Below, in pieces: positions 1 to 64,000 of a stretch of 64,000 bases of DNA; position 1 is the first letter of the stretch, and each line of letters begins with the position of its first letter. The notes below the pieces were generated by a model, which was given only the letters and a program-made list of their open reading frames with translations, had not been told where the DNA came from and made no database searches. The translations under genes were made by a program, and so were the position numbers. The DNA comes from Beroe forskalii (lineage: Eukaryota > Ctenophora > Nuda > Beroida > Beroidae): the NCBI GenBank assembly GCA_011033025.1, contig WFMF01000029.1, positions 434,001 to 498,000 of the forward strand, read 5' to 3'.

Positions 1-739
1 CAGCTTCTAAGATGGCAATCGGCATGACCCAAGCCTGACTAATTGAGAGTCAAAAACTTAAAAGTAAACTCAAGATAAAACTCAAGTCTACTAGGTCTTG
101 AAGTTGAGGGAACAACAAAAACTTACTGCTGCTAAGGAATCTTTGTTGGTCCTGTTTGCCCCGTGGTGCAGCTGTATTCTTCTCGACAAGCATATTGAGC
201 TCCTCCCTAGAAGTTATTCACGAGTTAGTGTCAGCGAAGGAACGATATGTCTGATGAAGAGCCATGATTTACGGATTTAATCGGATGTCAATCAATTTCT
301 GCGGAATAAGGTACCAATTGCACTGGCAAAGGTTTCAATCACACGATACGAGATTGATTGATTGATATCTCAACCTGCTTCTCCAACGGATTTAATTTGA
401 GAATCATACGTTTCAGATTCTAATTTTACTTGCCAAAAGAGGCGTTTCTTGTGCACTCTAAAAAGCAAATTCTGACATGCTTGTTCGAATTGACAGTTAA
501 AGAAATCCATGATTTTAGTAATAGTACTTCATAAGGGACAATCATTAATTGAGATTGAAAATAAAATGCTAATCAGAAAATTGTAAAAAATTAAACACCA
601 ATTGGTACCAATATCAGTACGAAAAAGAAATAAATGTGGCTCTCCAATACTGTCAAAGTACCAGCTACAAGTATCAAAGTGAGATATAACAGGTGCTCCA
701 AAATTGCGCTCTTACCAATTAAATACCCTCAGTCTCAAG

Positions 740-860
740 ACACGGCTCGTCACCGCATCTGATTGGCTCCCACACCATCACGTGACCCGTTTCCAGCGAT
801 CTGATTGGTCGAGGCTGCAGCATTGCGGGCACAATACGCCATATTTCATGCTATATAAAC
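740..860 (+). promoter_or_regulatory. Promoter-like cluster: two inverted CCAAT boxes, CACGTG, TATA
   Basis: TGATTGGCT (about 760) and TGATTGGTC (about 802) flank CATCACGTGACC (about 778), and CTATATAAACG starts at about 850. No gene is recognised downstream, so this may be decayed repeat sequence. Confidence 0.3.
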
Positions 861-1130
861 GCTTTGAAAGTTTAATGAGAGGAGCTATAATTTGTATGTA
901 TTGATGCATATTTGTGGGCACTTATTATGCCCATAAGGAGATTGATGGTTTTGTTCAAGGCGTCAAGGAAATTATATTCAGGAGGATTACACCATATTTG
1001 GAAATATGAATATAAGACATGACTGAGGGCATATTATGGAGATTGGAGGGCATGGCGTCTGCGTACTTAGGTACTTGAATCAAATGGGGTGTACATTTAA
1101 TCAAAATTTGGATGATTTTAAAAGTATAAA

Positions 1131-1514
1131 GGGACCATCCATAAAGGACGTCCGCAAAGAGGGGGGAGTCTAGCCAATGCGGACGTTTGCGGACGTAGGG
1201 GGGGGGGTGTTTGGCCAAATGCAGACGTCCGCATTTATGAAAATTTTGGTCGATTTGAGTGGTTTTTCACTTGAAAATAGTCGATTTTTAGAATTTTGAC
1301 TTAGATTTTCGACATTGAGTCAAATAATAAAGTTGATTTTGTCACCATATTTGAGGAAAAGGGCATAGGACTGATGACACAAAAGATTTTCAATGAAAAT
1401 GCGGACGTCCGGAGGGGGGGGGGGGGTATTTCAGGTTGCGGACGTTTGCGGACAAGGGGGGAGGGAGGGGTCTTAAATAGCCGAAATTTTTCGGACGTCC
1501 TTTATGGATGGCCC
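1131..1514. mobile_element. Non-autonomous DNA transposon, 384 bp, with 10-bp target duplication
   Basis: The ends are inverted repeats: left GGGA then CCATCCATAAAGGACGTCC, right the reverse complement ending GGATGGCCC. It is flanked on both sides by the identical AAAGTATAAA (1121-1130, 1515-1524). The interior has subterminal copies of GCGGACGT and long G runs (about 1200 and 1416-1431). A 9-10-bp duplication fits a Mutator-like element; no transposase is present. Confidence 0.88.
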
Positions 1515-3630
1515 AAAGTATAAAGCATCAAGACGCGCAACTTCAGGCTGAATTTTATAATACTGCGCGCAATTTCAGAAATCAATGATTTATAAAATTG
1601 CGCGCATATGATTAAAAATAAATCATTTGCTCGTCTAACGCTGTCTTACAGTTACTGAATAATTGCTAAATAAAACCAATTCATATTTGCAGTAAATATC
1701 AATCAAATTACTGAACAATTTTTGGGCTATATATACAAAAATATGAGTATGAGGATTCAAATATCATTTATGACCATTATTTGACCAATAGAACAGGACG
1801 AATCATGAATATTGAAAATGGTCCCTCTTTCGAATTCTATGAGGAGCAAATAATTGCAATCATTTTTTACGCAGAGCGACCACAGTTGGAAAAATAAGAC
1901 CCTTCTCAAAATTGAAAATGAAAAAGAGATTAATGCGACTATGCTCACAAATATGAAGTTGAGTTGTCTACAAAATTATTGTTACAGTATGAGGGTACTG
2001 ATGATTGTTAGATTCCATACAAATTAAACAAATACTGTTATATTCTACAAGGGTTCCAAGTTGTCAAATTGTACAAATAATTATATATTAAACTTATAAT
2101 GAAACAAAAGAATATATGATGGAACACTCCTTTATTTTGCCATGAAAACTATTTGGCTACGCCTCATGAGGGCAAATGTAGCGAATTTGAAGTTACAACC
2201 AATCAAGAAACCAATTTTGGGCGAAAATATTATTTCAGATCTGATTCTCAATAACAAAATGCAGGAGCTCCAACACAAGTGAAATCTTAGTACATCTTGT
2301 CCGTATCATAAAAAAGACAACATTATGGGACTGTCCCTCTAAGGCCTCCATTTTAAGTGAGTTAGATCCCTCTAGCTGTGTGGACGACATTTTTGGACAG
2401 AATTTGTGGAAGGCACTTGTGGACAGCCCCAGTTAACTGATAATATTTGATAAGCTAATTAATATAATTGTGGTATGTAGTTGTACAAATCATACACTTT
2501 ACCAGCGACCCAGGAAGCATTTTCTACCCTCAAAGTAAGAATTAACAGCCACTTCAACATTTAACATAGAAATTAAAGTTAATTACCTGATCTCAAGACA
2601 AATTTCTGGGGGTCGAAGTTTTGGGGGTCGAAAATGTCTTTCTTTTCAATATTACCCATGCTAACGTATGATGATGAAGTCATATTGACTTTCATGGGGT
2701 GTGAAAATATGGGGATCAAGGAATTTTTTCTAAGCATCCCCAAGTTTCGTTTCACACAGATGTTTCTCGTAAGGTAAAAAGCCTCCAAGGGTCAAGCGAT
2801 GAAATAAAATCTATATTATATACGATGGATTCCAAAATACAAACTTATTCCGTGTTTTTTTTTCTTGTGCTTACAATGATGTCATCAGCATTGAAACTGA
2901 CAACATCACTAAAGTAATTGATGTCATCAGCAATAAAGCTGATGATCTTGAATTGAAAATTATAACAAAAACATTCACGTGCGATTCAATCGCAGATAAT
3001 AGTATTCCCAAACAATGCAATATATAATAATAATAGTGATGTTGATATTCTGAACGAAGTTCTCAATAGTAATATTAATAATACAACTTTTAATAACCTT
3101 TTCTCTCCTTTACAGCAAGTTTCTGTCTCCAATTCTGCACATTTTTGATGTCACATTTTTAAATCGTGACTAAAAACCTCAAAATTTTCGCCGAACTTCA
3201 ACTATACGCATCAATTCGATATTTCGATTTCCCTTTCATATAAAATCAAATTCCCGGCGAAAATTTGGTAGGTACTTTTAATTCATTTCATGTCCAAAAC
3301 GACCAGTTTTCGCCAGAAAATGTTTGTCCTTCTGAACTATTTTATATCGCGCATCTTGACCAATTAAATACTAATTGGAGTAGTCAACCAACACATCAAT
3401 ACTATAAGCTCCATATTCTAAAGGAGTCTTCTCATTCTGTAGATTAGCAAGTTAGATAATATTTCCAGTCCTTTTCTCCTGACGACACGAACGTAATCCG
3501 CTGAACAAAACTCTCATTTCAAATACAGTTTACAAGTTTGTCAGGAGATTCTTCGATCCGGTGGGATTTTACTGATGCTCCCACTTAACGCATCTGGATG
3601 GGTTTTTACTCCTACTTTTCGTATAAATCT
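1515..3630. other. No gene seen
   Basis: AT-rich sequence with no supported coding exon. Short frames at 1757-1948 and 2579-2788 (minus) lack splice or family support. Confidence 0.6.
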
Positions 3631-3719
3631 GAGTGGGACACTTGTTCCCACTTTTCATCACTGAGTGGGACACTTGCTCCCACTTTTCATCACTGGGTGG
3701 GACATTTACTCCCCACTTC
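3631..3719 (-). repeat. Three-copy ~32-bp tandem repeat overlapping the CEP85-like stop codon
   Basis: Plus-strand units begin near 3631, 3663 and 3695, each of the form GAGTGGGACACTTG-TCCCAC followed by TTTTCATCACT. The unit at 3695 is coding; the others lie in the 3' UTR. All three keep an in-unit TGCCCACNCAG-like C-terminal coding pattern. Confidence 0.85.
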
Positions 3720-3782
3720 CTCAGCGTAAATTTCACTGATCTGGTTTCTGAGATACTCGATGTTTGTACGCACTGTTTGTAC
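3690..3782 (-). CDS. CEP85: CEP85-like exon 12, C-terminus and stop
   Basis: This 93-bp terminal exon (cttacacag|) encodes 30 residues and TGA at 3690-3692. It reads VQTVRTNIEYLRNQISEIYA, then EEVGSKCPTQ-stop, matching the family ending of LR...ISDRYAQDMG-N-C-TQ. The stop lies within the first unit of a three-copy repeat of about 32 bp (3631-3719). No AATAAA is evident close downstream; a TTTAAT (ATTAAA on this strand) lies near 3277. Confidence 0.92.
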   Translation of the reverse strand, partial: VQTVRTNIEYLRNQISEIYAEEVGSKCPTQ

Positions 3783-6700
3783 CTGTGTAAGATGAAATGG
3801 GTCAGTGATGATTGAAAAAGGGGAGAATAATTGAAATAATGTCAACGAGATTAGGGTAAATTTTCAATGTGAAATTATGAGGAGGAAATCTTCCATGGAA
3901 TCAAGAATAGAAGAATGAAATTTAATAATGAAATTTAGGAATTTTGATCACTTACATTTTTGAGCTGGTCCTCGATGGTAAGATCAGCTGAAGACACTGG
4001 ACCTGGACTGTTGCCAAGTCCTAGGAGAAGCGACAGGTCCAACTGCTGGCCAGTTGCTCTCATTTGGCACACCTGTGAGCGTTAGTTTAGTCATTAGTTA
4101 AACGCAAGGAAATATCATTTAACAGGACAAGACCAACGCAAGAAACTTGAAAATGAAACAACACTTTTCTTGAGAAACAATTATTATTTTCGATCATATC
4201 AGCATATCAACAAAAAGTGTCCACACAAGGGTTATTTATTCCACTAAATTTCCTTGGGAAACTACTAATTATCAGTTATCACGGACATTGACAACTTGGA
4301 ACTTACCAACTACCACGATCATCTTAAACTCATTTTGTAAACCCGTGCACAGTGTGGCTGGCAATTTGCCCAAATAAATAAAAATAAAATATTAAGCCGC
4401 CAACACAAAACTGCAGTCGAACTGCCACCGAAAATCTCCATTCCCACCTCGACAATGCTCTGAAGGTCTCTGAAAGCGAGGTGTAGTTCCGTCATCAGCA
4501 GATCGTTATCACTGACTTGACACTCCTCCTTTTCCCGGTAGTCTCGCAGTTGAGACGTGAGGGTCTCAGTCTCAGTCTCCAGATCAGAGACTTTCTGTTG
4601 TAGCGTCTCAACCTGAGAAGAGATGGGTGTCAGGGTCTCGCTGTGTTGTTTGAAAGACAACGTCCACAATATTCAAACGTTTCATGATTATCAGCATTCA
4701 GCGTGCTTCAAAAACAACAAACCATTGATTGAACATGAGCAGATTAAGAAGCTCCAATGAATCAGTGGTTGCCAAATGCCATTTCAAACGCCACAGCGTG
4801 TTGCCAAAGCAACCGCGCGTCACTGCACTTTCAGCTAACCTGATCGACAGTTTCCTCCAACTTCAGCTTCAGATCGTCCACCTCTTTAACTCCATTCTCC
4901 ACGGCTTGAGTGAGTTGCTTGTTTCGCTCCACTTCATTACTGTACTTTTCATAGTACCCTCCAACCTGGATAAAACAGAGGGTGTAAAAAGCTGACTAAA
5001 AACCGTAAGCTAGTCAAGATGAACTTAGTAGTAAAACATAAACCAAAAGGTCAGATCTAACATAAAACTCATGACTCAAAAGCAAAACTCAACCACAAGA
5101 AACTATTCCAGTCTCAATGGTTAACAGCACCCTATCAAGTTTTCCTGAGAAATTTGCTTATATTTTATTGACTTCATATCAGAATATGGATTTATGGAAT
5201 TACTTGACAATTCCCTGTATTACCCACTAATATCATATCCCCTACTTCGCTCCAATGACAATACAGCTGCAGGACAATACAGTGTTAAATGTGAACATAT
5301 AACGTTAAACCAAGCTAGTGGCTGGAACGAACTTATTTGGGTTAATATACCCCTCACGTCAAAAGCTAATTGTTAAGGTGACAATATAGGGGTAGGGAGA
5401 AGAGGAATTCTCCGCATTCCTGGTACTAACTCATACTCAGTGTAGCCACTCACAAACTAGATACAATTTGTTATTTTCAATATTCAGAATAAAGTAAATT
5501 AGTAAATATTAATTGTTGAGTCATTCAACTAGGATAACAAGAATTTATTGCTCTTTGACAATCTAACTCTATTAAGTTCAACTGGTCTGACATTTCACGA
5601 ATACGAACAGTGCACAATATGAGATACTATGAGTTCCAAAATGTGGGGTAACATGAGTACCAAAATCTGAGGACTTCTGAAGTTAAAACTAACCAAGTTT
5701 TTGGAAGTCTCCTTCTGTTCAGAAAGCACAGCGATCTCCTTCTTCAGCGATTCTATCTGGTGATCCATCTTACTCTTCTCAGATTCCACCTGCCGAAAAT
5801 ACGCGTAAACAGGCTAGTGTCTACTGTCTATGTTTCATAGACACCGATGAAAACGTACAAGAAGGTTCTATAAATGAAGAATTGTCTCAGATTTATCAAA
5901 TCAAATTCTAAAATTAGTATTCCACGTACCCTGATGAGTTCCTGCTTCTGATTGGGCTGCATTTTGTGACTTCAGCACATTGTTATGCTTCTCCAACCTC
6001 TCGAATTAATGATCGATGTTCAAATTTTCACCCTACTTAATGAATAGCGAAATGAGCGAGTAATTTACTTTTTTAGGAATTACCTCTTCTGGTATTTCTT
6101 CAGTTCCAGATCCTTCTGTTTGGAGTCCTTGGTGGTTTCCCCACTCCGTTTCTGTTCCTCTTGCAGGCTCTTGTTCTCGTCTGTAAGCTGAACCAACTGG
6201 GGAATATTATGTGAGTAATTGACTTCACTCGAATAGGGGATGACGCTTCAAATTAAATCACAAATGAGAAATTAGCAAATTTTGTAATTTCAAAATTTTG
6301 AAATTCAGAATTATTTTGTTCATTGAAAGTCATCAAAAGTTGAAAGTCGGAACCCTACCTTTTCTTTGAGTTCCTTAAACTCGTTCACAGTGGGCAAGGT
6401 GGATAGATAGTCTTGTAACCGTGCAAACTTCCTGTTGATGGAATTCTTCTCCTCAATCAACTTGTCTTTCTCCTGTAGTTGAAGGGGGTTAGACCTACAA
6501 AAAACTTTTTCAGGGAAAGAATTGTTTTTATGAAATCCTGGCACGGAAAATAAAAAGGATCCCATCAATTCACTCTATCAACTTATGCTAATGACATCAA
6601 CAAGGCACTATACATCACCCAATGCCTCTAACGCCACACCCACCTGTTGCAGTGACTCTATCTTCTGGATAGCCGCATCCCCTGCTCCACCTCCCACTGC

Positions 6701-9700
6701 CACACCGTCCACCCTCGCTTCTAACTGCTTCACGTAGAGCCGCAGCCGAGCGACCTCGCTCCGTTCGTCGGAACGAGAGGAGGGGTAGGAGGGGTCTGAG
6801 GGACGGTGGTAGACGGTGGGTTTCATGATGCCGGATTCTGATCTCAGGTCGATACCGCTGAGAGGATTAGAGGTGAGATGAGATGGGGTATGTGTGAACT
6901 TTTGAAATACAAAAAGGGGGGAAAGGAGGAGGGTGGGGAGGAAAGTGGGGAGGGCTAGAAGATTGAGATGAGGATACTAAAAATGGTGAACAAAAACCGG
7001 ACAAACTGAAAACACAAACAAACACTTGAACAAACAATCACTGGCATTCAAGAACGTTACAAAATATACAGGGTATGAATTACCGATGATCGCAAATACT
7101 GAAAACAACTACAAGACTTGAACATTTAAAACTTGACCTTTTAAAATCAAAAACAAAGGGTGAAACTTTAAACTGACAATATCAACGTCCCAATTTCCAA
7201 ATTCCCCTTACCAAAAACAAATTATTTACCATCCAAATAACTAGTACCACAGTTATTCCCCACCCCACTTTAATTCATTCCTCCTTTCATGTTCAATTTT
7301 CAAAGATTTCATCGTCTCAATTTAGAAATTCCATAAAACTTCTTTCGAAAGAAAGCCAAGAATAACTCATGCGTCACGTAAAATACCATTGAACTGAAAA
7401 CTAGCGTTTAAATAACATGGCAACGATCAAGATTCCATCAGTCAGGAAAAAATGTTATCGACGAATCTAATTTAGATACCTCTTTTCCAACAGCTTCAAT
7501 GTATTGTTCATAGTCGTGAAGTTTCATTACGTTAAACTTTACATAACATAGAATTTATCATCTCAATCGTAACTATACTTTAAGTCTGTATTCTGTCCAC
7601 CGATTACCATCAAGAATCCTTCATCAAAATCCTTCTTGCGTCTCGTTGAGCGCACTAGGGCATAGCAATTCATAATCAAATATTCTCACAACTTCAAGTC
7701 TGACTGAAATCTCTTGTTTGGAGCAATTCAAAACGTGACGACCCAGATATGACGCATATCACGCGCCACTGCTCACGCGTTACTGATCACGCGTATCACG
7801 CGTCACTAGGGGAGAGGTCGCGTGACATGCTCCTCCTCAACCACCACTCCAATGTCCTTGACACCCAGCCTCTCCGCCAGGATCTCCTGTCTACTCGTCT
7901 GCCGCTCCAACTGCTTCTTCCCTGACTGTTGTCTACTCCTGTCTGCCATCTGTCTGTCTGGCAGCTTGCCAGGGGTCACTCTGTCCGGAGCTGCGTTTCC
8001 CTGTGAATCGTCTCCGTTCCTTGTTCGATTATCCGGCTTCTCAGTCTGTCTACCAGGCGTGTGTTTGTCAGTGCACGTTGCTGGCGCCTTCTTGGTAGGG
8101 TCGAAGTTGTTGCTGTACAGATAGGAGAGCAGATCAATGTCCTCGTCAGTAAATCTCTTTCTCCGAGGTAAGACTGGTGACTCATCCCCTCCTGAACTAG
8201 AAGCCTGACTCCCAATAGACACCTTCTTAACTGGCTCTCTAGCTCCTGGCTCTCTTCCATTTGGCTCCCTGCCAACTCCTCCTCCTCCCCCTCCCTCACT
8301 CCTTGACATCCCTGTCACATCACTGCTCCTCCTCAGCACTGAGGAGGGCACAGCTCGTGACATGACCGCCGGGGTAGGGGGCGCACCCCCTTTCTTCAGC
8401 AACCCCTCCGGAAGAAAGGGAACAAACCCCTGGGATGTAAACTCTTCAAGAGAAGTGGAGACAGAGTGTCGCCTCCGGAATCTCTCCTTTGTCTGGAGGG
8501 GGTGGAGGTCTCGGTCAGGACGCTGAACGGAAATGGAAAGTCCTGCGATTAGCTGCTGGGTGTTATCTCCACGTGGGGTGACGTCACGTGGGCTGTCACG
8601 TGATATGATGTCACGTGATGTGTCACGTGGGAGCAGGTCACGTGATGTGATTATATCGGGGGATACAGACATCATGGAGTTATTATCAGTCTTGATATGG
8701 GGCGATAGAGAACTGAGATGGAATTTCTTTAGATCAATGAATGTTGGATGTTGCTTCTGTCGCAGATCGATGTTGTCTGAAAGAAGGTGCTGTTGTCTGA
8801 GGAAGGTTGCTTGGGAGACAGTTGATATAGCAACAGGCGGTTGTTTAGAGAAATACCAGTGGATTTACTTTCTTTCCAAGAGTGACGGCTAACTTTCGCT
8901 CAAAGGGAGGACATATCGTTATTTAGAAGAATAAATAGTACAAAAAGAGGAAATAGAGTGCAATTATAGTTTTATTTAGCAATGTTCGGAGAAAAAACAA
9001 AACGAAAAAAACAGAAATTTAGGATGTCACGAAGGGCTAATTCTAACATCACTGAGTGAATGTGAGTTTTGAGAAGGCTCAGCAGTCCATTTTATGTAGT
9101 GAATCAACGCGTTAATCTAAAATATAATGCTTATTGATATTCAACGCAGGTACTCACTACTTATTCTCCTAAGGCTACATTTACAACGAGTTAAAATACG
9201 GAGAGATTTCTCGGAAAAATAATATTGACGACTGAATTCTCGAGAATTTATTTTAAACTTATTAAGGCAGATGATTAGATATACCCGGATTTAAAACAGT
9301 AACATAGTTGAATTAAATAGATAAATAAAGCCTCACTTGAGACAGTTTGATTTCGGAAAATGAGTTGAATAAAGTCAACAAATTCGCGTTCTGCATTTAA
9401 ATTGGAAGTTTGAAATGTCAGTCGACGCATAGCTGAAATAAATCAAATCTGTAAACCCACGTACTTGCCGAGCAACAATGGTGATGGCGCAAGGTTATCA
9501 TTTCTTCTGATTTATTTTGTTTTTGCTATTAAACAGAAAATATAAATTAACGACAGAAAAACATACATGAACTATGGTGAAAGTGTGTTACAGATCATAG
9601 AGAGAGAAAATTTACTGAGAGCAAACTTAATTCAGGCACAAAATTAATTGTTATAGTAGATGATTTAACAATAAAATATATTATAGTTACTACGTAAAAT

Positions 9701-12700
9701 ATATAATTCTCAGTAAATTATGGAAAAATAGAAGTTAATATTATAAATAGTTATAAAACAGCTGGTCACGCACCCTAGAATAATACGGAGAATCGTACAG
9801 AGAATCCTGCATTTTTATTGGCTAAAACACAGAAGGTCCTGTATTTTGATTGGTTGAAACGCTGAATCCTACATTTTTAGTTGGTAGAAACGTGAACTGT
9901 ACCACATTTTTGTCGCGGTTCCATTGATTGGTTAATTAACTGACAAGGAATAACTGAAAAAAAAACTTCAAGAAATAACCCTAATTTTCACTAAAGAAAC
10001 GAAGACATTAACAAAGAGCACATCTACTGCTGACCACGTTTAATTAAAAAACACAAAACAAGAAACAAAACCCGGCATTTATATTTCCCTCTTCTCTTAT
10101 AATTATTATTCAATTTAATCAATCTCATAATTAAAACCACACTACTATCATAAATATTTGAATGAGTACAATTCACATATAATAGACGTGTACCACATAG
10201 CATGTTGCCTGACTATTGTTCAGCAGTGTGCTCCATACAATACACATGATGTATTAAACAATTTCATGCATATGCATTACGCTTCATGCATACATTAGAA
10301 ACACATGATGTATTAAACAGTTTCATGCATAAGGCATTACACTTCATGCAATGAACTTAACTATCTTATTTAATATAACTTAGTTCAACTAATAAAGGTA
10401 GTTATTTTCATCCAAAAGTGTTTAAACTAAAATGCGGTTGTATTCAAAACAAACGGACAGAGGGTTGCGGTTTTAAGGTTCAAAAACCTAAATTTGTGGC
10501 ATTCATACAGAAGAATACAGAAACCCAATACGACATAGCATAATGGTAGCAACTTATACGAGTAAGTAAAATTGTAGGATGGTCACTAAGTGACCGGAAT
10601 CGAAGCAAAATCCCACCAGATAATGCCATTCCAGAGGGTTAAACCCTCGAATCACATTGCAGGTTAACTATGGCGTCATCTTGATTACAAACTATAAGAT
10701 TTCGCGAAGGAATTCACAAGAAAATATCAGCGAACGCATAGCGAGAAACCAAATAAAAGTAAAAATTAATGATGTACGTTGGAAATGCTGATTTTTCGTG
10801 CGCATCATAAAATGAATGGAATCCTAAACAGCTAACAGGACATATATTTGTATTAAGACTGAAATCATGGAAACCAACCGTGTGTGCAAATCACAGAAAC
10901 CTAGCCGTGTGTGCAATGTTGAAACCTGAAAGTGTCAGGAGAGAAGCCTCCTTCTCTTCGGTAGACAGCAGAGAAGAGCTATAGAAGATTTAAACACAGA
11001 AGAGAAGAATTATACGCCGCGCACGAGAAATAGGCGGGTAGATGACGTCATTATCATAGCTCAATATAGTGAGTTGATGACGTCGAACCGCCTATTTCTC
11101 GCGCGCGGAGTTTAGAGCAGTATTTTCTTGGTGATGCTCAATGTGTGGAATATGACTCAAAACATCAGTTGAAGATTCTTGAAAAATAAGATTTCCTTGG
11201 GAATGTTTGGATCTACCCCTAAGTTGACATGACAAAATTAAGGTACTCAAGTGCAACCATTGGCAGACTAAACTTGTGACTAAATTCGAGGAGTGTTAGA
11301 GTGAGACTCTTAGGAATGTTCATTGATCAAAGTTGGGTCTACCACTAACTGGTTAAGTTCATAGGACGAATAAACAGTAGATGCTGGCTATGTATACTGA
11401 ACTTGTGCAGCCAAATTGGTAGATTAAACTTGTGTAACCCTTGGTAGACAATACTTGTGAGTAAAGTTGGCAGAAAAAACTTGGCAGACAACACTTAACT
11501 TAGTAACTTGGCAGGCAAGACTTGACTTGGCAGAAAAGACTTAACTTGACAACCAAGGCTTAACTTGGCAAACAAGACTAAACTTGGCAAACTTGTGTAA
11601 CCATTGGCAGCAAAACTGACGACCAGAGACCACAGCAAAAAGTCAATAACCCGAAATGCATCACTTTGAAGTATTCCATATTCATATACCATGACAGTGC
11701 GAGCTATATGACGTCATAGTCAAAACCATTTAAATGTAAATATACACTTGTATAATACGTCACCAATGGCCATTTAAACGTCACCTTCAAATGGTCATGA
11801 TTTAAATATCACGACACCTTTCTTAACTTCCAAAGGCCATTACCAAGATTCGAAACCAAAAGATTACAAAATTCATCGCCATTCAAAAGGATGATGATGC
11901 GCCGCATTCTAAACTTTCAAAAGCCGATTATATTGTGATGCAAAACCTACAAACCTGTGTGAATTTCTAAATTCGAAACATAAGAAAGTCGATGATCGAG
12001 AGCGCCATTTTAAAGGATAATTTACACCAAATTCCATAAGTTCCAACTATTGAAGCCCATTACATCGATATCTCTGCAAACTTACCGTAACCTATAAGTT
12101 CTATAACCTACTTAAAATTACTAAATTCGAAACACAAGAAGCCGTTGATCCCACCGCTCCCACCACTATATTTACCACCAACACAATAGGACAATAGCTC
12201 ATGCCGTTAACACTAATAATCACCGCATAATAGATACTCCTGATGACGTCATTATCATAGTATAACGTAGAACGTTAGTGACGAATCAGGAACTATTTTT
12301 CGCGCGTTGGGTTTAAGGTGGTTCCGTTCGATTACCTGATTATAGGAGCAATTAGCCACTTAGAATGCTGAACAATCTTCGTTTGTGATGGAAATCTAAA
12401 GGCGCTGTGGGAACATAGGCGGGTGAGAATGACGTCATTATCATAGGTTAACATCTGAAATTGACGGGGAATAGGTTTCTATTGTTCGTGTGCGGCGTAA
12501 AACCAAGACGCTGCACAAGGAAAATTAGACGCCTCCCGTCCTCAATACTCCCCATGTCAACCTATGATAATGACGTCACGTCCCATAGCCTGCTGATCCC
12601 GACAAGACATGGCCAGGAAGTGCTGCTAGTTCACAGGATACCGGTCACACCCTGCTAAAATATTAATATCAGCGGAGGATAACTTACCCTCGGGTTTATT

Positions 12701-15700
12701 TGGCATTGACCAATCAGCGCGCGAGTTGAGCGTGAAGTCGTGCGTTGATTGGTTAATTTTGTGGTCGTAGGGGTAAGCTAAAACACTGCCGATAGTAGGT
12801 AATTACTAATTAGATGCTGAGCATATACCGGAGCGCGGTACTTGGGTGAATAGTGCGCTAACAGCCAATAAAAGGGGATGTTTCAACTTTAAATATTTAG
12901 AAATTATATGGGATTAAATGTAACGAATCTTGCAAATTAGCAAGATGTGAAACGAGCATAGTTTATTCAAATATTGAGGAATTGAGTCCAAGTATTGAGG
13001 AAGTCACGTATTATTGAGGGATTGAGTCCAAGTATTGAGGAAGTCACGTAATATTGAGGAATTGAGTCCAAGTATTGAGGAAGTCACGTATTGAGCAATG
13101 ATAACATAGTGATTAGTGATGCTGGCATTTTACAGAGTCAGGAGGAACGTCCCATGAGACCAGTGGATACAATAAAATCTTCAGTAAGTATCAATACAAT
13201 CAACAAACTGAGATACCATGCCATAGCCACGCCATAACAATAACCTATCAATAGTTTCAGTAACAAATTTAAGTCCAAAGTCGTGCCGTGAGTGCGAATA
13301 TTGGTATTTAGGTATTACACCATTGGTACCTTGAAGGATAGTTTTTAATACAATATGATGATTCAGTCATTATGAGATGGCGTTTTTCATTATTATGTCT
13401 TTCACAATGAAAGTCACTGACGCCATATAATACAATGGTACCATGGTAATTGCTTGAAATTGCAAGGTGGGACCACTATTCTTTGTCCTTACAACGTCAA
13501 TTCGTACAATTTATTGCAATATCTTAATTGTAAAGCGTAGGAGGTTTTGAAGGTCCGAATTAAACTCAGTCTGTAGTCTAAGAATAAGCTTCGTTAATAT
13601 ATGGATGCAACAATCAGTGCATGATTCGCGCGAAAACCATTCTAAACCATAATGATGGCTCGATAAGTTCATCATTGTAAACCCTGATAATGGCGCCATC
13701 AATTCATCATTGTAAACCCTGATAATGACGTCATCAATTCACTATTGAAAATCATGATAATGACGTCATCAACTCACCAACCTAAACCCTGATAATGACT
13801 TCACTGTCAAACGCACTGGAATGAATCGTGTATTTGACCTTTGCGTGAACAAAAAGAGAATATAGCAGAACCTCACTAAGTAAGATTAGCGCAACATTTC
13901 ATTACTAATTAATAACCGAAGTAAGCAAAAGTAAGAACAGCTGATCGCAATTTTGCACTACATAGGGTTGTTTGGGTATAGCAAAGTAGGTAACATTGTC
14001 TCATTATTTCAAATGGTAAATGGTAGTGCATCATGATGAAATAATGAGACTAATTTGAAACGCAAGGAAAACTTTATGTACATGAGAGTCCTTATGTAAA
14101 GCAACTGGTGTCAGCATTAACTGGTGTCAGCGTGAACTGGTGTCAGCACTGAACTGGTGTCAGCGTGAACTGGTGTCAGCACTGAACTGGTGTCAGGATT
14201 AACTGGTGTCAGCACTGAACTGGTATCAGCACTGAACTGGTGTCAGCACTGAACTGGTGTCAGCACTGAACTGGTATCAGCACTGAACTGGTGTCAGCAC
14301 TGAACTGGTGTCAGGATTAACTGGTGTCAGCGTGAACTGGTGTCAGCACTGAACTGGTGTCAGGATTAACTGGTGTCAGCGTGAACTGGTGTCAGCACTG
14401 AACTGGTGTCAGCACTAACCTGGTGTCAGCGTGAACTGGTGTCAGCGTGAACTGGTGTCAGCGTGAACTGGTGTCAGCGTGAACTGGTGTCAGCGTGAAC
14501 TGGTGTAAGCACTGAACTGGTGTCAGCATTAACTGGTGTCAGCGTGAACTGGTGTCAGGATTAACTGGTGTCAGCGTGAACTGGTGTCAGCGTGAACTGG
14601 TGTCAGGATTAACTGGTGTCAGCGTGAACTGGTGTCAGCGTGAACTGGTGTCAGCACTGAACTGGTGTCAGCACTGAACTGGTGTCAGCGTAAAATGGTG
14701 TAAGTGTAATATGGTGTCAGCGAGAGTCGTGAAATGGTGTCAATAAGAATTGGTGTCAGCGTTAACTGGTGTCAAGTGTCAACACAAACTGGATTCAGTG
14801 TGAAATGGTGTCAGTGTGGAATGTGTTAGCGTGAACTGGTGTCAGCACAAACTGGTGTCAGTGTGAATGGTGTTAGCGTACGCACATACCTACTAGTGAA
14901 CTGATTTAAACGTGTACTGTGTCAGCCTTGAAAAGAATGAAATGAAATATTGATGCTATCAACTTAAGTGCTATCGGTATAAAATCATCACAAAGTTTAA
15001 TTAACTATACAATATTTCGACAACAAGCTGGCCATCTGCAAATTAAATTAACATACTTTTAGTGCACATTACAAAACATTGATCAAATAATAACATGCTC
15101 CTTCCAGAATAAATCGTAAGGTGTTATAGCTGATTTTAGTTTTAATAAAATCACAGTTAAATAATTATACCGAGCATTTCCGCACCCGTACTCAAATAAA
15201 TAACGGAAAGGGTAAGTACAAAAGAGAAAAAAGGTGAAAACATCAACGACTGTTGAAAATACAACAGCCATATATTATATATGTTGTTGTTATGTAAATG
15301 TGGAATTTGGCAGCCCCAGCAAGAATATTGGTTCAAGTTGGAGCAATTCCAAGATAATGCAAAGTGCAATAAATTGAACACCTCGTTATAATTCTTTGAA
15401 TGTACGCTCAAACTGTTAGTTTATTAAACAAACTCATGGTTAATAAAGTGAGCCACTTTAAAGCTAAATGCGTTTATGGCATTCATTACGAGTCCACAAG
15501 GTGGCCAAGGGATGCATTGATGCAATAATAACGCCTCAATTATTGTAGATTAAAGGCCGTTTATAAGTGAACTTGTAAGAAAACCTGTTTCTAAACACAA
15601 GGAAATATTTTGGAATTAAGTGAGTTTATTGTTATGCCCATCACGCATGTAGTATTGTTGTCTTGCAAGATGGCAAATTTAAATTCAAATTATAGGCAAA

Positions 15701-18700
15701 TTATCGGTCCAAGTGATAAGTACAGATGAGACCAAATATAAAGCTTGATCATGTAATTGGATGGGGACTCCAATGAATAACTACCTTAGTACCAGAAATA
15801 TAGGCGACTAGTAATTAAGGCGCAAAATATTAAGGCGACAAGATATTAAGGCGATTTTTCCTGAAATTCAAATTGAAGTTTTTTTTTTCGAAAATAAACG
15901 ATTTTTCCACTTAAAAATAAAATGGCTATGATATGAAAATACCTTAAATTGAACGAAAATGCAAAAAAAATCTTCTTGAGTGGGGCTTCAAAATACAGAA
16001 CATCATATCCTGAGCTTATCAAACGGGTCAATCAACATTCTAGAGTCAATACCGGCATCTTTACATCGTGCCACAGCGTCAGTGATACCAGAAGTTGCAC
16101 TGATAACTGGCTATTAAGTTATTAATTATGTTTCTAAATTGAAAAAGTCAATTGGGGAGGAAAAATAACTGAAAATAAAGTCTTTTAAAAAATTAAGACG
16201 GCCAGATATTAAGACGACTTAAAGGAAATTAAAATTAAGGCGATTTTTCCAAAATCGCCTTAATTTCTTGTCGCCTATATTTCTGGTACTAAGGTACTTG
16301 TTTTACACCTTATTATAGGAGATTAGCGGGATTATAGGGTTTCCGGAACCAAAATATCAAGAAACCAAAAGCTAAATATATCAAGAATTCAAATATCAAG
16401 AAACCAGAAGGTATCAAGAAACCAGGAGAACATATCTAGGAGAAACATAGTTATCAAACCATATCTCACATCTGATAGAGGAAAACAAAAATCATGAAAT
16501 CTGTGTATGTACTACGAAATATATCACTCATCCCGTACTGAAAAATAAACGTACTTGCTATGTTCAAACACGCACACACATACATACATTGGAACGAGTT
16601 TAAACACAAGGAAATATATTTTATTAAGCAGGCATGATTTCATTAATATTCGCGGCGTATAGCTGTTAAAACTTGCATGATAAACTATAATATCTTGAAT
16701 TAATCGGCATACTACTATTTTAATTAACTATTTTAATTAACTAAAATTCTAATCAACGGTCATTTTGATAGTAATAATAATGATGATTTTTAATAAACTC
16801 ACAGTTCCTCAGAAATAGACGGGATACTTAAATCGGCTGCGTATTAACCAAAATCCTATATCCGAGATCTGAATGAATTGACCAATCAACGCGCAAGTTT
16901 ACGGTCAACTCGCGTACTGATTGGTAAATGCCACATGGACTAACGGGAAAGCTAAAAAGCTGAAGAAAATAAGTTTTGAGAGTTCACAATAAATGAGAAA
17001 CATCAAAGACAAATCACATTGTTACGTTGTTAACTGAGTAAAGTGACGAGCTAAATAATTCTATTTTTAGAACAAAACGTTCACGAAAATGAATGCATTT
17101 TGCGTTGTAGAACTGCATTTCATGAGTAACCAGCAATAATCGACAGTTTTGCATCCTCAACACACCATTCTAGATCATGATAATGACGTCATTCTCAGCA
17201 GTTTATTATTCTGCGAGTGCAACCCATTCACCCATTCAAGGAGCATCACATACGATGAATCGATGACGTTATTTGTTTTCAAATAATAAGATGTGCATAG
17301 GCTATTGAAATTTCTAACAAATCGTATTGGCTGTGTTGTCAATTCATCATCACTCGATTCGCCATGTCACAGTTTGGAAAAGTAATGAAAATTACAGATT
17401 GAAATAGCAGACAATAAGAAAAAAAATGATGAAACAAAATGATGAAAGAAGTTCCCAGCGCTTCAGAGTATTAGTTGAATAAAAAGTTTCAATAAAACAA
17501 AAAAGAAACGCTGCACTAAAACACAAAACCAATAATGAGGGGTACCGAGTATACCTCCATAGCACGAAAATACAGCAAGTTCTTCAGAATAAAACCCCTC
17601 CGGAAAGCTATTGGCAAAGTCGCACAGGAAAGAAACACAAGCAATTCTTAATGACGTAATTATCAGGGTTTACAATGGTACGTTTATGACATAACCATTC
17701 GTCTATCTTTTCGGACTCGACTTTATAATTACAGAATACTGATACGCAGCGAGTACAGATATAGGTTCGTACAGATCTACGCATTAGTCTAGTATAATAA
17801 GTGGGAGGAATATGCGCATTTTTATCTGCTCGAGGATGAAATTGGCGGGAGATATAGAGCTTGGTTTTTCCGGTTGTTTGTATTTTCTGGCATGTTTTAT
17901 ACGTAGTTAAATATTGTGTCAAGATCATATTGAATGTAAAATACCGGAATTTTCGGGGATATCGTTTATTCGCATCATCAAACAAGTGCCATAACAATAA
18001 TACTGAAATATTAAAAATGCTATGCACGGAATAATAAAGTAATAAAGTTCAAGTACGTAAAATAAAACGCAAATACATATCACGCACATCCTACAAACTG
18101 CACAAAATCAAGATAAGAGCTCTTCCAGCGCCATCCTATCTCAGTTAATTCCCATTTAAATCCACCAAAACAAACATATTACAAAGTTGTAATGACGTCA
18201 TTATCATAACGCAAAGTGGTAAGTTGACGAAAAATATCCGCCGATTTTTCGCGAAGGCGACGTTTAATATTTCCACTTAAGGGCGGCGGTGTTTTATTTT
18301 ACCCGAATAAATTCTTTTCTCCACCAATCAGCGAGAAGGATTTGCATGATGGTGCATTGGTGCACGTTGATTGGTCGAAAAATAGAGGGCCGAGGGTGTT
18401 TCGTCAATAGAAAACCTCCCAAGAAATATCTAAAAATAGGCACCCAGACCATTATATTTGCTTATTTGCTATTAATAGGGAAGACCATTTTAATTGCTAT
18501 TTGATAGCAATTATATCTAGAAAAACACGGAAACATGAGTTTATCGAATCATTGCAAATGCAATGTGATTTGTAGATTGACCGTAAATTGGCGCACTGAT
18601 TGGCGCAATGTCACGATAATTTCAGGGATCCTACGGGAAAGCTTATACGCTGTCATAGTAATAGGGAAGATAGGCACAAGGTATTTTTAGGGTGGTGGTT

Positions 18701-21700
18701 GGGTACCCAGTGTAACTTAAAACTCATGCAACATACTGAACTATACGCCTTTCCGGCGACAGAGTCGTGAAGAGAAAATAGGAGGTTGAGACTGACGTCA
18801 TTTTCATGGGTTAGAGTGGGAAATCAAGGACTTGATAATCGCCTGTACCTATATAAGTTGAGCAGCAAGGGTTAAACCTTAGTAATTTTACAGACATAGT
18901 ATCAGTTTAACAATGATATCCTCCTATTTTGGTGCGGAGTATATAGCACACTCAGATACCTGCCAATTGCCAAGCAGGATCCAAGCAGAGGGCAACCCTC
19001 AGCCAGTTTAAATATCTATCGTTACTATATCGATCTAGACGATATAGTACCGTCCAATAGTATCGTTGTGTTGTATTGGACGTTATATAAAGTCTGGAGA
19101 GTGCAGAGTCTACGCTGTGCAGACATACCATTTAAAGCCTCCCTGTAACAAAAAGGTTTGTTACAGGGGCATGTCGAACTCCTATTTGCGCGGCGTTTCC
19201 ATGCGCGGCGTAATCGTGCGCGGCTCACTGCCTGTTTAAATTAATAACAGGCAGTGAGCCGCGCACGATTACTCCGCGCTTGGAAAAGCCGTGCACGTAG
19301 GAGTTCGACACGCCACCGTTACAGTTTCAGAACAGGTTTGTTTCAGAATTCTGAGCAGGTTTGTTACAGGCTTGCGACAGAATTTGGAAATACAAACGTA
19401 AGAGTGGTCCCTTAATAAGAGAGAGAATTATAGATAGGGCCAATGCTGGTTTTCTACCGAAGAAAGAATAGCGTACTCACTCTCTAGAATGAAACTCCCG
19501 GGTTGGTACAATGAGACATCTCAATGCCTCTATCACCGGGTATTTATATCTCCAACCACTCTGACGCAGGCTTGCGAAACACGGAACCAGGCGTTGACTG
19601 ATGGGAGCCAAGAAACACTTCTAGATCAAAAAACACAAGAAATCCTTCAAAGCTGCAGCGGGGCTGTATGATATATTTCGCACAAAAACGCTAAAAAAGG
19701 TGAGCTAGGGTGGGGTCCTCCTGACTTGGTTCTAAGTATTCTAATTTATAGTTTCCTCGAACCGTCTCGCGTCACAATTCGTAATGCGTTTGTTTGGCGA
19801 CGAACACACAATGGGGTCCATTTCCGGAACACAATGAAAGATATAAATACTTAAATATAATTTCAGAATTGAAGAAAGGGCTGGGCCAATAAAGTGAAGC
19901 GAAATTAAAATATGTTGGGCAATAACAGTAACTCACAGAATGACCAAAATGTTGAAATATCATAAACCATTTTTACAAAATTAATCAAACGATAGAAAAC
20001 TCCAAAGTATTAGAAACCTATCAAGTAAACAAGCTCTAAGACGGAAGTAATCTCTGCGATTTCGATGGAAAGAACAAGTTTTCCTTTCGCCCTACCTGGA
20101 GAAAAACATGAGCAGGGTCAATATGCTGCTACTCAGCGAACAATTTCGATGTTTGGTACGTGACTCAAAAGTGGTTGAATTGACGTAATTATCACAATTT
20201 AAAGTGAAAAATTGTGATCTCGAAGCCCTTTTCATGGGGATGGGACGAAAATATTCATGCTCAGATATTATAAGTATCACGAGAATATGAATAAATTTCA
20301 ACTGTGAGAAAATAATTCCAAAACTTGAGGAGAATAGTAGGCATTTTATCATAATAAATTTATCTACTACCAACACAGAGAAATTGTATGATCCATAAGT
20401 CTTGCACAAGTTTTTAGCCATGAATATTAATTCATGCTGGCCTAAGGCCGAATATCTAGGTGGCTGAATTTCGCAGTTCGTGATCAAAACAGTGGTGTGA
20501 TAATTAAACGCCGTCTAAGATTTCAATCACGTTAACATAACATAAAATATTATTCAGCTCTCAATTAAACGAAAAACATCAAAAAAACTTAACACAGAAA
20601 GAAAACTAGTTTACGATTTTTAAAGCCAAAGAACACAATCAATCACAATCTCGAAAGAAGATTTCGAGGGACAGAGTTATAATTAAAGCAACAAACTTCG
20701 CAGATATTCATCAAAAATGACAAAGATTGCACAGGAACTGTCACTTTAAATAGGATTATTTATTGCGATATTCTTTTCGAAAGTAAGAGCGATATATTAC
20801 GTAATGATTTTGTTGCTTCAGGACATACAAATGCTACATGGGACGCATGATGATGTAATTTATCGAAACAAAAGCAAATACACACCGGCATAAGAGATAA
20901 AGGCGATGTTCAGATGACGTCATTATCATAACGCAATGTAGTAAGTTGATGGAGTTTGAATGTCTGATTTTTCCGATTGCGCAAAGTTTATTGCGTAATA
21001 AATTTAATTGTGTTGTAATGATTTTGTTATCCGCTTGATTGGAATGTAAACAAGAAATATGGGACAAAAATAGTAAACAAAAGTCGGTCTCATGCTGATA
21101 CTGCTGTCACAAAGTCTTAACAAGAATGAATTAAGAAATCAATGTAATCAGCGATGATTGAATCCCAATTTAAACGAATAATAACGATTGATTTGAAATA
21201 ATGCTTAGTTGGAGGAAGAATTTTGATTTTGAAATCATCTTAATCTTAAATCTTGAATCTCATAAGGACAAAGCAATGTTCTCAAATCGTGTAGGAGGAT
21301 GTAACATGACAAATCACAAAATATAAACTGAGAAAACAACATAACATAATTTTTGTCAAAATTAAAGGAAAATATTCTGTAAAAACCGACATTTCCGGTT
21401 CGTAATTCCCTGCTAATTTCGGCACGCTTAATCTTACTCATAAACAGTGAACACTGATCTATACTAATACATGTGTTCGTCTAGAACTCCAGAAAAACCA
21501 AAAGTTCGTGTCGAAAATGACACACCGCAAAGCCAAAAACTCGAAAACAAAACACTTACAGTTTAAGACTGGAGATCGTGTTGATAGGTGACCGAGGTTT
21601 CGCAGTCGGCTCCGAATCAAAATACGCAAATTCTAGATTTTTCAAAACATCGTCATATGATTATGTGTGATAATGATATTCATTATTCTGAAGAATGCAG

Positions 21701-24700
21701 GGTAAAATATACCCGCAGGTGAAGATCTGGACAGATCTGATATATAAAAGTCGTTCCCATCCACAGTAGCCCTGTCAGCAGGGACCTTCCAGCGGGAAGT
21801 CCCTTGCTGGGGACTTTGTTTGGATCTCTTGCAGATCCATCCCCTGTTTAGTAGATATGAAATTAAACGACCCCAAATTCTGCTCCGCGTTTCCGATCCA
21901 GCACATGATGACTCTCGTCAAATTTACACTGGCTCACTACACCTGCGCTAGACTGGTGCTAAACGCGTAGACCTGCATTAGACCTGAATTAACCCAGCGC
22001 CAGGCCGAAGTGACATACTCAACGAGTCTTGTAGATATAATCCTACTGCCCCAAATTCAGCTAAGAAGAAAAGAAAGACCGCATCACGGCACACCAAGCT
22101 GAAGTGGCCAATACCCATCTAATACTCATCCACTCAGTGGTTTATATTATATAAGAAGAGGGACAGTGGTCACTGATGGGCCGATTTAATGATATCGACA
22201 GATGATATGACCAGGTTTACCCACGACTCATATGTTCTCGACCAATGAGAACACAGGAGGTAGGATATACTGTTCGTTGATTGGTTGAGCGAAGGAGAGC
22301 GCTGCCAGCAAGTCTTCTTCAGGAGGAATAGACTCGGCGAAGGCAGATCATGACCTGGTAGTCCCACTCATATAACATGAGGGGTCGTCAGGAATTTGAC
22401 ATTTTGACAAAAGGGACACAGGAAGAATTATATATATCAGAGGATGGGGTGGTGATGAAGTCATTATCATAGATTAAAATGTTGAATTGGTGATGATAAA
22501 ATGGCTATTCTATAGTATATTGCGGCAGCTCTAGATTGGATGAGTCCGAGCCAAAGTATCAACAACAAATCTAACAATCATAAAGACAGGCATCATCAGA
22601 GCCATGTCAAATACTTATAACAATTAACCACAATATCATCAACAACACACTAACAATATTCAGTAACACAAGCAATTACTGTCTCTCTAGCTGTGTCAAT
22701 GTGACAGATCGTGTCAATAATATAAGAAAGATCGTGTCAATAATATAGGAAAGATCGTGTCAATATATTATGAAAGATCGTGGCAATATATGAAAGATCG
22801 TGTCAATTTAAGAAAGATCGTGTCAATAATATAGGAAAGATCGTGACGATACTTCAATAGGTTACATGACATTGTTATCAATAGGATTCGTTATAATACA
22901 GCTTGTTACCTATATTATTCTTGTTATATTTGTTTGGTGATTGTCTACTTCATTATTGCTCGACTCTATAACCCTTTGGACTGTATGAGGGACCTTAGAG
23001 AAAACATTGACGCCCTATTGATTCTATATTTTTGAATCAAAATCATTGAAATAATTCCTAGAATTTCATGTCCTGAAGCGAATGAATACACCAAGTTTCT
23101 TGGCAGGTACAGAATTATAAGTTTCTGAGTACCAGACAGATAGAATTTGAGTACCAAGAATTTGACTGTACTTCGATCTCTACGTCAGTTGGGCAGGGCA
23201 ATAGAGTGCTACAGTGGTTTTATTTCTTTGTTACATAAGGTTATCCCATGGTAAAATCGTGCTGGTCACGTGATTTCGTTGCCGGAGGATTGAACCGGAA
23301 TTCCTGCAGCGTGACTAGGAGATGGTCAATTGGTCGACTGTCTGAAGTCCAAATTCTCTGAGTGGCGTAACCCATCTTTTTGTAACACAAACTTTTAGGA
23401 AGGCATTCCTTCTCATAGCAGGGAGAGTTCAAATCTGTCACGTGACATTCTTTAGTCACGTGACATGCACCAGTTTAGTCACGTGTTATAAGATGTAGTG
23501 GTGTGAGAATCATGTCTGGTAAAATTACCTTATATATTATGACAATCACATAGCCGAATAATATGCTGCCAATATTATGTATCTGACATGTGATTAGCTT
23601 GACAGCTTCATAATCTCATAATAAAAGATAGCTCGTAAATTACCAATCACCATTTATCATTTAAAAGTTCGTTATACATCCACCCCATGTCAGCTTCCTC
23701 AGCCCCCAAGTTTCCCATCAAAAACATAATTTTTGAAAAAATTTTCAAGCATTAAATTTGCAACTTTTCTAGTTTGGCGGCTGGTCATTGCAAATATAAT
23801 CCAAGTTTTGGTGGAAATCATCAATTCTTAACAATTTAAACAGTGACAAATCATCAAATTACCAATCTTCACCATGGCAACAAACAAAATATTCAAATAA
23901 TAAACAACACTCCAAGTACGTTGCAGTTGCACAACAGGAGTGTGTTAAAGTGCTTTTACCATAACACCGCCATCACATAACAGACACAAAGAGTAATAAT
24001 GAGTAAAAGAGAAGAGGCGGGCCTTGCATTGTCGTCAGAGTGACATGGTGTTGCGTAACACCTCTTGACACAAACAAAAACCACAAATAACAAACTTACA
24101 AACTAACAAACTAACAAATTATAAACTTGCAAACTAACAAAGACAAACGTCAGTGTCAAACACGAACAGAGAGTGAGAGGGATGGGCATTGGTAAACGAT
24201 TATTGGGAAAAGGTCAAGCTCAAAGGGGAGTGACAAAGGTAAGAAAAAGAAGGATAAAAGGGGCAAGATTATTGAATGAAGGGGTAATTCTGACTTGTGT
24301 TAATTAAAGGGATGAAAGGACTCAAGGAGCTCTGATGAAGGGTTCAAGAGGCAGGGAAAGCGAAGGATATGGGGGTTTAAGGGACAACTCATATCACTTT
24401 CAAAAGCTAGCGATATCAAACTTTCGTAACATTTAATAACGTTTCCAACTTTCCTACTAACAGGGGCGTGTCGAACTCATATGTGCGCGGCGTAATCATG
24501 CGCGACTCACTGCCAGCTTGCCAGTTAATGACAGGCAGTGAGCCGCGCACGATTATGCCGCGCATGAAAAAGCCGCGCACGAATGAGTTTGACACGCTAC
24601 CGTAACAACAAACCAAACGCACCTATCAAGACTCTCTGCGATGGCACCATGTTCCCCCGATTTGTCTGAGTAGGCTCGCTCTGCTGTCTGTCTGGGGTTG

Positions 24701-26839
24701 TCTACCTCTGACACCCGCAACTTCAACGATTCTGAGGGGAGAGGGGTCAGAACTTTAGAAAGATTCTGAGGGGAAAGAAGTTAGAATTACCGGCATCATA
24801 GTGACGTATCACTGACACCAGTCTGAAATTATGAAGCATCACTGACACCAGATTGACGTATCACTGACACCAGTCTGCCATATCATTGACACCAGTCTGA
24901 AACTATGAAGCATTACTGACACCAGTTTGACGTATCACTGACACCAGTCTGACGTATCACTGACACCAGTCTGCCGTATCACTGACACCAGTCTGACGTA
25001 TCACTGACACCAGTTCGACGTATCACTGACACCAGTCTGAAACTATGAAGCATTACTGACACCAGTTTGACGTATCACTGACACCAGTCTGACGTATCAC
25101 TGACGCCAGTCTGACGTATCACTGACACCAGTTTGACGTATCACTGACACCAGTCTGCCGTATCACTAACACCAGTCTGACGTATCACTGACACCAGTCT
25201 GACGTATCACTGACACCATTCTGACGCAACACTGACACCACACCATACTGACACTGACACATCGCTGACACCATCCTGATACTATGGCATATCACTCCGC
25301 ACTTGAAAGGTTGGACACGCTATGTCAGAATTCAAAAAGAAGAGTGGAAGGTTGGATAGAAACAGATGTGAAGGGTATCAGGAACTAATTTACAATTCTT
25401 GACAATTTTTCACTCCTAGTCTGGCAGAACACCAGGCTAAAATTACTGCTATTGATATGATATAAAATGACACTCACCGATAAGGCGATTCTTTTCGTCA
25501 ATCTCGGCTTTCTGAGCGAGTATGACGTCATCAGAGGACGCTCCACTGAAAAACAATGAGTTAAAAACCAGAAAACATATTAAACAGATATTATATTGTT
25601 TGATGGTTGGTACTGTGTAACATGTAAACTTTTATTAAAACTTGGAAATTGAAAAGGAGTTAAGACATTCTGACGTCACGTTTCCGTGTGATTCAATGAT
25701 TCATACCGGTAACTAAACGCCGCGCACGAGGAAAAGGCGGTTCAACGTCATCAACTCACCACATTGAGCTATGATAATGACGTCATCTTACCCGCCTATT
25801 TCTCGTGCGCGGCGTATGGTGGTCCTAACCAGTCGTTTAATGGCCTGTCATCGTAGGCACAAGTTTAAACAATTTCATGACCGTTACCGATTGAGTTTAC
25901 TATATTACTCCACTACTACCATCGTTTGAGTTTTAAAATCATAATAAACAATAAATCAGGGAAATCAATGCTGTTCTTGGCGCAGTAAACTGTCAATCGG
26001 TAGTCGAACAAATTCTGCAGAAAATAAAGCAGGCTTAAAGGATGCACTAATGTTGAATAACAGGCTGTTGAGGGTGACACCATTATCACGGTTTATTAAG
26101 TAACCGATTCTGATGCTCAACCGCCTATTTTTGCCGCCTGCGACCTTCACACCACCATTCACCAACCTTCATCCCAATTTTTATATACAGGGATCAGACG
26201 CTACGGTTCTAGTCAAATCAATAAATGTTTAATTCCGCCTTATCCTGTTTAGTGTTTAAAATCGCTTCCTCACCTGTGCCTCCTGAAGTTGTTGTAGTTG
26301 TCAGGATACGAGGACGCCGTTGAGGACGCCGGACCACCATCCCCCTCCGTCCGTTCTGGAACAACGCCAAGTTTAATTAAAACCGGACTATTGCCCCTGC
26401 TACTCCCGCCGCTACTCCGCCAAGATAACTGGCGGTGGAAGCCCAAATCCCGGGGTGGGACGGGGTAGTTATCCAGATCCCGGGGTGGGATGGAGTTGTG
26501 TTCCCGAGGAGGGTAGCTGTTATCAAGGTTATTATCCCGGAGGTTATCATTCTCATAATATCCCGCGTTATCTCTCACTCGGACATCATCCCGAGTGGAG
26601 TGGAAGGTATCATCCCGGGATCGACACAGGGATTTCTTAGTCCCACCACCAGGGATTATATCGGATGCGGTGCTGTGGCAACCACTCGACGGAGTGGGAG
26701 AGTTGCCATAGCAACCACTCGTTTGGAGGATGGTTCGGAAGTCGCTGACACTCTTTGACCCGGATAAGGCTCGGTTTCGGGGGAGCTGAGAACGCCGGGC
26801 TGACCGGTGGTAGCCGGGCGAGCAGTCCGGTTTGTACAT
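3690..26839 (-). CDS. CEP85: CEP85/CEP85L-like centrosomal coiled-coil protein, whole 12-exon gene
   Basis: This spans twelve minus-strand exons joined at GT-AG sites; the phases agree throughout except for one base in exon 7. The total is about 615 aa, against roughly 760-805 aa for human CEP85/CEP85L as I remember them. The first ~190 residues are disordered and rich in R, D, S and P. The coiled coil starts in exons 2-3 (AEIDEKNRLIESLKLRVSEV) and runs to the end. Family marks seen are YLSTLPTVNEF (family YLADLPTLE), FRDLQSIV followed by LDLSLLLGLG (family PNLSLLLGI), and the C-terminus LRNQISEIYAEEVG...CPTQ-stop (family [20 protein letters not shown]). In vertebrates CEP85 acts at centrosomes (NEK2 and STIL partners) and CEP85L in pericentriolar organisation; a centrosomal role here is inferred. 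The start is ATG 26839-26837 with an in-frame TGA just upstream. I cannot tell CEP85 from CEP85L; an invertebrate single ancestor is likely. Confidence 0.88.
3956..4072 (-). CDS. CEP85: CEP85-like exon 11
   Basis: This 117-bp, phase 0-0 exon (gctcacag| and AAT|gtaagtg) encodes 39 residues: VCQMRATGQQLDLSLLLGLG, then a Ser/Pro linker. The CxxRAxGxxLDLSLLLG pattern is the family's most diagnostic motif. Confidence 0.92.
4448..4612 (-). CDS. CEP85: CEP85-like exon 10
   Basis: This 165-bp, phase 0-0 exon (cttctcag| and GAG|gtggga) encodes 55 residues: VETLQQKVSDLETETETLTS, then LLMTELHLAFRDLQSIVE. The last part matches the family's L-ELHQELASCLQDLQAV region. Confidence 0.9.
4840..4965 (-). CDS. 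CEP85: CEP85-like exon 9
   Basis: This 126-bp, phase 0-0 exon encodes 42 residues beginning VGGYYEKYSNEVERNKQLTQ. It corresponds to the ESWQKRYDSLQKIVEKQ region of vertebrate CEP85, and its charged heptads continue into exon 10. Confidence 0.87.
5694..5789 (-). CDS. CEP85: CEP85-like exon 8
   Basis: This 96-bp, phase 0-0 exon (ttttcggcag| and TTG|gttagt) encodes 32 residues of classic heptad coiled coil, including MDHQIESLKKEIAVLSEQK. It aligns in position with the vertebrate segment before the conserved C-terminal region. Confidence 0.87.
5930..5997 (-). CDS. CEP85: CEP85-like exon 7, with apparent 1-bp frameshift
   Basis: The exon is read as 68 bp between a weak acceptor (attcgagag) and donor AGG|gtacgt. 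The first half translates in the incoming frame as RLEKHNNVLKSQ and the second half in the outgoing frame as NQKQELIR, both good coiled coil. The two frames differ by one base. Removing one base from the four-T run at 5962-5965 (plus strand) joins them. An alternative is a shorter exon starting after ctgaag at a poor acceptor. An extra base in the consensus is the simplest reading. Confidence 0.65.
6084..6196 (-). CDS. CEP85: CEP85-like exon 6
   Basis: This 113-bp exon runs from acceptor cag|TTGGTT to donor AAGAG|gtaatt and ends in phase 2. It encodes a hydrophilic coiled-coil segment beginning LVQLTDENKSLQEEQKRSGE and ending KDLELKKYQK. Confidence 0.85.
6359..6472 (-). CDS. CEP85: CEP85-like exon 5
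   Basis: This 114-bp exon is phase 0 on both sides (ctacag| and AAG|gtaggg). It encodes 38 residues including RLQDYLSTLPTVNEFKELKE. This matches the vertebrate CEP85 stretch LERYLADLPTLEDHQKQ and is one of the strongest family marks. Confidence 0.9.
6644..6857 (-). CDS. CEP85: CEP85-like exon 4
   Basis: This 214-bp exon has acceptor taatcctctcag, donor CAG|gtgggtg, and ends at phase 0. Joined to exon 3 it reads ...ESLDSGIDLRSESGIMKP, then a Ser/Pro-rich link, then the coiled coil EVARLRLYVKQLEARV and IQKIESLQQ. The ATG inside it (6826) is internal, not the start. The intron before it is about 17.8 kb. Confidence 0.87.
7740..7805 (+). repeat. Short repeats of ATCACGCGT
   Basis: GACGCATATCACGCG, CTCACGCGTTACTGATCACG and TATCACGCGTCAC lie directly after the stop of the 7806-8712 exon, i.e. 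in its putative 3' UTR. Confidence 0.7.
7806..8712 (-). CDS. Unrecognised 302-codon open exon inside the CEP85-like intron; probable alternative 3' exon
   Basis: A long GC-rich frame is open from a good acceptor (ccatctcag|TTCTC) to TAG at 7806-7808. Its entry phase (2) matches exon 3 of the CEP85-like gene, giving ...ESLD-S-SLSPHIKTDNN, so an isoform ending here is plausible. It could instead be a separate intronic gene starting at ATG 8675 (289 aa). The protein is disordered: SRD/PRD repeats (about residues 11-34 from that ATG), a RRRHSVSTS phospho-like stretch, a Gly run, and RKRFTDEDIDLLSYLYSNNF, the only ordered-looking part. I see no strong phase-2 donor to return to exon 4. I recognise no family. 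Open frames of this length are unlikely by chance in this AT-rich sequence. Confidence 0.6.
10240..10350 (+). repeat. Two-copy direct repeat, ~60-bp unit
   Basis: ACACATGATGTATTAAACA followed by TTTCATGCAT and GCATTAC(G/A)CTTCATGCA, twice. Confidence 0.8.
11012..11112. mobile_element. CRE-core palindromic MITE, full copy
   Basis: A ~100-bp palindrome: CGCCGCGCACGAGAAATAGG, then GATGACGTCATTATCATAGC, a short AT centre, GATGACGTC, and CCGCCTATTTCTCGCGCGCG. Two TGACGTC(A) cores face each other across the centre. It is the best-preserved copy in this window together with 25718-25814. Confidence 0.85.
11440..11600 (+). repeat. Imperfect tandem repeat around ACTTGGCA
   Basis: Units of about 20 bp, of the type CTTGGCA(G/A)(A/G)CAAGACTTAA. 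Confidence 0.65.
12229..12313. mobile_element. CRE-core MITE, decayed copy
   Basis: CTGATGACGTCATTATCATA core with CTATTTTTCGCGCGTTGGGT at the right end; the left arm is degraded. Confidence 0.65.
12413..12590. mobile_element. Two adjacent, opposed CRE-core MITE copies
   Basis: The first copy (about 12413-12499) runs from CATAGGCGGGTGAGAATGAC to GTTCGTGTGCGGCGTAAAAC. The second (about 12500-12590) is inverted, with CCTATGATAATGACGTCACG. They form a composite inverted pair. Confidence 0.65.
12680..12782. mobile_element. CCAAT-palindrome element
   Basis: Inverted arms: ACTTACCC, then ATTGACCAATCAGCGCGCGA on the left; TGCGTTGATTGGTTAATT, then GGGGTAAGCT on the right. Confidence 0.65.
12968..13095 (+). 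repeat. Tandem repeat, ~55-bp unit, 2-3 copies
   Basis: ATTGAGGAATTGAGTCCAAG, then TATTGAGGAAGTCACGTA; the half-motif TATTGAGG is itself repeated. Confidence 0.85.
13650..13805 (+). repeat. Tandem amplification of the CRE-core motif, ~47-bp unit, about 4 copies
   Basis: AACCCTGATAATGACGTCAT followed by CAA(C/T)TCA(C/T)CA repeats with the core drifting (GGCGCCATC, GACGTCATC, GACTTCACT). Confidence 0.75.
14103..14900 (+). repeat. Minisatellite with CTGGTGTCAG core, 16-17-bp unit
   Basis: About 35 regular copies lie up to about 14695, then decayed ones to 14900. The core CTGGTGTCAG is nearly fixed. The linker alternates among CACTGAA, CGTGAA, GATTAA and CATTAA, giving a higher-order pattern. 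Confidence 0.95.
15784..16294. mobile_element. 511-bp inverted-repeat element with TA target site
   Basis: The ends CCTTAGTACCAGAAATATAG... and its complement are perfect inverted repeats (about 25 bp). They are followed inward by AAGGCGA-type subrepeats on both sides (TATTAAGGCGA repeated). It is flanked by TA on each side (15782-15783, 16295-16296). No transposase frame inside. Confidence 0.8.
16879..16965. mobile_element. CCAAT-palindrome element
   Basis: TGACCAATCAACGCGCAAGT and ACTCGCGTACTGATTGGTAA as facing arms; CGGGAAAGCTAAAA follows at the right end, as in the 12.7- and 18.6-kb copies. Confidence 0.65.
18186..18272. mobile_element. CRE-core MITE copy
   Basis: AATGACGTCATTATCATAAC, then GTGGTAAGTTGACGA, CCGCCGATTTTTCGCG and GCGACGTTTA. 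Confidence 0.6.
18321..18377. mobile_element. CCAAT-palindrome element, diverged
   Basis: CCACCAATCAGCGAGAAGGA and GTGCACGTTGATTGGTCGAA. A related half lies at 18575-18660 (GCGCACTGATTGGCGCAATG, then GGGAAAGCTTA). Confidence 0.5.
19161..19323. mobile_element. GC-rich palindromic MITE, family B
   Basis: GGGGCATGTCGAACTCC, GCGCGGCGTAATCGTGCGCG and CACTGCCTGT, mirrored by ACAGGCAGTGAGCCGCGCAC and GGAGTTCGACACGCC. GTTACAG occurs on both sides and may be the target duplication. Confidence 0.8.
20885..20995. mobile_element. CRE-core MITE copy
   Basis: GATGACGTCATTATCATAAC, then GTAGTAAGTTGATGG, with decayed ends reading AGATAAAGGCGATG and GATTTTTCCGATTGCGCAAA. Confidence 0.6.
22440..22530. mobile_element. 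CRE-core MITE, decayed copy
   Basis: GATGAAGTCATTATCATAGA, then GTTGAATTGGTGATGATAAA. The CpG in the core is lost. Confidence 0.5.
22710..22855 (+). repeat. Tandem repeat, ~24-bp unit, 6 copies
   Basis: GATCGTGTCAATAATATAAG followed by AAA, with unit lengths from 19 to 24 because the ATAAT part is variable. Confidence 0.88.
23255..23345 (-). mobile_element. tRNA-like / SINE fragment
   Basis: On the minus strand, CGGTTCAATCCTCCGGCAAC is a good B box with T-arm-like flanks, preceded by CCAATTGACCATCTCCTAGT. No full cloverleaf can be drawn, so it is not called a tRNA gene. Confidence 0.35.
24463..24601. mobile_element. GC-rich palindromic MITE, family B, second copy
   Basis: GGGGCGTGTCGAACTCATAT, GCGCGGCGTAATCATGCGCG, then GACAGGCAGTGAGCCGCGCA and GAGTTTGACACGC. 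It lies about 20 bp downstream (in gene order) of CEP85-like exon 3. Confidence 0.8.
24623..24731 (-). CDS. CEP85: CEP85-like exon 3
   Basis: This 109-bp exon has a pyrimidine-rich acceptor (tcccctcag) and donor AG|gtgcgt. It continues the coiled coil with ESLKLRVSEVDNPRQTAERA and ends within a Ser codon (phase 2). Both exon 4 at 6857 and the alternative exon at 8712 accept this phase, so the transcript could branch here. A palindromic MITE lies just past its donor (24463-24601). Confidence 0.83.
24797..25290 (+). repeat. Minisatellite with CTGACACCAG core, 22-bp unit
   Basis: About 20 copies of CTGACACCAGTCTGACGTAT followed by CA. The core is the exact reverse complement of the 14.1-kb core, with another linker. 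It lies in the CEP85-like intron between exons 2 and 3. Confidence 0.95.
25478..25545 (-). CDS. CEP85: CEP85-like exon 2
   Basis: This 68-bp exon has acceptor tttttcag and donor G|gtgagtg, phase 2 in and phase 1 out. It encodes HSGASSDDVILAQKAEIDEK and then NRLI, the beginning of the coiled coil. It contains a TGACGTCA octamer within the SDDVI codons, the same octamer that forms the core of the dispersed palindromic repeats here. That may be chance. Confidence 0.85.
25718..25814. mobile_element. CRE-core palindromic MITE, full copy
   Basis: Same family: CGCCGCGCACGAGGAAAAGG to CCTATTTCTCGTGCGCGGCG, with the TGACGTCATC core. It lies in CEP85-like intron 1, 173 bp upstream (in gene order) of exon 2. 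Confidence 0.85.
26274..26839 (-). CDS. CEP85: CEP85-like exon 1 (N-terminal disordered region)
   Basis: This 566-bp exon starts at ATG 26839 and ends at the donor CAG|gtgagg, phase 2. It encodes 188 residues of low-complexity sequence without a domain: basic at the start, then rich in Arg-Asp, Ser and Gly, with PPRE/PPRD repeats (about residues 110-135). It is far richer in GC than the introns around it. A TGA in frame six bases upstream fixes the start, unless a 5' untranslated exon exists further up. An overlapping 69-residue open frame on the same strand is a shadow. Confidence 0.85.
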
Positions 26840-27529
26840 GGGTCACATCGGGGCTAGGTCTTAGATAGGGGTAAACAGTTATTTGGGTCGAAGTAGTGAA
26901 ATGTTAGATCGGAGTTTAATAATAATACTGTTTTGACAACTTTTGAAAATTTTCAAATTTGATCATTTTTCATTATGCAAAATATGTTTTGGACGTATAT
27001 TTCTCCGTAAGAATCGTATGATCTCCAAACATACAACCAAAAGTCAACAAAAGAAATCCATGAAAGACAACAAAATGAACAAACAAGACAGTGTAAAATG
27101 AACAACAAAGGCCTGCAAGATAAAGCCATGAGAATATTTAAAGGGGTATACACATGATAGTCATTAGCCAGTAAAATGCAGTTCCCGCTGACTTTTGGCA
27201 GGCTGAAGCTTGGAAGGCTGGCAAGGCAGGTATGCAAGGTATATTGTTGAAGTTTGCAATGCGATAAATACCATGGAGTATTTGAATGCTTGATGTTACA
27301 TGGCAGGGGTATACGCACGCCCTTGATCCGCCCTGATACATTTTTTCGCGCATTTTTGACTTTTTAAGCGAATTACGGACTAGCAGGCAGAGACAAAAAT
27401 TCAATTTTGAAAAATGCTAAATCTTTAACAATTTAAAATTCTCATTTTAAATTTAGATTTTGGCATCGATAACATCAAAATAAAAGTCGATCAAAAGCGC
27501 ACGAATCAAAACTCGGTGTACCACAAGGA

Positions 27530-28400
27530 ACCGTTTCAGGCCCCCTACCAAAACCCCCCAAACTCCCACGTACTAAAACACGGAATACTATACAACAAAA
27601 CACAGCACACACAATAACTTATTAACGTTATATCTCAAGGAGGCAGCGGGGTTATAAATTTGAAGAAAATCAAAAATTTCACAAAACCCCCTCTGGGGGG
27701 AGTTTAAAAAAAGGTTTAGCTTATAGAAGGGAGGGGGTTAGAAAAAGGGGTGATATATTCTGTTAAACAAAAATTTAATACAAAAAGTATATAATGGGTT
27801 TTAAAGAGTTTTAATGTTCAAACCCATTTACCGGCGAAGCGAGGGCCAAAAATTTTAAACCGGCCGAAGGCCGGGGTTTTTAAAGGGGTTTTTTTTTTTG
27901 GGGGTTACAAAATTCTTGAGGTTTTGCAGTTCCCCTTTTCCCCGAAAAAAAGTTAATTTTTAAAATGCCAGTGGTTTGTTGATAAAAAAAATTTTGGGCA
28001 TTTTTTTAAAAGACCCAAGGGGAAAGGGGGAAAAGAACACTGGGGGGAACGCAGATTTCACCGAGTTTTTTAAAAAAGTCATTTCAGAACCCAAACCCGT
28101 CAATTTTTTTTTAATTTTCTTAGAAATTAAAAACATTTCGTTGTTTCCCCGGGTTTTCCGCAAAATCAAACCTTCCCCTGGCCTTTGGCCTGGTCTTTGG
28201 ATTATTCGCGTTTTCGCTGGTAAAATTCGCCGCAATTTTTGGTTACAAATTCAATGAAAAATCAAGAAGAAAATTTTAACAAAAAAGAATTGAAGTGTTT
28301 TTTGGCGTCTGTTTTGACATTGAAAAATGCAGCTACTGCCCCTTTTAAATCTGGTGGCCTTCACCCCCGTGTTCATTTTTAAACCCCAAAAAGAAAATGG
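27530..28400. other. Homopolymer-rich stretch, probably low-quality consensus
   Basis: Nearly every few bases are runs of 3-11 identical bases (for example T and G runs at 27890-27905, T runs at 27990-28010 and 28105-28115), unlike any other part of the window. Open frames here (27960-28257, both strands) are not credible genes. Confidence 0.65.
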
Positions 28401-30589
28401 TGAGTATATAAATTATACCTAGTTCGAATAGTATTTTAATCTACAAACCACAGAGTAGAGTTGTTCCACTCGTGACTTTTCGTATCAACTGTTGGCAATG
28501 AAAACAGTAGACTTTCTAACCCTAGTTTAAGATTCTCTTCTGGATGGCATGGTGGCTCAACTCAAGGGTAGAGTGCCTGTGTGACTGAAAGACCTTGTTA
28601 GCCAATATTTGTTTTATCAGTTAAAACTTGTTACAGTATGAACGTTCGTATGTACGTATATACTGTAGTAATTTAACATTGTTTCACGTAGGATTTTAAT
28701 TTCCCTTCAATCACAGACGAAAATGAGACTTCATGAATTAGTACAAAATCTTTCACATTATATCTTCGGATGAAACGTTTTCAAATTTCATTGTCAACAT
28801 CCTCAAATTTGATTGTATAAAGTAGTGTTGTAAAGTTTAAAAGTTATTGTTTCACGTATACTGTACGTATAGATTATTTGGTTGCACTCCTTTTTGCAGC
28901 ATATAAATTATATGGTCCGTATTGTACGTATAATAATTACCTTGTTTCACGTAATTATACATCTTTTGTACAGTCATAATATTATATGTCGGCATGGTTC
29001 ATCTAATGTTATAGCTAGTTACAGAGACAATATATTCCTCTCAAAAAGACTTTACTCCTCCCCAGTTTATTATACGCATCGCTGCATGCACCAATATATA
29101 TATATTCCTCATCAAATGATAGTTTCACAGGAAGGATATAAGTCGTATGACGTCATCAATTCACCATTTTAACGCGTGATGCTGACGTAATGATCGGCTG
29201 GTTATATATTAAATTTATAAGCGATACATAAACATATTTCTCTGCCATATGTGCTCTTAGCTTTTCCCTTTGAAGTTCGAACTGTAATTGTGTCTATAAG
29301 TCTTAAATAATATTACATCTCGTGGTATCTGACTATGAAGTTATAGCCCAAAACTCAAAAACGTTGGGAAAAAGCGTATTTTCAGCATACAGTAAAGTAG
29401 CAAAATTATATGTTGACCTGAATTTCGTAGATTTCGGTACAAACATTCGATTTTTTCACTCGTTATGTTCGAGCAGATTTGATTTCGAGTAGGCAGAGTT
29501 TGTACACTTGAACAGAAAAGTTATCTTGTTACTTTATTAGGTCTAATAACGATAATAACGCGAAATTACATATTTCCATCTGCGTCATAGGAAATCTAGA
29601 AGCCGTAAGATTTCAACCGTTTAGCGCCTGGGCCCAGTAGATAACTCCTCGAAATCTGTTTACCTTTTGGTTTTAAAATGTTAAAACTTGGAACACGTAT
29701 ATAATGTTTCGCCAAGAATTTTCGAGCTAGGTTCTTGCTTTCTTGGTTGAGTTCTTGTTTCTTGGCTGATTTTCGACTCACAAAAAAGAACCAAGTTATC
29801 AAATTAGTTGGATTCATAAAATCCACCTGTGGCTTACGTGTGTGTCACTGAGGACATATGTGATAATCATAACAGCATATCCTATAGTCAGCACTGTAGT
29901 AGCTCAATTTCACGCTACCTTTTCGAGCAAAGCTCAAAGTGAACTAAGCTCCCGAGCCAGTGCGAATAAGTTGATTGCTCTTTCACACAGCCATGTGAAC
30001 ATATATCTTAGCAGTAAAACTTAACCATATAAATACAATATTCGTTGAATTTAAATTGTCATAAATCTCGCAACCATCGGTTTTATATAATGACCGATAT
30101 AAACTCTGTTTAGGTATTGCAATACTGTCACATTATTAGACCCATAGTCCCTAGTAATTTGATAGCATAGTCCCATTGTAACTTTGTGAGCCGGAGCCCA
30201 ATCGATAATTGTGTAAGCAGGATCGATAAATCACCTGGGCGGGGCGTCATTACGAAGTGTTATAAATGCAGGTTCATGACGTAAAAAGGCGAACCGCCTA
30301 CTGCTATTTTGCTTCACAATGGAGCTCTATATTATAATGTGGTATTGGGGGCATCTGCCCCTCTGACTTATATCGAGGCAGTCTTAGTAAGCCACAGATT
30401 TGATGACGTCATTATTATAGCCCAAAGTGGTGTGCTTATGACGTTTGAGCACATATCTTATCGCAGGTTTATCACCTTTTATCATAATAGTATCGTTAAC
30501 GCTTGCAAAACTCCGTGCATGATATTTAATTGTGAACGCTTGGACGCTTGGCTAACTTTGTCAGTTTATCAGTTACCCACGAATATCGA

Positions 30590-30700
30590 TAAGCGGTTGA
30601 GAGTGACGTCATTATCATGGTTTGGAGTGGTGAGTTGATGACGATTATAATCGCCGCGGCATAGCGATCTTGCTTGTACATATATTCCGCGCGCGTTGAG
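30590..30700. mobile_element. CRE-core MITE copy; further partial cores at 30240-30310 and 30395-30450
   Basis: GAGAGTGACGTCATTATCAT, then GAGTGGTGAGTTGATGACGA and TTCCGCGCGCGTTGAGTTAA. Two more cores sit within the preceding 350 bp. Confidence 0.55.
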
Positions 30701-32269
30701 TTAATTCGGCAGTAATTTCACTATTGTAATTTGGTACAAAACATGGGGTATAATATTAAGCGTCGTAGTTTTGCGCCAGACATCTTTTGAGAGTTAATGC
30801 ATGATAAAATTAGTGTAATCAAAAAGTCGACACCCAATTAAAATATTCTGAAATTCAAGTGTGTTCCATATATGATATATTGAAAGTTTCATTTGCGTGT
30901 ATTAAAGTGTCCATTTTGTGTTTGTCAAAACTTCTATATCAAAATTTATTCGACACGCAGTCTGAAATAATGGCTGGTTTAATTAGGCTAATATAATAGC
31001 AATTTCACATTATTTACGATGCTCACGTTCGAATTTTAATGAAATCAAAATTGATATTCCAAAAATTCTCGTTCTTTCTGAGTAGACTCAATTAGAAGCA
31101 GTTTTTAAATTAAATCAAAATTATAGCCATCAAAATTATAGCCATCAAAATTATAGCCATTCACCCCTTCAAAATTGACATTCCAATTCTAAATGTATAC
31201 TTGCTTACTTGTATAGATTAAATGAAAATTCAATGTAGATTCAATGTAGAATGTAGATTTATAACTAGATCGAGAATAAAGACATTGCTTTCACTGATTC
31301 CCTTCAACTTAATAAATGATGCCTGCAATCTGGATATATAGGTGTAACTCAGTTTCAGACTGCCCAAGTCGAGCGATCGAAACTCTCCAAGTCAGAATAA
31401 CGGACATCAGACCTTTGCTAATAATATTGTGTGAACGTGAGAACTTAAATTATTTAAAATATAAAACGTGAAGTCCGGAGATTCAGCTAAGACCAGCCCG
31501 ATTATTGAAGGGAAGTCTCAAAACAACGCCCACAAGACGTCTCCACAAAGATTTTGATAGCAGTTCATGCGCGCGCGTAAAATAGACGATTTAGTGTCAG
31601 CATTTCACCATGTTAAGCCATGATAATGACGTCACTCTCATATTTGTAGTTTTAGAGTCCAGTATATTATGCAGTAAGTGTAAAAGTGTGGGAAATTTCA
31701 ATTGCTAGAACTTGAATACACATGTCCATTCGTGATATATTTCGATTACGATAATCTTTTAAGTTTTAAAGACGAAGTTATCATGTACATCAGGATAAAT
31801 TCAGAAATTCAGAATATTATTTTGTTAAAACTCATATATCATTATCCTGAGTACTGCAGTTATAAGATTGTAATAGTGTACATTCGTGTGACTTCGTCAT
31901 AGAAATCTTGTTAAAGCTTCGCATATGTTGGGTTTCAAACCACAGTTGCCGCCCGAATTGATTCTGTTTTTGTTACTTTGTCGGAATTGGATTATTCCCA
32001 TTACGAGAGACAAAAGTACTTTGTTTTGAGTCTAATTTTCTGTTATTAGTAAGGTGATATTAGATAAAATTTTTGCATAACCGGGAAAAAATTGATACAA
32101 GCATAAAACCTTCACTAAGAGTTAGTTTTAGGTCTAATAAACATACCCTGAAAGTTCTCAAACTCAGATACCTTGAGAACATTTTTTATGGGCCACGCCC
32201 TTTTTTGGACTGCCCAAAATTCCCCAAAATTGCCAAAAATTTAATTTCAGTCCGACTAGGCATGTAGGG

Positions 32270-32830
32270 TGTCTAGAATAGGGTTTTTGATGACGCTGAA
32301 TCGATTCCCGATGTCAGTTTTTCATACTGACCTTCAGGTGAGGCCCTACATGGGACCATACCCATTTCTGAGGCCCGCGTAAGCCTAAATTATCAATAAC
32401 CATACTTTGATCAATACCATACATATAGGTAGTCAAAATTATGGTTTTTGAGGACGCTGAGTCGATTCCCGATGTTTGTTTTGCACTCAGACGTTCTATA
32501 TATGGCCCTAGCCTTGACCACGCCCATTTTTCACCAAGGCGCGTTGGGCCCAAAAATTACACAATTGACTTTACAGTCGATATAATGCATGTAGGGTGTC
32601 TAGGATATGGTTTTTGATGGCGCTGAGTCGATTCCCGCAGGCAGTTTTTCATACCGACCTTCCTGTGAGGCTCTTCATGCGACCACGCCCACTTTTGAGG
32701 CCCACATAAGCCTCAAAATACCATTAACCACAATTTGATCAGATGCATGAATGTGGACAATCAAAACTTTAGTTTTTGATGTCGCTGAGATGACTCTCGA
32801 TGTTTGTTGTGGACTCAGAACTTTCTATCA
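32270..32830 (+). repeat. Four ~160-bp subrepeats within the left arm
   Basis: The motif GATGACGCTGAATCGATTCC and variants begins near 32290, 32452, 32618 and 32783. Each is followed by a (G/C)ACGCCCA-type stretch. The mirrored set lies at 35780-36340. Confidence 0.75.
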
Positions 32831-33544
32831 GGCTGCAGGCTTGACGAGGAGTAAATTGATTATACTTTATAGTATTGGTATCGGTATTCGGTATCATCCT
32901 AATAATCAGGTTACCCTTGAGTGCTCCCTCAGTTCTCACCCTTTAACTCAGTCCTCCTTCACCCTCATCCCTCACCCTTGCAAACTCTTCTGCTCACTGC
33001 TCAGAGCCAGGCACCATCCCTTAGCTTTTCATAAGAGCCATACGTCTGAGTAGTGTCTTTACTGGTGCACTCCATTTCTATGTGCTGATAGTTACATTCC
33101 ATTTGCCATCGACTCTGAATCACCAAACCTAACCTGTTTGATTCAGATAAGAGTGCACACAGCAACCTACTAAAACTAATATTGGATTACACCAAAGTCT
33201 AAAATATCAACGGCAGCTTCATCCATATTTCTCAATGCTTAAATATTGTCACTTTTAATGTTTACCTATCATGAAATACAAAAAACAGACGGCAATTTAT
33301 GCCGAGGGCTAATCCACAGGCGACTATCAGGTCAAAGGCGAGAAGTTTTCAAAGGCACTGGTTTGAATTTCTGAACTTGGAACATGGATGGAAGGATAGG
33401 AGCAACATGTTCAGTGGCATCAGCTACTTAAGAGTACACGTCCTTCATCCTCTGTGAAAGAAACAGTAAGTATGAGTATGGGCTTGGCATGGGTGCCACC
33501 CGGCCTAGTTGATTCTACGTCATTGGCCCATCCAATCATTTAAA

Positions 33545-33800
33545 CACTTATCACTGATCAGTATTTCTTATATGTAACCAGCAAATGAAAAGTTTCCTCA
33601 CCTGAGTGAACTGTGCGGCTGCTTTTGTACATTGAGAAGAATCTGTCACCCTCTCTTCCTTAGCACAAAAAAATGCCCTAGTGCGAATGGCATTGGTACC
33701 CAAACCGGGTCAGACTCATGACTATCACTGTTCTTCATTTGTCAGAAAGGTGTATTGGTAGGTCTAACGGGTCAGAGTTCGTACTCAGTGAAACGAGCTT
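33545..33800 (+). repeat. Diverged direct duplication, copy 1 (partner 34725-34990)
   Basis: The two stretches share in order CACT-GATCAGTATTT, ATTGAGAAG-ATCTGTC, GAATGGCATTGG, TGACTATCAC and GTGTATTGG. They are offset by about 1.18 kb inside the long-TIR element. Confidence 0.6.
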
Positions 33801-36629
33801 GTTAGCTACTCGGGACCTATCTAAACAGTATCATTAGTAATCATAAAGTAAAGAAAGTAACAGTAAATAACAATAAACTACTATTGCAACATAGTGTGTT
33901 GTGCTTTGCAATAGAAAGATGCTGGATTACACTCCCGGCCGAGAGTTCTCACCTATGCAGCCACACGGTTCACTCGGCCCGAGCATACAGGAAATCTGCA
34001 CTGCAGGAGGATTTAAATAAAGAAATACAGGTTCGTCGACATATTACTAATCAGCCAGGGGGGGGGGCTGCCCAAATGCGTTTGATTACGAGGGGGGAGG
34101 GGTTTGGCCAATGACATGTAATCAAAATATCTAAATTTTCATGAAAATTTCAAGGATTTTATGAAAATTTAACTAATTCTAACTTTATTACTGAGAATTT
34201 TGATAAAAAAAAATTTTCATGAAAATTTTCAGCTTTTCGGGAAATAGTTATCCAATTTTATAAAAATTGGAAAAGCATCAATTTTTTTTACCAAAAATTA
34301 ACCATTTAATAGAAAAATGATCAAAATTTCATAGTATGATTAAAATGATTTATTAACCATTTATCATATCAAAAATCAAATGAACCTTTTAGTGCTGCGA
34401 AGTAGGGACTTATAGGCAAATGCGTCCATTCGTTGAACTCTTCTAACGTAACAAACCTGCATCTTTGTAAATAAATGCTTCGCGCGAAATCTAAAACAAC
34501 AGAACCTCGGAAACATGCCTTTCTTGCGTAATTAAACTGATGTGCCAGATGAGGTCTTCGCCTCCAGCTCAAGTTACGCGCATACGCTTTTTGAATGAAG
34601 GTATCTGTTTTCATCTTCGAGTGATTTCTGGACTCTTTTCTGGCACTTAGGGAAACTAAGCGCCTGCATGGGACCGGTGGAAAACAAGAATTTTGGTGGC
34701 AGATGGCGCAGTTCTTGTTTAAACCTTATCACTCGATCAGTATTTTTCATGGAACCAGCAGTGGGACCAGATTTCTTCTGGCACTTTGAGTGGAACTGGG
34801 GGCCTCAGGTGTAGAGATTGAGAAGGATCTGTCTGTTGGAGGTAGCACAGGGAGGATGATACCAGATGAGAATGGCATTGGAGGAAAAGAAGTCCAGACT
34901 TGTGACTATCACCGCTATCACTGCTAGTCTGTTGTCAGTTTGTCAGTTGGTGTATTGGAAAGTCTAAATGAAGCTTTTAATGTGAAACTTCTTGTTCGCT
35001 GATGTAATGACCTATTGAAACACACGATACTGTTCTAATTTTGTCAAGTTAATATAGTTTTTAGCGACGTCAAAAAACTGAAGGAGGGGTTGGGCTTTGC
35101 AATAGAAATTTTTTGGAAAACAGGGGTTTTGCCCATGATCACCTTTGATTACGGGGGGGGGGTGAAAATGCAGGAAAATTGATTACGAATTAAATAACGA
35201 AATAAGGAGTTGCAGCGAGGCAAGTATTACATTAACTTGACCGTCACTGGCTTGATATACTTGAATCCTTCGATTCCTGTCATAGGTGGAAGAGAAGAAA
35301 AAAAGAAAAAAACCTTCGAAATGAATGACCACTGATCATGAAGGCATGAATAATGGAGCCCGAGAAGGATTTGAACTTTGGGATAGTTCCGAAGATTAAC
35401 CACGAGGATCCCCTGATTAGCAGGTTCAGTAAAATTGAAGCTGGCACTTCTAGGCCTCCATTCAGAACACAAATTTGAAATAAGAATGTTTGGTGCTGAA
35501 TCCTTAAGGTGAGATCTGGGTGCAATCTGCAAAACTATCACCTGGAATTGGTCCGGTGACCAAGAAAATCATAACAGAGACAACCTACATGCATTATAAT
35601 TACTCAGCAATCAAAAGTAGGTGCGGTAGTCAACAGATCCTCATTCTCAAGAAGCGGTTGGAATACAAAACAGAAAACTGGCACTAGCAATCCATTCAGG
35701 CACCACCAAAAACAATAATATTTCGACACTGGTCTACATACATTATGTTGACTGTCGGCCTCACTCGTGGTCAAGGCTGGCTGGACCTGATAGGAAGTTC
35801 TGAGTCCACAACAAACATCGAGAGTCGTTTCAGCGACATCAAAACTAAAGTTTTGATTGTCCACATTAATGCATTTGATCGAATTGTGGTTAATGGTATT
35901 TTGAGGCTTATGCGGGCCTCAAAAGTGGGCGTGGTCGCATGAAGAGCCTCACAGGAAGGTCGGTATGAAAAACTGCCAGCGGGAATCGACTCAGTGCCAT
36001 CAAAAAAAAAAAAAAAACCCTATCCTAGACACCCTACATGCATTATATCGACTGTAAAGTCAATTGTGTAATTTTGGGCCCAACGCACCTTGGTGAAAAA
36101 TGGGCGTGGTCAAAGGGCCATATAGGAACGTCTGAGTGCAAAAACAAACATCGGGAATCGACTCATGTCCTCAAAAACCATGATTTTGACTACATATATG
36201 TATGGTATTGATCAAAGTATGGTTATTGATAATTTAGGCCATGCGGGCCTCAGAAATGGGCGTATTGGTCCCATGTAGGGCCTCACCTGAAGGTCAGTAT
36301 GAAAAACTGACATCGGGAATCGATTCAGCGTCATCAAAAACCTATTCTAGACACCCTACATGCCTAGTCGGGCTGAAAATTAAATTTTGGCAATTTGGGA
36401 ATTTGGGGCAGTCAAAAAGGGCGTGGGCCCATAAAAATGTTCTCAAGGTATCTGAGTTTGAGAACTTTCAGGATATGTTTATTAGACCTAAAACTAACTC
36501 TTAGTGAAGGTTTCATGCTTGTATCAATTTTTTCCCGGTTCAACTCTATTATGACCTTACTATACTAACAGAAATGCGTTTATCGGCATGGGATATGGAT
36601 CTAATCTAATTTTTCCTCGTTTTCTCTTC

Positions 36630-36975
36630 TGTATTTCTCTTTTTCTTACTCTCTTTCTTACTCTCTTTCTAGCTCGCTTTCTTACTATCTCTATTGATAC
36701 ACATATAGGGTTCTCAAAATTTCCCTATATTTGTATAAACTTCCCTATATTTGTATGAATTTCCCTATATCTGTATGAACTGTCTGTATGAACTGTCTCT
36801 TTCTTACTCTCTTTCTTACTCTCGTTCTTACTCTCTTTCTTACTCTCTTTCTATTCATGCACATATAGGGTTCTCAAAACTTCCCTATATTTGTACCAAT
36901 TTCCCTATATTTGTATAAACTGTCTCTTTCTCACTCTCCTTCTCACTCTCTTTCTACCTCTCTTTCTCCCTCCGT
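36630..36975 (+). repeat. Pyrimidine-rich tandem repeats (CTCTTTCTTA) and TTCCCTATATTTGTAT repeats
   Basis: Two blocks of CTCTTTCTTACT-type units, each followed by copies of TTCCCTATATTTGTAT. The whole two-part block is repeated at 36640-36790 and 36800-36940. Confidence 0.85.
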
Positions 36976-37084
36976 CTTGCACCTGCTGAATAACACTACG
37001 ACTAGTGAGAGTGTAATCAAATGATGATATTAGGTGCGCCAGAGAGATGGGGGCCACTGTGTACATGATTACTAGATCTGCTCC

Positions 37085-37179
37085 TGCGCACCAGAAATAG
37101 GCGATGTGACGTCATCAACTCACTACATTGAGCTATTATAATGACGTCATCCTACCCGCATATTTCTCGCGCGCGACGT
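37085..37179. mobile_element. CRE-core palindromic MITE
   Basis: GCGCACCAGAAATAGGCGAT, two TGACGTCATC cores, and CATATTTCTCGCGCGCGACG. The ends are slightly decayed. Confidence 0.8.
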
Positions 37180-40100
37180 TAAGATCTGCTGCTAAGAGCT
37201 CCTGCGCATGTACTCTTCCTTATCTTCTCTTGTCGGTGTATAATATGTTAGCACATTCGATTGTCTAGATCTTTGACATTCTAGCTATCTGACACTTGAC
37301 TGTCTAGATATTTGACATTTATTGTTCCCTTGCAAATCTATCTATAAATAGGTTTATATTCTTTTGAATTTTAATACGAAGATTGGTGAAACTTTCACTG
37401 AGCTTTACTGCTTGAGTGAAATCGGCAGAAATCTCTACAAATTTGCTCCTTATCTTATCTCACACGTACAGTGTACAACTGCAATGTCTACCAGTAATAC
37501 AGTCAAATATTTGGACGCATAATTTTGCATGTGTGCTTCCTGGTTGGTTTTTCGTACTCCTGTTTACTATTTTACAGACAGCATTAAAAGGACCGATATT
37601 GGGTATAAAGGCGTGGGCGGTAAAATGAAAACAAAATCCAACGGTTACCGATATATTGATAATAAAGATCTTAAATACCCAGAAATTTGAATGATTCTCC
37701 TTTTAATATGTACCAGTCGATTAGGTGCTATATTCATAACCGTCTGTGAGTCTTGTTTACGCGGATAATCGCATAATTTTAACATCTGTTATGCGAATGA
37801 TGTAACTTGACAAAGTGCTGCGTTTTGCAGCCATTTATAGTATGTACCTACATCCTGTTTGAAATTTTCAAAATCGTGACTCCTTTTTCAAGTTTTATTT
37901 TTATTTTACTTTGTTGCTACATGTCAACAAAACGATTCTTATTGAAAACGAAAGTTTTAGCTCAAAAATATTGCGATTATATTATATACTTTTAATAAAA
38001 CCAGCGGTTTTCTAAACCCAGCATAAAATTAACTTAGTCTCTTTTTACTGCACATGTCGTGTTGTATTTTACTATATAGTTAGAGATTAAAGTGATTCGT
38101 ATTATATCGATTCTAGACGAAATATTTATGCGAATTTAAGTAACGATGTGATAATGAATTACTGAATACTGAATTTAGAATTAGTCGTCCTATATATAAT
38201 ATGTGACTTATAACGAGATTGCTAACATGGATTTACAGAGATTTTATTGTAAATTATATTGTTCCATAATAAATTTATTCCTCTTATTATCTTGTTCTGT
38301 GATGACTTGCTGTTGCATTTGTAGGCAGATATATTCTTGTTTTAAAAGACAATAATCTGCTTCTAATTATCAAATCAGTTCCGGGCTAAGCTCCATGCTC
38401 TGACACTAATTCGAGTGTAATAACAGTATAATACCTTCTCACTTCTAGATATCATATCACCTGAAGAGAGTTTTATAACAATAGGTGTACTTGAGATGCT
38501 TCCATTCCATTCCTTTCCCATGCAGGTTGTAGGACATTGTTCCACAGAAGTGTTAGTACTGTGGAACTGAACTTCTGGAATGTTTGTTAATTGTTGTCGT
38601 TAGTAAAACCAGTTGTTCTGACACTTCTACATTCTGTGAGTCCATACAGAGCAGTTGAAGGAATTGTCAGAAGATCCATAGTATAGGAGCATCACATTTT
38701 CACAGAAATCAGCATTCTTCGTAATGGTTATCGGATGGAGGAGGCCTGATTTTCATGTTTTATCCATTTTCATAAATTCATATCCATATTATGTTCGGCA
38801 CCCGAGTAATATTTATGATATTTTGCATCATCATTTCCCATGTTAAAACACATCAATATGGCGTCACTCTTATCCTCCTTCTATCCCTGCGGAGACGTTA
38901 TACAGAGTGTTATTATTCTATTATTAGCAGTGGTTATTAGTCGAAATAATTACCCCCTGTCAGCGTGCACGGAATCTTAGAAAAACTTAAAATATCTCCA
39001 TAATATAATCTATTTTCCTTTATTTAAATCAGACGCGCTTCCCTTGCGTGTGTCGGCCATAATTCGCTAATTATTACTCCAATTAGTAGGAATTATAAGT
39101 GATAGCACTTTAGTACACAGCCACATGCTCCATTGTGTTGTGCTTTTTAGATGTGTGTTTTGGCGTTTGCTGGAATCATATCAGCACAAAATCCATCTGG
39201 CTTTTGTGACTTTTCGCCATGAATAAGTCCACCAGTGTCTCAATTTAAAGTCTGATTGTAATAAAACTGCATATTATAGAGTCCAACTCATTCGGATTTG
39301 TCATATAAAACATTTTCTGTGGAACCTCCCATCGATTTAGCGAGAAGTCTATCTCTATCAAAATCAGCTCTGCACTTTTTTTGTACAAGGTTCTCCTTGA
39401 AAAATAAGCGACTGGGGGTGACGCCATTTTCATAATTTAAGCTTTCCAATCGATGCCCCCGACCCTCTACTCATTATTTTCATCCACTCAACTCTGACGA
39501 ATGTAAATTGTAACTGGATCACGGATAATCTCATTACCTACTCCCCCTCTCCCGTAGACGGCAAGCTATCGCGGTAGACCTGATTTCGGCAATAATTCCT
39601 CCGACTTGTCTCCATTCTTTTCCCAAATCCGTACCATCTCTTCTTTTTCTTTATCGTCAAATTGTTTATGCCGTGAAGAATATATACTGAACGTTTTTAT
39701 TACTATATTTTGTTATACAGTTATATATATTCTTTGGAATTTATACATAATAAATTTTAGGCTCAAACCTACAAGACCGTGTTTCCGCGAAGGAATGGGG
39801 GTCGCAATATGTGTTGTGTTTTCTCCCTTCATCTGTACCTGTCACGAACCTTCTACCCTGTCTAGAAAGCCATGCCGTATAAAACCTGTTTCTTAGATCC
39901 CGCACAAGCAAGAGATGGGGCTGATGACGTTATTATCAGGGTTTTAAATTGGGCAATTGATGATTTTAATCTGTCTATTTGTACCGTGCGCGCAGTCTGA
40001 GATTGTTAACTTTTTTTATATAAAATCTCATTCCATTGCGTCCCCGTAGTTGTTATATCGTTGTAATCACCTTCTACTCTGAGAATTGTATTTGTTTTTT

Positions 40101-42228
40101 AATCGCATTATTATATTCCTTTGTCTCACTAATAACCTGTGTCGGGGATGTATGGGGATGTGACATAGTACCGGGATAATGAGATATTGCGCGGAAATCT
40201 TACACAAACATTGAAAAAAGAACTCAAAAATTTAAGATATATACGATAACGATTTCATTAATTAGATCTAAATTAAATCTTTAAAGGACCTATAACCTCG
40301 TTACATCACCAGTGGAATGATAATTATTGATACCGCACTCCAAATTTTACTTAAAAATTTATTATTGTTTTTCATGCGGTCTGATGATGCGTTTTTATGG
40401 TAATCTTGTTTAGTGTTTACGAAATCTTGTTACGAGAATTCTAGAAGGTTTTGATACAGTCTTCAGATAGGATACAGTCTTCATTCCTCTACAAATACAA
40501 TTTCCTTGCAGATATTTCTCCTGGAAAATTGTTGAAATTAAATTTAATTGGCTTATAATTTTCTCGTTGACTCATTAATACCACATTCTATCGGTATGTA
40601 CACTAAAATGATATCAATAAACGAGTGCAGACTCTCGTATCCGATTACAATCAAGTATCGGCCCCCAAAAATGTATTTTGCGTCCTATTCTCTTGACTTT
40701 CATTTAGATAAAACGTCATCAGTGCGCGTCAAATTTTCAAACAAATTAACCGAGCGTTTATTTTGTTCTTCAGTTCAACTCAGTACACCATTTCCCCCTT
40801 TTTTCTCGTATAGCCAGATCGCTCTTCTCCAAATGTTTCTAATCCATAAATCTCGTTGTCTGGCTTCAGGACCCACAATCGCCTGTTTCGGATCGATTTA
40901 TTGTATATTATACGCTGTCTAGGTCCCATTGGACCGTATCGACTAGGTACGAACCGTTTACAATCCGTAGATCTGTCATGCTCGCAATGTTGGTGGATTG
41001 ATTGGTTAATTAACCATTGTTAACCATGATAATGACGTTATGACACGATTTTCTATCATATTTTGCGCTCCTATGTCCGTTCTTTATTTACTCTTTATAT
41101 TATGTTTTAATGTGCGTCCTGACATTGAATTAGGGTGCATCTCCAATCGTACTTGTTTTCCAATTATTATCCTTGATTAAAATTGCGTTCTTCACGAGAA
41201 TTTCACAGCTCGTTTGTGATATTCATCGAAATATCAATTGTTTTTATGAAATACCACTTCACAGAAAGCGTACGGATAAAATGTTACGTAAAACGTTTAT
41301 AATTTTATTTTATGATTCATCAGAAAATAAACGGGAGCTCGGCGTCCCAGGTATTTTGATTAGTAATCATGATTCTGTAATTGCACTGCGACAACGAATA
41401 GATCATATTTTCAGAATATTTTAATCAAAGTTAGCCAATTATGTATGCTGAGATAATAAAATCTTAGCAAGAAACGCCTTCAATAATTCCTTGCGCTCAA
41501 CGTATATCATATATGTGTGTTGTAATCTCGAGATCATTAATGGAAAATTGCCACAAGAATCATTTCTCAAATATATTGTGTGTCAAATATTCAAAATTCA
41601 CATACTACCATACTACGAGCTGAGATAGATATGTATGTAATTTGAAATGGTCCCTTGATTGTCGCGTTGTGATGAGTCGCGTCTCATCTCTTGAATGTGT
41701 CTCGATGTATCGAGTTGTCTCCTCCTTACTAAAGTATTCTGCACTCCCGAGCACTCCTAACTTTCGTATGTTGTCGAGAAGGAGTTCATCTGATTGCTTT
41801 CCGACATGAAATTATAGGTATCTTCCCGAGGAATGTTTTGTAAAATATAACTTCTGAGCGTAGTTATAGTGTTTCCCTCAAGTTACTATATTCCCTCCTC
41901 GAGTTACTACTTTACTAGGATGCCTGATGCAACATATATTGTCATAAACATCGTATATTTTAGCATGATATTTTGTGACATTGTCGTTTACTATGCGAGT
42001 TCCCAGATTATTATCCAGGCATTATGTGACACGGTAAACATTCCTTCGGGAGCTGTAGGATGCAAGGCTTGGATACTATTCGAACAGATTCGAGGCGACC
42101 TTTGGAGATCGTTTGTTGGTCTTCATATTGATAGATATTGACAGTTATGCTTTTCAAATTTCTTCATTCGATGCCTTATTGCCTTGTGATGGGAAATATA
42201 TACTATCTTATTCCTCTTACAAACCCTT
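37180..42228. other. No convincing gene; AT-rich intergenic
   Basis: CRE-core repeat pieces lie at 39420, 39920 and 41025. The frames at 40548-40922 and 41869-42141 have no family resemblance or clear donor sites. Upstream PNKP exons were sought here and not found. Confidence 0.55.
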
Positions 42229-42260
42229 GATGAACCCCTCCCCCTCCATTCTCTTATAAC

Positions 42261-42274
42261 CCTTATCTTCCCAG
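42261..42274 (+). other. Splice acceptor just upstream of the GPCR start
   Basis: A pyrimidine-rich tract (42229-42271) ends in cttatcttcccag. The frame is open from this acceptor to the ATG (LVRHPL-M), so the intron may lie in the 5' UTR or an upstream exon may add N-terminal residues. Confidence 0.55.
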
Positions 42275-42292
42275 TTAGTTAGACACCCTCTA

Positions 42293-44101
42293 ATGAACCC
42301 CTCCGCCTTCCCACCCCTCCACTCAGCAGAGTACTGGCTAACCCTCCTCTACCTCTGCTTCATCCTCATCACTGGACTCCCTCTCAACATCATCCTCCTC
42401 CTCACCCTCTACCGGAGTCAATACATCACCCGATCCCGGGGCAGTGCCTTCCTTCTCGTTACTCTCTGCTTTGTGGATGTCTACATGATACTCGTGTCTG
42501 TGCCGGTATCCCTGGTTTCTATAGTAACACAGAGCCATGCCCTGGGGTCACCCACAGGGTGTTTAGTTGTGGGGTTTCTGGATGATTCAGCTTCCTTTGT
42601 GGGATTGTGGTGTATCTCCATGACATCCCTAGATCGGTTAGTGGCAGTTTCCCGGCCTATCCTCTACAGGAAGTTCATGAATAAAGCCAGGGTGGGCAGC
42701 TGTGTGGGTATTCTGTTCCTGATCAGCATCGCTACTTCCGTACCCCTGTTCATCGCTGCCCGGAGTGAGAATTACTGTGGAGACTCTACTTCTCATAAGG
42801 AGGAGTGGAGGGCTTTTGTTATCTGTTACCAGTTTATCCGAGCCATGCTGCCTCTAGCGGTCACTTTCTTCAGTTATTGTGGCATTTTCTTGGCAGCTCG
42901 GAATCTCAGGTACCGGGAACTTGCTCGGAAGAAAGTGCTCGATGAAATAGACACGAAGAAGGCGGAAGCCGTTCGGCGGGTGAATAATGGGGAAGATATT
43001 GAGGATGAATCGGGGATTGATATGATCGAGACTTTGTCCCAGCATTCGGCGGATGATAGGAACTTAGCACGGTCCGTTTCCGCTGCATCCAGTATGCGAA
43101 GGAGCATTGTGTTTAACAACAACGCTGTACTCAATACGGGTCTCACAGAGGCTGATAACTACAGCAACAAAACTAAAAGTAGGAGCGGGAACAATCTCAG
43201 CCTCAACAACATCGATATAGGGCCGGAATTCCGGAAATCCTTGAAGTTTTCGAACGCCGCAGTTTTCCTGGACACGATCAACAACACCTTCTTCACATCC
43301 AACCTGATGGAGGAACTCAACCTCCGACATGAGGACTACTTTTCTCTTTCCCAGTCCGAGGAAGATGAGGATATCTTTGAGACAGTTACTGAGGATATCA
43401 CCACGGACAGTGCTGTTAGAGATGAGGAGGAAGAGGATGGTGGAGGAGTGATAAGACCTGATCATGTAGCAGTGGACGATGTCTCGCAATCTTCTCGAGA
43501 GGTTAGAATGGGAGGAGTTCCCTCCTCTTTGTCTCATCTTCATGTTTCCTCTGGGTCTTCAGAAGAAGGGAATTCTCGCTTTTGTTGTATCAAGAAGAAC
43601 CGGACTTTGCCGGAGAGGCTCCAACTCAAAGCAGCCGTTTTACTGGCAGTGGTTGCTATCGTTATCATCGGCTCCCACATACCCTGTATAATCGCTGGCA
43701 TCTCTCCAGACATTCTATCCGGTCCCACCACCTTCCTTCTCAACCTCCACTTCACTGTCTTCACAGTGAACCCCGTCCTCTTCGGCTTCCTTAACAAGAC
43801 CCTCCGAGCTAAAGCCATGGAGATCCTTTGCTCGGTGTTCAACAGACGGAACCCGCTGCCTCAACAGAAGAAAGGGTCCCGGAAGTCGAGTGTCCAGGCG
43901 ACTCTGAAGAGGATAGGGAGGAGGATCAGTCAGACGCCCCTCATGCTAAGAGATCCTAAGGATGAGCCCCCTCCTCGGGGGTTGGGGGAACAGGTGGAGT
44001 CGTGGAAGAAATCCGATATTACGGTGATTCTGAGTAGGAAGTCTCTGATAAGAGATCAAATGACACCAGGTATTTTGAGACGAACCTATGAGGGTTGGTA
44101 A
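42293..44101 (+). CDS. Class A (rhodopsin-like) G-protein-coupled receptor with long acidic third intracellular loop
   Basis: This 602-aa seven-helix receptor is uninterrupted. TM1 is about 14-40 with GLPLN (Asn32). TM2 is about 52-78 with Asp62 (VDVYM). TM3 starts at Cys90 and ends in DRL (114-116) in place of DRY. TM4 is about 134-156, without the usual Trp. Cys162 in loop 2 can pair with Cys90. TM5 is about 173-202 with Pro187. TM6 is about 446-472 with SHIP in place of CWxP. TM7 ends NPVLF (493-497) in place of NPxxY. The third intracellular loop is about 235 residues (208-443), rich in Asp, Glu and Ser, and unusually long. The basic tail (about 95 aa) has RKSS-type phospho-sites. It is an orphan; ligand and subfamily cannot be called. 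A splice acceptor 18 bases upstream suggests a 5' exon that may extend the very short (13-residue) N-terminus. Confidence 0.9.
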   Translation: MNPSAFPPLHSAEYWLTLLYLCFILITGLPLNIILLLTLYRSQYITRSRGSAFLLVTLCFVDVYMILVSVPVSLVSIVTQSHALGSPTGCLVVGFLDDSASFVGLWCISMTSLDRLVAVSRPILYRKFMNKARVGSCVGILFLISIATSVPLFIAARSENYCGDSTSHKEEWRAFVICYQFIRAMLPLAVTFFSYCGIFLAARNLRYRELARKKVLDEIDTKKAEAVRRVNNGEDIEDESGIDMIETLSQHSADDRNLARSVSAASSMRRSIVFNNNAVLNTGLTEADNYSNKTKSRSGNNLSLNNIDIGPEFRKSLKFSNAAVFLDTINNTFFTSNLMEELNLRHEDYFSLSQSEEDEDIFETVTEDITTDSAVRDEEEEDGGGVIRPDHVAVDDVSQSSREVRMGGVPSSLSHLHVSSGSSEEGNSRFCCIKKNRTLPERLQLKAAVLLAVVAIVIIGSHIPCIIAGISPDILSGPTTFLLNLHFTVFTVNPVLFGFLNKTLRAKAMEILCSVFNRRNPLPQQKKGSRKSSVQATLKRIGRRISQTPLMLRDPKDEPPPRGLGEQVESWKKSDITVILSRKSLIRDQMTPGILRRTYEGW

Positions 44102-44105
44102 TAAA
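44100..44105 (+). terminator. AATAAA overlapping the GPCR stop codon
   Basis: The stop TAA (44099-44101) overlaps AATAAA. If used, the 3' UTR would be only about 20-30 bases. A second AATAAA lies at 44688-44693 and may be the real poly(A) signal. Confidence 0.4.
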
Positions 44106-45085
44106 TATCACTGAAGAGGTATTTAGAGAGGGATGTATATCTAGGATTCAATAGTTGAATATGTGTGGAAATATTCAAATATATCCAATTATTAGCAAAT
44201 TTCCAATTATCGGCAGCTTCCTAATAGACTGTTACCATTGAATGTTTTGGCTGCCGTTGGATAGATGAATATTAATTGTAGGACTATTGTATCTGCAAGT
44301 GAGATGATCTTGTTGATTGTTGAATGTTTTTGTTTAGGATTTTGAAATCACTTTCATGATTTGAAAATGATTGATTTGTAGTGTAGCTGTTTGGATCTCT
44401 TGTAGATCCATCCCCCGTTAAGTGAGCTGAATGTAATTCAATGTAAAGCTCCACTTTACATTGAATATCTTGGATTGGAATTTGCGTTAAGACTGTTTGA
44501 AAGTGACCTTGAAAAGTTGACAGGAATACTGTATTCGATAATTATAGGCTGAAGGACTTATTTATACTTAGTCCAACCATGAATTCTTGAGGTTATACAT
44601 TTCCTTGTAATTTGCATTTTGTTTCTATTTTTATTATTTTCTAAGATTGCGTGTCTAAAATTTTCCGAAAATCATTCAACAGCCATGAATAAACGATATC
44701 AATTGCCATCACGTGATAAGATGGATCACAGTGATTCGCGAAAATTTTCTGGCCAATCACAGCCGCTGCTACTTTTTCTGGCCAAAAACAGCCGCTGCTC
44801 CTTTTTTTGGCCGGAGTTCACTTGCAAACGGGCGGCGCGTTAATTGTGGTAGCATAAACCACCGAAGAAGCATTGAAAAATGAAATCTGAGGATAAATTT
44901 TGTAATTCTTCAGGCGACATGAATTCTGATGCCCAATGAAGAGTTTTTAAACGACAAATTATGAATTAAACTCCCACCAATTTCTTATATCAACCATTAC
45001 AGAAGTGTCCATACTCCAAAGATAGCTGTGCTGCCTGGTACTATTTATTCAAAATGCCCCTGAAATGAATCTTTATATTCGTCAG

Positions 45086-45172
45086 GTACTCGGACATAGC
45101 CACGAAGTGTGGTGCTTCTGTCCGGTGTTTCGTCATGACTACCACTCTGGAACATGCCAAGCATAACAACAG
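45086..45172 (+). CDS. PNKP: PNKP-like penultimate exon (kinase domain part)
   Basis: This 87-bp exon lies between ttcgtcag| and AG|gttagtgg. It encodes YSDIATKCGASVRCFVMTTT and then LEHAKHNNR. Polynucleotide kinase 3'-phosphatase has the matching stretch [21 protein letters not shown] near its C-terminus. PNKP repairs DNA ends by phosphorylating 5'-OH and removing 3'-phosphate. The phase joins the next exon exactly (AG|G = Arg). The preceding exons (FHA, phosphatase with DxDGT, kinase P-loop) were looked for between 26.9 and 45 kb and not found. The gene is therefore partial here, a fragment, or its other exons lie elsewhere or are missing from the assembly. Confidence 0.8.
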
Positions 45173-45603
45173 GTTAGTGGGTCCTGGGAATTATTGAAAC
45201 AATATGACTATAAAAGGTGACTATAAGGTGTCGCGAGAAATGAGAATCATTCTGAAAATTCCAAGTCGCGCGCGCACCATTGTATTGGTATCACGTACGT
45301 TCTCTGAACTCATGAAGTCTGCTCGTTCTGTTGCCGTATGCAATGGTTGACTGATGGAGTGATGGAGTAGAGAACATTGTTTACGTTAATTTCTTTGAAA
45401 TTAGCTTGATCAAGATGACGAGTTGGATGAAAATTTGGAGAAGTTTTATCCAAAAAAACTTGTGATCGTAAGTCGGTATATGATATTATTATGATTAGAA
45501 AGGGAGCTTTAGACTCCTCCAGGCTTAATCAGCCCTCAAGTAGCTGCTCATGTTTAAACTGTGCTACTAACCCGCCCAATCCACTTAAACCCCCTGACGC
45601 CAG

Positions 45604-45796
45604 GTTCCGCCGACTAGCCGAGTCCGGAGAACAAGTGCCGGGGATCGCATATAACACCTTCAAATCCCGGTACCAGGATCCCGATCGGGATGCGGAGGGG
45701 TTCTCCGAGGTGGTAAGGGTGAACTTTGTGCCGGAGTTCCGGGGGAATGGAGCGTTGGAGGAGCTTTACGGGATGTTCCTTGGAGTTGGGGGATGA
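45604..45796 (+). CDS. PNKP: PNKP-like last exon
   Basis: This 193-bp exon follows the acceptor ccctgacgccag| and ends at TGA 45794-45796. It continues HNN-R-FRRLAESGEQVPGIAYNTFK, then RDAEGFSEVVRVNFVPEF and LYGMFL. In the family the corresponding end is YRKQFEAPTLAEGF-I---F and LYCQF. No frame damage is seen, and GC is well above the flanks. The upstream in-frame extension to 45491 is intron. Confidence 0.82.
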
Positions 45797-46649
45797 ACAT
45801 TAACTGAAGGAATCGTATTTGACGTATTTATCTCTCCCTGTGGGATGAAGTGATTGAGTTTTAGAACTTCCTTGGAATAACTTCAGTACAAGATCATCTT
45901 GTACTGTTGTGTCTCTTTCCGGGGGATATGATGAATGGATCACGTCATAGCACAGTAGCATATCGTAGGGATGAAATTCAAGGGATCACTTCGTAGCTCA
46001 CTTCTGGGATAACCAACAACTGGATAAAAGTCGCACTTCCAGGTTTTTATCACTTGGTATAAAACACATCTTGTCGTTAGTGAACGGTGATGCGGTGATA
46101 AATAGATGGATTTATCCCATCCCTAGCGTGCAACACTCGGAGATTTAAAGGGTCGTGTTGCAAAAGCGCTGTGCGCGCGGCGGAGGGTAGAGTAACATCC
46201 TACTAGGTGATAATATGATAACTGTTATAAAATTAAATGTTAATCGGACTTGAAGGACAATCTAGTAATAGTATGATCAGTAGACATGAACTTCACGACT
46301 CCTCATTATTTTCATGTTAACATTTGAAAATCATGGCACTCACAACCGGAGCATCCCACATAGAGTTTGTTTGTACGATTATTATCGATAGTATCATGAT
46401 CGGAAACCCATTTTTCACCTTTTTCATCCTTCATTCCTCAAATTGCCCCATTTTTGTGGGTTAAAATGCAAAGGTTTTCCTGTTCATCCTCTTTCACATT
46501 TCAAACTGGCTTTCCAAGAATCAAGTCTCCAGATATTTCCCACGGAAAAATAGACGACGATAAGGAAAAACAAATTTTACCGGACGAATCATTACCGTGA
46601 GTTTATGCCGATTCTCATAAAACCAGTTTATCTTTTTCAAAATTATAAA

Positions 46650-46715
46650 TGACTAGCAGGCCCGTTAGGCCTGCTAATACACAGCTCACTCGGCGCTGCT
46701 ACGCAGCACCTCGTT
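46650..46715 (+). repeat. Two adjacent GC-rich hairpins
   Basis: AGCAGGCCCGTTAGGCCTGCT and GGCGCTGCTACGCAGCACC fold on themselves. They resemble the end of a retroelement or SINE, but no coding part is seen. Confidence 0.45.
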
Positions 46716-47425
46716 CGCAAAATTCAAACCAACTAAATACTTTTTACCGCATCAAAAAATTCCAATCAGATCAAAAGTTACACAGCAACATACTCAAAAC
46801 AGCATTAAACAGAAATGAACGCGCGCTCAATATGTAACCATAGCAACGCGCGCGCATATATCCATACTGCACGTGGGCGCTCCAAAATGGGTCTACAAAA
46901 GGACAAAAGACGTTACGACGTACATAATTATGATGATAATAATATTACAGAGGTTGCGAAATTATATTAGAGATTAGAATTATACAAAATTTCATACAGA
47001 TACGTACATATATAATGTTGCCAAACTGTCATTATGATAAATGTAAATCAATTAAAATGACCATAATTTCTGCTGGAAATCAATCAATTCTTGGAAAAAA
47101 TCATTCACATAATTACAGGATATAAATGCACGAGATTACGTTTGGCAAACTGCCAATCTGTCTCCAATATCACGTCACGAATCATTTATCCATGTTTTCT
47201 TTAAATAGCCCAGGCTCATTATACCGACTCCTTTAATGATTTGACTCGGACGAGATCTATTTTTGACTCGAATATATGCTGATATGTTATGTGGATAAGT
47301 AGACAAGGTTTTGCTGATTTTTGCAATGCTGAATACAATTTGCTCTGTGTTTTTACCTATGCCTAGATGCTGCAAATTGTACTTTAGGCCGTCACATATT
47401 TGGTCTAAAATCAACTTTTTGAGGT

Positions 47426-47514
47426 AATCAACTTGGTGATATTTAATTGTCCCCCATTTGCCTCAAATCTTTTATGGCAAATGGAGGATAATATAAAATA
47501 CCACCAAGTTGATT
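47426..47514. mobile_element. Hairpin MITE, 89 bp
   Basis: AATCAACTTGGTG at the left end mirrors CACCAAGTTGATT at the right, with CCCCATTTGCC and GGCAAATGG near the centre. The loop is about 10 bases. Confidence 0.75.
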
Positions 47515-48159
47515 TTGTAATATCGACCAATTGTACTTGTGGGTTATTTCAACGTTGTCAATAAACAAAATTGAGTTTTATTTATTCACTTGCTCGTAAT
47601 CCAAAACTAATGCTTCCGTCATTGGAATTCGTCGAATTCTGTCCGTTGCTAAATATAGAATAAAACAGGTAACCACTTTCAGTGACTAAGTAATGTGGTG
47701 TAGCTGAAATAGTGAATTTGTCGCAAGAATTTCTTTTTTCATGAAATTTTCTTCATGAAAATTTCAGAACAAGCAATATATCGTTCAAGAACTCAGAGCT
47801 GTTTCAATCACATCTACTTGAACTTGAACTTTATTAATTTTATTCTAAGAAGAGGGCCCAAGTCGACCACCTTTAATTAATCAAGTATAACAATCGGGAA
47901 ATTGGGAAAATCAATTTCAATGATTGCTATAGGAGTTCGCGTAATTGGCGTCCAATAAATTAAAAGGAGCTTTATTTTCAGACCCCACTCAATCTTTTGT
48001 TTCAATCTTGTGTTTTCTCCCATGTCTTACTCTTTACAGGAAACTCTCAACTCAGTGGCCCCTCCTGCTTTCTGAATTTTGACTCAGTTGTATATTTCAA
48101 GATATTTTCTGGTCCTATGATTCAGAATAAACACAAATATTATAAACAGGAATTGGAAA

Positions 48160-48345
48160 CGACCGGTTAACCGAACCGAAACCGAAACTCCGGTTTATCG
48201 GGCGTTTTTAGACAACCGAAACCGTAACCGAATATTTTGATATCGCAATTAACCGTTGAGGGAACTCGGTTGGTTAACCGAACCGAAACCGAAATACAGG
48301 TTAACCAGAGTTTTTAACGAACCGAAACCGTATCCGGATTTATTG
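48160..48345 (+). repeat. Two-copy ~115-bp repeat rich in CCGAAACCG
   Basis: GGTTAACCGAACCGAAACCG occurs near 48167 and 48272, each followed by GGTTTA/GGTTAACC, a run of T, and ACCGAAACCGTA. Confidence 0.75.
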
Positions 48346-48464
48346 AGAAGTTGAGAAATGGTAACTGTTCGTTTGGTACAGGACGTGTCCCACAATTTTC
48401 TTGATACCTACCTCATGCCGATTTTGATTTAGTGTGATACTAAGAGTAATAAGACGTTAGAGTA

Positions 48465-48790
48465 AATTGGTGTCAAATAAGGCCGGTATCAAAGTGAACT
48501 GGTATCAGACTCAGAGTAAATGGATGTCCAAGTAAGCGAGTAAATTTGTAGGAGAATAAATTGGTGTCAAACTTGAATTGGTGTGAGAGTCCTAGAAAAT
48601 TGGTGTCAAAATCAACGAACTTCAAAATTTAGTAGTGTCAAACTCAAAGTAAACTTGTGTCAAAGAAACCTAGTGTCAGAGTAAACTGGTGTCAGAGCAA
48701 ATTGATGTCAAATAAAAAGTAAATTGGTGTATGCGACTCTGAGTAATAACTGGTGTCTGAGTAATAACTGGTGTCACAGCCTATGCCCCA
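48465..48790 (+). repeat. Degenerate minisatellite with ACTGGTGTCA core
   Basis: About a dozen diverged copies (AACTGGTGTCAGAGTAAA-like). A short outlier with three more copies lies at 49340-49395. Confidence 0.8.
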
Positions 48791-49798
48791 AGACTCGGTC
48801 ACACCTCAGCACAGTAGTGCCCTACGATAGATTATCACCCTACAATCCTGTGTGCGAGGATTAATGCTAATACAGATGATTATAGTATTGTGCCGAGAAG
48901 TCACACCCATTATCTAACGTCGAAAGAAACGTGAGAAATCACCTAACGTGAGAAATCACTATTTTATTCAACTAACGTGGGATTAAACTGCTCATATGAA
49001 AAGTGTGATGATACAGTTGACGAATATTCTTAAATATTCTCAGACAATGCGTTTATGGTTCAAATTGCTAGGAAGAGATAACTGTGAAATGATGAAATGG
49101 ATTTCAAACAGCTACTGACAATTTGTGTGACTTTGTTTATCATAACCGATATGAACAATGAAAATATTGTGAGATTTTAATTTTTTAATATCAGGATATT
49201 ATCAAATATGAAAATATATGAAAATATATGAGACTTTTACATGAAATAAAGGATGATGTTTGTTGTTATTGTTATTGTACAATATAACAACCAACGTTAG
49301 TTGGTTGATTATATTTTATATTAAAAAAAATGTGGAAGTAAGACTGGTGTCAGAGATTTAGAGTTGGTGTCAAAGTAAACTGGTGTCAGGTCGGACTCGG
49401 AGTAAAAATGAATCTCAATGTTTTCACTGATAACAAAGTCATCTTTTTCTCATTTTAACAAATATCGGACATCGGTCTACATGCTACAAGTACATTGTAC
49501 ATGTCGACTCACTATATTGTTGAGTGCCGTGTATTTTAAATGTTTAGAAACTCGCAAGTGCAGAGCGAATACATTCTGCAGCTTGCATGGAGGAGTCTGA
49601 TCTGTTTGGAGTGGTTTTAAAGAACACACATCCCGAGTAACGACTGGTGTTGAGTCTGCAACACGGCAGACTCAATTCTAATTTCTGCAGATTTCTGGTG
49701 AGAAAACGTATTTTCAATTTTTCTAATTTCTGGTGTTTTATCCGATCTGTTTTGTGTCGATGCCATAAAATAAAGGACTCTGCAGCAAGACAGTGATT

Positions 49799-50411
49799 AT
49801 GATAAGTCACTCAGCCACTGATTTCCCTTGTTCAAACTACACTTCTACCCTGAAACAAGCGGTGATAGATGGCTGCTTTGAGGGTGCAAAGCACGATCTT
49901 AAAACTCCGGACTCAGGATGGAAAGTCGGTGTTAAGTTCAAAGAGGACTTTGAAGACGGTGTTAATATCGGTACGGGGGTATTTGCCACAGAGAACATTC
50001 CACATGGTTCCGTAATCAGAGAGGGGATATTCGGGAAAAATCTCGTAATTTTCAACGGCACGACCAACTTACCGAATTGCTCGAGCAAGTCCATGCTAGA
50101 CGTACTTAAGAACTTCGCATTTTCATGTCCCTGCAATTGGGATAAAGAGCTCCAATCCCAAAGCCATGGTCCCATGGTCCTCTGGTATCCCTTCTGCAAC
50201 CTAAACCACTCCCCCTCTGCTAACACCCACATTCGCTGTACCAAGCAGGGAATGGAGGTGTTTGCTGCACGAAATGTTGAGCAAGGAGAAGCTCTGAGGA
50301 TCGATTACCGGAGCTTTCGGAGCCCCTCCCCAGTGGTTTGTGGAATTGTTGGAGAAGATGGTGGGCAGTACGGAGTGTGTCTTTGCTGGATTTAATGACT
50401 TTGCAACTTGA
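49799..50411 (+). CDS. Small SET-domain protein (putative protein-lysine methyltransferase fold), apparent frameshift near the 3' end
   Basis: The first ATG in frame is 49799. The product would be about 203 aa. SET marks are GTGVFATENIPHGSVIREG (about residues 58-76), NLNHSPSANTHIRC in the position of the NHSxxPN cofactor loop, and VFAARNVEQGEALRIDYRSF in the position of GEEL-DY. There is no pre-SET, and the post-SET cysteines are missing, as in small stand-alone SET proteins. After RSFRSPS the open frame gives an unrelated tail ending at 50395. The adjacent frame reads QWFVELLEKMVG, then CVFAGFNDFAT-stop at 50409-50411, which fits a conserved C-terminus. The two are joined by removing one C from the runs at 50322-50331. 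It is intronless as seen. Substrate unknown. An AATAAA lies near 50922. Confidence 0.72.
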
Positions 50412-51263
50412 AGTTGAGGTTGGGTTCGTCACTTTCCAGGATGATGTTGACCTTCAGGGATTGTCCTCTGAGGACTGGGCCGATTAGAATGATATAGCTA
50501 GTGAAAAATGCCAAAATGGGGAGAAAATACTATTACTAAGCGTTGTTAAATGATCCGTCTATAGTCAGTTTTGGAAGATCTAAATTTTATTTAAAATAGA
50601 AGATGGCATTAAGACAATCAGTATTTATGGTTTTGCAAAGTACTAGATAGCTTTGCTTTTTTTAATCACATGATAAGGATATAATATATTTTTAATTTCT
50701 CTCAAAAATACACGTTTTTATCTGATATCTTTAATGAGGATTTCGGTACACTGCCAGTTTCAACGTTGGTTACCCAAAGAACATAAAAACGGATGAATTC
50801 CAACGTTCTTTCGCCTAATAACATAGTCAGAAGCTAACTTTTATCATCAGAATCAAGGCTCGCGTTTTAGAATCAACACTCAACTGTGCCGGGTTATGGA
50901 AGTCACTGAGACTTAGTGACGAAATAAATCTGTGGGATAAAAGACATAAATATTCAAAAATAACTCTTCTATTTTGAAACATCTCGACTACTTAAAGCAT
51001 AAATATGGCGTGCTTCAGGCAGCTGCTTTTGCGTCATTAATTCGTTGCTTGAAATCGAAATAATGACATCATTCTGAACGGCATATCATTTCTGGCTGAA
51101 CTAACTAATTGGACCGGTTTTCGTATCATTTTCCTCGGTTTTCTCATCATTTTCCTGACGAAGCTATCGGAAAAGTGCCTCTTCTTCCTCGTCATCACAT
51201 CATTTCAACAGTCATTGTCCCTCGTACTCCGTGTATTTAGCTCTAACCTGCCGGTCCACGTGT

Positions 51264-51320
51264 CAATGACCAATCAGAGTGCGAGTTAAACGAAAACTCG
51301 CAAGCTGATTGGTCGGTGTC
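51264..51320. mobile_element. CCAAT-palindrome element
   Basis: TCAATGACCAATCAGAGTGC and CGCAAGCTGATTGGTCGGTG face each other across about 20 bases. Confidence 0.65.
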
Positions 51321-53079
51321 AAGCCGATATTTTAGGATCCTTCGGGTTTCCGGTTTAGCTAAATATATACGTGTTCGCCGATGTTAATCGTATATTTTCC
51401 TCTTTCCTACTTCTCAGAAAATATGATAAGATAGGTCTCAGTTCCGATCTCGATTCTCGCATTTTTCCCTGAGGGTCCCAGTAATTTCTGTTGATATGGA
51501 GTTCTCACTTTCTCTCTGGAAGCTTGGAGGTCTCTGTTATTCCCTGCAGAACTAGATGAAAGGCTCAGTTATTCTCTCTGTTATTTCTCTCTGGATCAAG
51601 CTTGGAAGTATCAGTCCTGTCTTAAGTTTAACATACGTGTTATCGATCCTGGTGGTACCGCGTATATATCTACTTATCTGTTTGTGTCGTATAAAGTTAT
51701 ATATTCTCAATGAATTCAAAGCCGTTCTGACCAAGTCTATTCTCAATGTCGTTTACATAATGTTGCGTTCCCCTAGTGCTTTGGTGGATCTGGACGGACC
51801 GAACAGACTTCTTGGTTATTCCTACATTGATGTGGATTGATTGAATATCCAAAACCCATTGACCCAATATATGTAGACTTCTTCAGTGGCGCTTTGGTTT
51901 ACCTTGTTTTGCCTAGGTTTCATTTTCATTTAAAATGTTGGATATACGAGCATTTTATGTTTTATTCCCATAGGTTTATCTTCTGTTTCTGTTTGGATCT
52001 TCTGGCAGTTGTTATTGATATCAACATTATTTCTGTGTTGGTTTTCAGGTTGCTGCGCAGCGAGCATCCACCATCATAAATCTCATTTTATGTGTCAGGA
52101 TTCATGATGGTTGGCTCCTAGAAAGGCCTTTAGGCTCTCAGTGTACCCTTGCCATAATTTTAGGCTATAATTTATGAGGCCTAAAAAGAGTAAGAGATTA
52201 ATTTGTTTGAAATAAAAAATCTTGCTTGACTTTTACTCGATTACTATCCGATATAAGCCGTATCAATTAGACCAAAAGTGCTGGAATGGGAGTAGGGCGT
52301 TGGAACCATTACCATAATATACATTTCCCACTAACGATATAGGAGACATACTGGTAAATACTATTAACTTTGTAGTACATAAATTATACCAAGGATACTA
52401 TGTTCTTAACTTTAGATCACTCGGAAGGTCATAATATTTTGCCATACCAATGATTTGTTGCCTCTCCAATGATATGTTGCCTTGCCAATGGTTGCCATGT
52501 CAATGATATTCGTATTTGCATAAGTGCACGGAAATTTCCAACACTCGTAAGCTAGCCTAGCCTATGCTATTATAGGGATACCTCCCTTCATTAACTGCCC
52601 ATTGCGGTGTGCTTTAATCCAATTTTCATTTAAATGACTTCTCATCGCTCGATCACTTAAAAGTTTCAAATCGTAGCCATTCAAATATTATGCGATAAAA
52701 ATCGTGGCTTTTCTCGCCTGAACGGTCTTCAAGTTTCCAATTTAATCAGCAAAATTCTTACTTATGATTTCAGCCTTTTGCTTTATCACAAACCTAACAT
52801 TTATTGTACTCGTATGTTCTCAGTTCTCAGACAAACCAACAATCTACAATCTAAATTTTTTATCAGCAAAAATCTTATGACTTCAGCCTTTTTGCTCCCA
52901 AAAACCTACAATCTCCCCAGTTTAATTCAGTACTTGTATGTTCTCAGTTCTCACAAACCTACAATCTACATGACGTTTTGCTGCCGCTGGTAGTGGCACT
53001 TGCAGTGTATATTGATTATTGGCTTCTACTTCTGCATTATAAAAGCTGTATTGGCAAGCCTGTATTGGCAAGCCGATTA

Positions 53080-53285
53080 GAAGTGGAACAAGAAATTGGA
53101 GTGCCCACTGCTCCTGATGGAACTGACAACCTCTCTTCCCAGTTCCCAGGACCACACGGTTTAATGCAGAATTAGAAGCTTCTACTTCTGCATTAAACCG
53201 TGTGGTTATAGGAACTGGGAAATGCGAAGAGATGCTGTCAGTTCCATCGGGAGCACTCAAATTTCTTGTTCCACTTCTAATTTTC
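53080..53285. repeat. Near-perfect foldback of ~100-bp arms
   Basis: The left arm (AGAAGTGGAACAAGAAATTG to CACACGGTTTAATGCAGAAT) mirrors the right (CTGCATTAAACCGTGTGGTT to ATTTCTTGTTCCACTTCTAA), centred near 53177. A partial third copy of the GGAACTGGGAA part follows at 53288. Confidence 0.85.
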
Positions 53286-55059
53286 CTCGGAACTGGGAAG
53301 AGTCGTTATCAGTTTCAGTGGAATCAGTCTCCAAGTTCTGGAGAAATTTGTGTCATTTCTTGTTCCAGTATGTTCCACTCCTAATAATTTCCATTGTACC
53401 GGTCCTTAGTATAATTCCGATTTGGAATGCAGTTCTACTCAGTATGTCAATAAATACTAATTCCCAATGAGAAGTAGCATGTCAGATTGTCTTCTACCTT
53501 CATGCCTCAAAACTCTGTAAACAGTCATATTATGAAACAGTCAAAATATGAAAATATGACCAAAATATGTGTATGGAACAAAAGTACTTTTACTAGGGTA
53601 CTTCTAGGAATCCAGGTGGCTGGGAAGCTTCTAGATCGAATTTGAAATGACGTTCTAAAGTGGTGGAAGTACAGACTCTGCACAGTGGATTAAATCAGAG
53701 AGTATTCTACAGAAAATGAGAATTCTCGCGAATTATTAATTAGGACAATGACTGACGTCATAATCAAAGTCTTGAGTGCAGTATTGATGTCCTTATATAA
53801 GTTTAATAAAAGTGCCCTTTTGTGTAAAAGTGATATTTTATAGGCTCTAATATATTTAGTTCTTAGCCTAGCGAGGCAACCGACAACGTCAACCTTTGTA
53901 AAGTTATGCAATTCTTGCAAAAACATACCTTTCATTGTGTAAAAATATCACACTATTGAATTATTCACTGTGTTGCAGTTGAGTCTGAGTGTGAGAGTAG
54001 CTGCTGCAATTTGCGAACCGCTCTTTTTGATAGTATTTTACTGTGCATAGACTGCGTCCTAAGCATTAAAATTTATTAAACTTTTTGTCTTTTTAAATTT
54101 CTATTTGCTTGGTTGCAAATAAAAGTTTGTATTTTACTGTCATAGTTTCTCAGTTTACGCCCGCATCAGATCAGCTCAATTCAAGACTTTTAAAATGTGA
54201 TAACTTCATACTAAATTCAATTTTCAAAAATCCTGATTTTTCGTAATTATTTAAGTCCTCATGCAGTTACCATTTACCGAATTTTTCACTGACGTAAGAA
54301 GTTTAGGTGGAAATTTCATTTCTCTGTAACCTGATACAATCAACGACGAAGGAAGTGGAGAATTGAATTATAACGCCCTATGGCATCATTCATACGTCCT
54401 TACTTCAGACCTTCAGCTTCATATAGGATTTCTGAAATTGTTTGCAAATTATTCTCGCTTTTTCAGTTGCAAAATTCTTCTCGCTTTTTCAGGTTGCTCT
54501 GTCATCTACTGAGACCCTGAGAATTCTTCTGGCTTTTTCGGTTGCACAATGCACAGCTGTGTCACCTTTAGAACCCCATGAGCTATTGTGACGTGGAATC
54601 TCAATCCAGAGAAACGTTGCTCCGATTCCAGAACCAAAAGTGCAACCGTTCTCAGGAAATAATACGTGATACTTTTCCTGCAATTTCTCTTTTGTTTTCA
54701 CTTTTTTACTCTGAAAATCATTATTATTTTACCGGGGATTCATCTCATAATCTCATAAGTAAATATTGAGTTTAGTAAACTCAATTTTGCCCGACATAGT
54801 TTTCGGTAATCCGGTAGTTACGTAATGCTTTTACATCTTTATTATGGTTGTGCAACGTGTAAATGATTCATTTTCAGTTTTCTAAATAGTAATTTCTGGA
54901 TATTTTTTAATTAAAGGTCTCTCCTCTTCAACTGTTCGATACCCCATGCCTCAAAGTCAGTATGCTTTGATTATTTCTGCAAGCGTCCATTTTTGTTCCA
55001 GCACTTGCATTTTTAGTTTATCCCTAAAGCACCCTTGCGATTGAAACTATGGCTTGAGA

Positions 55060-55450
55060 GTCGACTGTCAGTTGCAGTTTAAGTGGCATTTTGCTACTCG
55101 AGTGGCTATTTGAGTGGCATTTTATTCGTACCCACGTCACACCACGCATCGGCTGGACTTGGATTGCCCTGGAAGTCCGACGAAAATTATATTTGGCGCC
55201 CTAACTCGGTTAAAATCCACTGCCTCTCACGTCACCTCCTGCGTTCGATTCCCAATGGATTAACCTGATGGTTGAATATCTGACGTTGGCAACGTCCGAT
55301 GAAAATTTCAAAATTAGTTTCCCACATTTTAATTTCTCCGTGATTCGACCGTCAGTTGCAGTTTGAGTGGCATTTATAGTACCCACGTCACCCCACGCAT
55401 CAGCTGCACTAGTGATTGCCTGCAGGGAAGTCCGATGGAAATTAGTTCCC
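55060..55450 (+). repeat. Direct duplication with a tRNA-like (SINE) segment in the first copy
   Basis: GTCAGTTGCAGTTTAAGTGG to GGAAGTCCGACG recurs at 55347-55445. The first copy also carries TAACTCGGTTAAAATCC and GCGTTCGATTCCCAATGG, which resemble tRNA A and B boxes (about 55205-55255). Confidence 0.6.
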
Positions 55451-55719
55451 ACCTTGGGCCGAATATACGACTTTGATGTGGCGTGCATTCCGTGATAATT
55501 CGCATTTTATATGGTTTCGTTCTAGGCTTCATCTGTAACTTTAATATGTTCACTTTGATAATTATGATAATTTTATGCTGGTGGGACGGATATAAAAATA
55601 GACACATGTTCAAAATATGACGCGTCTATTAATAGCATAACAATGGGCAAATTGCCAGGTTTTATTATTTACGTCTTCCACGCCTCACACATGAATTCTC
55701 ACTACCACGTGTAATAGTG

Positions 55720-55995
55720 GCAACTATCGTATAGTTAGTGTCAACTATTACAGTCACTACTATCTTATAGTTAGTGGCAACAGAGGTGTCGCCACGTCGG
55801 AAATCGGTGTCTGAAATTTCCACAAAACTGCCATTTTGTACGTGCGTGATACCTACTGGTTTAACAGAATAGACCTCACTTCTCGAAGTGGTGAAACCTC
55901 AGCTACTACTATCGTGCCAACTATCATTAAGTTAGTGTCAACTATTACAGTCAGTACTATCGGACTTATTATCTAACTATTAAAGTCAGTTCCTA
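55720..55995 (+). repeat. Diverged repeats of AACTATTACAGTCA and ATAGTTAGTG
   Basis: GTGTCAACTATTACAGTCA occurs at about 55738 and 55937, with related pieces between (AACTATC-TATAGTTAGTG). Confidence 0.65.
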
Positions 55996-56479
55996 CTTCA
56001 CTTACCAGCCTAGTGTTACAAATATAGCCATAGAAATATAGTGTTATTGTTGAGTCTTATTGGTACATAGCATTGGCAGTGAAGAGTAATGTAAATATCA
56101 TGGCTTTGGGTGCTGAAAAGATGCCACCAGACTGCCTAGATGATATTATTCAGCCTTCCAAATATCAGTCTGCAAAGTACCAACTTCCCCAAAATATAGT
56201 GCGTCCAAAGTACCAACTCCCAAGCTATAGTGTGGTACGTAGGTACCCTGATAAAATACACTGGCATATATTGATTGGATTAAATTGGACTTGTGATTTG
56301 CAATATTGTGCTTAGCAGAGAAGTCTACCACGCGCCTCTACGAGACATAGTTATATTGCATTGTTCAAGAAAGTCCGTTATAGTCCTCGCAGCTTGCGTC
56401 ATCAATTTAACAGCTTAACCTATGGTAATGACTGCAATTTATCGACCTATTTTGTTTGTGCAACCTTCGGAGCTCTAAC

Positions 56480-56805
56480 GTCAGTACAGGGCAATTTTAC
56501 TGGTACTTCCTGAGAAGTTTCTAGAGTTTCACCTACGTATATCCCACCCTTTATATCACCCTGCGTATGTTTTTGGTACCGACGATAATCTACGAACTAC
56601 AGAAGTGCTGTAGTCCGATCAGGCTATATCTCATTATGGTATATAAAACCTCACAGCTGCTTCATCAATCTGCCATTTTAAACCATGAAAATGACGTCAC
56701 ATCATTTTGTGTGAAACCAGTGGATCTCTAACGTCATAGTACCAGGCAATTTCATACCGGTACTGTCTCAGAAGTTTCTAGAGGTTTACGTAGGTATCCT
56801 GTATC
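56480..56805 (+). repeat. Direct duplication, ~245-bp offset
   Basis: AACGTCAGTACAGGGCAATTT to GAGAAGTTTCTAGAG recurs at 56730-56805 (AACGTCATAGTACCAGGCAA to CAGAAGTTTCTAGAGG). A CRE-core half-site lies in between (56692). Confidence 0.65.
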
Positions 56806-57012
56806 TCATTGAGCGATATATGAAGGAAAAGGCTGTCGATTGTGGTTCAAAAACTTTAGATTGGGATATCAATATATCTAAACTGTAGGTGGTTTTTGAA
56901 TCGATATATTTGAGTTTGATATATTTATTTTCTCAAGTCTCGTGGCTAATTTTTGTAGCAAAATGTACGTGACCTGGTCACGTGACTGAAAATATCCCAA
57001 AATCGTCATGAC

Positions 57013-57096
57013 GTTGACCAATCAGCGCGCGACTTACGATCAACTCGCGCGCTGATTGGTAATTGTCAAATTAACTTGCGTGCTGATTGGTCAATG
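57013..57096. mobile_element. CCAAT-palindrome element, extended copy
   Basis: TTGACCAATCAGCGCGCGAC and ACTCGCGCGCTGATTGGTAA form the palindrome. A third arm, TGCGTGCTGATTGGTCAATG, follows within 30 bases. Confidence 0.7.
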
Positions 57097-59669
57097 CCAA
57101 ATTAACCTGTTGGTAAACTAGTACGTGCGGTCGATATAATAAAATGTCACGTGACTATGAAGTCACGCACATCCACCGCGCAGTTATTGGTGCTTTGGTG
57201 TAATGGTATTGTGAGGTATGTGTCCTATTTCTAGCGTTCCAATATATCGGTGAAGTTCGTCATGGGAAACGTGAATTGTCAAAGTCAACTGGCATAATAT
57301 TATTGTCATGTATTGTCATATTATGCCAACCTATAATATTGTCAATTCTTAAAATATGTGTCATAATATATGACTGTGTGAATATTGTTGCCTTATTTTT
57401 AGAAGGCATGCGGATACGTCGTGCTTCACTTGTCATGTTATAGTTTTTGTTGATTCCTATAGAATTCTTTACTGGTTTCTAAGTTTCTTCTGCATCAATG
57501 ATGTCTCAGAAACAGCGCACTACAATTACTGTTGTTGTTGGTTACTAGACCTATTTTGTATATTTGCAATTTTGATCGATCACTGGTCAGAAAGATGCTC
57601 AGAATTTCGTAAGAAAATTGCATGTTCTGATAGAAGCAAAGCACATGTTGCATAAGTAGTATCATCCTTTGAAATTGCAATTGCAAATCGCAATCGCATG
57701 TCGTTGAAAACTACGTCAAATGAGCGTGATCACAAACTTTCTCATTGTATTGCATCAGGGTGTGGTTCAAGCCCTGAGCCCAGCTAGGCCAAGGCCACAA
57801 CTTAATATTATATTGTAGTTCTAAGATCACAAGGCCCCAACTTAATAATTTGATTTTATATTATAGATCTAAGATCAAAGATTGACGTATCGGTATAGGT
57901 AATAGTACCTATACCTATACCGACATAAAATCCAAAGTTCGGCTCTGAATAACCTCAAGACTAGCATGGGAATCCAGTTACATAATTATCAGAAGATAAA
58001 TCCGAAAACTTGTCTGTTTACTGATTAGATTTGGCCTGTCTTGGTGCAGACTGACCTAAAATACCTCCGTGGCTATTTATAAATATCTTAATTCTAATAA
58101 CGTTTATCTTAATTGCAAAACCCGGAAGTTATGCTGTTAATTCTGTTTATCTCCAAAAGTCCAAAAATAAACATTCTTGTTGCAACTTTTCTTGACCGTT
58201 GATATCTCCATATTAAGTCACTTTATGTTTTTATAGTTTGCATTTAAGCTTAGGCACTTAAGTTTAATGATACAAAGATATAAGTGCAGACTTTGACAAT
58301 TAGTTTCCGGTCGACTAAACTATACGTTTTACCACTCGCTCCAATCTCCATTATTCCAACAATCAACCCCCTTTTACGGGCAACATTTTTGCAGCTGGTC
58401 ACACCACAGTTTTGATGCACGGCTCATATAGTAGGTACCCAGTATTCACAACAGTGTTGTTCATGGTAGCGTTTCTCAGCAGTAACTTTTCGCACCAGTC
58501 CGGTACCACTGTGCGAAGTTCAGCATAACAGAAGAAGCTTTTTTCATTGTAGTACCCAGTGTTCACAACTGTTCTTATTTTCAGGTTTGCATTTCTCAGG
58601 AATAGCTATTTACATTATTCTCAGTAGTAACATACCACTGTGTGACTGCGAAGTGAGTGCGGCTGCGCTCAGTTTTCGCACAGTAAAGCCTATGTACGTG
58701 GTATGAAAGGCTGTACAAAACATCCTACTGTTTTAGTTGTTTCTCTGTGTAACCAAATACTCCCACCCTTTCTCTCCACCTGTTCTTTCCATATGTCACA
58801 AACAATGAAATGTCTCACCTGCTCACTGAGGGACGTGTTAATGAGGAGCCTCCTCCAGGTCACATACGCTGTACGGGATTTGGGGAAAATGTAATATTTA
58901 GGGCCATTATATTCTGGAGGAATTTCACGCCCTTTTTGACATATCCAAATTTTTACTTGAATTTTTACAATTTATATCATAGCGAAATGATTTGGATTTG
59001 ATGGTCTCGGGGAAAATATATTATTGGGTCCATTCTGCAGGAATTTCAGCAAACTTTTAGTTGTCAGCAGGATTTTGTATACTCTAGATTTGACTTAAAC
59101 TCCTCGTTTTGATAATACGTGACCCTTCCCACTCACCACTCATCACTCTCCGAATTATTTATCTGTCTTTATTATCCTCCTTGTTATATGCAATATTAGC
59201 ATTCACTGATTTATGAATTTAGAAGCAAATTCTGACCTTGTGATTCCCTTGAACGTTGAAATTATTGGAAAATTATTGATTCTCAGAATTTGCTTTTAAT
59301 TACTGATACCACTTGTTGTACATACATGACAATTTAGCCGTCAATATTATCCTCCTTGTTAAATTCTAATATTATTTTGCTCAGCTACTTGTTATACATG
59401 ATATGTATACATGCTCCATGGCTACTACTGCAGCAGGGCAATGTATGTATGTATGTATTCGGATGTATGATATATTTCCCTAGTAGCGCGGGAGATTTCA
59501 TGTCCTATTTTTAGCGATTATCTAACTCCAGTACATATAAATTGTTAAGTACAAGTCTGTTCTGTGCAGCACAGTAGGTATAAGTTCAGCAGCTTCGACA
59601 GATACTGTGTGTATATTTCTTAATTTCTTGTCTTCTGATGATAATAGTTTACCCATAACTCGTTAGAGT

Positions 59670-59721
59670 TTGACCAATAAGCGTACACGATTTGTTTGAT
59701 ACTGCCCGCTTATTGGTTGAA
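59670..59721. mobile_element. CCAAT-palindrome element, diverged
   Basis: TTGACCAATAAGCGTACACG and GCCCGCTTATTGGTTGAATG as facing arms. Confidence 0.5.
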
Positions 59722-61127
59722 TGGCCGTGTCCCAGCAACTTCGACAGATATATATTTTGTGTACTCCTCGTCACTCTCTGGATATGTGAGATATACCGGC
59801 TTGACACTTGTCTCAGTGACATAATACAGCTGAGAGAGAGGTTTGGTCACTTCTCCACTTCTCTCATTTCTCCACTTGTCACTACCTCGACATGGCAGTA
59901 CCATGTACTGTCAGCGACAGGAACTAGGGTTCCGTAGTACAGGTTTCACTTTGTACTGTCTTGTATGATTTAATTTCGCCCTGTACTTTCTTGTATTTTA
60001 ATCTACGAACTACAGTACAGAAGCGCTGTAGTTTGGACCGTGCATATCTTGATTTGATATACCAATTTTGGTCACTTGTCAGTGACATAACCTTATGTAG
60101 AGAGAGGTTTGCTCACCTGTCAGTGTTCCTTTGTTCTTTGTAGTACTATACTGTGGCAGCATTGAATGGATTTCCAACCGGACATTATACGGGTTTGTCT
60201 TGTTTGTCCTGTTGTTGCATTTGTTACTACAGATTAATCTTGTTTGTCCTGTTGCTGCATTACTTTGTTATTACGGATTTGTTTTGTTTATTTAGTTGAT
60301 CACACACAGCGGTAGAGTTAAAATATGATTCCTGCGGATTATGAAATTAAATGCGTTAAATTATGTTGCGCTACTGTTGCAGCTGCATGCAGTGGTCAAG
60401 TAAATCTTCTCGCAATCTAGCATATATATTTTGAATTTTAACTCTTCCTGCCAATACATGAATTGCTGGCTGGGAAAGTATGAAGAGTTAAAATATTCGC
60501 CGCTCCGTTTTAAATTTGTAACGTCATAATTTAATGAAATATGTCCGTGACAAAGTTTCATTGAACACTCGTACGTATTTAATGTGAAAGTGGTACTGAG
60601 AGAGACTTTAAATTTCCTGTTCTGCTCTCTCCAAACTTCACCTGTCTTGACAATATTTATTGAATTTGTGATTTATAAAACATAAAATTGATCAGATGTC
60701 GTGCACACCCCTACGTTTGTCCTCACGATGACTTCCAATCCCACATTTGACTGCTGTCGCATTTCGATTTCCAATTCCACCGTTTAATATGATTATGCCC
60801 ACACGAGGTAAATGTCGTAATTTTGCAGTATAAAAAGCCAGTGAGAATTGATGAAGTGTTCATTTTTTCTCGGCGTCGTTCCAATTTCCACCCACCAATC
60901 GATCAAATTCAAATCTGCTACTGAGTCTTTTTCTACCTTTGCCTTGGTTGCTCCCAGTTTCATATAATTTTCATATCAAGATTTTTTTTAAATTCCAGCC
61001 TAACCGCTTCTCTTCAGCCCTCTCCCAGGTGTTTCAAACTTTAAAAATTTGCCAAATTTTTGAGTGAGTCAAATTTACAATTGCTGCTCAAACTTAAAGT
61101 TATTTCCGCCAGCAAAGATAGGTGATT

Positions 61128-61208
61128 AGGATGAAAGCCTCAATAGGATCAAAGCAGATCATTTCTTAGGATCAAAGCAGATTGGGCTTTAGGATCAAAG
61201 CAGGTGCC
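61128..61208 (+). repeat. Short tandem repeat TAGGATCAAAGCAG
   Basis: Four copies of AGGATCAAAGCAG or close variants. Confidence 0.75.
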
Positions 61209-61293
61209 ATTTGGCAGCTGTTAAGAAACGATCCCGCTTGCGCTTGACACTATCAACTTGGCACTATGACTTGGATTGATTGAGTGGATTATA

Positions 61294-61383
61294 CTAAAAA
61301 TAGGCGGTTCAACGTCATCAATTCACTACATTGAGCTATGATGATGACGTCATCCTACCCGCCTATTTCTCGTGCGCGGCGTA
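61294..61383. mobile_element. CRE-core palindromic MITE, left end lost
   Basis: AAAATAGGCGGTTCAACGTC on the left and CCTATTTCTCGTGCGCGGCG on the right, with a TGATGACGTCATCC core. The left terminal CGCCGCGCACG is missing. Confidence 0.8.
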
Positions 61384-61930
61384 TAATGCACCATCACTCG
61401 GATTGCTTGAATGGTTATACTACTCATATTAATGATAATTAATATATTACTAGTAATCACCATTCAGAGTGCATCTCACTGTTACTTACAGTCACATATT
61501 ATTATCATAGCTCTGCATTATTAAGTAATTATGTATGAAGCTGTGGCGGTTACATGTAATGCATAATGATATTATATTTCCTAATTAGCTGGACTTTCTC
61601 ATAATTAATCAATTAATTAGCTCACGAAGGAGCTATAAATATAATATATATTCATTAGCTTAATATGATATAACGGTCACCACTGGTTCACCAGGAGCAG
61701 TTAGATTATTACGCCCTGCGACTTATGAAATATTGATGACTCAACGTCATCAATGTGCCATGTTACGCTATGATTATGACGTCATCGCCATAAATTACGC
61801 CTGTCCGTTTCTTAAAGCAGTGACTGATGAGCAGCAGCTCATTTTCATAATCTGTGCGGAGGAGAGAGGGAGATAGGGTGCTCATTGCTCTACCTGTCAC
61901 TCTGTAACACCTTACATCTTTACATGACTA

Positions 61931-62420
61931 TCGTTACATTTGTTTTGAGGAATTTACTTGTGGTAGGCAGCCGTTGTTACTTTACTTTGTTCATAGTGCT
62001 GAATCATAGTGAGCTGATTCAAGATAGGGTACCTGTCACTCTCAAGCTATGACAGTGGTTCTCATCTAATCGCATGCTAATCGTTACATTTCGTGTGGGA
62101 TTCATTTGTGGTAGGCTGCTGTATTTTGTTGTTACTTTAATTTATTCGTAGTGCCATACTGAATCCAGGCTCACTGATTCAAGATGGGAGAGAGAAAGGG
62201 TACCTAGACCTGTCACAAGTTATAGCTATGACAGTGTTGCACATCTCTAATCGTTACATTTGTTTCACATCTCGATGGATATTTACTGGTTCAGTTGCTT
62301 TACCTATTTGTTGTTACTTTTATTTCTTCATAGAACTGCTCAATGGCTGTATCCAGGCTTACTAAAGTTAGACTTAATGAATCTGCATACATTCGAATCC
62401 GCTTGCTAACTAAATCTGGT
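61931..62420 (+). repeat. Three diverged ~160-bp tandem units
   Basis: Starts at TCGTTACATTT near 61931, 62081 and 62251. Each unit contains GTTGTTACTTT and TTCATAG/TTCGTAG, and the first two carry GGTACCT. Confidence 0.7.
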
Positions 62421-63886
62421 AGCTTATTGAATCGAGACTTTTTGAATCCGCTTGCTGGCTGAATCCAGGTCACTGACATAATTACAGGCTCGCTGGACAC
62501 TGAACCCAGGAATTATGGCATCATACTCATAGTATCATTCCTCCCATATTGATCTTGTAGAATATTTTCTTCATAATTTTAGAATATTTTCATCATAATT
62601 TTAGAATATTATTCGCTAGAGTAATAATATTCAAATAACATTCTCTGCAAGACAATGAACTCAGCGGATTATATATCATCCAGTGTTCTGCAAAGAACTA
62701 CAACGTCTTTGCAAATACAATGAGAATTGTGTAGTATGAGATGCTATTTTTATAAATCTCATAATATTTAATCGAGTTTGTACTATTAATGTGACGTAAT
62801 GGGAATATTAAAGAAATATGTGTGCTCATTTTCTTAATTTATTCTCATATATTCTACCATTGGATTTAGCCGTTTAGATCTTATTAACGACTTTTGAGGT
62901 GTTGATCCTGCTCAGAGCGGCTGGGTTCAAATATTTAAGATTTTATTTATTTCTGATCCTTTTCACAACTTCAGTAAACATTAACTGTTGAACTTTGAAA
63001 TAAATTCCGCTTTTGCAAGCATTTAGCTCATGACTTCCTTTCCCATGACATGTTGTCCTGAACTTTATTCTCCGTAATTGTATTATGTTGCCAAGAATTT
63101 ATCTAATTTTCTATAAATAGATAATAAATTCTGGCTGAACGTGACTCATTACTAAATTTTTGTCATAATTTGTAGTGGCACACGAGTTTGGCAATTTTCC
63201 AATTTTCCATGACCGTTCGAAGGTTTGAAGTTTGATTTGATTACTCGATCTAGAAGGCTGTGGAACTTTCTCACAATTTCCTGAATTCTTTCCATATTTT
63301 GTCACTTTTTTATTCCGTGCTTTTCACATGACTCTGCCCGGTCATGCACGAAAAAGATTGCGATTTTAAACCAAAGCGTTTTAATAACAGCACGCGTTAC
63401 CAGTTGCCACACCATATGATGCTCTACAAGCTCTGTGGTTTATGAGTTAGATCTGTCACATCTTGAGCGTAAATGAAATGAATATTGATAACCCTAATAA
63501 ACTCACCGCTAATGTTAGACTGCGTCATTGGCGAATCGTCAGAGTTTCGTCACCATTATGAATTAGAATTGCAAATCAATGACATGATGAAATCGAATAT
63601 ATTTCAAGCACCCTGGACCTTATGCTCAATTCCCAGCTGCCCATCCCTCCCCCTTGACATAACTTAAATCGTAGTGAGCAGTGACATTGTGTTATGCAGA
63701 TCACTTTGCTCGTGCAGTGGTATTATAATCCTATCATTTTGGGGATCCCGTGTGACCATTACACCTCGCGGAGCTGTTATGATCATATCCCTGTCATCTT
63801 TGATTGCCTTATGTATGCGCATTAAATCAAAATCCAGCAAAGATCCAATAACTAAACACGTCACCGACCACTCAGTGAATGCCCTC

Positions 63887-63911
63887 CCTAGTCCCTCTGG
63901 GAGGGACTAGG
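63887..63911. repeat. Perfect hairpin
   Basis: CCCTAGTCCCTC and GAGGGACTAGGG flank a very short loop. It could be the end of a repeat unit. No gene is called around it. Confidence 0.7.
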
Positions 63912-64000
63912 GTCATCTTGTGACCATGATATTGTCTCCTTCCGGGTTCAAGGAAATCAGGGCGTTTAAACACCACACTTCCGCTTCCTCGGTTTTTTAA

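Follow-up and report, generated by a model that had tools for sequence, protein, structure and literature searches.

We wanted to find out why a repeat with a CRE-like core recurs throughout a 64,000-nucleotide stretch of a 216-Mb animal genome (this whole stretch is called the window below), and whether the core is kept for gene control or for the spread of the repeat. The original prediction described a palindromic repeat in four full and roughly twenty partial copies. The repeat is present: there were 31 matches to TGACGTCATTATCAT with at most two mismatches in the window, while 100 shuffles gave 0.24 on average and 2 at the most. Exact TGACGTCA occurred 25 times (0.79 expected). Genome-wide, the 18-mer TGATGACGTCATTATCAT was found 230+261 times and its reversed control 0 times.

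A profile search of the window detected 30 single MITE copies and one small array. All four predicted full copies were recovered, and the sixteen partial coordinates named as examples all coincided with copies from this search, but the region 13660-13812 proved to be a tandem array and not a single copy. The features are as follows.

11012..11114, + strand: young MITE copy of full length, with arms at 11012-11041 and about 11086-11114, the core at 11043-11057 and a second site, TGACGTC, at 11078
25714..25817, - strand: young full-length MITE copy
37084..37179, - strand: MITE copy of almost full length, in which TGACGTCA is complete twice (37107, 37142)
61295..61383, - strand: MITE copy without the outer right end
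13660..13812, - strand: four to five 35-bp units in tandem, without recognisable arms
6541..6600, - strand: old MITE copy (E 4e-4), adjoining an open frame with a high coding score
12231..12315, + strand: old MITE copy
12412..12498, + strand: old MITE copy, both arms still recognisable
12508..12592, - strand: old MITE copy
17133..17211, - strand: old MITE copy
17631..17712, + strand: old MITE copy
18186..18263, + strand: old MITE copy
18776..18848, + strand: old MITE copy
20159..20230, + strand: old MITE copy
20888..20975, + strand: old MITE copy
22448..22510, + strand: old MITE copy
26055..26137, + strand: old MITE copy, not named in the original prediction
29135..29199, - strand: old MITE copy, not named in the original prediction
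30396..30459, + strand: old MITE copy
30588..30654, + strand: old MITE copy
31570..31639, - strand: old MITE copy
39398..39462, + strand: old MITE copy
39899..39994, + strand: old MITE copy
41007..41043, - strand: core fragment, weak (E 2.3e-4)
51022..51090, - strand: old MITE copy, not named in the original prediction
53751..53795, + strand: core fragment, weak (E 1.4e-4)
56069..56138, + strand: old MITE copy, not named in the original prediction
56394..56462, - strand: old MITE copy, not named in the original prediction
56657..56700, - strand: core fragment
61726..61788, - strand: old MITE copy
63525..63609, + strand: old copy, weak (E 1.9e-3)

The repeat is a real MITE of 105 bp (101 bp and a TA on each side), a non-autonomous DNA transposon, as had been proposed. 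It is short and non-coding, and it carries the inverted arm TAWACGCCGCGC..GAAATAGGCGG at each end. The arms span 40 nt with 80% complementarity in the copy at 11012 and about 27 nt in the consensus. Between them, a variable linker separates TGACGTCATTATCA from a second TGACGT; the 35-bp heart of the element contains TGACGTCATTATCAT. Genome-wide, exact matches to both of the 13-nt inner arms were present in 224 copies (none for the reversed control). Ten 10-kb stretches chosen regardless of the MITE held 18 copies, and seven of the ten held none.

TA stood at the outer left end of 22/28 copies and at the right end of 26/28. When an empty site was sought locally, no match spanned a junction. A genome search did find such matches: with the flanks of one copy joined, the 39 other matches all crossed the junction, and the filled site had TA on both sides (one insertion, 40 of 119 candidates scored). 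Longer target duplications (TTAA, TWA or more) were considered and dropped, as left ends read YTAW and right ends WTAR. The TA duplication matches that of the Tc1/mariner superfamily, but we do not file the MITE there. The DDE_3 transposase profile had five matches in the genome, four of them above the cut-off. When arms with a different interior were sought genome-wide as a sign of an autonomous partner, only two places were found, and both were 105-bp MITEs; these searches thus yielded no autonomous partner. The outer 13 letters with another continuation gave 46 matches against 55 for the reversed control, so this count is not meaningful; one continuation was common to 20 of the 46. Rfam and tRNA scans of the window returned no matches.

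The original prediction further stated that the outer arms decay while the core is kept best. Across 259,900 bases of local sequence, 53 matches to the core 16-mer compared with 6-10 for the arm 16-mers, as claimed, but the linker AGCTCAATGTAGTGAG had 6, so it varies as much as the arms. The advantage of the core held when it was masked from the search: conservation was 0.86 for TGACGTCA (34/69 intact) and 0.84 for TTATCA, compared with 0.57-0.64 for the linker. Positions 11-20 of the inner arm reached 0.84 as well (n = 14, where the alignment extends that far). The linker centre (50-54) clearly varies by subfamily.

We also examined young copies found by their arms alone: 50 listed of the 224, of which four were dropped (two incomplete, two identical to a neighbour). 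The first TGACGTCA was intact in 35 of these 46 copies, but the predicted pairing of two such sites was seen in only 3, since the second is as a rule TGACGT only. CpG letters were changed in 12/76 cases at the second site and in 0/76 at the first. After setting aside 8 copies with indels, we counted changes shared between copies and changes private to one in the remaining 38. Shared changes affected 1.5% of the core, 4.5% of positions 57-66 (P = 0.012) and 6.6% of positions 67-74 (P = 0.0002). Private changes were equal (core 1.5%, 57-66 1.6%, 67-74 1.3%; 8/532 in the core and 6/380 in the linker, P = 1, few events and young copies only). That the 14-letter core is kept better than the linker, beyond detection bias, is supported. 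Equal private change with fewer shared changes indicates that the core marks the copies that spread.

The heart of the MITE also forms tandem arrays, in which the unit is 35 bp long. At 379+213 places in the genome, two perfect cores lay 33-36 bp from each other (592 junctions; reversed control 0). As TGATGACGT occurs twice in the MITE, in direct orientation and 35 bp apart, the heart can, judging from its sequence, duplicate in tandem. Some arrays keep traces of the MITE right arm; others lack arms and still retain the core. Within arrays the core was changed in 72/1848 letters (3.9%) and the linker in 163/2772 (5.9%; P = 0.003; units are not independent, and those with more than three core changes were left out). 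One strand of the unit carries GTGAGT, similar to a 5' splice site, and the other a CTAAC-like site similar to a branch point. Among 32 arrays, the modal linker contained antisense YTNAY in 29 and GTRAG in 9, against random expectations of 35% and 3.6%; common descent makes these features non-independent. Target duplications of at least 10 letters were absent from 30 of the 32 arrays. L079 had one chance-like 10-mer, and L088 had a perfect 25-bp direct repeat, comprising exon end and donor, on both sides of the array.

We then looked at 44 arrays together with their flanks (12 + 20 + 12, the first 32 from 100 listed of the 592 places). The first 12 were mostly long, and once six had looked suggestive the flanks of 7 were extended; the 20 were chosen without sight of the flanks, other arrays on the same list being left out; the last 12 were those unseen before, with six further arrays omitted. 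The arrays L003 and L006 are outside these totals, and L093/L094 and L109/L110 are paralogous pairs. In 17 arrays clearly, in 4 probably and in 2 just past a stop codon, the 5' side of the core faced coding sequence (17-23 in all), and none of the 44 had only its 3' side at an exon. Arrays were sense at donors and antisense at acceptors, with the 5' side of the core to the exon in every edge case. The linker of this exon-edge class was mostly GGGGTTAGAGTGGTGAGTTGA. For roughly half of the examined arrays no exon was seen.

A coding score was used alongside the count by eye. In 31 arrays the coding potential of 5' flanks differed from that of 3' flanks (P = 0.00026), and the score marked 5' flanks as coding in 11/31 and 3' flanks in 1/31. 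Five open frames served to train the codon model, and the exon beside L056 is part of one of them. The cut-off misses some exons and can favour a wrong frame (L055, L056, L097, L109, L110), hence both counts are given. Joining exons across an array-bearing intron raised the PDZ profile score from 42.4 to 49.8 and 79.6 bits. The adjoining genes are unrelated (PDZ, BACK, IMD, collagen, SLC35F, G-alpha and others). In some genes the array is only part of a longer intron. Single copies showed at most a weak enrichment next to coding sequence (4 vs 0 of 106, P = 0.054). The arrays may have a role at genes, since their core is less variable than the linker and many of them lie at exon edges.

Our preferred explanation, to which we give a probability of roughly 55%, is that a MITE spread, that its core was kept through the copies that spread, that its heart expanded into arrays, and that one class of arrays came to stand at exon edges. 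A non-autonomous 105-bp element would have dispersed through the genome, and copies that lost the 14-bp core would have stopped spreading, which would retain the core. The core probably forms the inner half of ends that a transposase, or a host factor needed for transposition, recognises. Judging by the equal, if few, private changes, selection for gene control would not be what holds it at insertion sites. Tandem duplication of the heart would give the arrays, and about half of those examined, mostly with the GGGGTTAGAGTGGTGAGTTGA linker, lie at exon edges in one polarity, where GTGAGT and the CTAAC-like site may make them tolerable or useful at intron ends. Five observations stand against this explanation: the searches for an autonomous partner yielded none; arrays without arms keep the core, which a transposon-end role leaves unaccounted for; within arrays the core is less variable than the linker; the comparison of core and linker is based on no more than 8 and 6 private changes; and the inner arm, where the alignment extends to it, is kept as well as the core. 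We regard as possible, if rather unlikely, a broader description of the 35-bp unit as a mobile, array-forming exon-edge repeat whose fixed end TGACGTCATTATCA is read away from the exon, in one orientation at donors and the other at acceptors, which supplies splice-like sequence and is exchanged between MITE and arrays. That the unit came first, as an introner-like repeat entering introns beside splice sites and providing a 5' splice site from its sense strand and a branch point from its antisense strand, and that the MITE gained one unit later, is unlikely in our judgement. The one-sided contact with exons, the coding flanks, the YTNAY and GTRAG linkers, the PDZ scores and the direct repeat around L088 speak for such an order, but the other 31 arrays have no target duplication beyond the chance-like 10-mer, about half have no exon, some fill only part of their introns or retain right-arm traces, and common descent weakens the weight of the unit features.

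The original prediction had left two readings of the core, a CRE network dispersed by the repeat or a sequence needed for transposition, and the latter fits better. The best-kept eight letters, intact in most arm-ascertained copies, form a perfect palindrome that we take to be the cAMP response element, and the neighbouring TTATCA has TGATAA as its reverse complement, presumably a GATA-factor-like site. A CREB/ATF network nevertheless appears quite improbable, as core and linker show private changes equally often, the second site seldom forms a complete CRE and has no protection, and single copies are hardly enriched by coding sequence. Very improbable, and largely refuted, is the reading that nothing is specially conserved, copies having been found by their core and linkers differing by subfamily. 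The linker centre does vary in this way, and the copies used to train the masked models had initially been detected through the core, but the difference survives masking, detection by arms alone and the comparison of two TGACGT within one element. Least probable is that the GC-rich arms carry the CTEP1/2 loop-anchor motif and that the MITE seeds promoter-enhancer loops. In Mnemiopsis, according to PMC12221973, a GC-rich motif with two CpGs lies at >75% of loop anchors, and >90% of looping promoters have DNA-transposon insertions; the arms of the MITE are CpG-rich and its host is probably a ctenophore, as Mnemiopsis is.

If the polarity holds genome-wide, the repeat marks exon boundaries in unrelated genes of an animal. 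Such a repeat would be informative about the way in which introns of an early-branching animal lineage lengthen and acquire splice signals, and a comparison of related species could then test where intron-end sequence comes from. The MITE itself shows that sequence kept for mobility can be told from sequence kept in place by setting private against shared changes.

Among open-licence papers on ctenophore MITEs, introners, CTEP1 and splice sites we found no description of the 35-bp or 105-bp repeat. MITEs with a TA target duplication are known from Tc1/mariner-type and other groups. They are likewise short and non-coding, with inverted arms, TA and many copies, but here our searches linked the WACGCC ends to no transposase, the 35-bp heart is expandable and the core is better kept than the linker. 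Mollusc pearl/MINE elements are repeats with internal tandem units. They too are mobile elements with a central unit that expands in tandem; here the unit has 35 bp, there are inverted arms and a TA duplication, and arrays occur without arms. With the cAMP response element the repeat shares an identical 8-mer, but conservation in place was not seen in young solo copies. Introners include MITE-like families with inverted repeats, as described by Gozashti et al. 2022 (PMC9860276), whose main text does not contain the words ctenophor, Mnemiopsis or tandem. Similar to introners are dispersed repeats at intron ends of many unrelated genes (17 to 23 of 44 arrays) with splice-like signals. Different are the variable-length tandem arrays, which occupy one intron end and keep one polarity to the exon on both gene strands; the element is not a whole intron with both splice sites, since in L057 and L090 the other intron end lies outside the array. 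The CTEP1/2 and placozoan Mutator TIR loop anchors (PMC12221973) resemble the MITE in that a DNA transposon end of a non-bilaterian animal carries a regulatory-like motif that is repeated, but the CTEP1/2 motif is GC-rich with two CpGs and the core of the MITE has one.

The original prediction described paired CRE-like sites dispersed by a palindromic repeat. Its motif and the copies it named were found in the window, in a number far exceeding chance. Alignment of 30 full-length copies gave a consensus of 105 bp, a non-autonomous DNA transposon (MITE) that opens with TA and WACGCCGCGC ACGAGAAATAGGCGG, continues after about 6 bp with TGACGTCATTATCA and, past a linker of about 21 bp, closes with TGATGACGTTGAA, then CCGCCTATTTCTCGCGCGCGGCGTW and TA. 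Throughout the assembly (216 Mb, 1134 contigs), 224 elements carried both 13-nt inner arms exactly (control, 0); the pattern is its own reverse complement, so the same 224 were counted on each strand. TA was present on the left in 22 and on the right in 26 of the 28 copies with recognisable ends. One copy (C606:100961-101065) was inserted within another dispersed repeat, and its joined flanks gave 39 further alignment matches, all spanning the junction (39/39), with 79-92% identity and mostly of the same length. We consider that TA is probably duplicated upon insertion, because these joined flanks match empty sites across the junction. Two further loci were also seen: good MITE arms around a middle that is unrelated except for TGATGTCA near the left arm (L052, 1437-1536), and overlapping direct copies of TGACGTCATTATGACGTCATTATCA, where the core has expanded with a very short period (L048, around 2194-2212).

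That the core is better kept was borne out by three approaches: sliding 16-mers, hidden-block profiles and copies found by their arms only. When 16-mers were slid across 259,900 bases in which the copies used to pick each locus had been masked, the core gave 53 matches, the arms 6-10, the linker 6 and reversed controls 0-2. In the hidden-block profile search, where some bias persists as the training copies were originally detected via the core, TGACGTCA was kept at 0.86 (69 copies span the block, 34 intact), TTATCA at 0.84 (85 copies), the second-site ATGACGT at 0.73 (79 copies), the inner arm at 0.84 (14 copies) and 0.75 (17 copies), the linker at 0.57 and 0.64, positions 21-27 at 0.44 and positions 69-76 at 0.48. 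Among arm-only copies, 8/304 letters of TGACGTCA were changed versus 19/228 of the second TGACGT (P = 0.004).

We further divided the changes in 38 arm-ascertained, indel-free copies. Private changes, seen in a single copy and mostly post-insertion, were equally frequent in the core (8/532), positions 57-66 (6/380) and positions 67-74 (4/304). Shared changes, seen in several copies and carried by multiplying copies, were rarer in the core (8/532) than at 57-66 (17/380) and 67-74 (20/304). This argues that the core constraint acts on multiplying MITE copies, with few change events behind the comparison. The predicted pattern is most simply explained by a MITE that requires its core in order to spread.

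The 9-mer TGATGACGT is present twice per MITE, spaced 35 bp, and this 35-bp unit also forms tandem arrays, which are a separate matter from the MITE core, probably kept for spreading. Two perfect cores 33-36 bp apart were found at 592 places genome-wide (control, 0). Twelve fully read arrays held 3 to 20 units (L059 reached 38 once its flank was joined); most lacked the arms, and a few retained a right-arm-like stretch. Linkers varied between arrays, and the core was changed in 72/1848 letters, somewhat below the linker (163/2772), a difference in the same direction as the detection bias. In six of these twelve arrays a coding exon ended (on the other strand, began) 2-16 nt from the first core.

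Exon edges at six fully read arrays (slash, exon edge)
L057: GAG/GTGAGTGGATG then core; PDZ gene
L056: VTR/GTGAGC.., core-type repeat 16 nt further
L059: ACG/GTGAGTTGA then core
L055: core-CTTCCTCGCAG/; collagen-like
L064: core-CTTCAG/
L058: core-TTCTGTCCGACAG/; SLC35F gene

In the PDZ gene, joining the exons keeps the reading frame and raises the profile score from 42.4 to 49.8 bits and, once the next exon is added, to 79.6 bits. Another twenty arrays, selected blind to their flanks, gave seven clear exon edges (L079, L080, L082, L088, L090, L092, L096), two less sure (L097, L098) and two arrays 31 nt beyond a G-alpha stop codon (L093, L094); the other nine showed neither. Pfam supported IMD (L088), BACK (L092), G-alpha (L093), PDZ and SLC35F. 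At E 0.01 it gave no match for the exons of L079, L080, L082, L098 and contig C77, which by eye we take to be 7TM-like, GalNAc-transferase-like, phosphatase-like and NUDT9-like. The array of L088 is surrounded by one 25-bp direct repeat, a duplicated exon end and donor, which suggests insertion or template switching at this locus.

The linker began with GGGG in 13/17 exon-edge arrays versus 2/15 others. The modal linker held an antisense YTNAY in 29/32 arrays (random, 35%) and GTRAG in 9/32 (random, 3.6%). As a prediction test, 12 arrays with a GGGG linker were picked on new contigs (one elsewhere on C161, one on C106) and read on the 5' side only. Four were clear (L101, L104 and the paralogues L109 and L110), two probable (L102, L105), and six showed no exon on that side; 4/12 had a coding score above the 95% level for random stretches of the window. 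Altogether, 44 arrays gave 17 clear and 4 probable exon edges, 2 positions after a stop codon and 21 without either. Within the window (6541-6976, minus strand), an open frame that scores highly for coding has a possible donor, GG/GTGATG, and roughly 20 nt beyond this donor is a diverged core, TGATGTCATTAGCA, which makes it a possible single-unit case at an exon edge.

The coding side was the 5' side of the core in all 23 exon- or stop-associated arrays; sense arrays touched donors and antisense arrays acceptors. For 31 arrays the median coding score of the 150-bp flank was 7.4 (5') versus 3.0 (3'), with 3.0 for the random window (Wilcoxon P = 0.00026), and 11 versus 1 flanks exceeded the random 95% level. 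Only L057 scored high on its 3' flank, which there is the exon that follows a short intron. For 106 solo copies, high-scoring flanks numbered 4 versus 0 (medians 3.3 and 3.0, P = 0.054). Either the arrays are expanded MITE hearts whose survival is best at the ends of introns, or the 35-bp unit reaches those ends by a route of its own.

Other repeats were observed as well. An inverted-repeat element (window 15776-16302; 47-nt arms, 91% complementary, 433 nt apart) carries within its arms AAATATAGGCGAC, a sequence reminiscent of the MITE arm AAATAGGCGG. A second family in the assembly shares the outer letters TTATACGCCGCGC with the MITE and continues with GCTCCGTTGATT (20/46 matches to the outer letters had this continuation); one transposase end may thus be common to several families. 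Long tandem arrays of 16-bp (AACTGGTGTCAGCATG) and 22-bp units (window 14103-14879 and 24838-25240) and other ACTGGTGTCA-type repeats in the window are unrelated to the MITE. The window (C347:434001-498000) also encodes a receptor of the rhodopsin type and has an open frame with a SET domain, which marks the genome as animal or near-animal.

Small, tRNA-poor, fast-evolving mitochondrial genomes with AGR read as arginine suggest Ctenophora, and the present host is probably one of them; code 4, with this reading, is used by non-bilaterian animals. COX1 was found on a mitochondrial contig of 13,339 bp (C1134), where TGA is read through four times. AGR is arginine in this mitochondrial code, because 5/7 AGA/AGG codons in the matched stretch align to arginines of mammalian-type COX1 chains in PDB. 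In 10,000 bases read of the contig, T made up 56% and ARAGORN (bacterial setting) detected no tRNA. A nad3-like protein start is encoded twice (about 4311-4500 and 7600-7750; L050), which may be a duplication or an assembly join.

In Mnemiopsis, CTEP1/2 bind a GC-rich motif that anchors chromatin loops, and DNA-transposon insertions abound at promoters that take part in looping (PMC12221973). For repeats located at the ends of introns, introners (PMC9860276) are the closest precedent.
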